Below are positions 1 to 64,000 of a stretch of DNA of 64,000 nt, one piece after another. The stretch lies in contig PMYL01000049.1 in NCBI GenBank assembly GCA_003170825.1, positions 1-64,000 of the forward strand. The letters run 5' to 3'. Origin of the DNA: Acidobacteriaceae bacterium (GTDB lineage Bacteria; Acidobacteriota; Terriglobia; Terriglobales; Acidobacteriaceae). The notes under the pieces are model-generated. The model saw nothing but the letters and a program-made list of their open reading frames with translations, was not told the origin of the DNA and made no database searches. The translations under genes were made by a program, and so were the position numbers. Positions within the stretch are counted from its first letter, which is position 1. Every line of letters begins with the position of its first letter.

Positions 1-1
1 T

Positions 2-36
2 GGGTGCTTTGACCGCTACAATTTCGACTACAGTCG
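2..36 (+). repeat. 35-base direct repeat, copy A
   Basis: This 35-base stretch matches 17496-17530 in the same orientation with 3 mismatches by my count, and similarity stops just after it. The two copies bracket the whole NO-stress/cytochrome bd block. The left copy touches the window edge, so its true extent is unknown. It could be a remnant of a larger mobile or duplicated sequence. Confidence 0.6.
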
Positions 37-205
37 TAATCCTTCACGGCATAATCCTGTAACGATTAGAAGTTCCTCCTCCGCGTCGGCGACTATCGCG
101 TCCGCTTCCACAATCACGGTGACTCCATCCTCATGGCCTAACAGCTTCCGGTTTGCACGTGACTCAGAAGCGATCTGGAGACTGGTCGAGCAGCGTCCTC
201 TGATA

Positions 206-222
206 GTCCACAGTTTGTGGAC
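206..222. repeat. Perfect 7-bp inverted repeat, 3-base loop
   Basis: GTCCACA at 206-212 is followed by its exact reverse complement TGTGGAC at 216-222. No T-run follows, so it is not a classical terminator. It could be an operator or a chance hairpin; nothing in the sequence decides this. Confidence 0.4.
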
Positions 223-491
223 CCTAGCCGACTTCCCGGGACAAATCCTGGCCTACAACTCTCCGAATGGTGGACGAGAAGGAGACCGAACGATTTCCGG
301 ACTTACAGTATTCCCTTCTAGCGACTTCAGATCATGTGAAGCACGCCACGCCAATTGCGAGTCGAATTCCGGTTTGCCTCAACGGGACCTTTAACACGTC
401 GCTTTTGAAGGCCTTAGATACGCCTGTGATAAAAGTCATAGCTCGTGCTCTGCCCCTTCACTACCCTTCAATGCAGAAGGAAGAAGAGGAC

Positions 492-1586
492 ATGGGCACA
501 CAGACGGCAGAGGAAGTTTCTTTACACGGAGAGAAGAACACGCTGATCCGCCGGTCCAAGCCGGACCGCTCGCAGCGCATCCGGCATAGCGTGCAGTGGC
601 TGTTTGTGGCTTTGAACGGCTGGCTGGGCGTGCAGTTCTTCCTCTGGGTCCGCTACTTCGAGCGAGGGGGAAAAAGCCTGTATGTGCCGCGTCCCGCCGG
701 AGCCGAGGGATGGCTGCCCATCGCTGGCCTCATGAACTTCAAATACTTCCTGCTCACTGGGCGTGTGCCGTCTATCCACCCGGCGGCCATGTTTCTGTTT
801 GTGGCCTTCGTGTTGATGAGCCTCATGCTGAAAAAGACATTCTGCGCCTGGCTGTGCCCGGTGGGAACACTCTCAGAGTACCTGTGGAAGCTGGGACGCA
901 AAGTCTTCGGGCGCAATCTGCGCCTGCCCCGCTGGGCCGACCTTCCTCTGCGCGGGCTGAAATACTTGTTGTTCGGATTCTTCGTCTTCGTCATCGGCGC
1001 CATGTCAGTTGAGGCGTTACAGAGCTTTATGTCCGCGCCCTATGGCTTGGTCGCAGACGTGAAAATGCTGAATTTCTTCCGCGACATGGGCGATACAGCG
1101 ATGATTGTCATTACTCTATTAGTTCTCAGCTCGATGCTGGTCCAGAACTTCTGGTGCCGATATCTCTGTCCTTACGGCGCGCTTATGGGGCTGGTCTCGC
1201 TGCTGAGTCCGGTCAAGATTCGACGTGATGTCGATGCCTGCATCGATTGCGCCAAGTGCGCTCGGGTCTGTCCGGCCGGCCTGCCGGTCGACCGCCTGGT
1301 GCAGGTCCGGTCGGCGGAGTGCAGCGCGTGCATGGTATGCGTGGCGGCCTGCCCCGCACAGAATGCCTTGCAATTCTCTCTGCCGCCGAGACGGGCCGCA
1401 GCGCCTGCGCAGCGGTGGTTCCATCGTGCTCTCGGACCGCTGGCTGTCACCGGCATTCTCGCGTACATCTTCTTCGGGTTGATACTCTTTGCCAGGGCCA
1501 CGAACCACTGGCAGACGAACATCCCGCGCGCTGTCTACATGAACCTGGTGCCACATGCGAACGAAGTGACCCACCCTGGCATGTAA
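492..1586 (+). CDS. NapH/NosR-like membrane polyferredoxin (4Fe-4S binding)
   Basis: This is a 364-residue integral membrane iron-sulfur protein. Several hydrophobic segments surround two CxxxCP motifs: CAWLCP near residue 118 and CRYLCP about 110 residues later. Two soluble-type 4Fe-4S motifs then follow, CIDCAKCARVCP and CSACMVCVAACP, before a last membrane helix. This is the NapH / NosR C-terminal / CcoG-like layout, in which quinol electrons pass to periplasmic or membrane partners. I chose the ATG at 492 because a purine-rich AGAAGGAAGAAGAGGA stretch lies just before it; an in-frame ATG at 471 is possible. There is no NosZ or NapA nearby, so the electron acceptor is unknown. The context suggests NO or nitrogen-oxide metabolism, and an assembly or electron-transfer role is inferred. 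Confidence 0.8.
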   Translation: MGTQTAEEVSLHGEKNTLIRRSKPDRSQRIRHSVQWLFVALNGWLGVQFFLWVRYFERGGKSLYVPRPAGAEGWLPIAGLMNFKYFLLTGRVPSIHPAAMFLFVAFVLMSLMLKKTFCAWLCPVGTLSEYLWKLGRKVFGRNLRLPRWADLPLRGLKYLLFGFFVFVIGAMSVEALQSFMSAPYGLVADVKMLNFFRDMGDTAMIVITLLVLSSMLVQNFWCRYLCPYGALMGLVSLLSPVKIRRDVDACIDCAKCARVCPAGLPVDRLVQVRSAECSACMVCVAACPAQNALQFSLPPRRAAAPAQRWFHRALGPLAVTGILAYIFFGLILFARATNHWQTNIPRAVYMNLVPHANEVTHPGM

Positions 1587-1683
1587 GAGCCTTGGTCCTG
1601 AGGAGTGCAGATTCGGTTTTCTCATACTTGCGAATGATCCAGCCGCGATCGTTACACGAGAACCCTTCCCATGCAGCACGGAT

Positions 1684-2217
1684 CTATTCGCGTCTCGCGC
1701 GGAATTCTCGGCCAATGACCGCGATGGTTCTGCTGTTTAGCATCTCGACCGCCCGAGGGAAAACGATCTTCTCCTCTATCTGGATATGCTCCTGATAAAG
1801 ATGTTTCAGTTTTTCTGTGCTGGATCGCAGTATCTGTTCGTCCTCCGGACTCAGCACGCCAGCCGCAATCCACGCCGAGTAGAGAGTATCCACCGTCGCA
1901 TGCAGATCGTTGGCGTTGCGATGGTCGTTTTCGAGTCCGCCAATCTCCTCGAAGTTCCCGGCAGTGGATTCTGCGCGAAGCCTGGGAAACAGAGATTCTT
2001 CCTCGTCCGCGGTGTGACGCTGCCCGCCCACGCGAAAGTAGTGGAGCGCCGACTGCACGGCCTCCGCCTCCTCGTCCGTCAATGCTCTGTCGTTCGCACG
2101 CTCAGCCACCACCCATAGGATGTGGAGAAACCGCTCGATCCTGCGGTGGCAGTCTTTGAGCATGCCGATCGGATCGTCAAATCCGCTATCCGACTTCGCA
2201 CCTATTTGTATCGCCAT
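1684..2217 (-). CDS. Hemerythrin HHE-domain protein
   Basis: This 177-residue cytosolic protein has no signal peptide. It shows the spaced His/Glu ligands of a hemerythrin-like four-helix bundle: CHRRIERF near residue 23, HTADEEESLFPRL near 68, ENDHRNAND near 95, and HIQIEEKIVFPRA near 143. Such domains bind a di-iron centre and sense, store or scavenge O2 or NO. It runs opposite to the upstream ferredoxin gene and in the same direction as the following radical SAM gene (82 bases between them), so the two may share a transcript. A second hemerythrin-type protein, the RIC homologue, lies 2 kb away, consistent with an NO-stress locus. The exact ligand and partner are unknown. Confidence 0.85.
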   Translation of the reverse strand: MAIQIGAKSDSGFDDPIGMLKDCHRRIERFLHILWVVAERANDRALTDEEAEAVQSALHYFRVGGQRHTADEEESLFPRLRAESTAGNFEEIGGLENDHRNANDLHATVDTLYSAWIAAGVLSPEDEQILRSSTEKLKHLYQEHIQIEEKIVFPRAVEMLNSRTIAVIGREFRARRE

Positions 2218-2299
2218 TCAGTGTTCTCCCTTGCATTTATTTGATCGCCAAAGGTAATGAAACCGCGAATCGGCGCGGTAACTCATACGGGAAAACCTG

Positions 2300-3448
2300 T
2301 CACGCTCCCTGAAGCACATGAAGGTTGGAAGCCCACTTCACGCTCGGAGGCAGCGGAACGTATCCTTTAGGATTGTAGGCGCAGCAAGGCTCTTCGCCGT
2401 TCGGATTGCCGGTCAGCGCGTAGGCCCGGGCGCGCGAGCCACCGCAGATTTCCTTGAATTCGCAAGCGCCACATTTTCCTTCCAGCTTTGATGTATCTCT
2501 CAGACTCCTGAAGAGAGCAGACTCGCGGTAGAGGCTGTTCAATCCCTGTTGGCGGATGTTGCCCGCCGACATCGGCAGAAATCCGCTCGGAAACACTTCT
2601 CCGGTGTGAGAGATGAAAACAAACCCCTTGCCGTCGTTCAGGCCGCGCGGCGCCCTACCAATCGCATCAGCGGCCTTGTCTTGGGTCACGCTTATCTCGG
2701 CGCCAGCCTTACGTTCGGCGACTCTCTGCTGCAATATCAAACGTCTGTAGTGCTGCGCCTCGGTCGTCTTAATATCGAAGTCCACAGTCTTTGAGAGGCT
2801 ATAAATCTTCGCGAAGATTTGTTCGAACTCGTCGGCATTCAGCAGATCGTCAAGTTTTCCGCGCCCCATGGGAACCAGGAAGAAGACGCTCCAGAGCGTT
2901 ATGTTCAGGCTCTCTATCAGGGCGGCTATGGTATCGATCTCAGCAATATTCCTGCGGCTGAATGTGGTGTTGATCTGGATCGGTAGGCCGATCTTGTTGG
3001 CCCAACGAATCGCGTTGAGCGTTTGTGCAAATGATCCTGTCATGCCGCGGAACGCATCGTGGGTTTCAGCTATCGCACCATCCATACTCACCGCGAGCCG
3101 GGCGAGGCCAGCCTCCTTGAGACGAATGACAATGTCCCTTATCAGCAATGGTGTAGCGCTTGGCGTCAGGGATACGCGAACTCCGGCAGAACGAGCATGG
3201 CCGATCAACTCAAACAAATCGGGCCGCTTGATCGGGTCGCCCCCTGTGAGCACGAAAACCGGGACTTGCAAAGCCGCAATCTGATCGATCAGGCGCTTGC
3301 CCTCATCTGTGCTGAGTTCCATTGGGTGGCGATCCGGCTGTGCGGAGGCGCGGCAATGCACACATGCCAGATCGCAGGCCTGCGTCACTTCCCAGATGGC
3401 GATGAATGGACGCTCGTTAAAGTCGATCGCATTGATTTGCGGGTTCAT
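2300..3448 (-). CDS. Radical SAM/SPASM protein of the NirJ/AhbC/AhbD-like type
   Basis: A 382-residue radical SAM enzyme with the cluster motif CDLACVHC (Cys25, 29, 32). A C-terminal cysteine-rich SPASM-like region includes GKCGACEFKEICGG and a late CCAY. The overall architecture resembles the family used in heme d1 (NirJ) and alternative heme (AhbC/D) synthesis, and the related TIGR04053 proteins. I start at the ATG at 3448; the longer frame would overlap the divergent regulator gene. It is divergent from the CRP-type regulator, with 68 bases between them that must hold both promoters. No cytochrome cd1 nitrite reductase is in the window, so a role in heme d1 is not established. Cytochrome bd, encoded at 14.3 kb, uses a chlorin-type heme d made by another route. 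Substrate uncertain. Confidence 0.75.
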   Translation of the reverse strand: MNPQINAIDFNERPFIAIWEVTQACDLACVHCRASAQPDRHPMELSTDEGKRLIDQIAALQVPVFVLTGGDPIKRPDLFELIGHARSAGVRVSLTPSATPLLIRDIVIRLKEAGLARLAVSMDGAIAETHDAFRGMTGSFAQTLNAIRWANKIGLPIQINTTFSRRNIAEIDTIAALIESLNITLWSVFFLVPMGRGKLDDLLNADEFEQIFAKIYSLSKTVDFDIKTTEAQHYRRLILQQRVAERKAGAEISVTQDKAADAIGRAPRGLNDGKGFVFISHTGEVFPSGFLPMSAGNIRQQGLNSLYRESALFRSLRDTSKLEGKCGACEFKEICGGSRARAYALTGNPNGEEPCCAYNPKGYVPLPPSVKWASNLHVLQGA

Positions 3449-3516
3449 GGCCCTATCAGACGGTGGTACTGGTACTGCGCGCAGTGACCAAAGTCGCATC
3501 CTGCTAGAATTTCCGA

Positions 3517-4221
3517 GTGACCTCTCAACGCATCGATCTCGCCGCAGTCCTCGAAAAAACCGCATTGCTATCGAGTCTTTCTCAGCCTGAGCTACAAATG
3601 CTCGCAGCCCGCACGGTGCGCAAGTTGTTCAGCGCAGGCGAGTTGCTGTTTTCGGAAGGCGAGCCCTGCAATGGGCTGCACATCATTGCACAGGGCAAGG
3701 TGCGCATCTTCAAGACCTCGGTAAACGGGCGGGAACAGGTTCTGGCTGTCAACGTACCCGGCGAGTCGATAGCCGAGATACCCGTCTTTGACGGCGGTCC
3801 CTACCCTGCTTCCGCAGTAGCCATCGAAGATGTTGAGATTGCGTTCATTTCGCGAAGCGACTTTCAGGCATTCTGTCTGGAACATCCGGAGGTGGCGCTC
3901 AAGGTGCTCGTAGTGGTGGGCGCCAGGCTACGGCACCTGGTGGGCATCATCGAGGAGTTGTCGTTCACCACCATTCGCCAACGGCTGATTTCGACATTGC
4001 TCAAACTCGCTCAAAGCGAAGGCAGGAAGACCAAGCGTGGCATAGAATTTCAGCTCCCCGCGACGCACCAGGAACTGGCCAATCAGCTGGGCACTGTGCG
4101 CGAGTTGATCTCCCGGAACCTCATGCGGTTGCAGGCCGAAGGGCTGCTGGATGTGGACGCGCGACAGATTGTCGTGAAGGACGTAAAGGGTTTGAGTGGC
4201 CTTCTGGATGCGACACAATAG
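3517..4221 (+). CDS. CRP/FNR-family transcriptional regulator (Dnr/NnrR-like)
   Basis: A 234-residue regulator with an N-terminal cyclic-nucleotide-binding-type beta-roll (about residues 15-130), a long dimer helix, and a C-terminal winged helix. The recognition region reads THQELANQLGTVRELISRN. The N-terminus lacks the cysteine cluster of FNR, so direct O2 sensing by 4Fe-4S is unlikely. Dnr/NnrR-type regulators, which respond to NO through heme, are the closest functional analogy given the neighbours. The start is GTG at 3517. It is divergent from the radical SAM gene and upstream of the RIC/NnrS pair, so it probably controls this block. I could not find a clean TTGAT-N4-ATCAA box in the flanking regions. 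Confidence 0.82.
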   Translation: MTSQRIDLAAVLEKTALLSSLSQPELQMLAARTVRKLFSAGELLFSEGEPCNGLHIIAQGKVRIFKTSVNGREQVLAVNVPGESIAEIPVFDGGPYPASAVAIEDVEIAFISRSDFQAFCLEHPEVALKVLVVVGARLRHLVGIIEELSFTTIRQRLISTLLKLAQSEGRKTKRGIEFQLPATHQELANQLGTVRELISRNLMRLQAEGLLDVDARQIVVKDVKGLSGLLDATQ

Positions 4222-4297
4222 CCAGTTCGGACTCCGAGTGACATAAGTTACTGCGCGCCAGTTGACCATTCGCTACTATTGCAGGTGGAGAGTGCCC

Positions 4298-5029
4298 ATG
4301 CCTACCTCAACACAGTCTGTTCGCGAGATCGTTGCCACGCAGCCATCCGCCGCCAAAGTATTTCAACGTTTCGACATCGACTTGTGCGCACAGGCGGAGA
4401 AGTCACTCGATGGTGCGTGCGCCGAACTGCAACTCTCGGTCGATCAGGTTCTCGAAAAGCTCGCCGATGCTGAGACTCAGGAACGTGGTGGTCCACCTGT
4501 AGATCCCGGAAGCCTACCCATCGGCAAGTTGATTCAACGTATTGTCCGTGTCCATCACCAGTATGTACGCCAGGAGCTTCCGAGGTTGGTCGAGATGGCC
4601 CAGAAGCTTGCAGCCAAGCGAAGCGATTGCGCCCCCGAACTGAAGAATGTCGAGGAGTTGCTCGAAGCACTTCATGCCGACATGTTCGCGCACATTCAGA
4701 AAGAAGAGCAGGTTCTGTTTCCATTCATCTCTCAGATGGATCAGAACTCGATCGTCGCCTATCCGCCTGCCCATGCATGCTTCCGCTCGGTTGCGCATCC
4801 TGTTTCAAAGATGATGCAGGAGCACGAATCCGCCAATCACGTTGTGGCTGAGCTCCGCCGCCTCACCTTCGGCTTTCAGCCGCCTGACTGGGCCTGCGCC
4901 ACACACATTGCGCTTTTTTCCGGACTCAGTGAATTCGAGATTGACCTCAAGCAGCATGTTCATCTTGAAAACGATGTGCTCTTTCCACGCGCCATCGAAC
5001 TGGAAGCCGAATTGAACAACCGGGAGTAG
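4298..5029 (+). CDS. Iron-sulfur cluster repair di-iron protein RIC (YtfE/ScdA/DnrN family)
   Basis: A 243-residue protein in two parts. The N-terminal ScdA-type domain (about residues 5-60) covers the region where the family has a short Cys motif; here it reads FDIDLCAQA, with one cysteine. A hemerythrin-like four-helix domain follows, with VHHQYVRQELPRL, HADMFAHIQKEEQVLFP, MQEHESAN and HVHLENDVLFPRA. RIC proteins restore Fe-S clusters damaged by NO or oxidants. I chose ATG 4298; an upstream in-frame start at 4262 lacks support. It is directly followed by nnrS with a 2-base gap, implying one operon. The reduced cysteine content of the ScdA domain is unusual for the family. Confidence 0.88.
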   Translation: MPTSTQSVREIVATQPSAAKVFQRFDIDLCAQAEKSLDGACAELQLSVDQVLEKLADAETQERGGPPVDPGSLPIGKLIQRIVRVHHQYVRQELPRLVEMAQKLAAKRSDCAPELKNVEELLEALHADMFAHIQKEEQVLFPFISQMDQNSIVAYPPAHACFRSVAHPVSKMMQEHESANHVVAELRRLTFGFQPPDWACATHIALFSGLSEFEIDLKQHVHLENDVLFPRAIELEAELNNRE

Positions 5030-5031
5030 AA

Positions 5032-6369
5032 ATGGCCACGGTTTCTCAAATCGAACCGACATTTCAGGTTGAAGTCGCAAACCTGACGGCCGGAATCGTT
5101 GTCCGCGAGCGCCACAAGAGTCTGATGCTTCGAGCATGGATTCTGAGCGGTCTGTTCTTCATGGCACTGCCCGGTACTCTGCTGGGCTTTTCAAACCTGA
5201 TTGCGATCAGCACGCATCATGGGCTGGCTTTTCTTCCCCCTGCGTGGCTGGAAGGCCACGGCCATGCGCAAATGTTTGGCTGGATCGGCAGCTTCATTCT
5301 TGGCATTGGCTTCTATTCGCAACCTGCGCGTGAGCAGCCGGTGATCAGAATTCCAATGGTGTGCTTTGTCCTTTGGACTCTGGGCGTGGCGATGCGCTGG
5401 TTCGCGAATATATACGGTTGGCATTGGCGTATTTTGCTTCCGGTCTCGGCGGGATTTGAATTGATTGTGGTCCTCTTGTTTCTTGCAGCCGCTCCCCATC
5501 ACAAACTTCCTGAGCCGATGGAAGGCAAGCATGCAAAAGCACCGATGGAACTTTGGATGGTCCCCGTGCTTCTGGGAACAGCAGGCCTTGCTGCCGCGGT
5601 CATCTTCAATTTCGTTGCGTGTTTGAACCTCGCAATCCACGGGATGCTGCTCTCTTTTCCGCACGCGCTCGATCAGAAATATCTCGTGTTATTGGGCTGG
5701 GGATTTCTTGTTCCAGTGGTGTGGGGTTTCTCTGCGCGCTGGCTGCCTTCGTTCCTCGCGATCGCAAAGCCCGACGCACAATTATTTCGATTGGCTCTGG
5801 TTTTGGACCTGATGGGAGTATTGTGCGGCGTTGCTGGATTGTCAAAACCAGGGACTATTCTACTCGCTTCGAGCGCCGTCGCCATCGGGCACGCGTTGCA
5901 TCTCACACAACAGCCTCACGGGCCGGCAAAGGTCCAGGGGATTCACCCCAGCTTTCCGTCCTTCATTCGCATCGCATATGTGTGGTTGGTGATTGCCGGT
6001 TCGATGAGCATTTGGGCTGCCATTGCCGATCAGCATGGAGGTATCTGGGGTGCCTCTCGCCACGCTCTTACAGTTGGTTTCGCTGCCACAATGATCTTCT
6101 CAATTGGGCCGCGCATCCTTCCTCACTTTGGCGGCGTCCACAGCATCTTCAGCAAGCGCCTCATGTTTCTCAGTCTGCTGTTGCTACAGCTAGGCTGCAC
6201 GTTGCGTGTCTCCTCCGAACCTTTGGCCTACGAAGGTCTGCTTCCTTTCGCATGGAAGATGCTGCCCGTCTCCGGAATGTTGGAGTTGAGCGGAGTACTT
6301 CTCTTCGCAGTCAACCTCTTGCTCACCTTCCTGCTGGGCCGCTCCGCGTTCGCGCACACCTATGCATGA
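5032..6369 (+). CDS. nnrS: NnrS family membrane protein
   Basis: A 445-residue polytopic membrane protein with about 12 hydrophobic segments. The signature HGHAQMFGW near residue 77 and further conserved histidines (LAIHGMLLSFPHAL, GPRILPHFGG) are typical of NnrS. NnrS proteins are heme-copper membrane proteins that lessen NO and nitrosative stress, notably iron-pool depletion, without being NO reductases. The ATG at 5032 begins 2 bases after the RIC stop codon, so translation is probably coupled. The downstream region to 6543 shows no gene. Function is assigned from family motifs and strong context (RIC, NorZ). Confidence 0.9.
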   Translation: MATVSQIEPTFQVEVANLTAGIVVRERHKSLMLRAWILSGLFFMALPGTLLGFSNLIAISTHHGLAFLPPAWLEGHGHAQMFGWIGSFILGIGFYSQPAREQPVIRIPMVCFVLWTLGVAMRWFANIYGWHWRILLPVSAGFELIVVLLFLAAAPHHKLPEPMEGKHAKAPMELWMVPVLLGTAGLAAAVIFNFVACLNLAIHGMLLSFPHALDQKYLVLLGWGFLVPVVWGFSARWLPSFLAIAKPDAQLFRLALVLDLMGVLCGVAGLSKPGTILLASSAVAIGHALHLTQQPHGPAKVQGIHPSFPSFIRIAYVWLVIAGSMSIWAAIADQHGGIWGASRHALTVGFAATMIFSIGPRILPHFGGVHSIFSKRLMFLSLLLLQLGCTLRVSSEPLAYEGLLPFAWKMLPVSGMLELSGVLLFAVNLLLTFLLGRSAFAHTYA

Positions 6370-6543
6370 AATGACTCTTGTCACTTGCGATCATCCCACT
6401 GATCGCCGGCAACAACCTCCTAGCTTTTCTGAAGAATGAGCCGAACTTGTCGTTACCTGTGACTAAAGTCCCTGCATTGCCTTCTCATCCCACCTATTAT
6501 GGGAAGTCAGAAACGGAATCCACGGAAGTATTCCGGGGGATCT

Positions 6544-7494
6544 ATGAGTGACCGGGCAGAAAAGATTGGAATCGTGGGCGCGGGCAGTGTGGGGGCAACA
6601 ATTGCCTATGCCTGCATGGTGCGCGGAATAGGTAAGCACATCAGCCTCTTTGACAGAGTCAGGACTAAGGTAGAGGCCGAGGTGCTGGATCTGAACCATG
6701 GACTGATGTTCGTTCCCATGGCGAAGTTGGACGGCTCAGATGACATGAACGTGCTGGAGCATTCCGACGTGATCGTAGTAACCGCCGGCGCGAAGCAGAA
6801 ACCCGGGCAGACGCGCGTCGATCTGGCGGAGACGAACACAGCAATCTGCCGCGAGCTGATTCCTGATCTGCTGCGCGTTGCGCCAGATGCAATACTGCTG
6901 ATGGTGACCAATCCGGTGGACGTACTCACCTACGTGGCGCTGAAGCTGAGCGGGCTCGAAAGCCGCCGGGTGCTCGGCAGCGGGACGGTGCTGGATAGTT
7001 CCCGCTTCCGCTTTCTGATCGCGCAACGCTGCTCGGTGGCCGTACAGAACGTGCATGCCTACATTGCCGGCGAACATGGCGAAAGCGAGATTCCGCTCTG
7101 GTCCAGCGCCAGCATCGGCAGCGTGCCCGTGCAAGGCTGGCGCATGCCGGGCCGCCAGGCGATGAGCGTGCAGGAAGAGAAGGAGATATTCGAAAGCGTG
7201 CGCACCTCAGCCGAGAGGATCATCCAGGGCAAGGGCGTCACCAACTACGCTATAGGCTTGGCCGTTGCTGCGATTCTGGAAGCCATCTTGTGGAATGAGG
7301 GTCGCGTGCTGCCGGTCAGTTCCCTGCTGACGGACTATTGCGGCATTAGCGACGTCTGCCTCTCCATACCGTCCATTGTGGGCCGCAGAGGAGTGGAAGG
7401 ATTGTTGCCAGTGCCGATGAATCTGGAGGAGGAGGCCGGTCTGCGCTCCAGCGCCGAGACCGTCCAACGGGTGGTGCGATCTCTGGGCTTCTAG
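6544..7494 (+). CDS. ldh: L-lactate dehydrogenase
   Basis: A 316-residue NAD-dependent lactate/malate dehydrogenase family enzyme. It has the Rossmann motif GIVGAGSVGATIAYA at the N-terminus, TAGAKQKPGQTR in the coenzyme/substrate loop, VTNPVDVLTY, and the catalytic-histidine motif GEHGESEIP. The Gln and Arg of the KQKPGQTR loop favour lactate over malate (Gln at the specificity position; assigned by eye). The ATG at 6544 follows GGGGGA; an upstream in-frame ATG at 6499 is less likely. Its place inside an NO-detoxification block recalls the NO-induced L-LDH of Staphylococcus aureus, which maintains redox balance when respiration is blocked. A parallel role here is only an inference. Confidence 0.88.
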   Translation: MSDRAEKIGIVGAGSVGATIAYACMVRGIGKHISLFDRVRTKVEAEVLDLNHGLMFVPMAKLDGSDDMNVLEHSDVIVVTAGAKQKPGQTRVDLAETNTAICRELIPDLLRVAPDAILLMVTNPVDVLTYVALKLSGLESRRVLGSGTVLDSSRFRFLIAQRCSVAVQNVHAYIAGEHGESEIPLWSSASIGSVPVQGWRMPGRQAMSVQEEKEIFESVRTSAERIIQGKGVTNYAIGLAVAAILEAILWNEGRVLPVSSLLTDYCGISDVCLSIPSIVGRRGVEGLLPVPMNLEEEAGLRSSAETVQRVVRSLGF

Positions 7495-7645
7495 CGCGAT
7501 TCCATGATGGCTATAGCGATTCAGAGATTGCCATTCCGCAGGATTGCTTGAGAAAAAACGGAGGAATCTGCTATATCTGATCCCTGTTTTGGCGTCACAG
7601 TTGGCCTGGAAAGTCAGAAACTGCTCAATGAAAAAGGAGATCGAA

Positions 7646-8047
7646 ATGCATCGACACGAAGATGAAAACAGCAGCTTAACCAGACTTCCCGAGTTGGCTC
7701 AACCTCTGCTTCAATTTGATCTTGCCGCAGAGATAGAGCACCTGCGGCGAGAAGATTCCTGGCAGCGAGGGACAGGGCGAAGCTCAAGAACACTTGTGAA
7801 GCAGCCGGATTTCCGCATCGTCCTGGTCGCCATGAAGGCGGCCACAGAGATGAAAGAGCACCGGGCAGATGGAAGGATCTCAATCCACACAATCGTTGGG
7901 CAGTTGCGGCTCAAGTTGCCGGACCGGATAATAGAGGTTCCTGCTGGCCACCTGTTAGCGCTCGATCGCGGCATTACGCACGACGTTGAGGCAGTGGAGG
8001 AGAGTGTTTTCCTTCTCACGATCTGCTGGCCCGAGGACGCCGCCTGA
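7646..8047 (+). CDS. Small cupin-fold protein
   Basis: A 133-residue protein with a single cupin-like beta-barrel. Residues about 60-125 include a region resembling cupin motif 1 (MKEHRADGRISIHTIVGQL) and a late GITHDVEA histidine. The ATG at 7646 is preceded by AAGGAGA; another in-frame ATG lies at 7628. The gene is followed after 160 bases by a second cupin gene and then the NO reductase. No catalytic function can be assigned. Such small cupins near respiratory or stress genes may bind metal or act as sensors. Confidence 0.6.
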   Translation: MHRHEDENSSLTRLPELAQPLLQFDLAAEIEHLRREDSWQRGTGRSSRTLVKQPDFRIVLVAMKAATEMKEHRADGRISIHTIVGQLRLKLPDRIIEVPAGHLLALDRGITHDVEAVEESVFLLTICWPEDAA

Positions 8048-8207
8048 TCTACTTCGAGCAACTGACAGAAGACAGGTGTAATACAGCCGCATGCGGACCG
8101 CTGATCTGTCGACCAACACCATGTGACGCTCTCAAGGGGTCGGTCGTGGTCGAACTCGCCCCGTTCAACCGCATTAGACGTTGTAGACGCACAAGAAGGA
8201 GAAGTTT

Positions 8208-8513
8208 ATGGGCTATACATTTCTTGCCAACCTGCTGCAGGAATTCGCACTACCAGAAAACGGGGTCTTGAGCCGCGTTCTGCACAAGGACGACAAGGTG
8301 AACGTCACACTGTTTGGCTTTTCGTCAGGCCAGGAGCTCTCCGCACATTCAGCTCCGACGCCGGCCATTCTCTATTTTCTGGAGGGAGAAGCGGAGGTCC
8401 AATTGCGAGAGGACAAAGTCAACGCCCAACCCGGTTCATTTGTCTATATGCCGCCAATGTTGCTCCACGGATCTCCGCGAAGACTGCGCTTCGCATGCTG
8501 CTTGTTCAGATGA
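8208..8513 (+). CDS. Small cupin-fold protein, paralogue of a remnant after norZ
   Basis: A 101-residue single-domain cupin. The core reads ILYFLEGEAEVQLRED, with a following glycine turn and the late motif MPPMLLHGS carrying the second-motif histidine. A clear AGAAGGAGA ribosome-binding site precedes the ATG. Residues about 19-48 (VLSRVLHKDDKVNV and beyond) are closely matched by a truncated copy just after norZ at 11175-11280. Cupins of this kind occur beside NO-reductase genes in several bacteria, but the biochemical role is unknown. Confidence 0.75.
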   Translation: MGYTFLANLLQEFALPENGVLSRVLHKDDKVNVTLFGFSSGQELSAHSAPTPAILYFLEGEAEVQLREDKVNAQPGSFVYMPPMLLHGSPRRLRFACCLFR

Positions 8514-8890
8514 AGGATCAATCGAACTAACCATGAAGGGTGTTAGTCAGCGACCGATGGCGCTGAGCTCCAGATGGTCGGCCAGTCAGACATTGGAGGC
8601 ATGCCCGTGGAAGTCTCTGTTGATGAAAAATCGCAACCTCGTTCTTTGACCGGCTCAGTTCAACAGATGCCCTGTTTGCATCAACTGGCACCGAACTTCC
8701 GGGTAGCCCGATTCCGCTGCCGAGTCCAGAATCGCCCGGAATTGCACCGCTTTTCAGCCAGAGGGGCAAACCATGTTTTGCGGAAACCGCCCAAGAGCAG
8801 TAAAATTAGGCCGACTTAGAGCCGAAACAGGAGATTCCAGGTAAGAACTCGATATCTGAAAATCCTGGCAGGAATTGAAGGAGACATATC
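8514..8890. other. Intergenic region before norZ
   Basis: This 377-base stretch shows no convincing gene. It ends in a good ribosome-binding site (GAAGGAGA) for norZ and presumably carries the norZ promoter. I looked for a palindromic CRP/FNR-type box and did not find a convincing one. Confidence 0.5.
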
Positions 8891-11173
8891 ATGGCCCACA
8901 CGTCCGCCGATGCCGCGAGTCTCTCTCCGTGGTGGAGGCACTCCGTCATCCTCGTAATGATCGCCGGCTTCTCGGTTCTATCCCTTGTCACAGTCTTGAC
9001 CTACACGAACGCTCCACCGATTCCCGAGCAGGCCGTGGATGCAACGGGCGCTGTGGTGTTCACCGGGGCCGACATCCTAATGGGCCAGGAGGTGTTCCTC
9101 AAGTACGGCCTTATGGAGCACGGGACCCTGTGGGGCCATGGGGCTTACTTAGGTCCTGATTACAGCGCGGAGTACCTGCACAGGCTCAGCGAGGTGACTC
9201 GGAACACGATTGCAACAGAAAAGTACGGCAAACTCTTTGCGCAGCTTTCTTTGGACCAGCAGAGCGTCGCATCCGCGCGGACGATCACTGAGCTCAAGGA
9301 AAACCGGTACGATCCGGCTTCGCGAACTCTCCGCCTTTCTTCCGGCGAGGTGGCAGCCTACCGCACAGAGCTTGGCGAATGGAGCGACTACTTCACCAGG
9401 AAGGACGCTGCTCCCGGGCTACCAGCCAACTATATTCACAACCCCGGGGAGCTAAAGGCTCTGACCACCTACTTCGCCTGGGCGGCCTGGGCAACAGCGG
9501 CGAATCGCCCTGGGAAGGATTACTCATACACCAACAACTGGCCCTACGAGCCCATGGCGGGAAACCTTCCTTCCACCGAGGCATATGTCTGGAGCGCCTT
9601 GAGTCTCATCACCCTCCTGTCAGGACTGGGTTTGATCCTCTTCGTCGTTGGCAAATTCGACTATCTGGGCTGGAAGAGCGAGGGCGCCGGCCCCCATTTT
9701 TTGCACTCTGCTCCCGCTGCTTTGAAGCTCACGCCCAGCCAGTGGGCCACAGGGTGGTTCTTCCTGGTCGTGGCCCTGCTCTTCCTGGCGCAATCGTTTC
9801 TTGGAGGCCTGATCGCTCACTATCGGGTGGAGACGGGAGCGTTTTACGGGGTCGACATCGCCCGTTGGCTGCCCTACACACTGGCGCGCACCTGGCACCT
9901 TCAACTCGCCATCTTCTGGATCGCCACGTCCTGGGTAGGCGGCGGTCTTTTCCTGGCTTCGTGGGTCGGCGGCGAAGAACCCAAACATCAGAAGATTGGC
10001 GTCTACGCGCTCCTCGGGGCGCTGGTGCTGGTCGTCGTCGGCAGCCTGGCAGGCGAAGCCCTCGGCATCAACGACAAGCTGGGGCATCTCTGGTTCTGGT
10101 TCGGCCACCAAGGTTCCGAGTACCTGGACCTCGGGCGCTTCTGGCAGATTCTGCTGGCAATTGGCCTTGTCTTCTGGCTGTTTCTGATGTTTCGGGCGCT
10201 CCGGCCCACCTTCAAAAACCCTGAAAAGCGCGAACTGTCCTCGCTCTTTATGTATACGGCCGTGGCCATCCCTGTCTTTTACCTGCCCGCCCTTTTCTAT
10301 GGCCCACAAACCAACTTTGCCGTCATCGACAACTGGCGCTTCTGGATCATCCATCTTTGGGTGGAGGGATTCTTTGAACTCTTTGCGACGGTGCTGGTGG
10401 CCATCATGTTCCACCAGATGGGCGTGGTCAGCACCAGGGCCGCCACGCGCCTGATCTACCTGGATGCCATCCTGTATCTCAGTGGCGGGATCATCGGCAC
10501 AGGCCACCATTGGTACTTCACAGGCCAGGGAACGCTCAACATGGGTCTGGCATCGTGCTTCTCCGCTCTGGAAGTTGTGCCTCTAACGCTTCTGACTCTG
10601 GACGCATGGGATTTCATCAAGCTGAGAAAGGCGAAGTGTTCCGAGTGCGGCGACGATTTTGCCTGGAACCAGAAGTGGTCCATCTATTTCCTCATGGCCG
10701 TGGGGGTTTGGAACTTCGTCGGCGCGGGGGTCTTCGGTTTCCTGATCAACCTGCCGATCGTCTCCTACTTCGAGGTGGGCACGTCGCTCACCGCCAATCA
10801 CGCGCATGCCGCAATGTTCGGTGTCTTTGGGATGTTGGCCTTAGCCGTCATGGTCTTCTGCCTGAGGGCCATGCAATCCGACGCTACATGGAAGGAGACG
10901 GAGAAGTTCGTCCGGTTTGGCTTCTGGGGCGTCAATGTGGGCCTCGCGCTCATGATCATCCTGGATCTGTTCCCCGGAGGAGTAATTCAGCTCTGGGATT
11001 CGGTCGCCAACGGGTATTGGCACGCGCGCCGCCTGACATTTCTGATGGGCGGCATCTACCACAAGCTGGAATGGCTGCGCATGGTGGGGGATATGGTCTT
11101 CCTCTTCGCCGGCGCCCTGCCCATCACGCTCGGCGCGTTGCGCAGTATATGGAAAAGAGATCTCTCAGCCTGA
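8891..11173 (+). CDS. norZ: Quinol-dependent nitric oxide reductase (qNOR, NorZ)
   Basis: This 760-residue protein reduces 2 NO to N2O using quinol in the cytoplasmic membrane. The length and layout fit qNOR: one N-terminal helix, a periplasmic cytochrome-c-like domain without heme-binding CxxCH (about residues 35-220), then about 12-13 helices of the heme-copper oxidase core. Active-site features visible are HLWVEGFFE, with the NOR-type glutamates, GTGHHWYFTG with paired FeB histidines, and NHAHAAMFGVFGM for the heme ligands. The start is the ATG at 8891 after GAAGGAGA. Cupin genes lie on both sides, the downstream one degenerate. With no nitrite reductase in the window, the likely role is detoxification of external NO. 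Confidence 0.95.
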   Translation: MAHTSADAASLSPWWRHSVILVMIAGFSVLSLVTVLTYTNAPPIPEQAVDATGAVVFTGADILMGQEVFLKYGLMEHGTLWGHGAYLGPDYSAEYLHRLSEVTRNTIATEKYGKLFAQLSLDQQSVASARTITELKENRYDPASRTLRLSSGEVAAYRTELGEWSDYFTRKDAAPGLPANYIHNPGELKALTTYFAWAAWATAANRPGKDYSYTNNWPYEPMAGNLPSTEAYVWSALSLITLLSGLGLILFVVGKFDYLGWKSEGAGPHFLHSAPAALKLTPSQWATGWFFLVVALLFLAQSFLGGLIAHYRVETGAFYGVDIARWLPYTLARTWHLQLAIFWIATSWVGGGLFLASWVGGEEPKHQKIGVYALLGALVLVVVGSLAGEALGINDKLGHLWFWFGHQGSEYLDLGRFWQILLAIGLVFWLFLMFRALRPTFKNPEKRELSSLFMYTAVAIPVFYLPALFYGPQTNFAVIDNWRFWIIHLWVEGFFELFATVLVAIMFHQMGVVSTRAATRLIYLDAILYLSGGIIGTGHHWYFTGQGTLNMGLASCFSALEVVPLTLLTLDAWDFIKLRKAKCSECGDDFAWNQKWSIYFLMAVGVWNFVGAGVFGFLINLPIVSYFEVGTSLTANHAHAAMFGVFGMLALAVMVFCLRAMQSDATWKETEKFVRFGFWGVNVGLALMIILDLFPGGVIQLWDSVANGYWHARRLTFLMGGIYHKLEWLRMVGDMVFLFAGALPITLGALRSIWKRDLSA

Positions 11174-11174
11174 A

Positions 11175-11280
11175 CAAGGCATCTTGAGCAATGTCCTGCA
11201 CAAGGACGAGTATGTGAATATCACAGCCTTTGGATTTGCGGCAGGGCAGGAATTGTCCGCGCAGCACTTTTTCACACCCC
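11175..11280 (+). pseudogene. Truncated cupin remnant (copy of the gene at 8208)
   Basis: Read in the right frame immediately after the norZ stop, this segment gives GILSNVLHKDEYVNITAFGF followed by AAGQELSA. This closely matches residues about 19-46 of the intact cupin at 8208-8513 (GVLSRVLHKDDKVNVTLFGF, SSGQELSA). There is no start codon, and the rest of the cupin fold is missing before the DUF488 gene. The simplest reading is a decayed duplicate whose ends were lost. Confidence 0.75.
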
Positions 11281-11320
11281 ACTGTATGCAGATGAGTACG
11301 TACCCGGAGGAGAATACGCA

Positions 11321-11686
11321 ATGATTAAGCTCAAGCGTGTTTACGAAATATCTACCAGCATAGATGGAGCCCGCTTTCTCGTTGAGCGCTTATGGCCGCG
11401 AGGGGTGAAGAAGTCTTCACTGGAAATCAAAAAATGGTTGAAAGATGCCGCTCCAAGCGCTACTCTTCGGAAATGGTTTCACCACGATCCGGCGCAGTGG
11501 AATGAGTTCCGCCGGCGTTACTTCATCGAGCTCAAAGAAAATCCAGATTCGTGGCATCCACTCTTGGACGCAGCACGTAACGGCACGGTGACTCTGATCT
11601 ACAGTTCTCATGATTCTGAGCACAACAACGCTGTCGCGTTGAAGGAATTCCTGATCCAATGTCTCCATCCGGAAACCACTGGGTAA
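11321..11686 (+). CDS. DUF488 family protein
   Basis: A 121-residue protein with the DUF488 hallmarks: VYEISTSIDGARFLVERLWP at the N-terminus, then RGVKKSS, a central WFHHDPAQWNEFRRRY, and LIYSSHDSEHNNA near the C-terminus. DUF488 proteins are small cytosolic proteins without an established activity. Some occur with oxidative or nitrosative stress genes. A good GGAGGAG precedes the ATG. It is the last plus-strand gene before the convergent ClC gene. Confidence 0.88.
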   Translation: MIKLKRVYEISTSIDGARFLVERLWPRGVKKSSLEIKKWLKDAAPSATLRKWFHHDPAQWNEFRRRYFIELKENPDSWHPLLDAARNGTVTLIYSSHDSEHNNAVALKEFLIQCLHPETTG

Positions 11687-11819
11687 TTCTACGGTTACTC
11701 GGGAATTGCCGGACCGACTCGTGCAAGTTGAAGTAAGCGCAACACGCTTCACAGTTTGCGGCATCTAGCCTTATTCCACAGCCACAGGTTACACCGGCAT
11801 CATGCGAGGGCGATAACTC

Positions 11820-13619
11820 TTACTTGGTCGCCGGGGTCGATTCTCTGGCGCCTCGGAACGGCAGACGGATGCGCAGGACACGCTCGCGGCTGCGCTCCTC
11901 CGCGAGATTGCGAGAGTGCGCGCCCAGTAGGTCCTCGCTGGAAACCATTCCTACGATCCTTCGCTCTTCGTAGCTGTCCACTACTGGCATCCGCGTGCAG
12001 CCTGTCTCTGCCATGCGATAGACGGCGGTTCGCAGCGGCTCGTCCGCAACTGCCACCACGGGGCTGCCGCGCGCAACGTCGGACATCAGAGTCCGTTCGC
12101 CACTGTAAGCGGCCAGGTCCTTGCGCGTGATAACCCCGCTGAGGCGGCGGTCTGCGTCGATGACTGGATAGAGGTGCTGCCCGCGAGCGGGATGGCCATT
12201 CTTCAACAATCTCCGTGCCTCGTCGACAGAGCCGCTCGCCTCGAACGCGATCAGCCTGGTGCGCATCACCTCGCGGACGAACAGGGCTTCCAGCGGATCC
12301 ACGCTGTACTCGCGGCTAAGATGAAACCCGCGGCGCGCCACTTTCTCCGTGAGAATAGAGCGCTTCAGCACCAGCACCGTAAAGGTGTGAGCAATGACGG
12401 CGGCAACGATCAGAGGCAGAATCATGTTGACGTCGTGTGTCAGTTCGATCGCGAATACGATTCCCGTGAGTGGCGAGCGCATGGTGCCGCCAAGAATCGC
12501 TCCCATGCTGACGAGTGGCCAGAACCCGGCGCCTGCCGCGGGAAGGAATGACGCTTCGAGGCCGCCCAACGCGCCGCCCATCATCAGCAGCGGCGCCAGA
12601 ACGCCGCCCGATGTTCCCGACCCCAGCGATACCGCCCAGATGGTGGATTTCACCAGCAGGATGCCCAGCAGCAGGCCGAGGGCTCCATTGCCTTGAAGCA
12701 ACGAGCCAATGGTGTCGTAACCGACGCCGAGGGCCTGCGGGAAAATCATGCCTCCCAACCCAATCGCCAAGCCTCCGATGGCCGGCCACCACATCCAGTG
12801 AATGGGCAGCTTGGCGAAGGCGTCCTCGGCCGCGTAGACTGCGCCGGTAAGCAACGCGGACAGCGCCCCGGCGAGAACGCCGCAGATAACGCAGCCCATG
12901 AGCCCTGCCGGGCCGATGAATACTGGGTGCGGCGGCGTGGGAAACAGCGGGCCGAGGCCGATAAGGTATCGCCGCGCGGCTCCCGCGGTAGCGCTGGCCA
13001 ACGCCACCGGAATGAGGCTGCGCGGCTTCCATTCGAAGAGCAACAGCTCGACTGCAAGCAGAATCGCCGACAACGGCGCGGCGAATGTCGCGGACATGCC
13101 CGCCGCCGCCCCGGCCACGAGCAGGGTCTTCCGTTCAGCGCTGGTGAGATGAAAGAACTGCGCGATCATCGACCCGAATGCGCCGCCGGTCATGATGATG
13201 GGGCCTTCCGCGCCGAAGGGTCCGCCGGTTCCGATGGACAGCGCCGCCGACAAGGGCTTGAGAATGGCCAGCCGCGGCTGCACCTTGCTGCCGCCGATCA
13301 GGATGGATTCGAGGGCCTCCGGTATGCCGTGCCCGCGAATCCGTTCCGAGCCGTAGCGCGCCATGAGGCCGATGATCAAGCCGCCGGCGACAGGCACCAG
13401 CACAGCCCACCAGCCCATATGATTCCCTGCGGGCGAAACCAGTGCGCTGCCGAGACGCTGGTAGTAAAAGAGATTGGTGAAGAACCCGATCAGGCGTAAC
13501 AGCGCCAGCGCCACGCACGCCCCAACCAACCCGATCACGATGGCCATCCCGGCGATGGGCAGCACGCGAATGGTGGTAGTGAAGTCCCCCAGCTTTTCAA
13601 GTTCGGGTGAGCGTTTCAT
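11820..13619 (-). CDS. ClC-type chloride channel/antiporter with C-terminal CBS pair
   Basis: A 599-residue membrane protein. The N-terminal two-thirds (about residues 15-430) is a ClC core with the anion-pathway motifs GHGIPEA (family GSGIP), GPFGAEGPI carrying the gating glutamate (family GREGP), and GSGTSGGVLAP (family GIFAP). Residues about 445-580 form two CBS domains that usually bind adenine nucleotides and gate the channel. The first motif has His where many ClC proteins have Ser, which may alter anion preference. The start codon overlaps the stop of the upstream MarR gene (4-base overlap), so the two are an operon. The transported anion (chloride, nitrate or fluoride) is not determined. 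Confidence 0.9.
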   Translation of the reverse strand: MKRSPELEKLGDFTTTIRVLPIAGMAIVIGLVGACVALALLRLIGFFTNLFYYQRLGSALVSPAGNHMGWWAVLVPVAGGLIIGLMARYGSERIRGHGIPEALESILIGGSKVQPRLAILKPLSAALSIGTGGPFGAEGPIIMTGGAFGSMIAQFFHLTSAERKTLLVAGAAAGMSATFAAPLSAILLAVELLLFEWKPRSLIPVALASATAGAARRYLIGLGPLFPTPPHPVFIGPAGLMGCVICGVLAGALSALLTGAVYAAEDAFAKLPIHWMWWPAIGGLAIGLGGMIFPQALGVGYDTIGSLLQGNGALGLLLGILLVKSTIWAVSLGSGTSGGVLAPLLMMGGALGGLEASFLPAAGAGFWPLVSMGAILGGTMRSPLTGIVFAIELTHDVNMILPLIVAAVIAHTFTVLVLKRSILTEKVARRGFHLSREYSVDPLEALFVREVMRTRLIAFEASGSVDEARRLLKNGHPARGQHLYPVIDADRRLSGVITRKDLAAYSGERTLMSDVARGSPVVAVADEPLRTAVYRMAETGCTRMPVVDSYEERRIVGMVSSEDLLGAHSRNLAEERSRERVLRIRLPFRGARESTPATK

Positions 13620-14047
13620 GCGCCGCCCAGCACTTTGCTTAGCGCGTTCATCAATTCGGGGCCTCCGGCCCGCAGTTCGTCATGATGCGCAACCGACAAT
13701 TTGTGCAGCATCGTTTCCCCCTTCTTCGTGAGCCGAACGTAGACCTCGCGGTGATCTTCTTCTGCTGATACTCGCTGCACCGCGCCGTGTTCGGCCAGCC
13801 GGTTCACCAGTTCCACGGCGCTGTGATGGCGGATCAGCATCCGCGCGGCAAGCTCACCAATAGTGGGCTTCACGCCCCTCGGCAGGCCTTTGATGGCCAG
13901 CAGGAGCTGGTGCTGCTGCGCCTTGATCCCGCTGGTGCGCGCCTGATCTTCACTGAACCGCAGGAACCGGCGAATCTGATAGCGGAATTCCGCCAGCGCT
14001 TGAAACTCACGGGATTTAAGCCGCGTCGTCCTTGCTGCCACAGACAT
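13616..14047 (-). CDS. MarR family transcriptional regulator
   Basis: A winged-helix protein of 143 residues from the chosen ATG; an upstream in-frame ATG at 14074 would give 152. The DNA-binding region reads PTIGELAARMLIRHHSAVEL, with the beta-wing EEDHREVYVRLTKKG. MarR proteins are usually dimeric repressors released by small ligands. It overlaps the ClC gene by 4 bases and is divergent from cydA with about 290 bases between them, so it could control the channel, itself and possibly cydAB. The ligand is unknown. Confidence 0.85.
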   Translation of the reverse strand: MSVAARTTRLKSREFQALAEFRYQIRRFLRFSEDQARTSGIKAQQHQLLLAIKGLPRGVKPTIGELAARMLIRHHSAVELVNRLAEHGAVQRVSAEEDHREVYVRLTKKGETMLHKLSVAHHDELRAGGPELMNALSKVLGGA

Positions 14048-14341
14048 ATCGTAGCACGATATTCCTTCGAACATCAGTCGATGCCGCCGGCCCGGAATCG
14101 GGAACGGCTGCCGGCAGCGCGGTGAATCGGGCCGTACAATCAGTCGAGCGAAGGTGGTCGGGAGTGAACTTGCTCGGAAATGGGAAAAGTAATTGGAAAT
14201 GTTGTATTAATCGAATAGTGTGCCGAACGAGAACCGTCAGTCTTTCCGGCTTGTCTTGGCGAAGACCTGCCGTGTGGCATTTCGGCGGCGCAGTGATCGT
14301 GCCACATTCCAGCCGTGCACGTACTGGAAAAGGAGTTCCCG

Positions 14342-15691
14342 ATGACCGCTGAATTGATCCACCGTCTGCACTTTGCCTTTACCATCACATTCCACTATCT
14401 CTTTCCTCAACTCACCATGGGCCTGGCGCTTCTGATCGTGGTGCTCAAGTCCGTCGCTCTCAAAACCGGCAGCGAGCAGTGGGACCGCGCCGCTCGCTTC
14501 TGGGGGCGCATCTTCGCCATCAACTTCGTCTTTGGCGTCGTAACCGGCATCCCTATGGAGTTCGAGTTCGGCACCAACTGGGCGCGTTTCGCGCGGCTGT
14601 CCGGCGGTGTCATTGGCCAACCTCTGGCCATGGAAGGAGTTTTCAGCTTCTTTCTGGAGTCGGCCTTTCTGGGCCTATTTCTTTATGGCGAAAAGCGGAT
14701 ATCCAAACTCATGCATTGGTTTTCGGCAGTGATGGTCTTTGTGGGTTCATGGGTATCGGGGTTCTTCATCATCGTCACCGATGCCTGGATGCAGCATCCA
14801 GTGGCCTATGATCGCCTGCCCAATGGGCAATTCGAGGTGCTCAGCTTCTGGCAATTGCTCCTCAACCCCTGGGCATTGCTCCAATATGCACACAATATGA
14901 CCGGCGCAGTCATCACCGGCTCATTCGTAATGGCCGCCGTAGGCGCATTTTATCTTCTGGAAGGGCGGCTGGACGAGTATGGCCGCGTTTTTCTCAAGGT
15001 TGGCGTCATCGCCGGATTGGTTGCCTCGATCCTCATCATCTTCCCCACCGGCGACCTGCACGGCAAGTATGTGGCCCGCAACCAGCCGGCTGCGATGGCC
15101 GGGATGGAAGGTCTTTTCAAGACCGAGAACGGCGCGGGAATGGTGCTCATCGGCCAGCCCAATGAGGACACCGGCCAGATCGACAACCCCATCGTCGTCA
15201 ACGACGCACTGAGCTTCCTGATCTACGGCACCACCAAGGCCGAAGTCAAGGGCCTCGACCAGATTCCACACGACCAGTGGCCTACCGCCCTGCCGCTGCT
15301 CTTCTACGCCTACCACATCATGGCTGGCCTCGGAACCTGGTTTGCGCTGCTCATGATCGTCTCCGCGTTTCTGCTCTGGCGCGAGCGGCTTTACACAGCG
15401 CGGTGGGCTTTGTGGGCGCTGCTGCTCAGCTTCCCTCTGCCTTACATCGCCAACACCGCTGGATGGATGACCGCCGAGCTTGGCCGCCAGCCCTGGCTCA
15501 TCTACGGACTGATGCGCACCAGCGAAGGCTACTCGAACACCGTCTCGGCCAGCAATGGTCTGTTTACTTTGCTCGGCTTCATGGGGCTGTATCTGCTGCT
15601 GGGCATCCTCTTTACCGTTCTGATTTATCGCGAAATCAGCAACGGGCCGGAGCCAAAGCTTCCTGCCGTTGAAGCGATTCAAGCAGATTGA
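14342..15691 (+). CDS. cydA: Cytochrome bd quinol oxidase subunit I
   Basis: A 449-residue membrane subunit carrying hemes b558, b595 and d. Visible are HRLHFAFTITFHYLFPQ (N-terminal conserved His), GVVTGIPMEFEFGTNWARF, MEGVFSFFLESAFLGLFLYG, a short Q-loop region, and LPYIANTAGWMTAELGRQPW near the end. The ATG at 14342 follows AAAAGGAG. The Q-loop is short, as in the non-E. coli type. It is followed by cydB after 45 bases. Cytochrome bd resists NO and works at low O2, in keeping with the neighbouring NO-defence genes. Confidence 0.95.
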   Translation: MTAELIHRLHFAFTITFHYLFPQLTMGLALLIVVLKSVALKTGSEQWDRAARFWGRIFAINFVFGVVTGIPMEFEFGTNWARFARLSGGVIGQPLAMEGVFSFFLESAFLGLFLYGEKRISKLMHWFSAVMVFVGSWVSGFFIIVTDAWMQHPVAYDRLPNGQFEVLSFWQLLLNPWALLQYAHNMTGAVITGSFVMAAVGAFYLLEGRLDEYGRVFLKVGVIAGLVASILIIFPTGDLHGKYVARNQPAAMAGMEGLFKTENGAGMVLIGQPNEDTGQIDNPIVVNDALSFLIYGTTKAEVKGLDQIPHDQWPTALPLLFYAYHIMAGLGTWFALLMIVSAFLLWRERLYTARWALWALLLSFPLPYIANTAGWMTAELGRQPWLIYGLMRTSEGYSNTVSASNGLFTLLGFMGLYLLLGILFTVLIYREISNGPEPKLPAVEAIQAD

Positions 15692-15736
15692 TCCGATCCG
15701 CATTGGGCTAAACAGAAGAATATCGGGAGTTTCATC

Positions 15737-16780
15737 ATGATGGGTTTCATTTGGTTCTGGCTGGTTGCCGTAATGATTGTGGGCTATGTGGTGCTCGACG
15801 GCTTTGATTTGGGCGTGGGCGTGCTGCACCTGTTTCTGGTCCGCACCGAGGCCGAGCGCCGCGCCACACTCGCCAGCATCGGCCCCGTATGGGACGGCAA
15901 CGAAGTCTGGCTGCTGGCTGGCGGCGGCACGCTCTACTTTGCCTTTCCACTGCTTTATGCCTCGGCCTTCAGCGGCTTTTATCTGCCCCTGATGATCGTA
16001 CTCTGGCTGCTGATCCTGCGCGGCGTGAGCCTGGAGTTGCGCAATCACCTTGAAGTCGGCGTCTGGCGAGTGTTGCTCGATGGCCTCTTTGGTCTATCCA
16101 GCGCTCTACTCACAATATTCTTCGGCGCCGCCCTCGCCAACGTGCTGCGCGGCGTTCCGCTACAAGCTGATGGCTACTTTTTCCTACCCCTGTGGACCAA
16201 TTGGCAACCCGGCCCGCATCCCGGCATTCTCGACTGGTACACAGTCATCGGCGGCCTGCTGGCGCTCGTTGCTCTCACACTTCACGGCGCTCTCTGGCTC
16301 ACCATCAAAACCTCCGGCGAACTGGAAGACCGCGCCCGCCGCGTCGTCACTCCACTCTGGTTTGTGCTGGTCGCCCTCACAGCGGTCAGTCTCGCTGCCA
16401 CCATCGCCGTGCGCCCGGCCAGCCTGAACAACTACTTCAATTACCCGGCAACCTTCATCGTTCCCATCGGCGTTGTCGCGTCGCTCGGCGGCATCTGGCT
16501 CTTCAATCGCAAGGTCCAGCCGGTCAAAGCGTTTTTGTCCTCGTGCCTCTATCTGTTCTTCATGCTGGCCGGCGCATGTTGGGGCCTTTATCCCACGCTG
16601 CTTCCCGCCACCACCGGCGCCGATCGCGACATTACCCTCAGCCGCGCCATCTCCGGTCCGCACACGCTCGCCGTCGGTTTGGTCTGGTGGGGCTTCGGCA
16701 TGGTGCTGGCCATCGGTTACATTGTCTTCGTGTATTCCAAGTTTCGCGGCAAGGTGGATTTGCGCGCGGGCGGGCACTGA
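15737..16780 (+). CDS. cydB: Cytochrome bd quinol oxidase subunit II
   Basis: A 347-residue polytopic membrane protein typical of CydB. It has VVLDGFDLGVGVLHLF near the N-terminus, GPVWDGNEVWLLAGGGTLYF, LRGVSLELRN and a C-terminal GFGMVLAIGYIVFVY helix. Two adjacent ATG codons (15737 and 15740) are possible starts. No CydX-like small subunit or CydCD exporter is recognised downstream before the gene-poor region. Confidence 0.95.
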   Translation: MMGFIWFWLVAVMIVGYVVLDGFDLGVGVLHLFLVRTEAERRATLASIGPVWDGNEVWLLAGGGTLYFAFPLLYASAFSGFYLPLMIVLWLLILRGVSLELRNHLEVGVWRVLLDGLFGLSSALLTIFFGAALANVLRGVPLQADGYFFLPLWTNWQPGPHPGILDWYTVIGGLLALVALTLHGALWLTIKTSGELEDRARRVVTPLWFVLVALTAVSLAATIAVRPASLNNYFNYPATFIVPIGVVASLGGIWLFNRKVQPVKAFLSSCLYLFFMLAGACWGLYPTLLPATTGADRDITLSRAISGPHTLAVGLVWWGFGMVLAIGYIVFVYSKFRGKVDLRAGGH

Positions 16781-17187
16781 GCATTTTCAAGAACTCGCTT
16801 GTGGCCTACACTGCTATGTGGGATGCATTACAGCAACAACGAAGTCAAGGGTGGCGTTGTCCGCGAAAATCCGGTCAGACGAAGCCGAGCCCGCAGGCTG
16901 TGGCGGGTCCACCGTCAAGGGGCGAGAATGAAGTATGGCCGGTTTTTCGCCGCAACGCTTCGATACTGGGCCACTTTTCCCCATCTCTTCGTCAATCGTC
17001 GCTAGGTTACACCCGGTAGCCGTCGCTCCTCATTCCTCGATCTGGAAAAAAATGGTTTCCGTCGCCACCGTCCCGGTAGTGTTAACAGGCCCTAGTATTC
17101 ATTGCGAGAAGAACGGCCCAATCACAGATCGTTTCATCGCCTATGACGCTGAAGAACCGGTGTTAAGATAGCCTCAACATCGTCCAC

Positions 17188-17391
17188 CTGGTGCAAACCC
17201 AGAGGGTCGGCCCTCAGGTTACCTCGACCGTAAGCGGCTGATAAACAAGAGCCAATGGCGGTGACCAGGGCAATGTAGACGATTCTGTAACTGCGATTTC
17301 CTCACAAATCCACAACATTCAACAAGCGACTGGTCGTAAGCCGTTGATTTTACAAGGTATGCTAGGGGTAGGGACTCTGGTCCCGAACCAG
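17188..17391 (+). repeat. About 204-base imperfect direct repeat, left copy
   Basis: This stretch matches 21625-21827 in the same orientation along its full length, with scattered substitutions and small indels. It opens with CAAACCCAGAGGGTCGGCCC in both copies and closes with TCCCGAACCAG. The two copies enclose the VWA/choice-of-anchor gene. Read on the minus strand both contain a short conserved frame (SCLSAAYGRGNLRADPLGLH), which may mean a duplicated gene fragment or simply coincidence. Confidence 0.85.
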
Positions 17392-17495
17392 CTTTTCCCG
17401 CTTGTTGAAAATTGTAGAAATCGCTTGAAAACAAGTGCTTTCGATTAAATACGTTGCGGCCATCTCATTGAAAGCTATTGTTCTGGAATGTTCTA

Positions 17496-17530
17496 GGGTG
17501 CTTTGGCCGCTACGATTTCGACTACTGTCG
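17496..17530 (+). repeat. 35-base direct repeat, copy B
   Basis: Partner of the repeat at 2-36, 32 of 35 bases identical by my count. It lies between the 204-base repeat and the VWA gene. No inverted ends or target-site duplications are apparent around it. Confidence 0.6.
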
Positions 17531-17904
17531 AATTCATCCTGGGGAATGACCGATGGCAATTCGACGAGACACAGAACAACATCAATCTTGCCGTCACAGA
17601 GGACGGCCAAAGCGATTGAGTGCTGCGACAATCAAGAATGCAATAAAGAACAACACCAAGGCAGGCCAGACCTGTGACCATCCTGTTTTGTCGTGCAATT
17701 TGAGGTAACGAAGGAGTGAACTCGCTGGACTGCTTGTATCGCAAATCTTAAAAGCCGGGAAGGTTGACAGGCTGTTGTCTTGCTCGTATAAAAAGAGTCC
17801 AGGGCACAAAGTGTCTACTGATCGTCATCAGTTCACTCCAGGCCTTTCTCCCCAGTCCCGCACCCATAAGGTTTCAGCCCTGACATTCCAAGGAGGTATT
17901 CGTT

Positions 17905-20900
17905 ATGTCCTGCAAATCGATCAATATTCAGGCCGGCCAGTTTTCCCCCATGAACTGGTCGCAAACCCTCACAACTACACTTGGCAGCGTAAAAGTCACC
18001 TATACGCCTGGCGGCGCTAACCCCGGCATCTCCATCGTGATCGGCGCTGTCACGAGCTTCCTCTCGCAAAGCGCGAACGAATCCTTGCACTACATTCTGT
18101 GGGGCGTTGCGACCAATCCTCACTTGCTGCTGCTTTCGGACCAGACCTTAGGCGGCTCCTCCACGCTCACCGTCAGTCTGCAGGAGTTCACGGGCACGTC
18201 GATCGTCAGCCACCTGATCGGGACCGTCAATTCCGATCCTCAGCATCCTCTTCCCGGCATGCAGGTCAGCCAGGGCAGCGGCGATGCTGTCATGGTCTTC
18301 TTTGCGACCATATCGGGAGTTGGTCCGGTGGACATGATGCGCGGCGACAATGCGACAGTGTTGTGCTCGCTGGTTGGACCGGTCAATCTGAACGTTCAGC
18401 TTGTCGGCAACGCGGATACGACCAAGGTTTACATCCAGGACGGCGGTACTGTGCTCACATCCGCAGTGTTCCCCGTGGGCAGCGCAAAGATCACCGTTCC
18501 CGCGACGCAGCCACTGATGTTTCCCGATGTCGTCATGGGCGGCTGCCCGCAGGTGCCTCCGCAAGAAACGTTCACCATCAAGAACAACGGCACGGATTGC
18601 CTCATCATCAGTTCGGTCGGCAGCGTCGCTCCGTATACGTTCGTCGGCGCCAGCCCTGCGCTCCCTGCTACGCTGAGCCCGAATGCCACCTGCGTCGTCA
18701 CGCTTGAATTTCAGCCGGGGTCCATCGGAACTTTTAACAACGTCGCTTTGCCGATCACCACCACGCCTCCCAATGGCGACAAGCAGATTACATGCTCCGG
18801 CAAAGCGCGGCAGGCCGTCACATCGATTCAGTTTTCTTCCAAGAACATCGTCTTTGCCACCACGCCGTTGGGCTCGTCCGCAAACGCCACACTCAAGATC
18901 ACCAACAACGGTGAAACTCCGCTGAGCGTCTCATTTCCCGCATCGCTTCCCGGCAGCGCGTTTCAGTGGAACTCAGTCAACCAGACGCTGCAGTGCGGCG
19001 CGGCTCCCATCAGCGTGCCGATAGTCTTCACTCCAACCGTGGAAGGAAGCAATATGGCATCGATATCGGTGACCAGCGGTGCGTCCTCAAGCCCGGACAC
19101 CGTCAACCTGAGCGGCGTCGGCTGCGTAGCGCGTGCGCAGATCAGCGTGCCAGCCACCTTCCCTGCTTTCGGTAACCTGGAGCAGGGTTACCGCCTGGTC
19201 CGTCTGATCCATGTCACCAACGGCGGCAACGGCACGCTCAACTTCACCGCCTCGCTTTCCGGACCCGATGCGGCGCTGTTCGAATTGCTCCCTGACCCCA
19301 GCAATCTCGGCCAGGGCATTCAGTCCGCGCCGTACTCCATTGCACCGACGACTGCCTGCGGAGGCGGCACAGGCACCGGCGATGGAATTGTTGCGGTCGG
19401 CTTCTTCGCCAACGCCACACCGCCGAAGAACGCTGCGGCTACGCTGACTATCGGCAATCACAACGCGACCAACACCACGCAGACGCAGTTCAACCTGCCG
19501 CTCAACGGGAGCATCATCGCGGCCGTCCCGGTGGATGCCGTGGCTGTGATCGACCGCTCCGGCAGTATGGGCGACGCGGTCCCCGGCGGAACCAAAGCTG
19601 AGGCAGCGCTCACAGCTTCGCGCCTGCTGCTGAGCCTGCTACCTTCTGATGAAGACCATCGCTTCGGCGCGGTTCGCTTCAACGAGCTGCCCGACGCCTT
19701 CCTTCCCATCGCGCCGCTCACTTCGGCTTCCCGCGCCGGTATGAATAACGCGCTGACGGCGGCGAACCTCGCCCCCGGCGGCTCTACGGCGATTGCCGGT
19801 GGAGCGCAGACGGGCATCGACCAGGTGCGAACGCCGCGTAACCCTGCGCCGGCGGTCACCCCACGCAAGGTAGTTGTCCTGTTGACCGACGGCATGGACA
19901 ACACGGCGTGGAAGAATCCCGCGGACAATAAGTACTACACCGTCCTGGGCGGCCCATCGATGATTCCACCGTCGACGGTGGTGAACGCGAATGTGCTGCC
20001 TTTGCCAACCGACTGCAAGATCTACACTGTCGGCCTGGGAAAGGACGCGGACATCGACAAGGCTGCGCTCGACGCACTCGCCTCCGCCACGCATGCAACA
20101 TTTCGTGCCGTCGATACGAGCGATCCGGACATCGTTTACCAGCTCATGAAGTACTACACCGAGATTTATCTCGACATCGTCGATATGGCTTCGCTGCTCG
20201 ATCCAAAGTTCACCATCAATGCAGGTGACGAGATCGAGTTGCCATTCGACGTGCTGCGCGGCGATGTGAGCGGCATGGTTGTGATGTATGACATCGAAGG
20301 CATCCGCTTGCCGTTCTGGCTGCGCTCGCCGAAAGGAGAGATCGTCGACGTCAGTTCCATTCCACCGGGCTTCGCCGTGCGCTCCGGCTTCACCGAGAAG
20401 TCTCGCTACCTCGAATTCAAGATGCCGGTCGGCGAGCCCAAGCGTTACGCCGGCACCTGGACACTGATCGTGCAGCACAACAAGATGGCCTGCACTGGCA
20501 ACCCGCTCGCCGGCAAAGGACACCAGCTCGGCTTCTTGCCCGAACGCTGCGCGCACGAATACACCAAGCCCATCTCCTTCGGCGTTGCGATCGGCGTCGG
20601 GTCGAACTTCCGCATGCAGCCCTACGTCACGCCGCAGAAGGTATACGTCGGCGACCCCATCTGGGTCGATGCTGCCGTGGCCGAAGCGGGGCTGCCGGTC
20701 ACCGGATGCGCCGTCACCTGCACGGTCACCTCGCCTTCCGGCACCCAGTGGGACCTCACGCTCAAGGACGACGGTCAGCACAACGACGGTGGACAGAACG
20801 ACGGCGAGTACGCCGAGACGTTCCGTTTTACCTCGCAGCCCGGAAGCTACAACTTCCTCTTCCGCGCTGTTGGTCACAGCCACGCCGGTGAGCCGGTCAC

Positions 20901-21054
20901 GCGCGAGTCAACGCTGTCGAAGTACGTGTGGCCTATCGGCAAAACACCGGGCGAGCCGCAGACGCAGGACCCATGCTGCGACCGGCTGCTGGCGCTGGGT
21001 CGTGAGCAGTTGGCTATTCTGACCAAGCTGGCTGCAGAGCTGAAAGGGAAATGA
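17905..21054 (+). CDS. Large VWA-domain protein with choice-of-anchor (ASH-like) repeats
   Basis: This 1049-residue protein has no obvious signal peptide; it begins MSCKSINIQAGQFSP. Residues about 30-165 are an uncharacterised beta-rich region. Residues about 200-550 form several Ig-like modules of the choice-of-anchor D/ASH kind (FTIKNNGTDCLIISSVG, LKITNNGETPLSV). Residues about 555-760 are a von Willebrand factor A domain with an intact metal site: DAVAVIDRSGSMGD and VVLLTDGMDN. A further beta region follows, then the C-terminal half shows WDLTLKDDGQHNDGGQNDGE. VWA domains mediate metal-dependent protein contacts. An AAGGAGG precedes the ATG. The gene stands alone between 204-base direct repeats. 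How it would leave the cell, if it does, is unclear. Confidence 0.8.
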   Translation: MSCKSINIQAGQFSPMNWSQTLTTTLGSVKVTYTPGGANPGISIVIGAVTSFLSQSANESLHYILWGVATNPHLLLLSDQTLGGSSTLTVSLQEFTGTSIVSHLIGTVNSDPQHPLPGMQVSQGSGDAVMVFFATISGVGPVDMMRGDNATVLCSLVGPVNLNVQLVGNADTTKVYIQDGGTVLTSAVFPVGSAKITVPATQPLMFPDVVMGGCPQVPPQETFTIKNNGTDCLIISSVGSVAPYTFVGASPALPATLSPNATCVVTLEFQPGSIGTFNNVALPITTTPPNGDKQITCSGKARQAVTSIQFSSKNIVFATTPLGSSANATLKITNNGETPLSVSFPASLPGSAFQWNSVNQTLQCGAAPISVPIVFTPTVEGSNMASISVTSGASSSPDTVNLSGVGCVARAQISVPATFPAFGNLEQGYRLVRLIHVTNGGNGTLNFTASLSGPDAALFELLPDPSNLGQGIQSAPYSIAPTTACGGGTGTGDGIVAVGFFANATPPKNAAATLTIGNHNATNTTQTQFNLPLNGSIIAAVPVDAVAVIDRSGSMGDAVPGGTKAEAALTASRLLLSLLPSDEDHRFGAVRFNELPDAFLPIAPLTSASRAGMNNALTAANLAPGGSTAIAGGAQTGIDQVRTPRNPAPAVTPRKVVVLLTDGMDNTAWKNPADNKYYTVLGGPSMIPPSTVVNANVLPLPTDCKIYTVGLGKDADIDKAALDALASATHATFRAVDTSDPDIVYQLMKYYTEIYLDIVDMASLLDPKFTINAGDEIELPFDVLRGDVSGMVVMYDIEGIRLPFWLRSPKGEIVDVSSIPPGFAVRSGFTEKSRYLEFKMPVGEPKRYAGTWTLIVQHNKMACTGNPLAGKGHQLGFLPERCAHEYTKPISFGVAIGVGSNFRMQPYVTPQKVYVGDPIWVDAAVAEAGLPVTGCAVTCTVTSPSGTQWDLTLKDDGQHNDGGQNDGEYAETFRFTSQPGSYNFLFRAVGHSHAGEPVTRESTLSKYVWPIGKTPGEPQTQDPCCDRLLALGREQLAILTKLAAELKGK

Positions 21055-21624
21055 GCTGAACCCGAACCACTTCGCCTCGATGGCGGGTGGCGCAGGTCTG
21101 ACCAATAAAGTTTGGGTGGCCCTCGATAAGGTCGAAAGCTTTGTCAAGCGCAAAAATTCCGGGCGGTGCGTAAGCACCGCTCCTTTTGCCAGCTTGGTTG
21201 AGGACCAGAGCCTTACGAACATACGCTGCATCATCCTTCGGCGGGCATTTTGTGCGCCCCACCAACCATCGATTCGGCTATCAACAACCGGCCATGATGC
21301 TTCCATCCGGACTTCCAGCCAATTCCTGGATGCGAGCGCGCTCATTCAAAGTCACGACCTCGCCGCCGCCTGACCTCCGCAACTCGCCGATACGGCACAG
21401 TGCACGCCAGCACCACCAGCTACGCCTCCGTCGACGCCGGCAACCGCATCTCCCTCGACCGAAATCAACCATAACGCCACCCAATTCCAATAGGACGCCC
21501 GCAAGCGCCTCTTCAAGACCGCCTATTCCGACGGAACCTCGGTTCTCAACAGTCACGACGGCCCTGCCAATCTCTCCCAGGTCCCTCCTTCATTCGGTCC
21601 GGCTTTGTATTGGAGGTCGGCTCC

Positions 21625-21827
21625 CTGATGCAAACCCAGAGGGTCGGCCCTCAGATTCCCTCGACCGTAAGCTGCTGATAAACAAGAGACAAAGGCGGCC
21701 ACCAGGGCAACGTAGATGATTCTGTAGATGCACGAACACCAAGAATCCACAAGATTCAACAAGTCGAGTTTTGTAAATTGATGATTTTACAAGGCTTGTA
21801 AGAGGTAGGGACCCTGGTCCCGAACCA
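21625..21827 (+). repeat. About 203-base imperfect direct repeat, right copy
   Basis: Right-hand partner of 17188-17391. The order of conserved blocks is the same, from CAAACCCAGAGGGTCGGCCC to TCCCGAACCAG. On the minus strand this copy keeps an open frame of 69 codons, while the left copy is interrupted by a TGA in the corresponding frame. Confidence 0.85.
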
Positions 21828-22145
21828 GGAAACTGCCCTATCGCGTAATCGCCTTGCAGTTGTCGACTAGACCAAAAGCAGAATTTAGCAGGGCGACGGC
21901 AGGCGGAGAGGCACGCGAATTCTCTGCGGAACTTCTTGTAGAAACCGGACCTCCGCTCGTCAGGTCGGAGAAAAGGTCTCTTCTCGGGCGGGATTCCGAT
22001 AGCAGGAGAAATTCTCTGGTGGAAGAAATTCTCGGAAAAGGCCCGAATTCCGGGGTCTTTCTCTGATGTAAGTTGAACAAAATAAACAACCTAGACTGCG
22101 TAGCGGAGCGAACAGAATTCGAACTTTCGATACCAAATTTCTCCG

Positions 22146-22170
22146 GTTCCGATTCGACTGAAATCGGAAC
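22146..22170. repeat. Perfect 9-bp inverted repeat, 7-base loop
   Basis: GTTCCGATT at 22146-22154 pairs exactly with AATCGGAAC at 22162-22170. No T-run follows on either strand. It lies in the gene-poor stretch downstream of the tRNA-Ser gene and may be a protein-binding site or a mobile-element remnant. Confidence 0.5.
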
Positions 22171-22329
22171 TGCCAAAACTGCGATCAGAGAATTGGGCAG
22201 AAAATGGCGGGTAAAGCTCGGGCGGAGATAATTCTCCAGTTCCGGTTCGCGAGAAAATCTGTTATTTTGCGGGGAAAAGTACTGTCATTTCGGATCTTTC
22301 CGCTAATTTATTGATATACAAGGACTTAC

Positions 22330-22419
22330 TGGCGGAGGGAGAGGGATTCGAACCCCCGGTACCCTTTCAGGCACAACGGTTTTCAAGACCGCCGGTATCA
22401 ACCGCTCACCCATCCCTCC
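22330..22419 (-). tRNA. tRNA-Ser (anticodon TGA)
   Basis: On the minus strand the sequence folds as a class II tRNA of 90 bases including an encoded CCA. The acceptor stem is GGAGGGA/TCCCTCC with discriminator G. The anticodon loop CTTGAAA gives anticodon TGA. A long variable arm follows, and the T-arm is GGGGGTTCGAATCCCTC. The long variable arm and anticodon together support serine. Its 3' end faces the repeat-rich region to the left. Confidence 0.95.
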
Positions 22420-22624
22420 GCGGGGCGTGGGGCTGTCTTCGATTGTACGGCCAAAAGGACATTTTCAGGCGAGGTTTGCGGGGAGCGGCTACGGTGGCGC
22501 CGATCGGCAGGCAGGGAGGATCGCGTCAACCAGGGCAGCGGCATGTGTGGGGATGATCAGCCGGAAAATCGTTCGCCATTGAAATCACAGCGCATAAGGC
22601 GCGAAGGGTGTTACAACATTGTGC

Positions 22625-23695
22625 ATGGCGAAGCGAACTAAATCCGGGACCGGGCCGCAGCCGGGACAGCCCATCAGCCTGCGCACGCTGGGTGAGTATC
22701 TGAACCTGTCCTCGGCCACCATCTCTCTGGTGCTGAACAACGCCCCCGGTGTGCGTTCGATTCCGCAGGAAACCCGGGACCGGGTGACAGAGGCGGCAGC
22801 CAAGTTCGACTACCGGCCCAGCTTCTATGCGCGGTCGCTTCGCAAACGGCAGACTTTCTCAGTGGGCGTGCTGGTGCCGGACCTGAACGACCACTATTCC
22901 ACGCAGGTGCTGACCGGCGTGGAGGAGTACCTCATCGAAGAAGGCTACTTCTACCTGACCGCCAGCCATCGCCGCAAGCCCGACCTGATTGAGGAGTACC
23001 CTCGCCTGCTGATGGACCGTTCCGTGGAAGGGTTCATCCTGATCGACACGGTGCTGGAGCATAGCTTGAAGCTGCCGGTGGTGGCGGTGGCCGGACATCG
23101 CAAGATCGAGGGGGTGACCAACGTGGTGCTGGATCAACGGCGGGCGGCGGAGTTGGCGCTGCGCCACCTGGTCCAGTTGGGGCACCGCAAGATCGCCTTC
23201 ATGCGCGGCGGCAGCCACAGCTCCGACGCCGATGAACGCTGGGAGTGCCAGATGACGGTGGCCAGGGATTTAAAACTGGAAGTTCCGCCCGAGTTGACCG
23301 TGCAAATCCAGTTACGGGACTCCACGCCGCAGTTGGGTTTCGGGCTGGTCAATGAGCTGGTCGACCGCGGCGCCGACTTCACTGCCGTTGTGTGCTACAA
23401 CGATGAGTCCGCGTTCGGAGCGATCCGGGCTCTGGTGGATCATGGCCTGCGCGTGCCGGAAGACGTTTCCGTGGTGGGTTTTGACGATATTCAGGGCGCG
23501 GCGTACCACAACCCCAGCCTGACCACCATCCGCCAACCGTTGCGGCAGATGGGCGTGGTGGCTGCTCGCATCCTGCTGCAACGGATTCGCGGGCAGGCGA
23601 CGTTTCCGGATGCGGTGCCGATCCTGCCGGAACTGGTGATTCGCGAGTCGACCTGCCCGCCCGGACCCAGGCGCGCCCGCGGGAAGCGGAACTGA
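22625..23695 (+). CDS. LacI family transcriptional regulator
   Basis: A 356-residue regulator. The N-terminal helix-turn-helix and hinge (about residues 15-70) read SLRTLGEYLNLSSATISLVL and DYRPSFYARSL. The periplasmic-binding-protein-like core follows, with FSVGVLVPDLNDHYSTQVL, HRKIAFMRGG and DVSVVGFDDIQGAAYHNPSL. I use ATG 22625; a TTG two codons upstream is also in frame. LacI proteins usually sense sugars or metabolites and repress nearby genes. It is co-directional with the lipid cluster that starts 265 bases downstream, so it is a candidate controller of it, but no operator was recognised. Confidence 0.9.
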   Translation: MAKRTKSGTGPQPGQPISLRTLGEYLNLSSATISLVLNNAPGVRSIPQETRDRVTEAAAKFDYRPSFYARSLRKRQTFSVGVLVPDLNDHYSTQVLTGVEEYLIEEGYFYLTASHRRKPDLIEEYPRLLMDRSVEGFILIDTVLEHSLKLPVVAVAGHRKIEGVTNVVLDQRRAAELALRHLVQLGHRKIAFMRGGSHSSDADERWECQMTVARDLKLEVPPELTVQIQLRDSTPQLGFGLVNELVDRGADFTAVVCYNDESAFGAIRALVDHGLRVPEDVSVVGFDDIQGAAYHNPSLTTIRQPLRQMGVVAARILLQRIRGQATFPDAVPILPELVIRESTCPPGPRRARGKRN

Positions 23696-23787
23696 ATCGA
23701 TCCGACACGCGGAGGCGAACTTCGAGCGGTTACCATGCTTTTGATATGCTGTGTTCTCGTGGTGTCGGGTGGTTTAGCACTCTAAAA

Positions 23788-23931
23788 GAGAAGAGACTGC
23801 TCTCCAAAGTTCCTCTGGGGCGTTTTGGCAAGGACGAAGAGGCGGCTCCGTTTGTGGCATTTCCGGCGTCTCTGGAGGCAAGCAGCATCACGGGACAAGT
23901 GACCGCTGCAGGTGGCGGGTTACTTCAATAG
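23788..23931 (+). pseudogene. Degenerate 3' fragment of a fabG-like gene
   Basis: Read in frame, this segment gives EKRLLSKVPLGRFGKDEEAA then PFVAFPASLEASSITGQVTA, ending in GGGLLQ and a stop. The last 45 residues of the intact FabG at 56312-57049 read [20 protein letters not shown], then [16 protein letters not shown]. Nucleotide identity is about 80% by hand alignment over roughly 135 bases. The Rossmann fold and catalytic residues are absent, so this is a remnant. It lies at the left border of the lipid cluster, while the intact copy is at the right border. Confidence 0.85.
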
Positions 23932-23959
23932 TTCCGGGACAGCGGAAAGGGACGGCAAG

Positions 23960-25009
23960 ATGTCGGGTTGCTGGGCGATCGAGAACTATGCTTACCGTTC
24001 GTGTCCGCGGCCCGCGCGGGAATTCGACTTTGCGGTTTCACCGCACAACCACTCCGAGCACTCGGTTGAGAACCTGGCCTCTCTGAACGAGGTGGTGAAG
24101 CTCGGGTTCATGCGGCCCTTCCGGCACATCCTTCAGTCGGCATTCGGGCTGGCGAAGGTTGCCGGCCTGAATTATGCCGAGGTCTCCTACCGGCCTCCGC
24201 AGACGGCCGAGGACGTGTTTCTGGTGGAGTCCTCAAGCGTTGCGCCTTTAGGCTTCGATGGCGTCCATGTGGGGATTACCGACCATGACGAAATTGCCGG
24301 AAGTGTCGAGCTCCAGCGCGAGCGTCCCCAAGATGCGCACCGCAATCCTCTCGGCGAAGAGCTTTCGCTGCGCTTTCAGGACTATCTCTTCCACCTGGGA
24401 ATCACGGGGTTGCCCGAGTCCGGCGTTCAAGAAACCCATGCCAGTCTTCAAGCGGCAGCCCGTGCGAACCGGCTGGACGATTTATTTGAAATCCTGCGCG
24501 CCAGCGGATGCCTGGTGGTGTTCAACCACCCACTGGTTCCCTGGGGCAAGGACCGGGACCGCAAGATTCCGGCCGAAGAGCTTCTGCGCCGGTACGGCTG
24601 GGCGATTCATGCCCTCGAATACAACGGAATGCGCAGCCGTGAGGAGAACGACCGCGTTCTCCAGTTGGCTCAGTCCGTTCACAAGCCGGTAGTCGGCGGC
24701 GGAGACAGCCATCTGCTGCTGGCCAGCTCGGTGCTCTCGGTTTCGCAGGCTGGCAGCTATGCGGATTTCGCGGCGGAAGTAAAAGAGGGCCGCGCCGTGC
24801 CCCTCATCACGCCGATGTACTTTGCACCCCTGGGCTGGAAGATCTTCCTGCGTGTGCTTTATTTCATGGCCCACTACCGGCAGATCGGCCATTTCCGGGG
24901 CCAGCCGGTGCGCGATTTGCTTGTGGCGAGAGCGGTGCTTCTGGATCCCATCGGATATGCTTCCCGCGGTTTCCTGGGTTTGACTTCGGCTCTCGGCCTG
25001 GTGCGCTGA
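23960..25009 (+). CDS. PHP-family metal-dependent hydrolase
   Basis: A 349-residue protein with the four PHP metal-binding signatures in order: HNHSEHS near residue 32, GITDHDEI near 108, VVFNHPLVPWG near 193 and GGGDSHLLL near 252. PHP domains hydrolyse phosphate esters using two or three metal ions. The C-terminal 80 residues are hydrophobic and basic (YFAPLGWKIFLRVLYFMAHY), suggesting membrane association. I chose ATG 23960 after GGAAAGGGAC. It is the first intact gene of the cluster, 52 bases before the first carrier-protein gene, and may remove phosphate from a lipid intermediate; that role is inferred. Confidence 0.75.
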   Translation: MSGCWAIENYAYRSCPRPAREFDFAVSPHNHSEHSVENLASLNEVVKLGFMRPFRHILQSAFGLAKVAGLNYAEVSYRPPQTAEDVFLVESSSVAPLGFDGVHVGITDHDEIAGSVELQRERPQDAHRNPLGEELSLRFQDYLFHLGITGLPESGVQETHASLQAAARANRLDDLFEILRASGCLVVFNHPLVPWGKDRDRKIPAEELLRRYGWAIHALEYNGMRSREENDRVLQLAQSVHKPVVGGGDSHLLLASSVLSVSQAGSYADFAAEVKEGRAVPLITPMYFAPLGWKIFLRVLYFMAHYRQIGHFRGQPVRDLLVARAVLLDPIGYASRGFLGLTSALGLVR

Positions 25010-25061
25010 ACCTGAAGTATGGTGCGATAAGCCCGGGTGCTATACTGCTGAAACGACCACT

Positions 25062-25325
25062 ATGGCCACCGTTAAGGAACAACTAAAGACGATCATTATT
25101 CGCAGCCTGCGAATCAGGGACTTGACCCCGAAAGAACTGCGCGACGATCAACCGCTCCTTGGCGGCGATCTGGAGATCGACTCCATCGATATTCTCCAGC
25201 TCATTCTTGAGATTGAGCGGCATTTCGGCATCAAGCTGGTGGACGGCGAATTCGACGAAAGCGCATGGAAGAGTATCGATCGTTTGGCCGCGACCGTCGA
25301 AGCGAAGATTGCGGCAAGGACTTAA
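25062..25325 (+). CDS. Acyl carrier protein (first of two)
   Basis: An 87-residue carrier protein. The phosphopantetheine attachment serine is in GGDLEIDSIDILQLILEIE near residue 41, within a typical four-helix acidic ACP sequence. It sits between the PHP gene and a radical SAM gene (28 bases downstream). A TATACT sequence at 25041-25046 could be a -10 box, but no good -35 is seen. It probably carries the growing acyl/polyketide chain for the KS/CLF pair encoded downstream. Confidence 0.92.
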   Translation: MATVKEQLKTIIIRSLRIRDLTPKELRDDQPLLGGDLEIDSIDILQLILEIERHFGIKLVDGEFDESAWKSIDRLAATVEAKIAART

Positions 25326-25353
25326 CATTTGTATTCCATGAGGATGTTTCCCC

Positions 25354-26829
25354 ATGCCGACCTTCGATAGGAAGAAACCAGCACGGGTTCTGCTGGTGGA
25401 AGCCAATAATATGAATAAGTGGGTGGGGACGACCATGCCCTACGAGATGCATGTCCCCCCTTTGGGCCTCATGTATCTCGCGTCCTACGCGCGCACGGCG
25501 CTGCCGGGGATCGAGTTCCGCATTGTCGAGTCCTCCCTGTCTTGCCCGGACGATGAGCGATTCATCCGCATCCTGAACGAGTTTCAGCCGGATGTCGTGG
25601 GCGTCCGCTCCATCGCCTTCTTTCTGGAGGAACTTCAGCGGATCGCCGGTTTGGTGCGCGCCCACAGCGACGCTACCCTCATCGCGGGCGGCCCCATCGT
25701 CAAGGCGTACAAGCGCCGGCTCTTCGAGGAAGTGCCGGAGCTGGAGATCGCCGTGAAAGGGGAAGGCGAGCAGGTTTTCGTCAACCTCCTTTGCGGAGAA
25801 CCGCTTGCTTCGATGGCCGGAGTCTTATACCGGACCGACGACGGGGTGGTGGAAAACGAAGACCAGCAGGAAGTGGCGAACATCGACAGCCTGCCCTTCC
25901 CCGCGTACGACTTGATCGACCTGAATGAGTACCAGCGTCAACTGAGTTACGCTTACAATCATCGCCGCCAGGGAGTGCTGCTCACCAGCCGCGGCTGCGT
26001 GTATCATTGCACCTATTGTTTCAGCCATTGGAAGCGCATCCGCTTGCGCAGCGCCGCCAACATCTTTGAGGAGATCACAGAGCTCCACGTCAGGCACGGG
26101 ATCCAGGACTTTTATGTCGTCGACGATATCTTCAATGTCAACTTGAAGCGCTCGATGGACCTGTTCGGCATGATCGTGGCGGCGGGGCTCAAACTGCGGT
26201 TCTATTTCGTCAATGGCTTGCGCGCCGACATCACCAGCGAGGAGTTTGTGGATAGCGCGCTCAAAGCCGGCGCCGTGTGGTTTACCTACGCCGTCGAATC
26301 GGCCGCGGAAGAGATTCAGCGCCTGGTGCAAAAAAACCTCGACCTGGAAAAGGCCAGGCGCATCATCGCTTATACGCAGCGCCAGAACGTGGCCGTGAAC
26401 ATATCGACCATGTACGGCTTCCCCACGGAGACCCGCGAGATGGCGCAACGCACCCTCGACTTTCTGGGCGAACTGCCCAAGCCGTCGTTGTTGCCCTATC
26501 ATTTTTGCTTGCGCTTCTTTCCCGGCTGCGATATCAACCAGCAGGCCATCGAGGCCGGTTGGGATCCGGAACGAATGGGGATGACCAGCCGGTTCTCCTA
26601 CAACGATATGCCGATGGGCACTCCAACATTGTCGAAGCACGAGATGACCGACATTCAGCTTGAGTATCACCGCCGCTTTGGAATGAGCAATCCCGCGGCC
26701 GTCGACGGCGCGATTCGCACTCTCCGCTCCATCGGATACAGCGACACGGAGATCCTTCATATGTACTCGGTGTTGAAGAGGAAAGTAATTCACGATGTGC
26801 GTGAGTTATTGACGGCTGGTGGCGATTGA
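25354..26829 (+). CDS. B12-binding-domain radical SAM enzyme (1)
   Basis: A 491-residue enzyme. An N-terminal cobalamin-binding-type fold covers about residues 10-150 (PPLGLMYLASYARTALPGIE, then IAGGPIVKAY and VKGEGEQVF). A radical SAM domain follows with SRGCVYHCTYCFSHW (Cys215, 219, 222). A C-terminal region fills the rest. Members include methylases (HpnP, HpnR), cyclases and BchE-like enzymes. The canonical DxHxxG cobalamin ligand motif is not visible, so base-off B12 binding is uncertain. It is translationally coupled to the next gene by a TTGA overlap. Likely it modifies an ACP- or lipid-bound chain; substrate unknown. Confidence 0.85.
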   Translation: MPTFDRKKPARVLLVEANNMNKWVGTTMPYEMHVPPLGLMYLASYARTALPGIEFRIVESSLSCPDDERFIRILNEFQPDVVGVRSIAFFLEELQRIAGLVRAHSDATLIAGGPIVKAYKRRLFEEVPELEIAVKGEGEQVFVNLLCGEPLASMAGVLYRTDDGVVENEDQQEVANIDSLPFPAYDLIDLNEYQRQLSYAYNHRRQGVLLTSRGCVYHCTYCFSHWKRIRLRSAANIFEEITELHVRHGIQDFYVVDDIFNVNLKRSMDLFGMIVAAGLKLRFYFVNGLRADITSEEFVDSALKAGAVWFTYAVESAAEEIQRLVQKNLDLEKARRIIAYTQRQNVAVNISTMYGFPTETREMAQRTLDFLGELPKPSLLPYHFCLRFFPGCDINQQAIEAGWDPERMGMTSRFSYNDMPMGTPTLSKHEMTDIQLEYHRRFGMSNPAAVDGAIRTLRSIGYSDTEILHMYSVLKRKVIHDVRELLTAGGD

Positions 26830-27731
26830 CGCGCTGGTACCGGCACCGTTTTCACAACGTCCCTGCTCTCCAGATTGTGTTTTGGATCATGCCGCGGCTG
26901 CCGCGCTTTGTCCATCCCCCCATGGCGGCGGTAACGGCGCTGATTTTTTTCTTCCTGTTGAAGCGGGAGCGCAAGGCAGTGGCCGGCAATCTGCGCCGGG
27001 TCTCGGGCAGGCGCGGGTTGGCCTTGTATTGGAAGGTTTATTGCGTCTTCTATTCGTTCTGCGATTTGATGGTTTCCTATTGCTACGTCCCCCAGGCCAG
27101 CCATGCGCAACTGCTCTCCATGCTGGCAGACAAGGATCGTGGCGCCGCCACGATCGACCGATGCCTCGAAGCGGGCAAAGGGCTCATTGTGTGGACGGCA
27201 CACCTGGGGAATCCTGAATTCGCCTCACGCCTGCTTGAAATGCACGGCCGGCCGGTCAATGTGGCGCGCGTGGTCGAGGACAAACCGGCGGAGAAATTGC
27301 TGCGGGACAGGATGGCCACCGAGCGGCTCAGAATCGTGGACCTCAGAAACGGCGCGCGGGCCACAATCGAACTCTTGCAGGCCTTGCGCCGGAATGAAAT
27401 CGTGGCCATCCAGGGGGACCGCGTCTACAACCCTCGTCATGGCGCCGAGGTTCCGTTTTTTTCCAAACCGGCCGCCTTTCCGCTGGGTCCATTTCTGCTT
27501 TCGCAGGTCTCGGGCGCTCCGGTGCTGCCCGGTTTCGTGATTCGCCTGGGTTGGCTGCGCTATCGCGTTCTGATGGGCGACCCAATCCTGCCGGCTGCTT
27601 CCGGCGACGGGGATGCCGGCCAACGCGCCGGTTTGCGCCAGGCTGTCCGGTTCCTTGAAACAACGTTGCCGGTTCATTATGATCAGTGGGTGAATTTCTT
27701 CGACTTCTGGCAGGTAAATTCCAGTGACTGA
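26826..27731 (+). CDS. LpxL/HtrB-type lysophospholipid acyltransferase
   Basis: A 301-residue protein of the LpxL/LPLAT family. It has an N-terminal hydrophobic anchor (MAAVTALIFFFLL), the catalytic HxxxxE motif in WTAHLGNPEFASRLL near residue 122, and EIVAIQGDRVYNP near residue 197. These enzymes transfer acyl chains from ACP to a lipid or sugar acceptor at the inner membrane face. Start is TTG at 26826, overlapping the previous stop by 4 bases. In aryl-polyene clusters an acyltransferase of this type attaches the product to a glycerolipid or lipid A-like anchor. A similar final or intermediate acylation is likely here. Confidence 0.85.
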   Translation: MTRWYRHRFHNVPALQIVFWIMPRLPRFVHPPMAAVTALIFFFLLKRERKAVAGNLRRVSGRRGLALYWKVYCVFYSFCDLMVSYCYVPQASHAQLLSMLADKDRGAATIDRCLEAGKGLIVWTAHLGNPEFASRLLEMHGRPVNVARVVEDKPAEKLLRDRMATERLRIVDLRNGARATIELLQALRRNEIVAIQGDRVYNPRHGAEVPFFSKPAAFPLGPFLLSQVSGAPVLPGFVIRLGWLRYRVLMGDPILPAASGDGDAGQRAGLRQAVRFLETTLPVHYDQWVNFFDFWQVNSSD

Positions 27732-28932
27732 TATGCAGGAAACCATTGTCGTTACTGGAGCCGGCGTTATCAGCCCCTATGGCATCGGGCTGGCCGCCTT
27801 GCAGGCGGGCATGTTATCGGGCAAGTGTTGCCTGGCGCCCGCCGGGGATATGTATCCCGATTTTGAAGGAACCACGGCCCAGGTTTGCGGACTGCCGTTT
27901 CTGGCGGAAGGCGCCAGCTCCCGCTACTCTCGCACGGATCGCCTTGCGGCGGTGGCTGCTCAAGACGCGGTAGCGGACCTGGATCGCGAGAGCCTCGCCT
28001 TCCGGGAGAGCGGTGTCGTGATGGCCAGCACGGTCGCGGGCTTATCCGAGATCGATCCCGGAATTGTGCAGGATCCGATCGCCTGGTACCGGCACGGCGG
28101 TCTGGCGCGGGCCGCCTCCTACCCGGTATCGCACGTTGCCGCCACGGTCGGTGAGAGCTTGGGGATTCACGGACCGAACTGTGCCGTCTCCGTGGCTTGC
28201 GCTTCCGGGGCGATGGCGATTGCGCTTGCCGCCAACCTTCTGCTCGACGGAGCCGCGCCCATGATTCTGGCAGGAGGCAGCGACGCGCTGTGCCCGTTCA
28301 CGTTGAGCGGGTTCAACTCCCTCCAGGCGTTGGATCCCGGCCCCTGCCGGCCCTTCGACCAGAATCGCAAGGGATTGAACCTGGGAGAAGGAGCCGCGGT
28401 TCTCGTGCTCGAAACGCTCGCCGGAGCTGCGGCGCGCCACGCCAATATTCTGGCCGTATTGCGTGGATGGGCCATGACCAATGACGCATCGCATCCCACT
28501 GCTCCGCACAAAGACGGAATCGGTTTGGCGGATTGCATGCGCCGCGCCATGGAAATGGCCGAGTGCGGCGCCGATGAGATCGGCTATGTGAATGCCCACG
28601 GCACAGGCACGCTCCTGAACGATAGTGCGGAAGCCAATGCCTATCAGTCCGCCTTTGCCGGACGCAGCCGTCCCGTTCCCGTATCCTCGACGAAGTCCTA
28701 TTTTGGACACTGCCTGGGAGCAGCCGGCGCCCTGGAGGCAGCCATCACCATCACGGCCATTCGTTGCGGCGCGCTGTTCCCGACGCTGCGGCTGACGGAC
28801 CCCATCGAGAGCGAAGGCATCGACTGGATCCGCGGAGAAGTCAGACACCAGCCGCTACCGCTGGCCATGTCGGTTTCAGCTGGCTTTGGCGGCAGCAACG
28901 CGGCACTCATCTTCGGGAGCGGCCGCCCATGA
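27724..28932 (+). CDS. Beta-ketoacyl-ACP synthase, FabF type (KS-alpha)
   Basis: A 402-residue condensing enzyme with an intact active site: Cys159 in SVACASGAMAI, His292 in NAHGTGTLLND, Lys324 and His329 in KSYFGHCLGAAG. It extends acyl-ACP with malonyl-ACP. It overlaps the acyltransferase gene by 8 bases (GTG start at 27724; an in-frame ATG is at 27733). It overlaps the next KS-like gene by ATGA. That second protein lacks the cysteine, so the pair looks like the KS/chain-length-factor heterodimer of type II PKS and aryl-polyene systems. Confidence 0.92.
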   Translation: MTDMQETIVVTGAGVISPYGIGLAALQAGMLSGKCCLAPAGDMYPDFEGTTAQVCGLPFLAEGASSRYSRTDRLAAVAAQDAVADLDRESLAFRESGVVMASTVAGLSEIDPGIVQDPIAWYRHGGLARAASYPVSHVAATVGESLGIHGPNCAVSVACASGAMAIALAANLLLDGAAPMILAGGSDALCPFTLSGFNSLQALDPGPCRPFDQNRKGLNLGEGAAVLVLETLAGAAARHANILAVLRGWAMTNDASHPTAPHKDGIGLADCMRRAMEMAECGADEIGYVNAHGTGTLLNDSAEANAYQSAFAGRSRPVPVSSTKSYFGHCLGAAGALEAAITITAIRCGALFPTLRLTDPIESEGIDWIRGEVRHQPLPLAMSVSAGFGGSNAALIFGSGRP

Positions 28933-29978
28933 CTGCGAATTTGCCGGCCATTACCGGAATCGGTTCCGTCACTCCCTATGGTCCCTTGGCCGGACTCATC
29001 CCCGCCTGTTCCTTGCAACCCAGCGCCATCACCGCATGGACAACCGCCGGGCTCCGGCGAGCGTTTCTCGTAGAGCCGTTTCGCCCCGCCAGCGTGGTGC
29101 CGGGCCTGAAGACCAGGCGCCTGGATCGTCTGTCGGCGTGGGCGCTGGTAGCTTCTTCGCTGGCCATTCAGGATGCCGGGATAGACCTCAGCAAGGTGGA
29201 CCGGTCCAGGGTAGCCGTGGTCTTCGCCACCGGCTTCGGCTGTGTTGAACTCACGGAATCCTTCTACCAAAGCGCAGCCGTAAATGGTTGGTCCGGAACC
29301 GATCCCATCACCTTCCCTGAGACGCTCGCCAACGCTCCGGCCGCTCACGTGGCTTTGTTTCACGGCCTGCGCGGACCGAATATCATGGTCGACAGCAAGA
29401 GCTTTGCGGGCGAATGCGCGCTGATTCAAGCCGCATCCCTGATCCGCCACGGGCAGGCCGACCTGGCTATTGTCCTTGCGGGAGATACGCTCGCCCAGGC
29501 TGTTTATGGATGGTACGAGGCGGCAGATCTGCTGTCGCCTGCCTGCTATAACTCGGAACCCTTGACGGAAGCCGCCGGCTTTGTTCCCAGCGAAGGAGTA
29601 GCCGCGTTGGTGCTGGAGCCGGTTGGCAGCCGGGAGGGGCGCTCTTATGCCAGTCTTCGCTCGGGCCGCTGGGCGGCAGGCGGACAGCCTTTCAAGACCA
29701 TCCGCCAGATGCTCGGCGGGTCCGTTCCAAATCTCACCATCAGTGCCGGAAATGGCGCGCCTTGCGCCACCAGCCCTTTAACCAGTCTGGCCCGCGAGAT
29801 TGCCGGCCCCGATGCGCCCATCGTCCCGCCGCAGGCCGTTGCCGCGGGTTTGGCTGAAACTGGTGCTCTGCTCCACTTGATCCTGGCTTTGAGCAGCCGG
29901 CCACAGAGCGGTCAGGCTCTCCTTTTAGCAACATCGGGCAAAAGTGGCTTTGCCGCGATTCATCTGGAGCTGCCTTGA
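28929..29978 (+). CDS. KS-like chain-length factor (KS-beta)
   Basis: A 349-residue thiolase-fold protein homologous to the preceding KS but shorter. At the position of the nucleophile the sequence reads NIMVDSKSFAGECA, so Ser158 replaces the cysteine of the VDTACSSS pattern. The HGTGT and KxxxGH motifs are absent; the late region reads AVAAGLAETGALLHLILAL. This is the expected state of a chain-length factor, which pairs with KS-alpha and sets chain length. The start ATG overlaps the KS stop as ATGA, and its own stop overlaps the TTG start of the KASIII gene. This chain of overlaps implies coupled translation and equal dosage. Confidence 0.85.
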   Translation: MTANLPAITGIGSVTPYGPLAGLIPACSLQPSAITAWTTAGLRRAFLVEPFRPASVVPGLKTRRLDRLSAWALVASSLAIQDAGIDLSKVDRSRVAVVFATGFGCVELTESFYQSAAVNGWSGTDPITFPETLANAPAAHVALFHGLRGPNIMVDSKSFAGECALIQAASLIRHGQADLAIVLAGDTLAQAVYGWYEAADLLSPACYNSEPLTEAAGFVPSEGVAALVLEPVGSREGRSYASLRSGRWAAGGQPFKTIRQMLGGSVPNLTISAGNGAPCATSPLTSLAREIAGPDAPIVPPQAVAAGLAETGALLHLILALSSRPQSGQALLLATSGKSGFAAIHLELP

Positions 29979-30979
29979 ATTTGAATGTGCGAATTGCATC
30001 CGCGGCGTACGCCGTTCCACCCGACTCTGAGACCGTGGAAGCGATCCTGGAGCGGGAACGAACTCGCGTGGAGACAACGCTGGCTCCGCTGAGCCCGCTG
30101 GCGAGACGAAAAGCGGTGGAAGGCCTCGGACTGAGCCGCGTCCGTGTCTGCGGCGTCAAGCAACCTTATGATTTGGTGCTGGAAGCCGCTTCAACGGCAA
30201 TTGCGGAAGCCGGAATCGCTGCGCGAGATATCGATCTCATCCTGGATTACAGCACCTTCCCCGGAGATAACTCGCAGTATCTTTCCTTCGCCCACAAACT
30301 CAGCGCTGAACTTGGGGCCGATAACTCGTTGAATCTGAGTTTCAAAGCCGGCGGCTGCGGAGCGCTGCACCTGGCCATCAAGACCGCTCTGGGCTGGATG
30401 AGCACAGATGACAACATTCAGACCGCGCTGCTGGTCACCGGCGATATGGCGCCCCTTGAGAACCGGTCCTTGCTCCCAATTACGGTACAGGGCGACGCCG
30501 CCAGTGCCGTCATCCTGCGCCGCCAAGGCACGGACGGCCCGCTGCTGCTCGGCGTGGAGGCGATGACCCTCGGCCATCTGTACAAAGCTATTGCCTTGAC
30601 CCAGGCCGACGGCCGCATCCAGATTGAGGCCGATGCCGTGTGCATTGAACACAAAGTAATGCCGATCTACTATCTCAACCTCTTCCGTCTGGCAAACAAA
30701 GTCCTGGCGGCGTCTTCCCTGAGCTTGAGCGATGTAGATCATTTCATCTATTCCAACATCAGCTATCGGGACCGCGATGGTTTCCGCAGAATGGTTGGAC
30801 TTCCCGAAGGCGGCCTGCCGCCGACCCCCATGGCGGAGTATGGACACACCTTTGCCAGCGATCTGATGATCAACTATGTTCACATGCGGCGCGATGGCCT
30901 GATTCGGCCTGGGCAATTGCTGCTGTTCGCATCCGCGGGTGTCGGATTCACATGGGGGGTGACGCTTGCCCGAAGCTGA
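29975..30979 (+). CDS. KASIII-like (FabH-family) ketoacyl synthase with altered triad
   Basis: A 334-residue thiolase-fold protein of the FabH family. The nucleophile region is FKAGGCGALHLAI (Cys128) and the glycine-rich loop is VQGDAASAVIL. By hand alignment the usual His (HQAN motif) is replaced by Ser260 in HFIYSNIS, and the usual Asn (GNTSAAS) is His291 in YGHTFASD. The histidine has therefore apparently moved to the Asn position. FabH relatives with non-standard triads may transfer acyl groups or use unusual starters. TTG start, overlapping the CLF stop by 4 bases. It probably primes the chain or joins it to a second moiety. Confidence 0.82.
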   Translation: MNLNVRIASAAYAVPPDSETVEAILERERTRVETTLAPLSPLARRKAVEGLGLSRVRVCGVKQPYDLVLEAASTAIAEAGIAARDIDLILDYSTFPGDNSQYLSFAHKLSAELGADNSLNLSFKAGGCGALHLAIKTALGWMSTDDNIQTALLVTGDMAPLENRSLLPITVQGDAASAVILRRQGTDGPLLLGVEAMTLGHLYKAIALTQADGRIQIEADAVCIEHKVMPIYYLNLFRLANKVLAASSLSLSDVDHFIYSNISYRDRDGFRRMVGLPEGGLPPTPMAEYGHTFASDLMINYVHMRRDGLIRPGQLLLFASAGVGFTWGVTLARS

Positions 30980-32495
30980 AAGCGATCTGCTTCACGAATG
31001 GCTTAGGCGCACGGCAGCTCTTACGCCCGGCGCCCCGGCCATTGTTGAAGACGATCGGGTCACGTCCTTCCGGGAGTTATTCGAGCAGGCTGCGTCACTG
31101 GCATTGCGGTTCGTCGAACACGGCATCCAGAAGCAGGATCGCATCGCCTTGGTGCTGCCCAAGACCACCGATGCGATCGTTTCTATCTTTGCCTCTCTTC
31201 TTGCCGGAGCTATCTATGTCCCCATCCATCCCCAGTGGCCGAAGGAACGAATTGAAGCCGTTCTGGAGGACTGCGCGGCCCGGTTGGCGATCGAAGGCGA
31301 CAGTTACCCGCCGCGAATCCGCGATTGCCGGACCGGTGCGTGCATCCCTTGGCAAGCACAGTCAACGGCTCCTGCAAGCCCAACGGATTTTGCAAGCGTT
31401 GTCTCGCTGTCCAAGGCCGATGCCCGCGACCCGGCCCTCATTTTGTTTACCTCCGGCTCAACGGGCCGGCCCAAGGGAGTCGTCCTTTCTCACCGTGCCG
31501 TAGGCGCTTTTGTAAGATGGACCGCGCGCGAGTTTCAGATCTCTTCCCATGACCGCATCGCGTGCCCGTCGCCGCTGGGCTTCGATCTTTCCACCTTCGA
31601 TGTTTTCAATATGGCCTTATGCGGCGCAACCTGTGTTCTTGTTCCCGGTGACATCGTGTGGATGCCGCGCTTCCTGGTCCAGTTCCTGCGCCAGGCCCGC
31701 ATCACCTGTTGGTATTCAGTGCCGTCGATCCTGGCCGGCATGTTCCAGGAGGGACGGTTCGCGGAGCATGAGTATCCCGACCTGCGCGTCATTCTCTTCG
31801 CCGGCGAGGTTTTTCCCGGCCCAGGCGTGGCACGTTTGCAGGCCGCGGTTCCACAGGCTGTTTGCGCCAACCTCTACGGCCCGACCGAGACCAATGTGGT
31901 CACGTGGTGTCGTGTGCCGTTCGATTTCGATGGATCACAGCCGCTCCCGATCGGCCATCCGTGCCCCTACGCCACAGTCACGGTGGACGCTGAGAGCGGC
32001 GAACTGCTCGCGGGCGGCGAGTCCCTGATGAATGGTTACTGGAACCGTCCCGAAGATACACAGCGCTCCTTCGTCCGGTTGAACGGCAAACAGTATTACC
32101 GCACCGGGGACCGCGTGTCGCTGGCGCCTGACAGCAGCTACTTATTCGTGGGAAGGCTCGACCGGCAGGTAAAGCGCCGCGGCTTCCGCATAGAACTGGG
32201 CGAAATTGAGGCTGCACTGGCTCGCCATGAAGATATACTGGAGGCGGCTGTGATTGCTGCCGAGGATGGGCGGAGAGGAACCATCATCGCTGCCTTTGTC
32301 CGGGTTCGCGCCGCAGGCGCCCTCACCTTGGTCGAAGCCAAGGCACACTGTGCGCGGACACTGCCGCCGTACATGGCGCCCGACCACATCCTGTTTGTGG
32401 ATACTATTTCCAAGGGAAGCCGGGGCAAGATCGATTACCTGGCCCTGGGCAGAATTGCGGAAGGACTGAACCGTGGAAATCAAGACCGAAGTTAG
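30966..32495 (+). CDS. AMP-dependent acyl/aminoacyl ligase (adenylation enzyme)
   Basis: A 509-residue stand-alone ANL-family enzyme. Adenylation core motifs in order: LILFTSGSTGRPKGVVLSH, NLYGPTETN, YYRTGDRVSL, GRLDRQVKRRGFRIELGEIE, and a C-terminal GSRGKID with the catalytic lysine. The sequence is close to D-alanine-ACP ligase/NRPS A-domain types, so the substrate may be an amino or hydroxy acid as well as a fatty or aromatic acid. TTG start at 30966, overlapping the KASIII gene by 14 bases. A carrier protein follows with a 23-base overlap and is the probable acceptor. It likely activates the starter or a head-group acid. Confidence 0.88.
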   Translation: MPEAESDLLHEWLRRTAALTPGAPAIVEDDRVTSFRELFEQAASLALRFVEHGIQKQDRIALVLPKTTDAIVSIFASLLAGAIYVPIHPQWPKERIEAVLEDCAARLAIEGDSYPPRIRDCRTGACIPWQAQSTAPASPTDFASVVSLSKADARDPALILFTSGSTGRPKGVVLSHRAVGAFVRWTAREFQISSHDRIACPSPLGFDLSTFDVFNMALCGATCVLVPGDIVWMPRFLVQFLRQARITCWYSVPSILAGMFQEGRFAEHEYPDLRVILFAGEVFPGPGVARLQAAVPQAVCANLYGPTETNVVTWCRVPFDFDGSQPLPIGHPCPYATVTVDAESGELLAGGESLMNGYWNRPEDTQRSFVRLNGKQYYRTGDRVSLAPDSSYLFVGRLDRQVKRRGFRIELGEIEAALARHEDILEAAVIAAEDGRRGTIIAAFVRVRAAGALTLVEAKAHCARTLPPYMAPDHILFVDTISKGSRGKIDYLALGRIAEGLNRGNQDRS

Positions 32496-32754
32496 GAATT
32501 ATATCGCTGAGAACTTTCTGCCCAATGCGCCGGCGGCATCCATAGACGACGCCATGCCCCTCATCACCGGCGGTGTCATTGATTCGATCGGCATGATCAC
32601 ACTCGTGTCCTTTCTTGAAAGCCGCTTTGAAGTCGAGTTCATGCCCAGAGAAATCGATGTGCATTGCCTGGATACCGTGGAGCGGATCGAACAATTGATT
32701 GTCAAGAAACTGGCCGGCCGGGAACCAGGCGTGGCTGAGGGTAAAATACAATAA
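32473..32754 (+). CDS. Acyl carrier protein (second of two)
   Basis: A 93-residue carrier protein starting at GTG 32473, with the phosphopantetheine serine in TGGVIDSIGMITLVSFLE near residue 37. The IDSIGM form is like carrier proteins that serve stand-alone adenylation enzymes. Overlap with the ligase gene supports a dedicated ligase-carrier pair, separate from the first ACP that follows the PHP gene. Confidence 0.9.
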   Translation: MEIKTEVRNYIAENFLPNAPAASIDDAMPLITGGVIDSIGMITLVSFLESRFEVEFMPREIDVHCLDTVERIEQLIVKKLAGREPGVAEGKIQ

Positions 32755-32772
32755 GTCCGGCGAGGCATCGCA

Positions 32773-33678
32773 GTGAGCGATCATGGGAAACTGCGCGGAC
32801 TGGCAATGCTGCCGACCCTGCTTCTGGCAGCTTGCGGGCGAATGCACAAGGAACCGTTTGAGAAGGTTCCGCTCGCCCCCGGCCAGATGGTGCGGGTTCG
32901 CCTCTCGGAGCGCACCAACCTTGATGTAGAACGCATTCGTTTCTGGTCCAACGAGATGAATGAGCCCCGTTTCTTTCTGGCTTTGGCGCCCAGAACGCAG
33001 GCTTAGCCCTCCGAAGTGCTCATCCTGAATCACGGCTGGTCGGACCGGCCGGAGTATCTGTTGCGCTATCTCAAAGTGGATCGGGTCTACGACGAGATGC
33101 TGGGCCGGGGCGAGGTTCGTCCCGCGATCCTGATCCTGCCCGATGTGCGCTTCAGTAGATTTTACCGGGAACACTCGCACCGCTTTCCCTTCCCGAATTA
33201 CCTGACCCTGGTGGCGGAGGAGGTGGCAGGAACGGTAGCGCGGCTCTACGCCATACCTCTGGAACGCCAACGTTGGGCGATCGGCGGCTTCTCCTTTGGC
33301 GGCTATCTTTCCCTGGATGTTGGAAGGCGCTATCCCGGCCGGTTCGCCAGCGTCAGCGTTGTGAGCGGATTCGCCGATGAAGAGTGGAGTTACTGGCCAT
33401 CGCAAGAGCCGCCGCCCGGGCCGCTTGATTCCCAGGGCAGGGGCAAGCATACAATCGTGGCCCCTGGGCCCGTCCCCAGGCTCTTCCTCGCCTGTGGGCA
33501 GGCGGATCGCCTTTTTGCTACAATGCTCGATATGCGCCAAAAGCTAATGGAACTCGGTCTCCCCCACGCATGGTCGATTGGACCGGGCGGGCATACCTGG
33601 AAGTACTGGGCTTCCGTCCTCCCTGCGATGCTCGGGTTCCATCTTGCGCGTGAACAAAGTCAGGTTGAGGTCAAATGA
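32773..33678 (+). pseudogene. Lipoprotein alpha/beta-hydrolase (Esterase D family) split by in-frame TAG
   Basis: Two open segments in the same frame, 32773-33006 and 33007-33678, are separated only by a TAG at 33004-33006. The first begins at GTG and encodes a lipoprotein signal (LPTLLLAACGR, lipobox cysteine near residue 21). The second continues an esterase fold: VLILNHGWSDRPEYLLRYL, ILILPDVRF, nucleophile Ser in IGGFSFGGYLS, and the terminal GPGGHTWKYWASVLP with the catalytic His. Total length would be about 301 residues, normal for FrmB/Esterase-D proteins. Either this is a recent nonsense mutation, a sequencing error, or the TAG is read through. A GTG at 33016 could start a truncated cytosolic form. 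It may hydrolyse or transfer acyl groups in the envelope. Confidence 0.75.
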
Positions 33679-35291
33679 GAGCATTGCTGGTTCAAAGCCC
33701 CGCAACATCCCCATGGGTTCCACGCAAGCAATGGGAGCCGCCAAGTGTCGCCATGGCCACGATTGCCGGCCAGATAGATAACCACGATGTCAGGGTGGTT
33801 GACGCTGTAGTTTGGCGCAAGCAGACTGTCCCGCGCCTCCTGAAGCTCTTGCGGGAGTTCAGGCCGGACGTCGTAGGCTTCACCTCGATGACTTTTCAAT
33901 ACGACACCACGGTCGGCCTGGCCTATTTGACCAAGCAGTTTGATAGCCGGATTCGCACCGTGCTCGGAGGCTATCATGCCACGTTGTTTTCTGAAAGCAT
34001 CGCCGCCGGTCCCGATGCGGGCTGGTGGGACTGCCTGATGCGGGGAGAAGGAGACTTCGCGTTTGGAGAGCTGCTGGATAGCATCGAGGCCGGCGGGAAG
34101 GGGATGGAAAACATCCTCGGGCTTTCTTACAAAGAGGAAGGATGTTTCCGCCACAATGCGGCGCGCCCGCTCGAAGACCTGGCCAGAATCCGGATACCTG
34201 CCCGCGATAAGCGTCTTGTCAAGGGATTTCACATGTATTTCCGCCGCGCCGATGCTATCGAGACCTCGCGCGGCTGTCTGCATCTGTGCAGCTTCTGCAG
34301 CATTCACGAAATGTACGGCCGCTCCTTCCGCCTCTTTCCCCTGGACCGCGTCCTGGCCGACATCGAAGACGCTTACAGTCGCGGCGCGCGCCACATTTTC
34401 TGCACCGACGACAATATCACCCTGGATATGGATCGCTTCGAGAAGTTATGCGACGGAGTGATTCGCCTGAAGTTGAAGAACGCGATGTTCACCACCCAGG
34501 CGAGCCCGATCGGTTTCGCCCACCGGCCAGACCTTGCCAAGAAAATGGTCGAGGCGGGGTTCGTTTCCGTCTTCCTGGGCATCGAGAATGCCTCCACCAA
34601 GAACCTGCGGTCCATGAACAAGCCCAACACCCTGGATACGATTCAGCGCGGCGTGGACGCCCTCAAGAAGGAAAACATTATGGTTATCGCCGGCATTATC
34701 AATGGGCTTCCGGATGATGACCCGGAGAGCATTCGCGAAAACTACCAGTTCATCAAGAAGATGGGGGTTTCCAGTGTCATGGATCAGATCATGACGCCCT
34801 ATCCCAAGACCCCCATGCGCATAGAGATGATAGAGGACAAGCGCGTCGCCAATCTCGCCGATTTTCGCTGGTACGACGGCTATTTCAGCAATGTGCGCAC
34901 CCGGCATCTAGCCCCGGAGGAACTCAACTTTGTGCGTTGGAAGATACGTCGCGAAGTCATCGGCATGTGGCGCGCCACCAAGGCGGACTGGAAGTTTTTC
35001 AAGGGATATACCTGCTTTTGGGAGTTTGGCTTCCGCCATATCGTATGGCTCAATGAAAGGCTGCTCGAGTTTCTGTTTGGCGTCGAAGGCCGCTACAAGC
35101 TGCAGATGCGGCAGTACCTGCAACTGAACGATTTTGGAATCAAGATACCGGGCCGCCAACGGGTTGAGACGTACCATCCGGTATACGGCAGCAATGCGGA
35201 CCCTTATCAGGACACCAGATGGAGCCTGCTAAGAAAGCGGCTGCCTTTCCCCTGGCGCAAACGCTTGACTGATGACTCTGGTGGAGTGTAG
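33675..35291 (+). CDS. B12-binding-domain radical SAM enzyme (2)
   Basis: A 538-residue enzyme of the B12-radical SAM class. The N-terminal Rossmann-like domain (about residues 1-140) contains VVGFTSMTFQYD, TVLGGYHATLF and LMRGEGDFAFGELL. The radical SAM core has TSRGCLHLCSFCSIHEMYG (Cys201, 205, 208) and FLGIENASTKNLRSMNK. A C-terminal extension of about 130 residues is rich in Trp, Phe and Arg and may contact membrane lipid. ATG overlaps the esterase stop as ATGA. No DxHxxG is seen. Possible reactions are methylation, cyclisation or C-C bond formation on an acyl chain; the substrate is not known. Confidence 0.85.
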   Translation: MRALLVQSPATSPWVPRKQWEPPSVAMATIAGQIDNHDVRVVDAVVWRKQTVPRLLKLLREFRPDVVGFTSMTFQYDTTVGLAYLTKQFDSRIRTVLGGYHATLFSESIAAGPDAGWWDCLMRGEGDFAFGELLDSIEAGGKGMENILGLSYKEEGCFRHNAARPLEDLARIRIPARDKRLVKGFHMYFRRADAIETSRGCLHLCSFCSIHEMYGRSFRLFPLDRVLADIEDAYSRGARHIFCTDDNITLDMDRFEKLCDGVIRLKLKNAMFTTQASPIGFAHRPDLAKKMVEAGFVSVFLGIENASTKNLRSMNKPNTLDTIQRGVDALKKENIMVIAGIINGLPDDDPESIRENYQFIKKMGVSSVMDQIMTPYPKTPMRIEMIEDKRVANLADFRWYDGYFSNVRTRHLAPEELNFVRWKIRREVIGMWRATKADWKFFKGYTCFWEFGFRHIVWLNERLLEFLFGVEGRYKLQMRQYLQLNDFGIKIPGRQRVETYHPVYGSNADPYQDTRWSLLRKRLPFPWRKRLTDDSGGV

Positions 35292-35321
35292 TATCTGCGC
35301 GCTTACGAAAGCAGACTGAGA

Positions 35322-35374
35322 AGCCAAAGCTAGAGGATTACACAATCTCTATGTAACCTGATTCGGCTTTGGCT
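35322..35374 (+). terminator. Candidate terminator hairpin after radical SAM gene 2
   Basis: AGCCAAAGC at 35322-35330 is complementary to GCTTTGGCT at 35366-35374. Inner partly paired arms (GGATTAC against GTAACC) shorten the loop. No long T-run follows, so termination strength is doubtful. It lies 30 bases after the stop codon and before a minus-strand gene, where a terminator is expected. Confidence 0.45.
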
Positions 35375-35459
35375 CCTCTGGTCGTTTTTCTCAGCCAAAT
35401 TGAATTTTCCTCAGCCATCTCAGTCGCGATGCAAGTGGCTGAGGCGTCTACTTCGTTCC

Positions 35460-36005
35460 TTACCGCCCTCCCGAAACTTCCACTTGCAGCTTCGTTCCCA
35501 CTTCCTTCAGTGCCGCTTCCAGGTAATACTTGAATCCCCAAACGTTTGCAGATCCTAAGTAGGGTCTCACTGGAATCGATCCGATTTCGGTGTTGGTCTT
35601 GGGGTCGATGAAGTGTATGGAAAGAATCAGGTGATAGTGGTTATAGTCCATATGGATATCCGAGAACTTGATGTAGAGGTCGCACCCCGCGGCGTTCTCG
35701 TCTCCCTTGTTCTTGGCCGCGACGATGGTTCGGCCGGACAGGTATGTCGTTTGCAGATTGGATGCAAACCCGGCGTTCAAAAAAGCAATGATGTCTGTCC
35801 ACTCGGTCTTGGTAGCGTAACCGTGCGCAGCCCATTCGTCGGGATCCAAATTGACCCATCCGACAAAGATGCGGTTCATGTTCTTCATGTCAACGGTTGA
35901 TTCCTTCGTCAGGTAGCGCGGTACGCTGTGGCGCTCGCCTGCAGATGGAGTTGGAAACGCAATGCAGATCAACAGCAAAGCCGCGATGATTGCCAGTCGC
36001 TTCAT
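35460..36005 (-). CDS. Small secreted protein of unknown function
   Basis: A 181-residue protein with a clear N-terminal signal peptide (MKRLAIIAALLLICIAFPTP, cleavage probably after SAG). The mature part is beta-rich: RIFVGWVNLDPDEWAAHGY, AAGCDLYIKFSDIHMDYNHY and a C-terminal helix (YYLEAALKEVGTKLQVEV). A purine-rich AAGGAAGGGGG lies about 7 bases before the ATG. It is transcribed against the cluster and interrupts the plus-strand gene order, so it may be an independent insertion. I recognise no family with confidence. Confidence 0.7.
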   Translation of the reverse strand: MKRLAIIAALLLICIAFPTPSAGERHSVPRYLTKESTVDMKNMNRIFVGWVNLDPDEWAAHGYATKTEWTDIIAFLNAGFASNLQTTYLSGRTIVAAKNKGDENAAGCDLYIKFSDIHMDYNHYHLILSIHFIDPKTNTEIGSIPVRPYLGSANVWGFKYYLEAALKEVGTKLQVEVSGGR

Positions 36006-36411
36006 GAAAAATCCCCCTTCCTTGTTTCTTGCTCAGAACTGCGAGCCGGAAAACCATTCTTAGCCCCGCAGCGAGAAATTATACAGGCTGTGAGCGTTGT
36101 TATGTCAAGGACGGAGTAAAAAGCAGGCGAGCGAGCGGACTGGAAGGCGTTGGCCAGGCGGGGAGACGGGGTGGAGCTGGCGGTTCGCGAAGTTCGCGGG
36201 TAGCTGCCAGGGGTTGGCAGGGCCGCCCGATCCTTGACAGCCCGCGCCGTCACGGTATTGGTTTATACTGTGTTCCATGGTCTTGCAGGATGCGACTCCC
36301 CAATCGTCTTCGCCATCGTGCATGTCCGTGTCAGGCTCAAATGCGTTCTTCCGGGCTAAGTCGCTGGCCTCGAGTTATGATCGCATTCCGGCATAAAGAG
36401 GCTCTGAACAG
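36006..36411. other. Intergenic region, probable promoter area
   Basis: No gene is seen in these 406 bases, which lie between divergent genes and must drive both. TTGACA at 36234-36239 and TATACT at 36264-36269 resemble sigma-70 elements, but the 24-base gap between them is too long for a standard promoter. Confidence 0.4.
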
Positions 36412-38193
36412 ATGAACTGCGTCCTACATTTCGCCGATTTGTCCCTTCCTCCAATCGAGGAAGAGATTGCCCGGTGCAAGGCCGCGGAAAGATTACGGCT
36501 GATGCAGGTCGCGGGGCTCATCGAGAAACCTATCGAGCACTACCGCCGCCCTGTTGAGCGGCCCTTCACCGCCGAGGAACGCGACCGGGTGACCATTCTC
36601 TTCGGAGGCTTCACCTGGAAACACGAGCGCTTCATCGAAGCCATTCTTTCAGGCTCCGGCTATCGCTGCCAGAAGTTGCCGACCCCGGACGTGGCCGCCT
36701 TTACGATAGGAAAGGAATATGGCAACAACGGCCAGTGCAATCCCACTTACTTTACCATCGGCAACCTCATCAAGTTTTTGCAGTCGCTGGAAGATCAGGG
36801 TTTATCGCGCCGGGACATTGTTGACAGGTACATCTTCTTCACCGCGGGCTCCTGCGGGCCTTGCCGCTTCGGCATGTATGAGTCAGAGTATCGCCTGGCG
36901 CTGGACAATGCGGGCTTTGAAGACTTCCGGATCTTGCTTTATCAGGCTGACCAGGCAATCAGGACTGCTTCCGACAACCCCGGCCTGGAGTTTTCCTTGG
37001 ATTTCAATCTGGGCGCGCTCAACATGCTGAACCTGGGAGATGTGATCAACGACATGGTGTACCGGATCCGTCCCTACGAAGTTACTCCGGGCACAACCGA
37101 CCGGGCAATCGAAGAGGTCGTGGATCAACTGAGCGATTTTTTGAAGACCCGGAAGCGGTACGAAATCCTCAACCATACGCCCAGATGGATTTCAGAGCGC
37201 CTGACCCGTAACAGGAAGCTCAAAGACACCCTGAACACGCTGGGCAAGATTCTCAATCATCTCTACGGCGAGGACTTCGTAAGGAGTATGCACCTGGCGC
37301 GCAAGCGCCTGAGCGGGATAGAAGTGGACTTCACCCGCGTAAAGCCCCTGGTCAAGATTGTCGGCGAATTCTGGGCACAACTTACCGAAGGCGACGGTAA
37401 CTTCAATATGTTTGCCTTTCTGGAACAGGAAGGCGCGCAGGCGCATGTAGAACCAATCAGCGGTTGGATCACCTATCTCCTGTATCAGGCCCGCGCCGGT
37501 TCGGAAGCAAAAAAAGGCATTGATGCTCCCTTTCCCGATGCCAGCAGGTGGGAATTGAAGAAGCAACTGGCCAACGAGTGGAAGTTTCGCAAGAAGTGGC
37601 TGCTGTTGCGGCTGAGCGAAGGCATCTGGAACCACCTGTATGCGCGCACCGCCCGCCATTTGGGCGGAATCACGCCCCATCTCGTTCCACAGAGCGAACT
37701 GGCCGGTGTGGCGCATCCCTTTTACCACTCACTGGCCCGCGGTGGCGAAGGACATCTCGAAGTAGCGAAAAACGTGTACTACACCACGCACGGCCTGTGT
37801 CACATGGTGTTGGCTATAAAGCCCTTTGGCTGCATGCCGTCTTCACAATCCGATGGCGTGCAGTCGGCGGTAGTGAACCGTTTCCAGGAAATGATTTTCC
37901 TGCCCATTGAGACTTCGGGCGAGGGAGAGATCAACGCGCACAGCCGCGTGCAGATGGCGCTGGGCGAGGCTAAAATCAAGGCCAAGGCGGAGTTCGAGCG
38001 GGCACTGGCTTCGACGGGCAAGAATCTCGATGAGATCAAGGCTTATACCGCCCGGCATCGGCAATTGCGGAACCCGTTTTATCCGGTTCCGCGCCGCCGG
38101 GGGATCGCGGGGGTCGCCGCCAACTTTGTGTTGCATGTGAGCAGCCTTATCGATGGCAAAGCACGCCTGGCCACGCTGCCGGACGAGATATAA
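36412..38193 (+). CDS. 2-hydroxyacyl-CoA dehydratase/benzoyl-CoA reductase-like component (COG3581 type)
   Basis: A 593-residue protein related to the catalytic or partner half of the large BadF/HgdC-associated reductases. Cysteines likely to hold an Fe-S cluster are GNNGQCNPTYF (Cys109) and TAGSCGPCRFGM (Cys148, 151). The C-terminal HGLCHMVLAIKPFGCMPSSQ region is the most conserved part of the family. The protein is followed 12 bases later, in the same frame, by the matching ATPase activase. In other bacteria these modules occur fused in one very large polypeptide. From memory, bacterial glycerol ester reductase (GeR), proposed to turn ester lipids to ether lipids, is such a multidomain protein. 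A GeR-like role here is an inference from context. Confidence 0.8.
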   Translation: MNCVLHFADLSLPPIEEEIARCKAAERLRLMQVAGLIEKPIEHYRRPVERPFTAEERDRVTILFGGFTWKHERFIEAILSGSGYRCQKLPTPDVAAFTIGKEYGNNGQCNPTYFTIGNLIKFLQSLEDQGLSRRDIVDRYIFFTAGSCGPCRFGMYESEYRLALDNAGFEDFRILLYQADQAIRTASDNPGLEFSLDFNLGALNMLNLGDVINDMVYRIRPYEVTPGTTDRAIEEVVDQLSDFLKTRKRYEILNHTPRWISERLTRNRKLKDTLNTLGKILNHLYGEDFVRSMHLARKRLSGIEVDFTRVKPLVKIVGEFWAQLTEGDGNFNMFAFLEQEGAQAHVEPISGWITYLLYQARAGSEAKKGIDAPFPDASRWELKKQLANEWKFRKKWLLLRLSEGIWNHLYARTARHLGGITPHLVPQSELAGVAHPFYHSLARGGEGHLEVAKNVYYTTHGLCHMVLAIKPFGCMPSSQSDGVQSAVVNRFQEMIFLPIETSGEGEINAHSRVQMALGEAKIKAKAEFERALASTGKNLDEIKAYTARHRQLRNPFYPVPRRRGIAGVAANFVLHVSSLIDGKARLATLPDEI

Positions 38194-38205
38194 GAAGGAG
38201 ACTTT

Positions 38206-41200
38206 CTGGATACGACCGCACAACGCGCGCGCCTGACCGATGGCCAGTCAAAACTGCCAGCCGAGGAGCAGCGGACCGAAGCCGGCATCCGCTTTAGCGT
38301 GGGACTGGACGTGGGGTCTACCACAGTGAAGGCGCTGGTCATCGAAGCAGGGAGCGGGCGCATTCTCTGGCGCGACTACCAGCGGCATGAGACGCGTCAG
38401 GCGGAGAAACTCCTTGAATTCCTTCATCGCATGGAAGCCGAATCGGGCGTTGCTCCCGGCAACTGCCGCATCTTCATCACCGGCTCCGGCGGCAATGCGC
38501 TCGGCAGTTTCATCGGCGCGAAGTTCGTGCAGGAGGTGAACGCTGTCGCACTCGCCGTGGAGAAGCTTCATCCCGAAGTGAACTCGGTGATCGAGTTAGG
38601 CGGTCAGGACGCCAAAGTCATCATCTTCAAAGAGGATGGCGACAGCGGCCGCAGGAAGAAGATCCCTTCGATGAACGACAAGTGCGCGGGCGGCACCGGC
38701 GCGGTCATCGACAAGATCAACGCCAAGCTGAAGATTCCGTCCGACGAGCTGTGCAATCAGGCCTACAAGGGGATCAGGGTGCATCCTGTCGCGGGCAAGT
38801 GCGGCGTCTTCGCCGAGACCGACATCAACGGCCTGCAGAAGCAGGGCATCCCGGTCGACGAACTGATGGCCTCGCTCTTCGACGCCATTGTTCTGCAGAA
38901 CCTTACCGTTCTCACGCGCGGTCACACGCTGCGGCCCCACGTACTGCTGCTGGGCGGGCCGAACGCTTTTATTCGCGGCATGCGCGAGGCATGGCAGCAC
39001 CACATCCCACTCCTGTGGAAAGAGCGGGGGATCGAACTGGACCCCGATCAGGCTCCCGAGGAGATGATCAAGACCCCGGAGAATGCCCTGTATTTTGCGG
39101 CCATTGGCGCGGTGGAATTTGGCAAGGGCGAGAACGCGGAGATTGGGCAGTACCTGGGGACAGAGCGCCTTGAGTACTATGTTCTTGAGGGGCGGCGCCT
39201 GCAAAAAGCCTCTTCAGCCAGCCGCGGGTTGAGTGTTTCAAAGCAGGAGTTACAAGACTTCAAAGCTAAGTACTCGCGGCCGGAGTTTGTTCCGGCGTCC
39301 TTCCATCCCGGTGAGCGAGTTCAGGCTTTCATCGGCCTCGACGGCGGTTCCACTTCCACCAAGGCCGTACTCTTGTCGGAGCACGGCGACGTTCTCTCAA
39401 AAGCCTATCAACTCTCGAACGGCAATCCTATACAGGACACAATTGAAATTTTCGGCAATCTGCGCGGGCAGGTGGAAGCCCAAGGCGCGGCGCTGACAGT
39501 TCTCGGCGTGGGAACAACGGGCTACGCCAAGGACGTCCTGCAACGGGTATTGCAAGCCGATGTGGCTTTGGTCGAAACCGTCGCGCACACTGAGTCGGCT
39601 ATTCGTTTCTTCGCAGATCCGCAAGTGATCGTCGACGTTGGCGGGCAGGATATCAAGCTCATCATCCTCAGCAATGGCCGCGTCAAAGACTTCAAGCTCA
39701 ACACGCAGTGCTCGGCGGGCAACGGATATTTTCTGCAATCCACGGCCGAAGGATTCGGCATCCCGGTCGAGGACTACGCCGCCGTTGCCTTCAACGCCGA
39801 CGCCATGCCTGTCTTCGGCTACGGATGCGCGGTGTTTCTGCAGACTGACATCGTCAACTTCCAGCGCCAGGGCTGGCGGGCTGAGGAAATCCTGGCCGGC
39901 CTGGCGACGGTGCTGCCCAGGAATGTCTTTCTGCATGTCGCCAAGGTGCCAAGCCTCGCCGCCCTGGGTACGCGGTTTATTCTGCAGGGCGGCACGCAGA
40001 ATAATCTCGCGGCCGTGAAGGCGGAGGTGGACTTTCTGCGTTCGAGCTTCCGCTCTGTGGGGAAAGAGCCGGAGATTGTTGTCCATCCCCACTGCGGCGA
40101 ATCGGGAGCGATCGGCGCTGCCATCGAAGCCATTCGGTTGTGGCGCAAAGGCCACTCAACCACCTTCATCGGCATGGAAGCCGTCCGCAACATCAGCTAC
40201 CGTACTACGCACAACGAAGAGACGCGCTGCCACTTTTGCAAGAATGCCTGCCAGCGGACTTTCCTCGATGTCCAGATCGGACTGGCGAATGACTATGTGC
40301 CGCCGTCTTTCCGCACCAACGTAGCGCTCGAACCGGGTGAGCAGCGCATCATCGTGGCTAACTGCGAGAAGGGCGCGGTGGAGGACGTTTCCGCCGTGCG
40401 CGGTATTCAAGCCAACCTTGACGCCACCAAGGCCGCCAACCCAAACCTGGTGGAGATGGCGGCACGCGAAGTGTGGCGCTCACGCCGGCCAGAGAGCGTC
40501 GCCGATCCAATTCCCGCCCGTGCCTGGACGGCCGCCGGCCGCAGCCGTATTTCGCTTATGCAAAAGCGCGCGCAGTTGCGCATCGGCATTCCTCGCGTCC
40601 TGAACATGTATGCCTACGCGCCGCTGTTCAGTTCCTATCTGGAAAGCCTGGGCGTGCCGGCGGAGAACATTGTCTATTCGGATTTCACCACCGGGGAGCT
40701 GTACCGCGCAGGATCGAGCCGTGGCGCGATCGATCCATGTTATCCCTCAAAGATCGCCATCGCGCACGTCCACAACCTTCTCTTCAAACAGCACCTGCGC
40801 AAGCCGCTGCACGCGATTTTCTTTCCCATGTTCGACGTGCTGCTCTCGCCGCTGGTGAACGTCAGGGCGAACAACGCCTGTCCGACGGCCTCTATCACCC
40901 CGGAGACCGTGGAAGCAGCTTATACAAAAGAAACGGACCTCTTTGCCGAACGCGGCATCCAATACGTGCATCCGCTGGTCAACCTCTCGGAGCGAAAGCT
41001 CTTTGCGCGCCAGATGTTCCAGGCGTGGGCGCCCATCCTTGGCCTCACCGAGGAAGAGAACCAACGCGCCATCGAGACCGGCTACCGGGAGTTGGGGAAG
41101 TTTGAATCCGGCATTCGCCGCCGTGCCCGCGAAGTCCTCGATCAACTCGAATCGCAGCATAAGTTAGGCATCGTCATGCTGGGACGGCCCTACCACCACG

Positions 41201-41718
41201 ATCCCGGCATCAACCACGAAATCATGGAGCAGTTCCAAAAGCTGGGCTACTCAATCTTCTCGCAGAGTACCTTGCCGCTGGACGAAGATCTGCTTGAGCG
41301 GCTGTTCGGCGAGGAAGTTCGCGCGGGTGTGATCAGCCACCCGCTCGATATCTCCGATGTATGGAAAACCGCCTTCTCCGCCAGTTCCAACCATAAACTC
41401 TGGGCCGCCAAGTTCACGGCACGGCATCCCAGCCTGGTGGCGCTGGAGATTTCCAGCTTCAAGTGTGGCCACGACGCGCCCATCTACAGTGTCATCGAGC
41501 AGATCGTCGAGAGCTCGGGCACGCCTTATTTCTCCTTCAAGGACCTGGACGAGAACCGGCCTGCCAATTCCATCAAACTTCGCGTTGAAACCATCGATTA
41601 CTTCCTGAAGCGTTACCGGGAGGATCTGCTGCGCCGAAAGGAAAAAGAAGCTGAAATCGAACTGGAACTGGCGGAGTTTGAGCGCGGGCTGCGAGAGGAG
41701 GCTGCTGAGCCCGTCTAG
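38206..41718 (+). CDS. BadF/BadG/HgdC-type double ATPase activase with DUF2229 region
   Basis: A protein of about 1170 residues. It has two tandem ASKHA ATPase domains. Domain 1 has VGLDVGSTTVKALVIE, GGQDAKVI, NDKCAGGTGAVIDKI and FAETDINGLQKQG. Domain 2 has GLDGGSTSTKAVLL, GGQDIKLI, NTQCSAGNGYFLQ and FLQTDIVNFQRQG. The CAGGTG/CSAGNG cysteines are where this family bridges a 4Fe-4S cluster. The last 400 residues are a DUF2229/COG3580 region (RIGIPRVLNMYAYAPLF). It uses ATP to push low-potential electrons into a partner, probably the protein encoded just upstream. A strong AAGGAG at 38195-38200 points to a CTG start at 38206; the first usual start, GTG 38299, would remove the signal spacing. 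The stop codon shares a CTAG palindrome with the convergent gene. Confidence 0.85.
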   Translation: MDTTAQRARLTDGQSKLPAEEQRTEAGIRFSVGLDVGSTTVKALVIEAGSGRILWRDYQRHETRQAEKLLEFLHRMEAESGVAPGNCRIFITGSGGNALGSFIGAKFVQEVNAVALAVEKLHPEVNSVIELGGQDAKVIIFKEDGDSGRRKKIPSMNDKCAGGTGAVIDKINAKLKIPSDELCNQAYKGIRVHPVAGKCGVFAETDINGLQKQGIPVDELMASLFDAIVLQNLTVLTRGHTLRPHVLLLGGPNAFIRGMREAWQHHIPLLWKERGIELDPDQAPEEMIKTPENALYFAAIGAVEFGKGENAEIGQYLGTERLEYYVLEGRRLQKASSASRGLSVSKQELQDFKAKYSRPEFVPASFHPGERVQAFIGLDGGSTSTKAVLLSEHGDVLSKAYQLSNGNPIQDTIEIFGNLRGQVEAQGAALTVLGVGTTGYAKDVLQRVLQADVALVETVAHTESAIRFFADPQVIVDVGGQDIKLIILSNGRVKDFKLNTQCSAGNGYFLQSTAEGFGIPVEDYAAVAFNADAMPVFGYGCAVFLQTDIVNFQRQGWRAEEILAGLATVLPRNVFLHVAKVPSLAALGTRFILQGGTQNNLAAVKAEVDFLRSSFRSVGKEPEIVVHPHCGESGAIGAAIEAIRLWRKGHSTTFIGMEAVRNISYRTTHNEETRCHFCKNACQRTFLDVQIGLANDYVPPSFRTNVALEPGEQRIIVANCEKGAVEDVSAVRGIQANLDATKAANPNLVEMAAREVWRSRRPESVADPIPARAWTAAGRSRISLMQKRAQLRIGIPRVLNMYAYAPLFSSYLESLGVPAENIVYSDFTTGELYRAGSSRGAIDPCYPSKIAIAHVHNLLFKQHLRKPLHAIFFPMFDVLLSPLVNVRANNACPTASITPETVEAAYTKETDLFAERGIQYVHPLVNLSERKLFARQMFQAWAPILGLTEEENQRAIETGYRELGKFESGIRRRAREVLDQLESQHKLGIVMLGRPYHHDPGINHEIMEQFQKLGYSIFSQSTLPLDEDLLERLFGEEVRAGVISHPLDISDVWKTAFSASSNHKLWAAKFTARHPSLVALEISSFKCGHDAPIYSVIEQIVESSGTPYFSFKDLDENRPANSIKLRVETIDYFLKRYREDLLRRKEKEAEIELELAEFERGLREEAAEPV

Positions 41719-43472
41719 CTCTCGCGTTCCGCACGGAGGAACCGCGCGGCCCGATCGCGTGCGGCCATGGCGCCGCAAAGGCTCATATTCAGCCTTGTCC
41801 GCAGCTCGTCAAAGACGCTTCTGGTGGCAGCGGAAACTGGGAATTGTCCATCGTATCCAAGCAGCAGCGCTGCACAGGTTTGTGCCACCGAACCGGCGGC
41901 GCGAACCGACGCAATGGTACTCAGATCGTAGAAAAGGGACGATACGAAAGCAGTCGCCGCTCCTTGACGGCCGCTCTTCTCCAACTCCAAAGCATCCAGT
42001 GTCAACGAGCGCGCCGCAAGCAGCCGGCACAGGGCGTCTGCCATAGGGAAAGTCGCGCCTTGACGGGCATCGCAAAAGAGCCGCGCCCCGCGCGCATCCG
42101 TTTGCCGCCGAAGCTGGAGCAAGGTCCAATGCCATAGCCTCATTCCTGCAGTCAGGCCGCGAATACCAGAGTATGGCAGGCTATGGGCAAGCTGATTCAT
42201 CTCTTCAGTCCACGCTTGAAACTCCTTGAGAAACTCGCCGTCGATCATGGCCGCGGAGACCAGACGGCGCTGAAGCGCTTCAGGCCCCAGGTAGAGCGCC
42301 TCGATCTGCGCGTCCACCAGCTTGTCATGCACGCTGCCTGAACCGCCGTCCATCGGCCCACAGCCCCCAAGCGCCGCCGCGCGCTGGAGCATAACCGTAG
42401 CGCTGCTCGTGCTGAAAAGCTTCGCCGCCGGGCATAGCACGGCAGCTTCCCTCGTAACTTCGCCCGGTGGATTTGCCCACTTGTCGAGTTCGTCGGAAAG
42501 GCGCGCCGCGGAAAAGCCCAAAGACGCCGCTGCCTCGCCTGTGGCCCATAGGTCCACCATCCGCTCCCAAAACTCCGGTTCGCCGGTTGTCTGGCAGGAT
42601 GGATTGACCAGGGGTTCCACGGTGGAGAGTAACTTGGAGGCCGTCATGAGGCTCAAAACGACGCGAGTCCTGCGAAATGCGGGCTCCAGCAGCCGGCGAT
42701 GGTCAAAGTCAGGAACCACGACACCATCGACCATCGCGTAACCGCCAACGATGCGGGAGGCAGGCACCCTCAATCCAAAGACTGGGTTGGTTGTCGACGC
42801 TAACTGATGTCCCAGCTTACGCACTCGCGAACCCCGGTCGAACTCGCCCGCATCCCCCGGTTCGAGAATCACCAGGCAACTGCCCCGTGCGCGATCGCCG
42901 CATCCTTGCACGGCCGCCACGACAAAATCCGCGAAGTCCATGTGGCTGATGAAGCGCCCGCGCTTGTGAATCTCCAACACAGGGTCGCTTCCCGCGACCC
43001 AGCCGGCAACATGAAACCTGCCGCTGAGAAACATCGCGTCTGTGCCTGCTCCGGGGATCGGCTCTGTCAGGCACAGGGCGGCGTGGCGTCGATCGGCATT
43101 GCCCAGGTACCGATCGCGCTGCTGCTTTGTGCCAAAATCGCGGATGGGCATTTGAGCCAGGCTTCCAGAGAGGCTCAACGTCGCGGCTCCGCCATCCACC
43201 CAGGCTAGCTCCCATGCTGCTAGGGCTAGAGGCATGGCGATGCCCTGGCTCGCGGACGAAAGAATGGAAGTCAGGCCATTCGCATCCAGGGATGCGAGGA
43301 TGCATGCCTTCTCCGAAGTCCATTCACAACTGGACCGCGCGCCCGCGACCAACTGCGGAGCAATGACCTCGCGCGCCACATGCCGCGCCGAATGGATGAC
43401 CGCAAGCAGATCGGGGTGATCCGCGACCCGCCACATGGCCCAATGGACTTCGTCCCACCAAGATGCGGCCAT
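41715..43472 (-). CDS. Divergent acyl-CoA dehydrogenase-like flavoprotein
   Basis: A 585-residue protein with a recognisable acyl-CoA dehydrogenase body (about residues 20-400): ALCLTEPIPGAGTDAMFLSG in the flavin/substrate strand region, FGLRVPASRIVGG in the middle beta-domain, and QRAAALGGCGPMDGG in the C-terminal helical domain, followed by ALYLGPEALQRRLVS. A 170-residue C-terminal extension is of the same all-helical composition. It is longer and less conserved than typical 380-residue enzymes, so it may act on ACP- or lipid-bound chains, adding or removing double bonds. ATG 43472 lies 8 bases after the stop of the upstream radical SAM gene, implying co-transcription. Confidence 0.75.
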   Translation of the reverse strand: MAASWWDEVHWAMWRVADHPDLLAVIHSARHVAREVIAPQLVAGARSSCEWTSEKACILASLDANGLTSILSSASQGIAMPLALAAWELAWVDGGAATLSLSGSLAQMPIRDFGTKQQRDRYLGNADRRHAALCLTEPIPGAGTDAMFLSGRFHVAGWVAGSDPVLEIHKRGRFISHMDFADFVVAAVQGCGDRARGSCLVILEPGDAGEFDRGSRVRKLGHQLASTTNPVFGLRVPASRIVGGYAMVDGVVVPDFDHRRLLEPAFRRTRVVLSLMTASKLLSTVEPLVNPSCQTTGEPEFWERMVDLWATGEAAASLGFSAARLSDELDKWANPPGEVTREAAVLCPAAKLFSTSSATVMLQRAAALGGCGPMDGGSGSVHDKLVDAQIEALYLGPEALQRRLVSAAMIDGEFLKEFQAWTEEMNQLAHSLPYSGIRGLTAGMRLWHWTLLQLRRQTDARGARLFCDARQGATFPMADALCRLLAARSLTLDALELEKSGRQGAATAFVSSLFYDLSTIASVRAAGSVAQTCAALLLGYDGQFPVSAATRSVFDELRTRLNMSLCGAMAARDRAARFLRAERES

Positions 43473-43480
43473 CGCCTGCC

Positions 43481-44902
43481 TTATTGCGAGTCCTTTGGAA
43501 GAGTGCACTCCGCAAGGTAAGCCCGCGGGTCCATCAACTGCTGAGCGCGAGCGAGGATTCTTGCCATGTGGCCGATGTGGCGCAGATCGACATTGCGCAA
43601 CCACTGCCACCACTTCTTTCGGCCGCCGGCATTGAGCACGGTGCGCCGCCAGGTCTCGCAGTAGAGTTCAAAAAAACGTTCTACCGGCAGGCGAGGCTTC
43701 CAGAGCAGGTGATGCAGATCGTACTGGTTCCAGTCCAGCACTTCGAGTTGCGCCTTGCTCTGCTCGAAGTAGCGGGTGCCCGGCAGCGGCGTGAGGATGG
43801 TAAAGCCAGACCGGTAGAGTTTGTGAGTTTCAATAAACTCCCATAACTCGGCAAAGTCTTCCTCTGAGAAATCCGGATCCACAATGAAGTTTCCGGTTAC
43901 GCCAAAACCGCACTCCCGCGCTACCCGGATGGCATCCAGAGTCTTCGATACGTCCGTGCCCTTGTGCAGAGAGTCGAGTCCTTTTCGCGTCGGCGATTCA
44001 AAGCCGAAGAAGATGTCGAAGTTCCGCGCCAGCGGCCGCCACAGACGCAGCAGGTCGGCGCTCTCGCTGACCAGGTCCACGCGCGACTGCACCAGCATCC
44101 AGTTCTTGCGTTCGCCCGATGCGAGCAATTCACGGCACAGTTCCTCGCTGCGCGCAGGATTGCTCCAGAACAAATCGTCAATGACGAAGACATTCTTGCC
44201 GGTCTGCTCAAAATCCGCACGGACGTTCCGTGCGGCATGGTAGCGGCAGGATCCCTTATAAAACTGCCAGACCGAGCAAAACTTGCAGTGGTGCCGGCAT
44301 CCGCGTGTTGTCTCCAGCGTCCAGACCGGCATGTAATTCAGACAGACGTAGTTCTTGCGGTACGCCTCCACCGCGGCACGATCCGGGCAGAGAGCGTGGT
44401 CCAGGTCCAGCCACTCCCGCGCCTTGCCGGTAGCGGCAAACCGCCCGTCGCCCGTGGGCAAAAGTAGAGATGGCACGTCCTCAACCGGGCGGCGCTGTGC
44501 CAGCGCGTCGCACAGGGCGGGCATTGTGCCCTCGCCCTCGCCGGTGCAAATCGCATCGATCCCACGGCTCTGCTCGAACGCTTTTGGGTAAGAAGCCGCG
44601 GCATGTCCCCCTACGGCGACGAAGATTGCAGGATCCATCCGCTTGATCTCGCCGGCAAGTTGCAGCGTCGCGGCCGCGTCCAGGATGTGAACGCATGAAA
44701 TGCCCACCATCTCCGGCTGGAAAGACTTGATCAGGCGCGCCATGGTCCTGCGCTCGAAGGACATATCTACGATGCGGACCTGATGCCCGCTTGCGCCGAG
44801 CGCCGCCGAGATGTATTCAAGCCCCAGAGGCTCAGTCCGGAAGAATGGGGCGAGACCGAAGTGAGCTGCAGAGGAGCGCGGTTTGACGAGCAGAACTCTC
44901 AA
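43481..44902 (-). CDS. B12-binding-domain radical SAM enzyme (3), HpnR-like
   Basis: A 473-residue enzyme with an N-terminal cobalamin-binding-like domain (EPLGLEYISAALGASGHQVR, FVAVGGHAAASYPKAFEQ). The radical SAM motif is TTRGCRHHCKFCSVWQFYKG (Cys202, 206, 209). Downstream, FVIDDLFW, FGFESPTRKGLDSL and GNFIVDPDFSEEDFAELW, then TILTPLPGTRYFEQ, resemble hopanoid C-3 methylase HpnR. A methyl transfer to an unactivated carbon is therefore plausible. TTG start at 44902, about 8 bases after GGGGGTGA. It forms a minus-strand pair with the dehydrogenase-like gene, the only cluster genes apart from the small secreted protein that run backwards. Confidence 0.85.
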   Translation of the reverse strand: MRVLLVKPRSSAAHFGLAPFFRTEPLGLEYISAALGASGHQVRIVDMSFERRTMARLIKSFQPEMVGISCVHILDAAATLQLAGEIKRMDPAIFVAVGGHAAASYPKAFEQSRGIDAICTGEGEGTMPALCDALAQRRPVEDVPSLLLPTGDGRFAATGKAREWLDLDHALCPDRAAVEAYRKNYVCLNYMPVWTLETTRGCRHHCKFCSVWQFYKGSCRYHAARNVRADFEQTGKNVFVIDDLFWSNPARSEELCRELLASGERKNWMLVQSRVDLVSESADLLRLWRPLARNFDIFFGFESPTRKGLDSLHKGTDVSKTLDAIRVARECGFGVTGNFIVDPDFSEEDFAELWEFIETHKLYRSGFTILTPLPGTRYFEQSKAQLEVLDWNQYDLHHLLWKPRLPVERFFELYCETWRRTVLNAGGRKKWWQWLRNVDLRHIGHMARILARAQQLMDPRAYLAECTLPKDSQ

Positions 44903-45093
44903 ATCGGAATCACCCCCTATGTTTTTGAAGAATCCGATTCAATTCTAGGTTGTGCTCGGACTCCTCGTAAAGCCCTTTCGCAAGAAAAGATCTCTACTCC
45001 ATGCGGGAGTAGCCGGGGTCTGGTTTCTCGCGTCACAGTATTCCGGTGCTAGAATGTCGCTACGGTACTTGTGGGGCTTTTTGCCGGCTTGAA

Positions 45094-45954
45094 ATGATCG
45101 ATATGATGAGATCTGCGATCTTCTGTTTGTTGTTTCTTGCGACCAACGCCGCATTGGCCCTGCTGTTTCCCTTTACCCTCTCCCGGTTCCTTCTCACGGG
45201 CTTCATTTTCACCGCCGGCGTGGCGGTCACGCTCTACCTGCTGCTTCATCCGCGCAACCAATGGCTGGTCGCCAACCGCTCGCGGGTGGAGAACGCGGAT
45301 TGCGTGGCCTTGACCTTCGACGACGGTCCCAGTCCCGTAGACACGCCCAGGTTGCTTGACCTGCTCCGGGAGAAGAATGTGAAGGCGACGTTTTTTGTGG
45401 TTGGAAAGCGTGCGGATCAGTATCCGGAGATCGTGCGTCGCGCCTGGGACGAAGGGCACCTGATAGCAAACCACACCTGGTCGCACCAACATTTGTTTTG
45501 TTTTCTCACGCCCAGGCGCCTGCGGGCCGAGATCGAGCTTGGCACGGAGAGTATTCGCCGCATTTGCGGTTTCCGGCCGCGCTGTTTCCGCTCACCGGTT
45601 GGCCTGCGCCATCCCCTCCTGAGGCTCTATCTCAAGCAGGCGGGTCTCGAGTATATCTCCTGGAGCATTCGCACGTTTGATACGTTGATCGAAAACTCCA
45701 GCATTCTTTCCCGCCGTATCTTGAAAAGAGTGACCGGCGGAGACATCATCCTGCTGCATGATCGTTTGCCCGCGGGCGCGGATGTCATGCTTGAGGCCTT
45801 GCCTGGAATCATTGATGAACTGAGGGAACGCGGATTAAAATTCGTTCTTGCCGGTTCCCGTGAGGATGCCGGCTGCGCTACACTCGAATCCAGGCCATGC
45901 GAACCTGCGCACTCATTCCGGCGTTCAACGAAGCTCCCTATATCGCCAAGGTGA
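45094..45954 (+). CDS. Membrane-anchored polysaccharide deacetylase (NodB/PgdA family)
   Basis: A 286-residue protein with two N-terminal hydrophobic segments followed by a NodB-type domain. Its motifs are TFDDGPSPVDTPRLL (catalytic Asp), NHTWSHQHL (metal His pair), CFRSPVGLRHP, SWSIRTFDT and ILLHDRLPAG. Such enzymes remove N-acetyl groups from sugars or related N-acyl groups. The start is uncertain: ATG 45094 is favoured, but 45103 and 45106 are close, and a GTG at 45046 is in frame. It overlaps the glycosyltransferase gene by 58 bases. The pair may build and trim a sugar head group on the lipid. Confidence 0.8.
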   Translation: MIDMMRSAIFCLLFLATNAALALLFPFTLSRFLLTGFIFTAGVAVTLYLLLHPRNQWLVANRSRVENADCVALTFDDGPSPVDTPRLLDLLREKNVKATFFVVGKRADQYPEIVRRAWDEGHLIANHTWSHQHLFCFLTPRRLRAEIELGTESIRRICGFRPRCFRSPVGLRHPLLRLYLKQAGLEYISWSIRTFDTLIENSSILSRRILKRVTGGDIILLHDRLPAGADVMLEALPGIIDELRERGLKFVLAGSREDAGCATLESRPCEPAHSFRRSTKLPISPR

Positions 45955-46571
45955 TTGCGGGGTCGAGACCGTATGTTGAAAAGGTCGTCGTGATCGACGA
46001 TGGCTCCGCCGACGGGACGGCGGAGGTTGCACGGGCCGCTGGAGCGATTTGTCTGGCATCGCAAACCAATTGCGGCAAAGGCTCGGCTCTGCGCATCGGC
46101 CTTGCTTTCGCGCGCGCCGAAAACTTCACTCACGCGATTACTCTGGATGGCGACGGTCAGCATCTGCCGGAAGATATTCCTGTCATGCTTCGCGTTGCCG
46201 AAGAGACGGGAGCGGACCTTGTTATCGGAGCGCGCTCCTTCGACCGCGCCCGCATGCCTCGCGCGCGCTATTACTCCAACACTGTGGGCAGCCGTTTGAC
46301 CTCGGCCATCGTCGGCCGCGAAATCAAGGACAGCCAGTGCGGATTCCGGTTATTCCGGCTGGACAAACTTTGCGCAATCGAGCTGCGCAGCCTGCGCTAC
46401 GAATTCGAAATGGAAGTCCTCATCAAGATGGCACGGTCCGGCTGCACCATCGCTCACGCTCCCATCCGCATGGTCTACGACAATGGCCAGGCGCGCTCCA
46501 AGATGAAACCCGTGCGAGACACGGTGCGTATCTGCCTGTGGTCGCTGGCATTTCGCTTCATGGGAGCGTGA
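45897..46571 (+). CDS. Family 2 glycosyltransferase (DPM1/DPG synthase-like)
   Basis: A 224-residue GT-A enzyme. Motifs: LIPAFNEAPYIAKVI at the N-terminus, VVVIDDGSADGTAEVARAAG (nucleotide binding), ITLDGDGQHLPEDIP with the DxD-type site, and a central DSQCGFRLFRL typical of dolichyl/polyprenyl-phosphate sugar transferases. No transmembrane segments. Start ATG 45897 lies inside the deacetylase gene; the next gene begins 1 base after its stop. It is a candidate for adding a sugar to a lipid or polyprenyl carrier. Confidence 0.9.
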   Translation: MRTCALIPAFNEAPYIAKVIAGSRPYVEKVVVIDDGSADGTAEVARAAGAICLASQTNCGKGSALRIGLAFARAENFTHAITLDGDGQHLPEDIPVMLRVAEETGADLVIGARSFDRARMPRARYYSNTVGSRLTSAIVGREIKDSQCGFRLFRLDKLCAIELRSLRYEFEMEVLIKMARSGCTIAHAPIRMVYDNGQARSKMKPVRDTVRICLWSLAFRFMGA

Positions 46572-46572
46572 C

Positions 46573-47202
46573 ATGACCCTGCGCTTCAAGCCCTGTTGTC
46601 TCGTTGTGTTCTTGATTTTCCCAGGAGTGCTGGCTGCCCAAACCGACGATCTGTTGACGCGTATTTGGACAGGCGTTCAGCAAGCCCAGAAGAAATTCAC
46701 GACAGGCTGCGGGACCGTCACCGAGACACGCACCTCTCGCCTGATGGTGAAGCCCATGGTGCTCCACGGCAGGTTTTGCGCCGAGGGCAACGCTCGATTC
46801 ATGATCGAGTACTTTGCGCCCAACGCGCTGCGCATTCGCTTCAGCGAGAACTATCTCAATGTTACAATTGGCGACAATACGGATGTTATGGAGGTAGGTG
46901 GCAACGTTCGCCACGCCCAGTCCTTCTTCAGCCGGGAAAATTCCATCGATAACCTGAAGAAGGATTTTACCATCTCCGTGCGGGAGGAGAGCCGGGATTA
47001 TGAAATGAGGCTCGTTCCCCGGACGGACGCTTTTCGCCGCAGGTTGAACTATATGGTGGTGAAGCTGAGCAAACGGGATTTTCTGCCCCAGTCGCTGGAG
47101 GTGGACGGCAAGAGCGGCGTAAACAGCGTGTTCGCCATCGATGTTACATCGGTGAACGCGAAGATACCCGCAGAAACCTTCGAGGTAATCAAACCAAGGT
47201 GA
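46573..47202 (+). CDS. LolA-like periplasmic lipid carrier
   Basis: A 209-residue protein with a signal peptide (FKPCCLVVFLIFPGVLAA, cleavage near AAQ). The mature part has a LolA/LolB-like fold pattern, with successive beta strands such as MVLHGRFCAEGNARFMIEY, PNALRIRFSENYLNV, and the closing FLPQSLEVDGKSGV. LolA-type proteins ferry lipids or lipoproteins across the periplasm. Aryl-polyene clusters carry such a gene beside an MMPL exporter, exactly as here. It starts 1 base after the glycosyltransferase stop and overlaps the dehydratase gene by 4 bases. Confidence 0.82.
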   Translation: MTLRFKPCCLVVFLIFPGVLAAQTDDLLTRIWTGVQQAQKKFTTGCGTVTETRTSRLMVKPMVLHGRFCAEGNARFMIEYFAPNALRIRFSENYLNVTIGDNTDVMEVGGNVRHAQSFFSRENSIDNLKKDFTISVREESRDYEMRLVPRTDAFRRRLNYMVVKLSKRDFLPQSLEVDGKSGVNSVFAIDVTSVNAKIPAETFEVIKPR

Positions 47203-47624
47203 TCGAGCGAAGCGAAATCGAGACGATGATTCCTCATCGCCCTCCGTTCCTGTGGATCGACCGGGTCGAAGAGCTGGAGCCGGGGTGTCGCTGTGTTGCC
47301 GTGAAGTTCGTCGACCCGGAAGACCCGATCTTTGCCGGACATTTCCCCGCCAAGCCCATTCTGCCCGGCGTTCTTATCATTGAAGCCGTGGCGCAGACGG
47401 CCGGAGTGATGCTGGGGTCGTCCGCTCCGCAAGGAGCTGCGGGGGTTGCCCTGCTTGCGGCCGTAAACCGCTTCAAGTTTTTCAAGCCTGTGACTCCCGG
47501 ACAGCAACTGCGCATTGAAACCACGAAGCTGACTGGCGCCGGGCAGATGGCCTACATCAGCGGGACGGTGTTTGTGGACGGGGAAATCGTAGCCAGCGGT
47601 GAATTATCGGTGGTGTCAGCTTAA
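47199..47624 (+). CDS. FabZ-type 3-hydroxyacyl-ACP dehydratase
   Basis: A 141-residue hotdog-fold dehydratase. MIPHRPPFLWIDRVEELEPG opens the fold; the catalytic histidine is in FAGHFPAKPILPGVL, and the catalytic glutamate in LIIEAVAQTAG. RFKFFKPVTPGQQLRI follows. It removes water from 3-hydroxyacyl-ACP to give the enoyl form. GTG start at 47199 overlapping the LolA-like gene. As no enoyl reductase is visible in the cluster, the product may keep double bonds. Confidence 0.92.
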   Translation: MIERSEIETMIPHRPPFLWIDRVEELEPGCRCVAVKFVDPEDPIFAGHFPAKPILPGVLIIEAVAQTAGVMLGSSAPQGAAGVALLAAVNRFKFFKPVTPGQQLRIETTKLTGAGQMAYISGTVFVDGEIVASGELSVVSA

Positions 47625-47637
47625 GGAAAGGGTCCAG

Positions 47638-48735
47638 GTGGCGCTAAAATCCAAGACTCGCGCGCGGCAGTTTATTGCCGCCTTGCTGACCGAGCGGCTT
47701 GACCCAGGCCGGGCTGCCGCCGCCGTGTTTTTAGGGATATTCGTTGGCATTGTTCCCATCTACGGGTTTCAGACCCTGGCGGCAGTGGGTCTTGCGTTGC
47801 TCTTCAGGCTGAACAAGCCGCTGACCCTGGCCAGTACGTTCATCAACAATCCGCTGTTTCTGCCCCTGATTGTCGTGTCCTCCGTGGAACTCGGCAGCTT
47901 TCTCCGCAGCGGCTCATTTCAGCCCTGGAATCTTGCCGCATTGACCCGAGCGCATATGAAAGAGGAATTTTTGTCCTTTGTGGTGGGTAGCCTTGTGCTC
48001 GGCGTACTGGTAGGCGGCGTTGGCGCGGCTATTACCGCATTGATCGTTCATCTGAGGGCGCCTCGCAATCCTGGACTGCGGGAGCGCATTCGCTTCGTGA
48101 ATCGGACCTTTGCCCAAAGTGCGCGGTTCGACCGTGGGTTCGTCCGGTGGAAGCTGAGGCTGGATCGAATATTCGGCTTGCTTGCCGCCGAAGACCTGGG
48201 ATCGGGGACGGTCGTGGATCTCGGCTGCGGCTACGGCATGGCTCTCTGTTTTGCGGCTTTCGGTGACAGCAGCCGGCATCTCTCCGGTTGCGACTTGAAT
48301 ACGCATCGGATCGCAGTCGCTCGCCGGGCTCTCAGCACCCTGAACGCAGACGTGAGCGTTGGGGACGTGCGCCATTTCGAACTTCCGCCGGCGGGTTTGA
48401 TTCTTATTCTGGATGTCTTGCAGTATCTCTCCGCGGAGGAGCAACTGGCCTTGTTGCAACGATGCTGTTCGGCGCTCGCGCCCCAGGGAAGACTGATCTT
48501 CCGCGTCCATGATTGCGAGCGCGGTTTGTGGTCCGCAATCACCATGGCTTTCGACCGCTTGTTGTTCTCCTGCGAGCGTGCGGGCACACGGCCCTTGATG
48601 CTCTCTGCCGAGCAGTATAGAAATGTCCTGGAGGGCGCGGGCATGCAGGTTGAATCGCGCCGCTTCAGAAACCGCCTGCCTCTGGCACATATTCTGTTCA
48701 TTGCGAAAAGACCCTTGGCGGAGATCGCGTCATGA
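47638..48735 (+). CDS. DUF2062 membrane domain fused to a SAM methyltransferase
   Basis: A 365-residue fusion. The N-terminal 130 residues are DUF2062-like with three hydrophobic helices (AAVFLGIFVGIVPIYGFQTL, TFINNPLFLPLIVVSSVEL). The C-terminal half (about residues 165-350) is a class I methyltransferase: GTVVDLGCGYGMALCFAA motif I, SVGDVRHFELPPAGLILILD and APQGRLIFRVHD. GTG 47638 is chosen because AAGGAAAGGG lies 6-8 bases ahead; an upstream frame start would have no such signal. It is 13 bases after the dehydratase gene and overlaps the exporter by ATGA. It may methylate a membrane-held intermediate. Confidence 0.82.
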   Translation: MALKSKTRARQFIAALLTERLDPGRAAAAVFLGIFVGIVPIYGFQTLAAVGLALLFRLNKPLTLASTFINNPLFLPLIVVSSVELGSFLRSGSFQPWNLAALTRAHMKEEFLSFVVGSLVLGVLVGGVGAAITALIVHLRAPRNPGLRERIRFVNRTFAQSARFDRGFVRWKLRLDRIFGLLAAEDLGSGTVVDLGCGYGMALCFAAFGDSSRHLSGCDLNTHRIAVARRALSTLNADVSVGDVRHFELPPAGLILILDVLQYLSAEEQLALLQRCCSALAPQGRLIFRVHDCERGLWSAITMAFDRLLFSCERAGTRPLMLSAEQYRNVLEGAGMQVESRRFRNRLPLAHILFIAKRPLAEIAS

Positions 48736-51278
48736 TGGTCCGCTTCATGCGCCTGGTGGGCCGCCTGGTGATTGGTCATCCGGGGATGGTGACCGGCCTT
48801 GCACTGGTTCTGACGTTGTTTCTCTATGCCAACATTCACAACCTGCGCACCGGCACCGACCTGACAGACCTGTTTGGCAGTAGCGATCCGCAATGGCAGG
48901 CCGCGAGTCAGATCGGCAAAGAGCTGGGCTATGGCAATCAACTCTTCGTGCTGGTCGAGGCCCCGGAGGGCGGAGCGGACACAACCGGCGAGATGGAGGA
49001 GATGGCCGACCGTCTCACCGCCGAGATGCAAGCCAGCGGGTTGTTCAAGCAGGCGCGCTGCGGCTTGAAGGACGAAGAACTGCTCAACATCGTGCGGTTC
49101 TTTACCTGGAACTTTCCGTCATTCGCCCTGCCCGATCAAACCGAAGAGTTCAAACGGCGGCTGGACCCCAAACAGATTCATCAAAACATTCGCCGCTCCG
49201 CCACCGAACTGATTACGCCATTCTCCACTCTGGGAGCCGGCTACTTTGTTGCGGATCCACTTGGCCTCATGGGAGTGGCGGCGCAGAACAGCCAGGGATT
49301 CTCGCAGTTCGCCAGTTTCGACCTGGCATGGGGAAGCGGGAACCGATTCTTCAGCAAGGACCACAAGGCGCTGCTGATCATTGCCGAGCCTCGCCAGTCG
49401 GCCGTGGACTTCAAATTCGCCGGGCAAACAGTGCAATGGACGCGCGAGCACATCCAGTCGATTGCCGCGGAGCCCGCCTTCCGCGATTCCGGCGTGCGGG
49501 CCATTCAGGCCGGCGCTTACGTTTACGCGGAACAGGACCACAAGTTCATTGAAAAAAATATTCGCCTGGTTTCCCTGGTCTCGATCATCGGCAATCTGGT
49601 GTTGTGCCTGCTGGTCTATCCCCGCATTCCGATGCTGCTCCTGTCGCTGCTGCCCACCAGCCTGGGCATTCTATGGACCACGGGCGTTGCGAGTTTCTAT
49701 CCGGGGGAAGTCAACCTTATCAGCCTGTCCTTCATTGCCATCCTGGCGGGACTGGGAGACGACCAGGTCGTGCATTTCTTCAACCGCGCGCCGCAGGAAT
49801 GGGCAAAGGGCGGGACACTGAACGCCGCCGTGCTTCGCACCTATGAAACCACCGGGGTTAGCATTGTCCTCTGCATTGTGACGGCAGCAACGGCCACCGC
49901 GGCATTGGCCACCTCCGGATTCAAGGCGCTGGCGGAGTTCGGGTTCATCCTCACGGTCGGAATGTTCATGATGATGTTCCACACCCTGCTGACCGTTCCC
50001 GCCCTGATGCAGCTATGGTGGAGGTTTTCCAGGCCGCGCGCGCCGGAGACCATCACTTTCCGGCTCCTTCCCTTGTTGGCGCGAAAATCCGTCGACTTTG
50101 TGGGCCGCCACGCGCGCCTCGCCGTCGCCTTTTCGTTGGGTGTTTTCCTGCTGTCATTGTCGATGCTGCCGCAAATCAAACTTGGCGGCAGCTTCGCGAT
50201 CGCCGGCGGCGCCGACAACCCGGCCGGTGATGCGCAGAATCGCCTTTCCGCCAGATTTGGCATTGGGGGCAGCCCGAATGTGCTGTTAATCGCGGGTGGC
50301 CAGCAGGATGTCCTGCGCAGGGCTGAAGAGCTGACGGCCGGTCTGGAAGCGTATCGGCAGCGCGGCGTCCTCAAATCCATCTTCTCCCCCACAAACCTGC
50401 TTCCCTCTGCCGACACGCAGAGGCAACGGGCCGCCTCGCTGGCAAATATCGATCTGGCTGCGTCCGCCCGCGCTTTGGAGGATGCGCTTCGCGAAAACGG
50501 CTTTCAGACAGAGCCGCACAAGCCCTTTATCGAGCGGCTGCGAAAGCTGGGCCAGGATGCGCAACCTGTCACCCTGGAAACGGCCGCCGAATTCCTGCCG
50601 TCAGGGCTGCTCGACGACAGCATTCGCAAGACCGGGAACGGTCACTACGTCGCGGCGATCGCCTATTATGCCACCAATCCCAGTGATACCCAGGCTATTC
50701 CCGACGCCGTGCTGGACTCGTGGCGGAATCAATTTGGCCCGTTCGTGGATTTCTCCTTCGAGAAGATCAACCGCGACATGCAGAGCCGGGTACTTCACGA
50801 TAGCCGCAGGGCATTGGTTTGGACGGCGGCTGCCATCGTCCTGATCGTCTATCTCAGTTTCCGGAACCTCCGGGTGTCGCTGGTCGTATTGATGCCGATC
50901 GTATTCGCCATCATCGTAACTTTCGGGCTGTTGCGCCTGGCAGGACACCACTTCAGCTTCATGTCCATTACCGCGATTCCACTCATTATCGGCATTGGAA
51001 TCGATAACAGCATTCATTTGGTCCGCCGCTACCTGGAGGACGATCGCAACAGCATTCTCGCCATCGCAAAGGCTTCAGGCGCGGCGCTGATTCAGTCCAA
51101 TCTGACGACGATCGTCGGCTTTGGCGCGCTCATGGCCTCAAGTTTCGCGCCCCTCGCCGAGATGGGACTCGTGACTTCCCTGGGAGTCGCCCTGGCTCTG
51201 GCCGGAGGCCTCTGGATCGTTCCCGCCGTCATTTTTTTGGGCGAAGGAAAAAGAGACCGGAGAGCCACGGCCCAATAA
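48732..51278 (+). CDS. MMPL/RND-family lipid exporter
   Basis: An 848-residue membrane protein with two repeats of one N-terminal helix, a large periplasmic loop, and five clustered helices. The second half shows FSFMSITAIPLIIGIGIDNS followed by HLVRRYLEDD, the RND/MMPL proton-relay region; the first half has IAILAGLGDDQVVHFFNRAP. MMPL proteins export lipids and glycolipids; homologues occur in aryl-polyene and hopanoid (HpnN) clusters. ATG overlaps the methyltransferase stop. With the LolA-like carrier and the big outer-membrane protein it forms a plausible trans-envelope lipid route. Confidence 0.9.
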   Translation: MMVRFMRLVGRLVIGHPGMVTGLALVLTLFLYANIHNLRTGTDLTDLFGSSDPQWQAASQIGKELGYGNQLFVLVEAPEGGADTTGEMEEMADRLTAEMQASGLFKQARCGLKDEELLNIVRFFTWNFPSFALPDQTEEFKRRLDPKQIHQNIRRSATELITPFSTLGAGYFVADPLGLMGVAAQNSQGFSQFASFDLAWGSGNRFFSKDHKALLIIAEPRQSAVDFKFAGQTVQWTREHIQSIAAEPAFRDSGVRAIQAGAYVYAEQDHKFIEKNIRLVSLVSIIGNLVLCLLVYPRIPMLLLSLLPTSLGILWTTGVASFYPGEVNLISLSFIAILAGLGDDQVVHFFNRAPQEWAKGGTLNAAVLRTYETTGVSIVLCIVTAATATAALATSGFKALAEFGFILTVGMFMMMFHTLLTVPALMQLWWRFSRPRAPETITFRLLPLLARKSVDFVGRHARLAVAFSLGVFLLSLSMLPQIKLGGSFAIAGGADNPAGDAQNRLSARFGIGGSPNVLLIAGGQQDVLRRAEELTAGLEAYRQRGVLKSIFSPTNLLPSADTQRQRAASLANIDLAASARALEDALRENGFQTEPHKPFIERLRKLGQDAQPVTLETAAEFLPSGLLDDSIRKTGNGHYVAAIAYYATNPSDTQAIPDAVLDSWRNQFGPFVDFSFEKINRDMQSRVLHDSRRALVWTAAAIVLIVYLSFRNLRVSLVVLMPIVFAIIVTFGLLRLAGHHFSFMSITAIPLIIGIGIDNSIHLVRRYLEDDRNSILAIAKASGAALIQSNLTTIVGFGALMASSFAPLAEMGLVTSLGVALALAGGLWIVPAVIFLGEGKRDRRATAQ

Positions 51279-51678
51279 GCCTTCTGCCGGGGCCGCACCG
51301 CGGCGGAAGGGGCAGGTTTGGAGCAGGCTGTACGAGCATCCTGCCAACCGCTCGCTCATCAGCCTCGCCATTTCGTGTAAAAGCATGATTCATAAGAAGT
51401 TAATACCTTCGCCGCCACCCCAGCAGTGTGAACAGGCCCTTTATTCACTTCCACTTGAGCCTCCTTCGCTCGGATTCACGAGATTTTCATCAGATTCATG
51501 CCTTGGCCAGCGAGGCCGCTATCGGCGACGACCGCCAATGCCGAAGACGCCCACCCCCCAAAAATCGGCTATTTCTTCCGATTCCCGCGAAAAGCCGCAT
51601 CATGGACCAAAGTGGTAGGCCCCTGGGGGACATTCATGTATACTTTTCTTTGCCAAAACCCTATAATCAGGACCTCCG
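51279..51678. other. Intergenic region, no gene recognised
   Basis: These 400 bases separate the exporter gene from the Tes-like gene. Short open frames lack recognisable features. The local composition is less GC-rich, and TATAAT occurs at 51661-51666, about 12 bases before the Tes-like ATG, so it is too close to serve as its -10 box unless the transcript is nearly leaderless. Confidence 0.5.
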
Positions 51679-53181
51679 ATGAAAGCGCCCACCAGCGATA
51701 CCGCCATTGACACCGTCTCCTCTCTGTGCCCCGAGTGCGGCAAGCCGGCCCTTTCAGAAATCATCGATCGAGACGGCAAGGTCTATCAGCGGTCCCAGTG
51801 TCCCTGCCATGAATCCACCGAATCCCTGATCTTCTCCGACTCGGCTTTGTACAGGAAACTGGATGAATGGAACAAGCTGATCTTTCCGGATGCCCAGCAG
51901 CCGGCAGTATTGCCTGCCCAGGCGTGTTGCGACACTGGCAGCAACAACGAGCCAAGCCTGGCTGTCATCGACATCACGAATCGCTGCAATTTCAAGTGTC
52001 CCGTGTGTTTTGCCGAGGCCACCGGCGCGGGGAACCACTATTTCCTCGATACGGAACTGGTTACCAGGATGCTCCAGTCGCTCCTGGACCGGCCAGTGCC
52101 GTGCCGGAGCATCCAGTTCTCCGGCGGAGAGCCCACCCTGCACCCGGAGTTTCCGAAGATCCTTCGGATCGCCCGCGATCTTGGGTTCACGCATATCCAG
52201 GTGGCCACCAACGGAAGCAAGTTCGTCGACCCCGACTACGCAAAACTCTGCGAGGATTCGGGCCTGCACACGCTTTACCTGCAGTTCGATGGCATGAGCG
52301 ACGATGTTTACCTCAAAATGCGCGGCCAGCGGTTATTGGATAAGAAGATTGCGGCCGTCAAGAACGTAGAAAAGACGAACATGCGGCTGGTCCTGGTGCC
52401 GACCATCATGAGCGGCGTCAACGTCGACCAACTGGGGCCCATCTTCCGGTTCGCTCTCGAGCACAGCAAGTTCGTCACCGGCATCAGCATACAGCCGGCA
52501 GCGCACGTGGGCAGAATCGAAGTCGCAAATGGAGTCGCCGAGCCCTTTAACCTGGCCGCCATGGCCCGCGAGTTTGGTGAACAGACTGGACTGACCCGCT
52601 TCCCCGACGACTGGTTCCCCCTGAGTTCGCTATCCCTGCTCTGCCGTGCCATCGACCGCGCCCGCCAGGAAACATCGCATCCCCCCGCCAGCGATGCCCA
52701 CTGTTCCGTCGGCACCTTCTTCTACGTTGACGACGACAACAAGCCCTTCTGCCTGAGCAGTTTCTTCGATCTCGGCCGCTTTCTCCGCGGCGCGGCTGAG
52801 CTAACCCCATACGCCGAACAGGGCTTCATCGAGCGGAAGATTTCCAGGATTCGCCAATTCGGGCAGTTCTCGCAATGTCTTGATATGCGAAAGGCTCCCC
52901 CCGGACTCACGTTCCAGCGCCTGTTGCGCGGCCTGGATGCCTGGGAGGACAAGAACGAGGGAAGGTCCGAGGGCTGGACTCACCGGGGCTTTAATGGCAT
53001 CTTCGTCGCGGGAATGCACTTCATGGACGCTCACAGTTATAATCTGCGCCGCCTGAGCCGTTGTATCATCCAGTATGTCGCTACCGATGGACAACTGATT
53101 CCTTTCTGCAGTTACAACGCCGGCGCCAGGCTCCGCGAAGCCGAGGAATTGATTCGAATCGAAAACAAAGCGCCGGCATAA
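51679..53181 (+). CDS. Radical SAM enzyme of the Tes/MJ0619 (tetraether synthase) family
   Basis: This 500-residue enzyme has three features of the archaeal tetraether lipid synthase family. First is an N-terminal zinc/rubredoxin-like CPEC (17-20) with a following CPCH (41-44). Second is the radical SAM motif DITNRCNFKCPVCFAEATG (Cys103, 107, 110). Third is the C-terminal RCIIQYVATDGQLIPFCSYN block, nearly the same as in MJ0619-like proteins, with more cysteines between (DAHCSVGTFFY, KPFCLSS, FSQCLD). Tes and bacterial Mss relatives join the methyl ends of lipid chains by C-C bonds, giving membrane-spanning lipids. ATG 51679 is the only reasonable start. It lies between the MMPL exporter and the outer-membrane protein and is probably the lipid-coupling step; not proven. 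Confidence 0.85.
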   Translation: MKAPTSDTAIDTVSSLCPECGKPALSEIIDRDGKVYQRSQCPCHESTESLIFSDSALYRKLDEWNKLIFPDAQQPAVLPAQACCDTGSNNEPSLAVIDITNRCNFKCPVCFAEATGAGNHYFLDTELVTRMLQSLLDRPVPCRSIQFSGGEPTLHPEFPKILRIARDLGFTHIQVATNGSKFVDPDYAKLCEDSGLHTLYLQFDGMSDDVYLKMRGQRLLDKKIAAVKNVEKTNMRLVLVPTIMSGVNVDQLGPIFRFALEHSKFVTGISIQPAAHVGRIEVANGVAEPFNLAAMAREFGEQTGLTRFPDDWFPLSSLSLLCRAIDRARQETSHPPASDAHCSVGTFFYVDDDNKPFCLSSFFDLGRFLRGAAELTPYAEQGFIERKISRIRQFGQFSQCLDMRKAPPGLTFQRLLRGLDAWEDKNEGRSEGWTHRGFNGIFVAGMHFMDAHSYNLRRLSRCIIQYVATDGQLIPFCSYNAGARLREAEELIRIENKAPA

Positions 53182-53270
53182 CCGTCAAGCCGGTTGTCCG
53201 GCGGGTGCAGGTGAACCTTCAATATAAGTCAACTCGCTTTGCCCGATTCAAGGGCTATCGGACTCAAACT

Positions 53271-56200
53271 ATGGTGAAATCGTCGTTTGTCGCGGCAACG
53301 CAGTCCTTTCTTTGCTCGGAAGGCTTGAGGCGGGTTGCCGCTTTTCTGCTGTTTCCCGGTTTCATGCTCTTGCCGGCAAGGGCGCAAGTCGGTCTGCCCA
53401 GGGCTGCCGTTTCGATTCCTACAGACCGGAACCTCGCGGAAAGCCTGGAGGCGGCCAGGCAGTGCCAATCTCCAGGCAAGTTGATCGTGCTACCGCCGGT
53501 GCATTTTCAACTCGCCGGTGACGAAAGCTCCGGCGGCCTGTTCGAACAGCAGGCGCAAGCTGTCTTGAGCCTGCCCCAGGAATCCGAGGTCTGGCTGCAT
53601 ATAGTCGTGGGAGCCGGATCTCTTACTGGCAAGGAAACCGAGAAGCAGCTTACCGGCCGGGTTGAGGCGTTCCTGAAGCCGGCGCCACTCTCGGCCTCCG
53701 CTGTGCGCGGAGTTATCGTGGAAGTCAGTGAGCCGCTGACGGCTCACGATCTATTCGAGACCAATTTATTCGAGTTTGGGCTGTTGCGCCTCGCGGTGAC
53801 CGCTAAGTCCAGCAACGCCGCCCTGCGGCTCGCGTATGTTTTTGGCCCTGGATTTATCGGCCAGCATGGCGATATAGTGAAGCGGCTTGCCACATATTCC
53901 GATCTGTTGGGCACGACCTACTCTCAAGGCTGGCGCGCGGATGCCGCGTGGATTGCCGAACAGGCGCTGAATAAACCCCTTGTCCTCAAGCTGGACTCAG
54001 AAACCTCAGCGGCAGCGGCTCCGTATCTTGCGGCGGCGCTCGCGGCCTCCGGCGCTTCCGTCGAAATCCTCTGGTCGGAACCCCCGGATGCCAAGGCAGC
54101 CGGCCAGGTGTGCGCGGTGAACGGCTTTTTGACGCATTCCATTACCGCCAACATGCTTCGGCTGGACCCCGCGGCCCTGCCGTTCACTCTCGCGGTGGAT
54201 GGCGTGGGAAGCAGTGAGTCCCAGTGGTTTGGCAGCGGGCAGTCGCCGGACCTTGTGATTGTGGCGCATGTGAAGGGGAGCCCAGGCCAGCCGAAGACGG
54301 TCAGGCTCCAAGGCGCTGCCGCAACGCAATTCGAGGCACAATGGTACGACCCGGAGACCGGCGTCCGGCTTCCGGCAGGCGAACCGGCCAAGACTGAAAA
54401 GGGATTGGCGCAAACATGCGCCTGCGCCAGCGAGTATGCCCTGATTTCCATCCATAAACTCAACGGAGCCGATACCACGAGTTATAGCACGGTGGAAGTG
54501 AAAAGCGGAGTGAATCTCACTGTCGACGAGATCATTGCCCGCTGGCAACAGTACCGCGAAGCGCAGAATCGGAAACTGGAAAACTATCAGTCCTCCAGTT
54601 TCATGAATCTGCACTTTGAGGGCACCTCCATGGCTTCCGAGTTCGACATCTCCATGCAGCTCAAGCAGTTTTATGACCGCGCCGGACCGATGGAATTCGC
54701 CCAGACGCAGTTTTACGTCAACGGCGTGAAGTTCAACAGCAAAAACGAGTTTCCGCTGCCGCAACTCGAGCCGGAAAAGGTTCTCACGCAACCTCTCGAG
54801 TTGAAGCTCAACGAGCGTTACGAATACAAGCTCCTGGGGACGGAACAAGTCGACGGAGTCCAGTGCTATGTGGTTGGAGTTGAGCCTAAAGTACACGACG
54901 AGACTCTTTATAGCGGGAAAATCTGGATCGACGGCGCGACTTTCCGCGAGGTGAAGCAGTCCCTCAGCCAACGCGGCCTCAAGAGCAACATCGTGGTCAA
55001 TGTCGAGACCCAGAATTTCGAGTTGGTTTCCGACGGCAAGGGAAATCAGTTCAACCTGCTGCGCTCGATCTCCGCTCAGCAGACGCTGAACGCCGCTGGA
55101 CGCGATTTTGCGCTTCAACGAACCGTTCAGTATTCCGAGTACGTCATCAACGCGCCGCAATTCAGCGATGCCCTTGCGGCCGAGCATAACTCTCAAAACC
55201 CGATGTACCGCGATACCGACAACGGATTGCGGGAACTGAGAAAGCATGGCAGCGAGCGCGTCTTGGCGGAAAACAGCCAGAAGCGCATCAAGGCCGCCGT
55301 GATTGGGGCGATGTACCAAGGCACATTCAACTTTCCCATTCCGATCGCGGGCATCAGCATCGCCGACTTCGATTACCGGCACACGGGCGCGCAGCTTTCG
55401 ACGTTCTTTGCCGGACCCATCCTGGCGACCGACCTCTCAAAGCAGTACAGATCCAAGTACCGTCTGGCAGCGGATTTGGCGCTCTCCGCGCTTCCCGGCG
55501 AGAGCCGCATCTACTGTTTCGCGATACCGTCAACAGACTGCATCAACAAGACCCAAAACACGGAAGAAACGGATCAGGAGCTATGGACCTGGCAGCAGGC
55601 TGCTGGAGTGCGAGCCTCCTGGCAGGCCACCACGCATCTCAGCCTGACAGCTTCAGGGTATTTGGTATATGACATCTTTCGCAGAACCAGCGCTACCTCC
55701 AACAAATACGTGCTGCCGCGCAACGGCGTAGCTCTGCTTCCAGGCGTTGAGGTGAAGTTCAACGACAAGGGCTATCTGTTCAGCGCCGGGGGGACCAGGG
55801 GCGAACGCATCGCCTGGAAACAGTACGGATATACTCCGCCGTCCCAGCCGCTGGAAAGCGCCTACACCCTCTACCACGCCGACTTGAACAAGGATTACTA
55901 CTTCAGGAAATTCACCAAGGGAGGGTTTGATCTCGGCTACTATGGCGGAGACCAGTTGGATCGCTTCTCCCGTTACTCTCCCTCCTTCTTTTCCGAGCCG
56001 CGCCTGCACGGCATCCCCGGCGGCACGGACACTTTTGACGCCATCGCCACGGCAAACGGACATTTTGGCTTCAACATGATGGACGTCATCAAGTTCGAGG
56101 GGATGTACAGTTATGCGCGCGCGCGCAACCTGTCCGAGTCCAGCCAATTCCGCAAGTTTGACGGTGTGGAGACGAACTTCAATGTTGCCGGTCCCATGGG

Positions 56201-56303
56201 CACCTTGATACAAGGCACGGTGTCCTATGCGCTGGACGGCAACATAGCAAGATACAACTCGCGCTGGGGATTTCTCGTCATGATCTTCAAGCCGTTGCAC
56301 TGA
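53271..56303 (+). CDS. Large outer-membrane protein with a LolA-like domain and C-terminal beta-barrel
   Basis: A protein of 1010 residues with a signal peptide ([19 protein letters not shown], cleavage before QVG). Residues about 40-400 have no recognised fold. Residues about 440-620 look like LolA/LolB-type beta structure: [19 protein letters not shown], then [19 protein letters not shown]. The last about 300 residues show alternating aromatic strands ([40 protein letters not shown]) that suggest an outer-membrane barrel ending in MIFKPLH. I chose ATG 53271; a GTG at 53211 is also in frame. Located between the Tes-like and FabG genes, it may receive or insert the exported lipid. Confidence 0.72.
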
Positions 56304-56311
56304 TCGAGCTT

Positions 56312-57049
56312 ATGACTGAAATGAAGACCGCATTGGTGACGGGCGCCTCGGGGATACTGGGTGCTGCCATTGCACTGGCGCTGGGGCGCGCGGGATTCCG
56401 CGTCGCCGCGCACTATCATGGCCACAAAGAGTCCGCCGAGAAGGTAGTGGAGAGCGTGATCGCCGCTGGCGGAGAGGCGCTGGCCGTGGAAGCCGATCTA
56501 TCCCGGCGTGAGAGCGTGGCGCCGATGTTCGATCGCATCAAGCAACAGTTCGGCTCGGTCGACTGCCTGGTGAACAACGCGGGAATCAACCGCGATGTTC
56601 TGTTGGCCTTCATGTCTGAGGAGCAGTGGGACGAAGTGATCGACACCAATCTCCGCGGCACGTATTTGTGTTCGCGGTTGGCCTTGCTGGGGATGATGCG
56701 CCGCCAAAGCGGAACCATCTGCAATATCGTGTCGCCCAGTGGAGTCCGCGGTCAGGCCGGCCAGTGCAACTACGCAGCCTCCAAGGGAGGCATGATCGCG
56801 TTTACCAAGTCGCTCTCCCGCGAAGTGGGGCGATTCGGTATCCGAGTGAATGCCGTCTGCCCGGGCGTGATCCCAAGTCCCATGTCCGCCAAGTACATCG
56901 AGAAAGAGGAGAAGCGACTGCTCTCCGAAATCCCCTTGGGGCGTTTTGGCAAGCCCGAAGAGGTCGCTTCGCTGGTGGCGTTTCTGGCGTCTCCCAAGGC
57001 AAGCTACATCACCGGACAAGTGATCGCGGTAGATGGCGGGTTGCAATAA
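56312..57049 (+). CDS. 3-oxoacyl-ACP reductase (FabG-type SDR)
   Basis: A 245-residue short-chain dehydrogenase/reductase. It has the cofactor motif [16 protein letters not shown], the NNAG motif in [12 protein letters not shown], catalytic Tyr and Lys in [12 protein letters not shown] with Ser in VSPSGVRG, and the family tail [11 protein letters not shown]. It reduces 3-ketoacyl-ACP with NADPH, complementing the KS and FabZ. It starts 8 bases after the outer-membrane protein stop and closes the cluster. A decayed fragment of a close paralogue lies at the opposite border (23788-23931). Confidence 0.93.
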
Positions 57050-57296
57050 GCCCTGCCAACCTATAGAAGCGACCTGGTTGGGCGCGTAATCATCGTACAA
57101 CTATAGGAAAACCAAAATCTCATTTCAGAGGCAGGTCAAGGCAATGGGAGCCCTGCGGAGCATTGGAGCCGCGGTAGGCTGCTGTGTGTGGGTGCATCGC
57201 GGCTCAACGCAGCGCGAAGGGGACCAGGAGCGGGCATTGTTCGATGCGGCGCTGCCGCGGGAAGCGGAACTGATAACCAGGTGAGAATTTGACCAC
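57050..57296. other. Short region between fabG and the peptidase gene
   Basis: No clear gene. An open frame from ATG 57144 of about 46 codons ends DAALPREAELITR and may be the tail of a lost gene. Within it, bases 57248-57266 are identical over 19 bases to the last codons of the LacI gene (about 23679-23697). Together with the fabG fragment on the left, this hints at shared border material. Confidence 0.4.
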
Positions 57297-57322
57297 CAGG
57301 GGAGCCTCAAGCTGCTCCCCTG
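57297..57322 (-). terminator. Hairpin after the S46 peptidase gene
   Basis: A 9-bp perfect stem, CAGGGGAGC at 57297-57305 with GCTCCCCTG at 57314-57322, and an 8-base loop. It lies 25 bases after the minus-strand peptidase stop codon and between convergent genes, the expected place for a terminator. No long U-run follows on either strand, so efficiency is uncertain. Confidence 0.55.
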
Positions 57323-57346
57323 ATGTTGGTGGGAAGGCGAAATGTG

Positions 57347-59425
57347 TTACTTCTTGCCTTCGAGTTCATCGGCCAGGGCGCCGGCGCCGTAGAGCTTGCG
57401 CAGGCCTTCGATCATGCCGGCCGAGTGCACCGCAACCGCGCGGTTCTTGGTGCCGTCATAGACAAAATCGCCGGCCATCGACTCGATGTTGCCGTCGAAG
57501 ATGAGTCCGACGAGTTCGCCGTCGCGGTTGACGACCGGCGAGCCGGAGTTGCCGCCGATGATGTCGCCGGTTGCGACGAAGTCAAGGGGCGTGGAGAGGT
57601 CGAGTTTATCGCGGCCGGCCGCTTCCTTGGGCGTCAGGTCGAAGGGCGGCTTGTTGCTGAAGCTGGCCGCGCGGTCATAGAGCCCGTAGAAAGTGGTGAA
57701 AGGCGGGGCAATGGTGCCGTTGTAGGGATAGCCATCCACCGTGCCGTAACTCATGCGCAGGGTGAAGGTGGCGTCGGGATAGGCGTCCTTTCCATAGACC
57801 AGGAAGCGCGCCTTGCCGAGCTTTTCGCCGGCCGGAGTCAGCACGCTGGAGATAGTGTCGCGCATGCGGCGGGTGGTCTCGCGGACGATCGGGTCCACGC
57901 GCCGCGCGGCCACGATCATGGGATCGGTGGAAGCCGCCACGGCTGCCTCGCCGCCATCGAGCAGCGACTTGCGAACGGCCGGGTCGGCCAGCTTGGTCCC
58001 GTCCACCAGCGCATTCACGGTCGCGTCCACGTCGCCGCCCTGCAGGATGGCCTGCACATAGGCGTCGTCTTTGCCCAGCTTTTCTTGGCCCAGCTTGAGC
58101 GCGGCGGCCATGTACAGCTTTTCCGTTGCGGGAAAGACCGGAGCCGGCGACAGCATCCGGTACTTGAGCGATTCCAGGCCGGCTTCGTGGAACTGCGGCA
58201 GCCGCTCGCCATCGGGCTTCTTAATCTCCGCCACGTACTGCACGATCTGCAGGGCCAGGGTGAAAAGCTGGCTGTCGGTGCGGCGGAAGAGCTGGCCCTT
58301 AATCTCCGGCTTTACCTTCTCTTCAGCGCGGGCTATGGTGTCCCAGGCGTCGCCATAATCCTTTTGCCACTCAGGATTGGCGACCACTTTCCGGCGGAAG
58401 TCAGCCTCCTCGGCCTCCTTCTTGGCCAGGATGGCCGGGTCGGCCAGCGCCTCGGCGCGGCCAATGTAGACCTTGAGGCTGTTTTGCAGACCAAAGATCA
58501 TGCTGCCCACCAGCCGCGCCTGCTCCGGTCCTTGCGCGGCAAAGGCCTGGGCCGTGGCGATGCGGCGCTGCAGGTACTCCGTTACGGCCGGCCCGATCAG
58601 GTCGCGCTGCACCAGCAACTGCGCAACCGTGTCGTCGCGCTCGGTGGAGCCGGGATGGCCGGAGATGAAGATGAGCTCACCCGGCGCGGCGCCCCTGGCA
58701 CTCCACTTGAGGAAGTTATCGGTATGCAGCGGCTTGCCGTTCTCGTAGACGCGGAACAGAGCCATGTCCAGGTCGTAGCGCGGATAAGTGAAGTTATCCG
58801 GGTCGCCGCCGTAGAAGGCCGCCTGCTGCTCGGGCGCGAAGACCAGGCGCACGTCGGTGTAAGCCTTGTACTGGTAGAGCCAGTACTCGCCGCCCTGGTA
58901 GAACGAGACCACGTCGGAGCGCAGGCCGGTCTTCTCCTTGTTCTCTTTTTCGATGGCCGCGCGCTCGGCATCGCGAGCCTTCAGCGCCTTGGCCTGATCG
59001 GCTTGCCCCAAGGCCGCGCCCTGCACCCGCGCGGTCACGTCCTGCATGGCGACCAGCACGTTGACTTCCAGGTCGGGAGACTTCATCTCCTGTTCAGGGG
59101 TGGCGGCATAAAAGCCGTTGAGGAGATAGTCGTGATCGGCTGAGGAGTTCTTTTGCAACTGGCCGCGCGCCACGTGATGATTGGTCAGCAGCAGGCCGTT
59201 GGGGCTGACGAACGAGCCCGAGCCACCGTCGTTAAGGCGGACGCTGGAAAGCCGCAGATGGTCGAGCCAGGCCTGCGTGGGTGTAAAGCCATATTTGGCC
59301 TTGAGCAGTTTCAATGGCGGGTTGTCAAAGGTCCACATGCCTTCTTCGGCGTGAATCACAGGCGCCGCGGCCAGCAGAAGCGCGGCCGGGAGCAGAAAAG
59401 CGGAGCGAAGGGTGCGATCGAACAT
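57347..59425 (-). CDS. S46 family dipeptidyl-peptidase (DPP7/DPP11 type)
   Basis: A 692-residue secreted serine peptidase. Signal peptide MFDRTLRSAFLLPAALLLAA ending near HAEEG. The trypsin-like triad is visible: His in GLLLTNHHVARG, Asp in YPRYDLDMALFRVYENG, and Ser in IIGGNSGSPVVNRDGELVG. S46 enzymes release dipeptides from N-termini of peptides in the periplasm and are frequent in Bacteroidetes and Acidobacteria. The start ATG 59425 has GAGGAA in front; an ATG four codons upstream overlaps the preceding gene's stop. Unlikely to belong to the lipid cluster. Confidence 0.93.
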   Translation of the reverse strand: MFDRTLRSAFLLPAALLLAAAPVIHAEEGMWTFDNPPLKLLKAKYGFTPTQAWLDHLRLSSVRLNDGGSGSFVSPNGLLLTNHHVARGQLQKNSSADHDYLLNGFYAATPEQEMKSPDLEVNVLVAMQDVTARVQGAALGQADQAKALKARDAERAAIEKENKEKTGLRSDVVSFYQGGEYWLYQYKAYTDVRLVFAPEQQAAFYGGDPDNFTYPRYDLDMALFRVYENGKPLHTDNFLKWSARGAAPGELIFISGHPGSTERDDTVAQLLVQRDLIGPAVTEYLQRRIATAQAFAAQGPEQARLVGSMIFGLQNSLKVYIGRAEALADPAILAKKEAEEADFRRKVVANPEWQKDYGDAWDTIARAEEKVKPEIKGQLFRRTDSQLFTLALQIVQYVAEIKKPDGERLPQFHEAGLESLKYRMLSPAPVFPATEKLYMAAALKLGQEKLGKDDAYVQAILQGGDVDATVNALVDGTKLADPAVRKSLLDGGEAAVAASTDPMIVAARRVDPIVRETTRRMRDTISSVLTPAGEKLGKARFLVYGKDAYPDATFTLRMSYGTVDGYPYNGTIAPPFTTFYGLYDRAASFSNKPPFDLTPKEAAGRDKLDLSTPLDFVATGDIIGGNSGSPVVNRDGELVGLIFDGNIESMAGDFVYDGTKNRAVAVHSAGMIEGLRKLYGAGALADELEGKK

Positions 59426-59433
59426 GGGATTCC

Positions 59434-60105
59434 TCATTGGGTGACGGTATAGCTGAGTGCGCTTGAAGTGCTCGCGGCATAGGTGCTCGACCCGCCGTAG
59501 GTCGCCGTCAGCGAATATGTTCCGGCTGTCGGAAACGAAGTGGTAAGCGTGGCGGTCCCAGAGCTCAAGGCTCCGGTCCCGAGCGAGGTTGTTCCCTGGT
59601 AGAAGGTCACTGTGCCGGTGGCGGAAGAGGACACGACCGTGGCCGTCAAGGTAATGGTGCTGCTTGTGGTGGGCGCGGCAGGGGATGCCGTGAGCGTAGT
59701 GGTGGTGGCCGTAAGGGTGGCGACAGTGATCGAGACCGCGCTCGAAGTGCTCGTGGCATAGGTGCTGTCTCCGCTGTAGGCCGCAGTGATCGAGTACGTT
59801 CCGGTGGTGCTGAACGAGGTCGACAGGGTCGCCGTTCCCGAAGTCAGCGTTCCGGTTCCGAGCGAGGTTGTGCCGCTATAAAACGTGACAGTTCCCGTGC
59901 CCGCGGGGGGGGAAACTGTAGCCGTCAGAGTGACGCTCGCGCCCACCGCCGGCGTGGTCGTGGATGCCGTGAGCGTGGTGGTGGAAGCGGTCGTGCCGGT
60001 AGACCCCGGCGCCTGCCAGAAGTCGCCGCAACCAGCCAGGAGCGGCGCCACTGCAAGCGTCAGCAGCATAAGAGCCATTCCGGTGCAATCGGGTTTGTTA
60101 TTCAT
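59434..60105 (-). CDS. Lipoprotein with two Ig-like (Big_3/5-type) repeats
   Basis: A 223-residue protein. A lipoprotein signal ends in the lipobox LLAGCG near residue 20. Two Ig-like repeats of about 90 residues each follow, with matching blocks: TGTVTFYSGTTSLGTGTLTS and TGTVTFYQGTTSLGTGALSS, each then GTATL and a GTYS..ATY strand. Very rich in Thr and Ser. Start ATG 60105 is preceded by GAGGAG. Common acidobacterial surface-type module, probably structural or adhesive; no enzyme activity expected. The two repeats are similar at DNA level too. Confidence 0.85.
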   Translation of the reverse strand: MNNKPDCTGMALMLLTLAVAPLLAGCGDFWQAPGSTGTTASTTTLTASTTTPAVGASVTLTATVSPPAGTGTVTFYSGTTSLGTGTLTSGTATLSTSFSTTGTYSITAAYSGDSTYATSTSSAVSITVATLTATTTTLTASPAAPTTSSTITLTATVVSSSATGTVTFYQGTTSLGTGALSSGTATLTTSFPTAGTYSLTATYGGSSTYAASTSSALSYTVTQ

Positions 60106-60204
60106 CGAGTCTCCTCTTTGTTGTGTCAAAAATATGGATGAGAGAAAGTATTGCCAGGAGCGGCGCCCAATGGATTGACGCCAACCGCGCCAGCTCCGCT
60201 CAAG

Positions 60205-62136
60205 CTACAGTTTCGGCATCACCAGCACTTCCACGCCGCTGGCCGCGTCTTTCTGGCGGAACAACTGCTCGGTGGCTTTCTGAAAATCCTCCGGTTTGGC
60301 ATTGGGAATGTCGGTGAAGGTCTGCGGGTTGCGGTCGGTCAGCGGGAACCAGGAGCTTTGCACCTGGACCATAATGCGGTGGCCGCGGCGGAAGGTGTGG
60401 AAGAGATCGGGCATCGTGAAGTCGATCTCGGTCTCCTTGCCCGGCGTCAGCGGCTCGGGCTTCTCCCAACTGCTACGGAACTTGGCGCGGAAGGGTTCGC
60501 CGCGCAGCAGTTGCTGGTAGCCGCCCATGTGCAGCGGCGGCGCGTCCAGGATGCGCTTGTTGCCGTGCGAGGCGTCTTCCGGGTCGGGGTAGTCCTCCGG
60601 ATAGACGTCGATCAGCTTCACATCGAAGTCGGAGTCCGTGCCGGAACTGGCGACTTTCAGTTTGGGCGAGATGGGGCCGGCGATGGTCACGTCCTCTTCC
60701 AGCGCCTCGGTCTGGTAGACCAGCACGTCGGGCCGGTAACTGGCGAAGCGCTGGTCGTCCACCATGTAGCGCTGGGGCACGGTGTCGGTGGTGTAGCCCA
60801 CAAAGGGCACGGGATGGGCCGGGTCGCTGACGTACTCGTCGACCCCGTCTGGGCCCTTGGTTTCAGCAGGCGGCTCGAAGCTGAGCTTGCCGCCGGCGTG
60901 GAAGTAGAGGGTTTTGGCCGTGGCGGCCTTGGGCGGCCAGGCGTCAAAACTCCGCCAAACGTTGGTTCCGGTCTCAAAGACCACTGCCTTGGGCTGCGCC
61001 GCGCCCTTGCCCTTGAGGTAATGCTCGAAGAAAGGGAATTGGATGTTGGCGCGGAAGGTTTCGCCGGTCTTGGCGTTGAACTGCACATCGCCCAGATGGT
61101 TGCCGTCGCCGCGCGCCCAGCCGCCGTGGACCCAGGGGCCTTCGACCAGCGTGGTGGGTGTCTCGGGGTTGAATTTGTTGATGGCGTAGAAGGTGCGGTA
61201 GGGTCCGCTGAGGTCTTCGGCGTCATACCAGCCGCCCACCACCAGCACGGCGCAGTGCACGTTCTTCATGTGGCGCGACAGGTCGCGCTCCTGCCAGTAG
61301 GCGTCATAGGTCGAGTGCTTGGCCTGGTCGTTGAAGAGCCAGTTGGAGCCTTTCAGGTAGAGCTTGTCGAGGTTGGCGATATTGCCGGCCTGGAGATAGA
61401 ACTTGTAGCTGTCCGGGGTGCCGAAGTCGAAGCCGACGGTAGGCTTGGGGGACTCCGGGTTCCGGTTGGGCTTGAAGAAGGCATAGAAGCCGAAGTTGGC
61501 CGAGAGCATGAAGGCGCCGCCATGGTAGGAGTCGTCGCCCAGGAAGAGGTCGGTCATGGGCGCCTGGGGGCTGGCGGCAACAAGGGCCGGATGCGAATCG
61601 ATGATCGAGGCCGAGGTATAGAACCCTGGGTAGGAGATGCCCCAGATGCCCACCTTGCCGTTGTTGTTGGCGACGTGCTTGAGCAGAAACTCGATGGTGT
61701 CGGAGGTGTCGGAGGCGTCGTCCACGTCCTGGGGGGACTTTTTCTCGTCGATGTGGGGGCGCATCTCGGCAAAATCGCCTTCGCTCATCCAGCGCCCGCG
61801 CACGTCCTGGTAGACGAAGATGTAGCCGCCCTTCTCGAACTCCTCCGAGGGGCCAAGGCGCTTCGGGTACTGGTCCTCGCCGTAGGGGCCGACGCTGTAC
61901 GGGGTGCGGTCCATCAGGAACGGGTAAGGGCCGCCGGCGGCGTCCTTGGGCACATAGACCGCGGTGAACAGCCGTTTGCCGTCGCGCATGGGGATGCGGA
62001 ACTCGTACTTTGTGTAGTGAGCGCGGACGAAGTCCTCTTTGGGGGCCTCGGGCGCGGGCTGCTGGGCGCGGACCACGGTGAACGCAAGGGCGAGAACGGC
62101 CAGAATGGCGAAGAGGAGGCGGCGCGGTTTGGGCAT
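60205..62136 (-). CDS. CocE/NonD family secreted hydrolase (X-Pro dipeptidyl-peptidase-like)
   Basis: A 643-residue alpha/beta-hydrolase with signal peptide (PRRLLFAILAVLALAFTVVR, cleavage near AQQ). The nucleophile serine lies in KVGIWGISYPGFYTSASI, the acid in VLVVGGWYDAEDLSGPY, and the histidine in EGPWVHGGWARGDG. A C-terminal jelly-roll domain follows, as in cocaine esterase and glutaryl-7-ACA acylase. It cleaves acyl, ester or amide bonds of unknown small substrates. The start is uncertain: ATG 62136 is used; AGGAGA lies 12 bases upstream. Confidence 0.9.
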   Translation of the reverse strand: MPKPRRLLFAILAVLALAFTVVRAQQPAPEAPKEDFVRAHYTKYEFRIPMRDGKRLFTAVYVPKDAAGGPYPFLMDRTPYSVGPYGEDQYPKRLGPSEEFEKGGYIFVYQDVRGRWMSEGDFAEMRPHIDEKKSPQDVDDASDTSDTIEFLLKHVANNNGKVGIWGISYPGFYTSASIIDSHPALVAASPQAPMTDLFLGDDSYHGGAFMLSANFGFYAFFKPNRNPESPKPTVGFDFGTPDSYKFYLQAGNIANLDKLYLKGSNWLFNDQAKHSTYDAYWQERDLSRHMKNVHCAVLVVGGWYDAEDLSGPYRTFYAINKFNPETPTTLVEGPWVHGGWARGDGNHLGDVQFNAKTGETFRANIQFPFFEHYLKGKGAAQPKAVVFETGTNVWRSFDAWPPKAATAKTLYFHAGGKLSFEPPAETKGPDGVDEYVSDPAHPVPFVGYTTDTVPQRYMVDDQRFASYRPDVLVYQTEALEEDVTIAGPISPKLKVASSGTDSDFDVKLIDVYPEDYPDPEDASHGNKRILDAPPLHMGGYQQLLRGEPFRAKFRSSWEKPEPLTPGKETEIDFTMPDLFHTFRRGHRIMVQVQSSWFPLTDRNPQTFTDIPNAKPEDFQKATEQLFRQKDAASGVEVLVMPKL

Positions 62137-62392
62137 CGGGTACAAAAATCTCCTGAGCAACAAGAGTACTCCAGAGAGGGGTCCGGTTGGCAGGGTTCAG
62201 CGGCCGGAGATGAGTCCTCAGTCTCAAACGGGAGGCAGTTCTGCCCCATTCTTCCACAGTTTTGCATCCCAATCTTTATGATTTTCTTATACGCGGAGGG
62301 TCTGGCCGCGTTAACCTATAGCCACAAGTCCACAATCAGCCGCCGGCGTACCTAACGCTGGGGCTGTACCTTTTTCCGCCAAAAGGAGATAC

Positions 62393-63823
62393 ATGTCTAC
62401 TGACTACCGCAATTTTCTTGCCCTCTCGTATGAGGAGCTGGAAGAGCTCAACCTGCAAGCCAAGGCTGATCGCGCCAACCGCGTTGCGGCCGGCGAGATT
62501 CGCGAAAAGCGGTTGAAGTACCTGACCGACGAGAAGCGGATCAAGGCCGTGACCGTGCTGTTCTCTGACCTCGAAGGCCGCCTGCACCTGCTCGACTACG
62601 ACAAGAAGTTTCTGTTAGGCTCTTACGAAAACCTCACCTTCGATGGCTCGTCAATTCGCGGCTTTACGGCGCAGAAGGAGAGCGATCTGCGCCTGGGCAT
62701 TGACTGGGCCTCCTTTTACTGGGTTCCCGCCGACGTTTTCGGCACCGGCAAGGTACTGGTCTTCGGCAACGTCATTGACAAGGACGGGACCGCCTACTCG
62801 GGCGATCTGCGCGGGGTGCTCAAGGGCTACGCCGACAAGCTGCACAAGGAGCACGGCTACACGCTGAACGCCGCCACCGAGATCGAGGGCTTTCTCTTTG
62901 CGGGTAAGGACGCCGAGCAGCGCTACCACGAGACCGGCAAGTTCGAGTTCATCTCCTCCGGCGGGTACTATCACTCGCTGCCGCTGGATCCGCTGCGGCA
63001 GTTCATTGACACCTCGGCTGAGGTGCAGCGGGCCATGGGCTTCCAGAACGAGAAGGACCACCCCGAAGTCGCGCCCAGCCAGTATGAGATCAACTACGGT
63101 TACTCCGAGGCGGTTGGCGCGGCAGACCAGATTCAGCTCTACAAGCTGCTCACCCGCCAGATTGCCAGCAACATGGGCTACACGGCCTGCTACCTGCCCA
63201 AGCCCATCGTGGGCGTCAACGGCAGCGGCATGCATACCAACGTTTCGGTCGCGAAGGGCAAGACCAACCTCTTCTGGGACGAAAAGGGCGAAGAGCAGCT
63301 CTCCACCTTTGGCTGGAACTTCCTTGATCGCATCCTGACCCATGCGTTGGACCTTTGCCTGGTTTTCAACTCGAGCGTGAACGCCTATCGCCGGCTTGAC
63401 CCGCACTTCGAGGCACCCAACCAGATCCGGGCCTCGGCCGTCGATCGCGGCGCCATGGTCCGGGTGCCCATTGGCAATCACCGCTCCATGCGCACCGAAG
63501 TCAGGGCCGTGGCGCCGGACGCCAACCCGTACCTGTCGCTCTACGGCATCTTCAAGACCGGTATCGACGGTGATATCTCCAAGGCGGAGAATCTCCGCGC
63601 CGGCGGGCGCTATCTGCCGGACAACATTCAGAAGGCGATCGACGACTTCCAGTCGTCGGCCTGGATCGCCAAGATTCTGGGCTCCGACGTGCAGGGCCGC
63701 TATGCCGAGTTGAAGCAGGCCGCGGCCAACCGCAGCCCGCGCGAGCTGGGAACCATTGTCAAGGGCTCCGAGGTACAGTTCCACCACGCGGTCTATAACC
63801 AGTCGCTCTGGAATCTGTTCTAG
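62393..63823 (+). CDS. glnA: Glutamine synthetase type I
   Basis: A 476-residue enzyme making glutamine from glutamate, ammonia and ATP. Active-site signatures: NLTFDGSSIRGFTAQKESDL, NAATEIEGFLF, KPIVGVNGSGMHTNVSVAKG, IGNHRSMRTEVRAVAPDANP. At the place of the classical adenylylation tyrosine (NLYDLPPEE) the sequence reads NLRAGGRYLPDN, so control by GlnE is doubtful. AAAGGAGA precedes the ATG. Monocistronic, with a terminator downstream. Confidence 0.96.
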   Translation: MSTDYRNFLALSYEELEELNLQAKADRANRVAAGEIREKRLKYLTDEKRIKAVTVLFSDLEGRLHLLDYDKKFLLGSYENLTFDGSSIRGFTAQKESDLRLGIDWASFYWVPADVFGTGKVLVFGNVIDKDGTAYSGDLRGVLKGYADKLHKEHGYTLNAATEIEGFLFAGKDAEQRYHETGKFEFISSGGYYHSLPLDPLRQFIDTSAEVQRAMGFQNEKDHPEVAPSQYEINYGYSEAVGAADQIQLYKLLTRQIASNMGYTACYLPKPIVGVNGSGMHTNVSVAKGKTNLFWDEKGEEQLSTFGWNFLDRILTHALDLCLVFNSSVNAYRRLDPHFEAPNQIRASAVDRGAMVRVPIGNHRSMRTEVRAVAPDANPYLSLYGIFKTGIDGDISKAENLRAGGRYLPDNIQKAIDDFQSSAWIAKILGSDVQGRYAELKQAAANRSPRELGTIVKGSEVQFHHAVYNQSLWNLF

Positions 63824-63870
63824 AGCGAAAACTTTGGGACTCCAGTTTCGAGGCAAAATACAAAACAAGG

Positions 63871-63902
63871 GCGGCGTGGCCAGAGATGGCGCGCCGCTTT
63901 TG
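63871..63902 (+). terminator. Rho-independent terminator of glnA
   Basis: GCGGCG at 63871-63876 pairs with CGCCGC at 63892-63897, with a further GC-rich inner pairing, and TTTT follows directly. It lies 48 bases after the glnA stop codon. Confidence 0.8.
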
Positions 63903-63925
63903 TATCATTGAGCGACGGGAACACA

Positions 63926-64000
63926 ATGCCACTGAAGCCCATCAAGACTGAGGCCGACCACGAGGCCGCTCTGTGCGAAATTGTAACTAACTCAACTGCG
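63926..64000 (+). CDS. HigA-like antitoxin, N-terminal part (cut by the window end)
   Basis: The ATG at 63926 opens MPLKPIKTEADHEAALCEIV, which closely resembles the N-terminus of HigA-type antitoxins and related XRE regulators (KPIKTEADYEAALxEI). Only 25 codons are visible. The usual partner toxin gene (higB) would be upstream in this orientation, but only the glnA terminator lies there, so it may be an orphan. Confidence 0.6.
   Translation, partial: MPLKPIKTEADHEAALCEIVTNSTA

Follow-up and report, generated by a model that had tools for sequence, protein, structure and literature searches.

Introduction

Work on enzymes of the Tes/Mss and glycerol ester reductase (Ger) types has centred on their part in making the core membrane lipids that serve as climate proxies. 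The Ger proteins tested in PMC13274423 share a layout with two PF01869 domains, and the sections of that paper considered here state that Ger and PlsA cannot be separated by sequence alone. The clusters for flexirubin, xanthomonadin and arcuflavin, in the portions of the published accounts considered, encode a deacetylase, an acyltransferase, LolA, a glycosyltransferase, an exporter, a ketosynthase (KS) with a chain-length-factor-like (CLF) partner, a ketoreductase (KR), a dehydratase (DH), an AMP ligase and an acyl carrier protein (ACP).

Here, we analysed a 64,000-nucleotide stretch of DNA from an Acidobacteriaceae bacterium (GCA_003170825.1, contig PMYL01000049.1, positions 1-64,000 of the forward strand; hereafter the window), in which about 25 adjoining genes (23912-57049) form a cluster that occurs in some acidobacteria, several of them from peat. 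Polyene-pigment machinery stands in this cluster together with radical enzymes like those that couple lipid tails in archaeal-type membranes. A preliminary description of the DNA had held that no described cluster has this combination, and it is apparently undescribed, in that we found none among the open-access matches listed.

Results

Gene content and linkage

Families were assigned by Pfam and NCBIfam profile searches of the window proteins (Table 1). The enzyme classes named in the preliminary description were present in the cluster, several through models scoring below their cut-offs, and further genes encoded a PHP-like protein, an esterase, a polysaccharide deacetylase, a DUF2062-methyltransferase and a small, perhaps secreted, protein. 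The genes, their conserved linkage and their kept catalytic motifs are direct observations. The PHP-like protein, with a weak CehA/McbA match (19.9 bits), kept its HNHS, DH, NHP and GDSH motifs in all 11-12 homologues covering them. Counterparts of the esterase in G060, G068 and G302 were proteins of 301-317 aa, and the small protein, for which Pfam and NCBIfam gave no family match, had homologues adjoining the clusters of several relatives.

Table 1. Features of the cluster, their positions in the window and the basis of each assignment.
Feature	Position	Strand	Basis
FabG C-terminal remnant (~47 aa)	23785..23925	+	At the FabG-PHP seam of a rearrangement
PHP-like metal hydrolase	23912..25009	+	No Pfam match; family label read from motifs
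Acyl carrier protein ACP1	25062..25325	+	PF00550
B12-binding radical SAM rSAM1	25354..26829	+	PF04055 + PF02310
LpxL-like acyltransferase	26826..27731	+	PF03279
Ketosynthase (KS)	27724..28932	+	PF00109/PF02801
CLF-like KS partner	28929..29978	+	PF00109; ATG at 28929
KASIII-like enzyme	29975..30979	+	PF08541
Free-standing adenylation domain (AMP ligase)	30966..32495	+	PF00501; TIGR01733 331 bits (cut-off 317)
Carrier protein ACP2, probable ligase partner	32473..32754	+	NF052616 71.9 bits (cut-off 130); no Pfam match at 1e-3
Esterase domain	33016..33678	+	PF00756; open frame begins after in-frame TAG at ~33003
B12-binding radical SAM rSAM2	33675..35291	+	PF04055 + PF02310
Small protein, perhaps secreted	35460..36005	-	
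HgdB/PlsR-like partner	36412..38193	+	Label from cysteine motifs and pairing with BadF protein
BadF x2 + DUF2229 protein, PlsA/Ger-type	38299..41718	+	Two PF01869 stretches + PF09989
Acyl-CoA-dehydrogenase-like (ACAD), accessory	41715..43613	-	PF02771 N-terminal domain only, 25.9 bits (cut-off 22.9)
B12-binding radical SAM rSAM3, HpnR-like	43481..44902	-	
Polysaccharide deacetylase (NodB-like)	45046..45954	+	PF01522
GT2 glycosyltransferase	45897..46571	+	PF00535
LolA-like periplasmic carrier	46573..47202	+	Flexirubin LolA2 model 40.8 bits (cut-off 125); no Pfam match at 1e-3
FabZ-type dehydratase	47199..47624	+	PF07977; NF000582 above cut-off
DUF2062-methyltransferase fusion	47599..48735	+	PF09835 + PF13649
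MMPL/RND lipid exporter (predicted)	48732..51278	+	PF03176; HpnN model 194.5 bits, below cut-off
Tes-family radical SAM enzyme Tes-A	51679..53181	+	NF045702 346 bits (cut-off 450), nearly full length
Large protein after Tes	53061..56303	+	Start candidates 53061-53370; PF18939 + PF17131 mid-protein, both below cut-off
FabG-type ketoreductase	56312..57049	+	NF009466 above cut-off

Among adjoining gene pairs with a listed start in two long runs, 11 of 17 overlapped by 4-58 bases (KS and CLF by 4; the Tes pair with the following large gene was excluded, the latter having several candidate starts). Because of these overlaps, and because other genomes have the same gene set, the grouping goes beyond chance. 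With the KASIII gene as marker, the cluster was located in 15 acidobacterial genomes (the window's own, three congeners, ten more and G302). In 13 of them, which are all that reach that region, a Tes-family gene shared its contig with further genes of the cluster, the contigs of G064 and G069 being too short to place it. Conservation together with the KS/ACP genes held for Tes, rSAM1 and rSAM2 but was only partial for rSAM3, the ACAD gene and the reductase pair, the last being absent from two whole type B loci (G062 and G302). The preliminary description had proposed a dedicated pathway for building and exporting an unusual cross-linked, membrane-spanning, ether or polyene lipid, which was supported in part. 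The evidence favours a dedicated and conserved gene set for synthesis and export that joins aryl-polyene-type machinery to Tes-family and B12 radical SAM enzymes, whereas a membrane-spanning, ether or polyene product is a prediction. In a sample of the phylum, the cluster was found in one of 396 genomes, the window's own.

Polyene-type synthesis core and predicted starter

As far as the published accounts considered describe the flx, arc and ape clusters, the window's cluster resembles them in its KS and CLF-like partner, KR, DH, ACPs, AMP ligase, acyltransferase, glycosyltransferase, deacetylase, methyltransferase, LolA (here recognised through the sub-cut-off flexirubin model only) and RND exporter. 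The catalytic Cys was present in all 15 KS homologues and absent at that position, located by eye, in all 15 CLF rows. The best PDB match of the KS was 9s5h. FabF, at up to 197 bits, was a nearer match than the aryl-polyene KS 6qsp, at 137 bits. The dehydratase was of FabZ type, with an ApeI-like model below cut-off, and the ketoreductase scored 240 bits against the FlxB model (cut-off 340). Motifs were likewise kept in ACP1 (DS, 13/13), the LpxL-like acyltransferase (HX4E, 13/13), the deacetylase (TFDDGP and NHTWSH, 14/14) and the GT2 enzyme (DGD, 15/15). No enoyl reductase was found within the cluster.

The window's cluster differs from flx, arc and ape in its altered KASIII-like enzyme, four radical SAM enzymes, PHP and reductase pair, and also in its ligase, which is of proline rather than aryl-acid type; the genes scanned gave no family match to an ammonia lyase or chorismatase. 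Alignment to a FabH showed that the KASIII-like enzyme kept its Cys in 15 of 15 rows, with the FabH His replaced by Ser and the Asn by His in all 14 rows covering those positions. The best match of the ligase pocket segment was 6o6e, which, like 7thn, is a proline ligase of the PltF/PigI kind. Seven of nine pocket-lining residues were the same as in 6o6e (eight of nine in the G302 copy). The pocket read DLFYLALVVK in 10 of 11 covering rows and DLLYLALVVK in the other, a twelfth row being cut short. By this comparison the ligase has a proline pocket, and its substrate is most likely L-proline. A small carrier protein gene adjoins it, as in the PltF/PigI systems, and ACP2 had the DS motif in 10/10 homologues.

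Unlike those systems, the window ligase has no conserved prolyl-carrier dehydrogenase adjoining it. The cut-off of that family was reached in none of seven genomes, nor in any of 14 control genomes; the best score (419 of 650 bits) came from G062, on a contig other than the cluster's, and the best in the window genome outside the cluster was 203 of 650 bits. A pyrrole starter, suggested by the proline pocket and the ACAD gene, is thus doubtful, since no such dehydrogenase reached the cut-off and conservation of the ACAD gene is lacking: of the 14 other genomes with the cluster, 5 have it, and none was seen in G060, G061, G067, G068 or type B loci. An ornithine-lipid route, considered when ACP2 matched an ACP model so named, was set aside, as the OlsH enzyme needs no ACP according to the part of PMC12493201 considered.

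Predicted export genes

The large protein after Tes has a LolA/DUF5686-like middle (weak matches) and is probably an outer-membrane protein. It shared 67-70% identity with four homologues and was not found in G066; its AlphaFold model (mean pLDDT 34.6 from a 5-row alignment) was too poor to interpret.

Radical SAM enzymes and the reductase pair

None of the 25 best-listed NCBIfam families reached its own cut-off for rSAM1. For rSAM2, identity was 81-86% within type A and 69-70% in type B, and rSAM3, variable among cluster genomes, fell outside the HpnR family of hopanoid C-3 methylases (223 bits, cut-off 650). Tes-A aligned over residues 14-491 with archaeal Tes (7tol; E 8.9e-85) and shared the radical SAM motif and, judged by eye, the N- and C-terminal cysteines of archaeal Tes and bacterial Tes/Mss. 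It differed from 7tol in its low identity (31%), its score below the NCBIfam cut-off and its place in a polyketide/export cluster, as well as in the CPxDCGLC motif, which occurred in none of nine Tes-A rows but was present in MjTes and in five of seven acidobacterial Tes of the nearer group, a group whose G108 member scored 575.8 bits with NF045702. Two distinct Tes clades are recruited into the cluster: Tes-A, one clade of nine rows (100/100) whose stem is very long, at 3.84 changes per column, and Tes-B, one clade of four rows (99/94) inside a near-universal acidobacterial Tes group.

The BadF protein has the two BadF activation domains that mark Ger and PlsA, together with DUF2229, and both of its Cys pairs were kept in 19/19 homologues. 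The HgdB-like gene adjoined the BadF gene in the loci examined, except at G064:C869, where the contig ends. In its domains, kept cysteines and paired partner gene, the pair resembles the plasmalogen synthase PlsA/PlsR and Ger; it differs in being linked to the cluster in one subtype only and in its partner, which gave no Pfam or NCBIfam match and no PDB sequence match at E 0.1. The cluster copies of this partner formed one clade (11 rows, 100/100), and its AlphaFold model (mean pLDDT 43.5 from a 3-row alignment) was too poor to interpret. Genome-wide searches of G063 and G065, both MAGs, gave no HgdB-like match (E <= 1e-3).

Discussion

The best explanation of the locus, to which we give about an even chance, is a dedicated cluster for a pathway like those of aryl polyenes (flexirubin/arcuflavin type), from which it would depart in its starter and in additional tailoring by radical enzymes. 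The product would probably be an exported polyene lipid that is primed with proline and modified by radical SAM enzymes; we infer all of the chemistry, including the polyene, the anchor, the tail joining and the ether. The free-standing ligase would load an amino acid, most likely L-proline, onto ACP2, the KASIII-like enzyme, with its Cys but not the FabH His/Asn pair, would hand the starter on, and KS/CLF with FabG and FabZ would extend the chain to a polyene on ACP1. The LpxL-like acyltransferase, GT2 enzyme and deacetylase could then attach the polyene to a glycolipid or lipid anchor, and the MMPL protein, the LolA-like carrier and the large protein after Tes may move the product to the outer membrane. 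The Tes-family enzyme would probably couple carbons of lipid tails, the B12 radical SAM enzymes might methylate or cyclise them, and the BadF/HgdB-like pair, in the subtype to which the window belongs, may convert ester to ether. This reading draws on the linkage in 13 of the 15 genomes, the single clades of Tes-A, Tes-B and the cluster copies of the HgdB-like protein, the rotated gene order with its FabG remnant, the published pigment clusters, the ligase pocket and the two PF01869 domains. Against it speak Tes-A, with neither CPxDCGLC nor a score above the Tes cut-off, the whole type B loci that have no reductase pair, the negative results for a prolyl-carrier dehydrogenase, an ammonia lyase and a chorismatase, the closeness of the KS to FabF and the failure to find the large protein after Tes in G066. 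Much more tentatively, and with considerable doubt, the product could be a new class of envelope lipid, a proline-primed polyene on a glycolipid with Tes-joined, partly ether-linked tails and its own LolA/MMPL export, either membrane-spanning or macrocyclic.

If the proposed pathway is correct, a specialised route to an exported lipid would have taken in dedicated copies of both Tes-type and Ger-type enzymes, and two Tes clades would have been drawn into one and the same pathway. Cluster-bearing and cluster-free congeners would then offer a system for the substrate range of the Tes family, and the same comparison would bear on acidobacterial tail-joined lipids outside the inner membrane.

It is conceivable, though rather doubtful, that Tes-A and Tes-B couple, cyclise or otherwise form a carbon-carbon bond in the polyketide chain and not in lipid tails, the product being a modified polyene pigment instead of a lipid that spans the membrane. 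The long stem of Tes-A and its missing CPxDCGLC are expected if the substrate changed, and the Tes gene of the window, like that of several relatives, is flanked by the exporter gene and the large outer-membrane-like gene of a polyene-type operon. Against this, Tes-B falls in the near-universal acidobacterial group, which is likely the tail-joining enzyme of these bacteria; because that group is also without CPxDCGLC, loss of the motif alone is no proof of a new substrate.

Chance adjacency of a polyene pigment operon and an unrelated operon for an ether lipid is, in our view, improbable. Loci can do without the reductase pair, which also occurs elsewhere without the cluster, and the halves lie on separate contigs in G066, G035, G026 and G061; however, linkage is kept across several gene orders, the Tes and HgdB-like proteins form cluster-specific clades, and type B loci keep rSAM1, rSAM2 and Tes though they are without the pair. 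For the radical SAM genes, such a chance arrangement is already weakened.

The Grs enzymes belong to the B12 radical SAM proteins, and the cluster has B12 radical SAM enzymes, a Tes homologue and a PlsA/Ger-type reductase, as might a plain acidobacterial locus for iso-diabolic acid or brGDGTs. In the sections of PMC10087280 considered, brGDGTs are reported for Solibacter and homologues of Tes, PlsAR and GrsA/B are proposed for them. That the window holds such a locus is nevertheless quite unlikely: in a sample of 399 genomes of the class (E <= 1e-40), 369 had a Tes-family gene and 124 an HgdB-like gene, but only two had the KASIII gene, the window's own included. Moreover, the window genome has a second Tes gene elsewhere, among unrelated genes, and the published brGDGT schemes, as far as the portions considered set them out, give no part to polyene-type KS/CLF, LolA or MMPL. 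A ladderane-type pathway, in which KS, ACP and radical SAM enzymes build an unusual fatty chain, is very improbable, as the weak matches of the three B12 radical SAM proteins to TIGR04072 (91, 79 and 61 bits) lie far below its cut-off of 360 bits, other families outscore it for all three, and the exporter and glycosyl genes are not known to belong to ladderane gene sets.

The order of genes in the window is a rotation of that in G060 and G068. The FabG remnant, in which 34 of 47 residues (72%) are the same as residues 199-245 of the G060 FabG, immediately precedes PHP, which is also the arrangement in G060.

Gene organisation

The 33-kb stretch consisted of two long, tightly packed gene runs, one from PHP to rSAM2 and the other from the deacetylase to FabG. 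Neighbouring genes overlapped by 4–58 bases in 11 of the 17 pairs of these runs that have a listed start (the large protein after Tes, OMP, has several candidate starts), KS and CLF overlapped by 4 bases, and gaps of 261 and 400 bases lay upstream of the esterase and Tes genes, respectively. Family scans bore out the enzyme classes named in the preliminary description and added a PHP-like hydrolase, an esterase, a polysaccharide deacetylase and a DUF2062-methyltransferase. In the esterase frame, an in-frame TAG split a lipoprotein-like start from the catalytic part; the homologue was uninterrupted (301–317 aa) in G060, G068 and G302.

Positions of the cluster and neighbouring features in the window
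Feature	Position	Remark
NorB-type nitric oxide reductase and cytochrome bd oxidase pair	8891-11173 and 14315-16780	upstream of cluster
LacI-type regulator and tRNA-Ser gene		left flank
Cluster	23912-57049
CLF	28929	ATG
KASIII-like	29975..30979
Interruption of esterase frame	33003-33016	in-frame TAG
HgdB-like	36412	reductase pair
BadF	38299	reductase pair
S46 peptidase		right flank, opposite strand

Gene order in G060 and G068 was HgdB-BadF ... Tes-OMP-FabG-PHP-ACP1 ... rSAM2; in the window, PHP ... rSAM2 came ahead, followed by HgdB ... FabG. Directly upstream of the window PHP lay a 47-aa FabG tail with 72% identity to the G060 FabG, and a 170-base alignment around it showed 78% identity to the end of that gene and the stretch separating it from PHP. 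A tandem duplication with later loss would be expected to produce such a pattern.

Distribution and linkage

The KASIII-like protein, used as the cluster marker, was detected in 3 of 35 congeners (E 1e-112 or better, own genome not counted), the remaining congener matches being FabH-like (21–28% identity). A genome-collection scan with two exact peptide patterns returned 13 KASIII loci, three of which lay on contigs as long as those of the congeners and were taken as the congener records, bringing the total to 15 marker genomes (own, congeners, pattern-scan loci and G302). All 13 named records were acidobacterial metagenome-assembled genomes (MAGs), and seven had isolate names containing 'bog' or 'palsa'. 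In a class-level sample of 399 genomes, the marker occurred in two, the window's genome and G302 (E ≤ 1e-40); in a phylum-level sample of 396, it occurred in the window's genome only (E ≤ 1e-25).

Full or partial locus maps revealed a common gene set in several orders. The proposal that the radical SAM genes belong with the KS/ACP genes stood after testing: in 13 of the 15 marker genomes, a Tes-family gene was on the same contig as further genes of the cluster (contigs of G064 and G069 being too short to show Tes linkage), and rSAM1 and rSAM2 were found in 13 and 10, counts that are lower bounds because the examined misses fall where a contig stops or outside the sequence covered. The comparison genomes are mostly fragmentary MAGs; near-whole single-contig loci were those of the window, G060, G068, G018 (contig C308), G062 and G302. 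The esterase was not found in the G018 C308 locus. This 75% complete MAG held the second cluster half in two versions with different gene orders (C22, L090/L091; C308, L030/L031/L095), reflecting either a duplicate or a mixed bin.

Cluster subtypes and the reductase pair

Type A loci (own, G018, G026, G035, G060, G061, G066, G067 and G068) carry Tes-A; the eight other copies aligned at 74–78% identity to that of the window, the G026 copy being split across contig ends. In the window, G018, G026, G060, G061, G066 and G068, the HgdB-like/BadF pair was on one contig with further genes of the cluster; it lay on a separate contig in G035, G067 and G069, the last with no Tes-A seen on its short contigs. 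Type B loci (G062, G302 and G063) carry a Tes-family gene with ~30% identity to Tes-A, and identities of 48–49% for rSAM1, 69–70% for rSAM2 and 61–62% for rSAM3. In G065, one contig held Tes-B with PHP, LolA, FabZ, MMPL, OMP and FabG, and another held KS, CLF and KASIII. The reductase pair was absent from both whole type B loci (G062 and G302), and the G063 and G065 genomes gave no HgdB-like match; the pair is therefore an addition outside the cluster core. The earlier suggestion of ether-lipid enzymes holds for one subtype, in which the pair is linked, but not for type B.

G064 and G065 (L041, L043) showed a deacetylase-GT2-methyltransferase-KS-CLF-KASIII block followed by a different gene instead of the ligase, which is perhaps a third subtype.

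Predicted chemistry and relation to polyene systems

We place the cluster among the aryl-polyene systems, as a variant whose starter ligase departs from them in one feature and which works with predicted tetraether-type radical chemistry; we do not assign it to the Tes or brGDGT pathway. The flexirubin and arcuflavin clusters in the literature have these support genes too, among them those for deacetylase, acyltransferase, LolA, glycosyltransferase and exporter (PMC3992019, PMC3949708).

The KS catalytic Cys was kept in 15/15 homologues and its partner lacked this Cys in 15/15. The KASIII-like protein also kept its Cys (15/15); in the 14 rows covering these positions, the FabH His and Asn were replaced by Ser and His, which would argue against an ordinary decarboxylating condensation. 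Since the cluster genes scanned included no separate enoyl reductase gene, the chain should stay unsaturated; the best Pfam model for FabG (PF13561) bears an enoyl reductase name, and NCBIfam groups the protein with FabG. The ligase pocket, read by hand, was D-L-F-Y-L-A-L-V-V, compared to D-L-L-Y-L-A-L-V-C in 6o6e, a proline ligase according to its depositors. All three B12 radical SAM enzymes scored below cut-off for every NCBIfam model listed, rSAM3 being nearest to HpnR. The reductase pair shows the two-BadF layout that accompanies tested Ger proteins (PMC13274423).

Several results counted against our reading of an exported, probably proline-primed polyene lipid tailored by radical SAM enzymes. 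KS was nearer to FabF than to the aryl-polyene KS 6qsp. Among the 14 cluster genomes other than the window's, ACAD was seen in 5 and rSAM3 in 7; in G061, the interval from BadF to the deacetylase contained no rSAM3. The search of G066 gave no copy of the large protein after Tes.

Phylogeny of the Tes and HgdB-like proteins

For both proteins, the cluster relies on versions of its own. In a 32-row Tes tree (midpoint root as drawn), the nine Tes-A rows formed a single long-stemmed clade (100/100) that fell on the side of the acidobacterial Tes resembling the archaeal enzyme (seven rows, 42–45% identity to archaeal MjTes), while the four Tes-B rows formed a clade (99/94) within a 700-aa group; MjTes and two other rows had long branches, making their placement unsure. 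Also counted against the reading, Tes-A scored below the cut-off of the curated Tes family and lacked the CPxDCGLC motif in all nine rows. The motif was present in MjTes and 5/7 of the nearer acidobacterial Tes but absent throughout the 700-aa group, including Tes-B; the one archaeal-like acidobacterial copy scored (G108) reached 575.8 bits, above the cut-off. In a 20-row HgdB-like tree, in which two other rows had long branches, the 11 cluster copies grouped together (100/100), apart from non-cluster copies. Across the class, a Tes-family gene was found in 369 of 399 genomes (E ≤ 1e-40) and an HgdB-like gene in 124.

Nearly every genome in the class sample had a member of the 700-aa Tes group, and a Tes copy in the 38–43% identity tier occurred in 35/399. 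The window's genome has a second Tes-family gene (L034, contig C15; 700 aa), with oxidoreductase, aminotransferase and glutamate-dehydrogenase genes nearby. Nearer-group and 700-aa Tes genes lay ~0.9 kb apart in G205 (L102, C7) and ~11 kb apart in G284 (L100/L101, C1).
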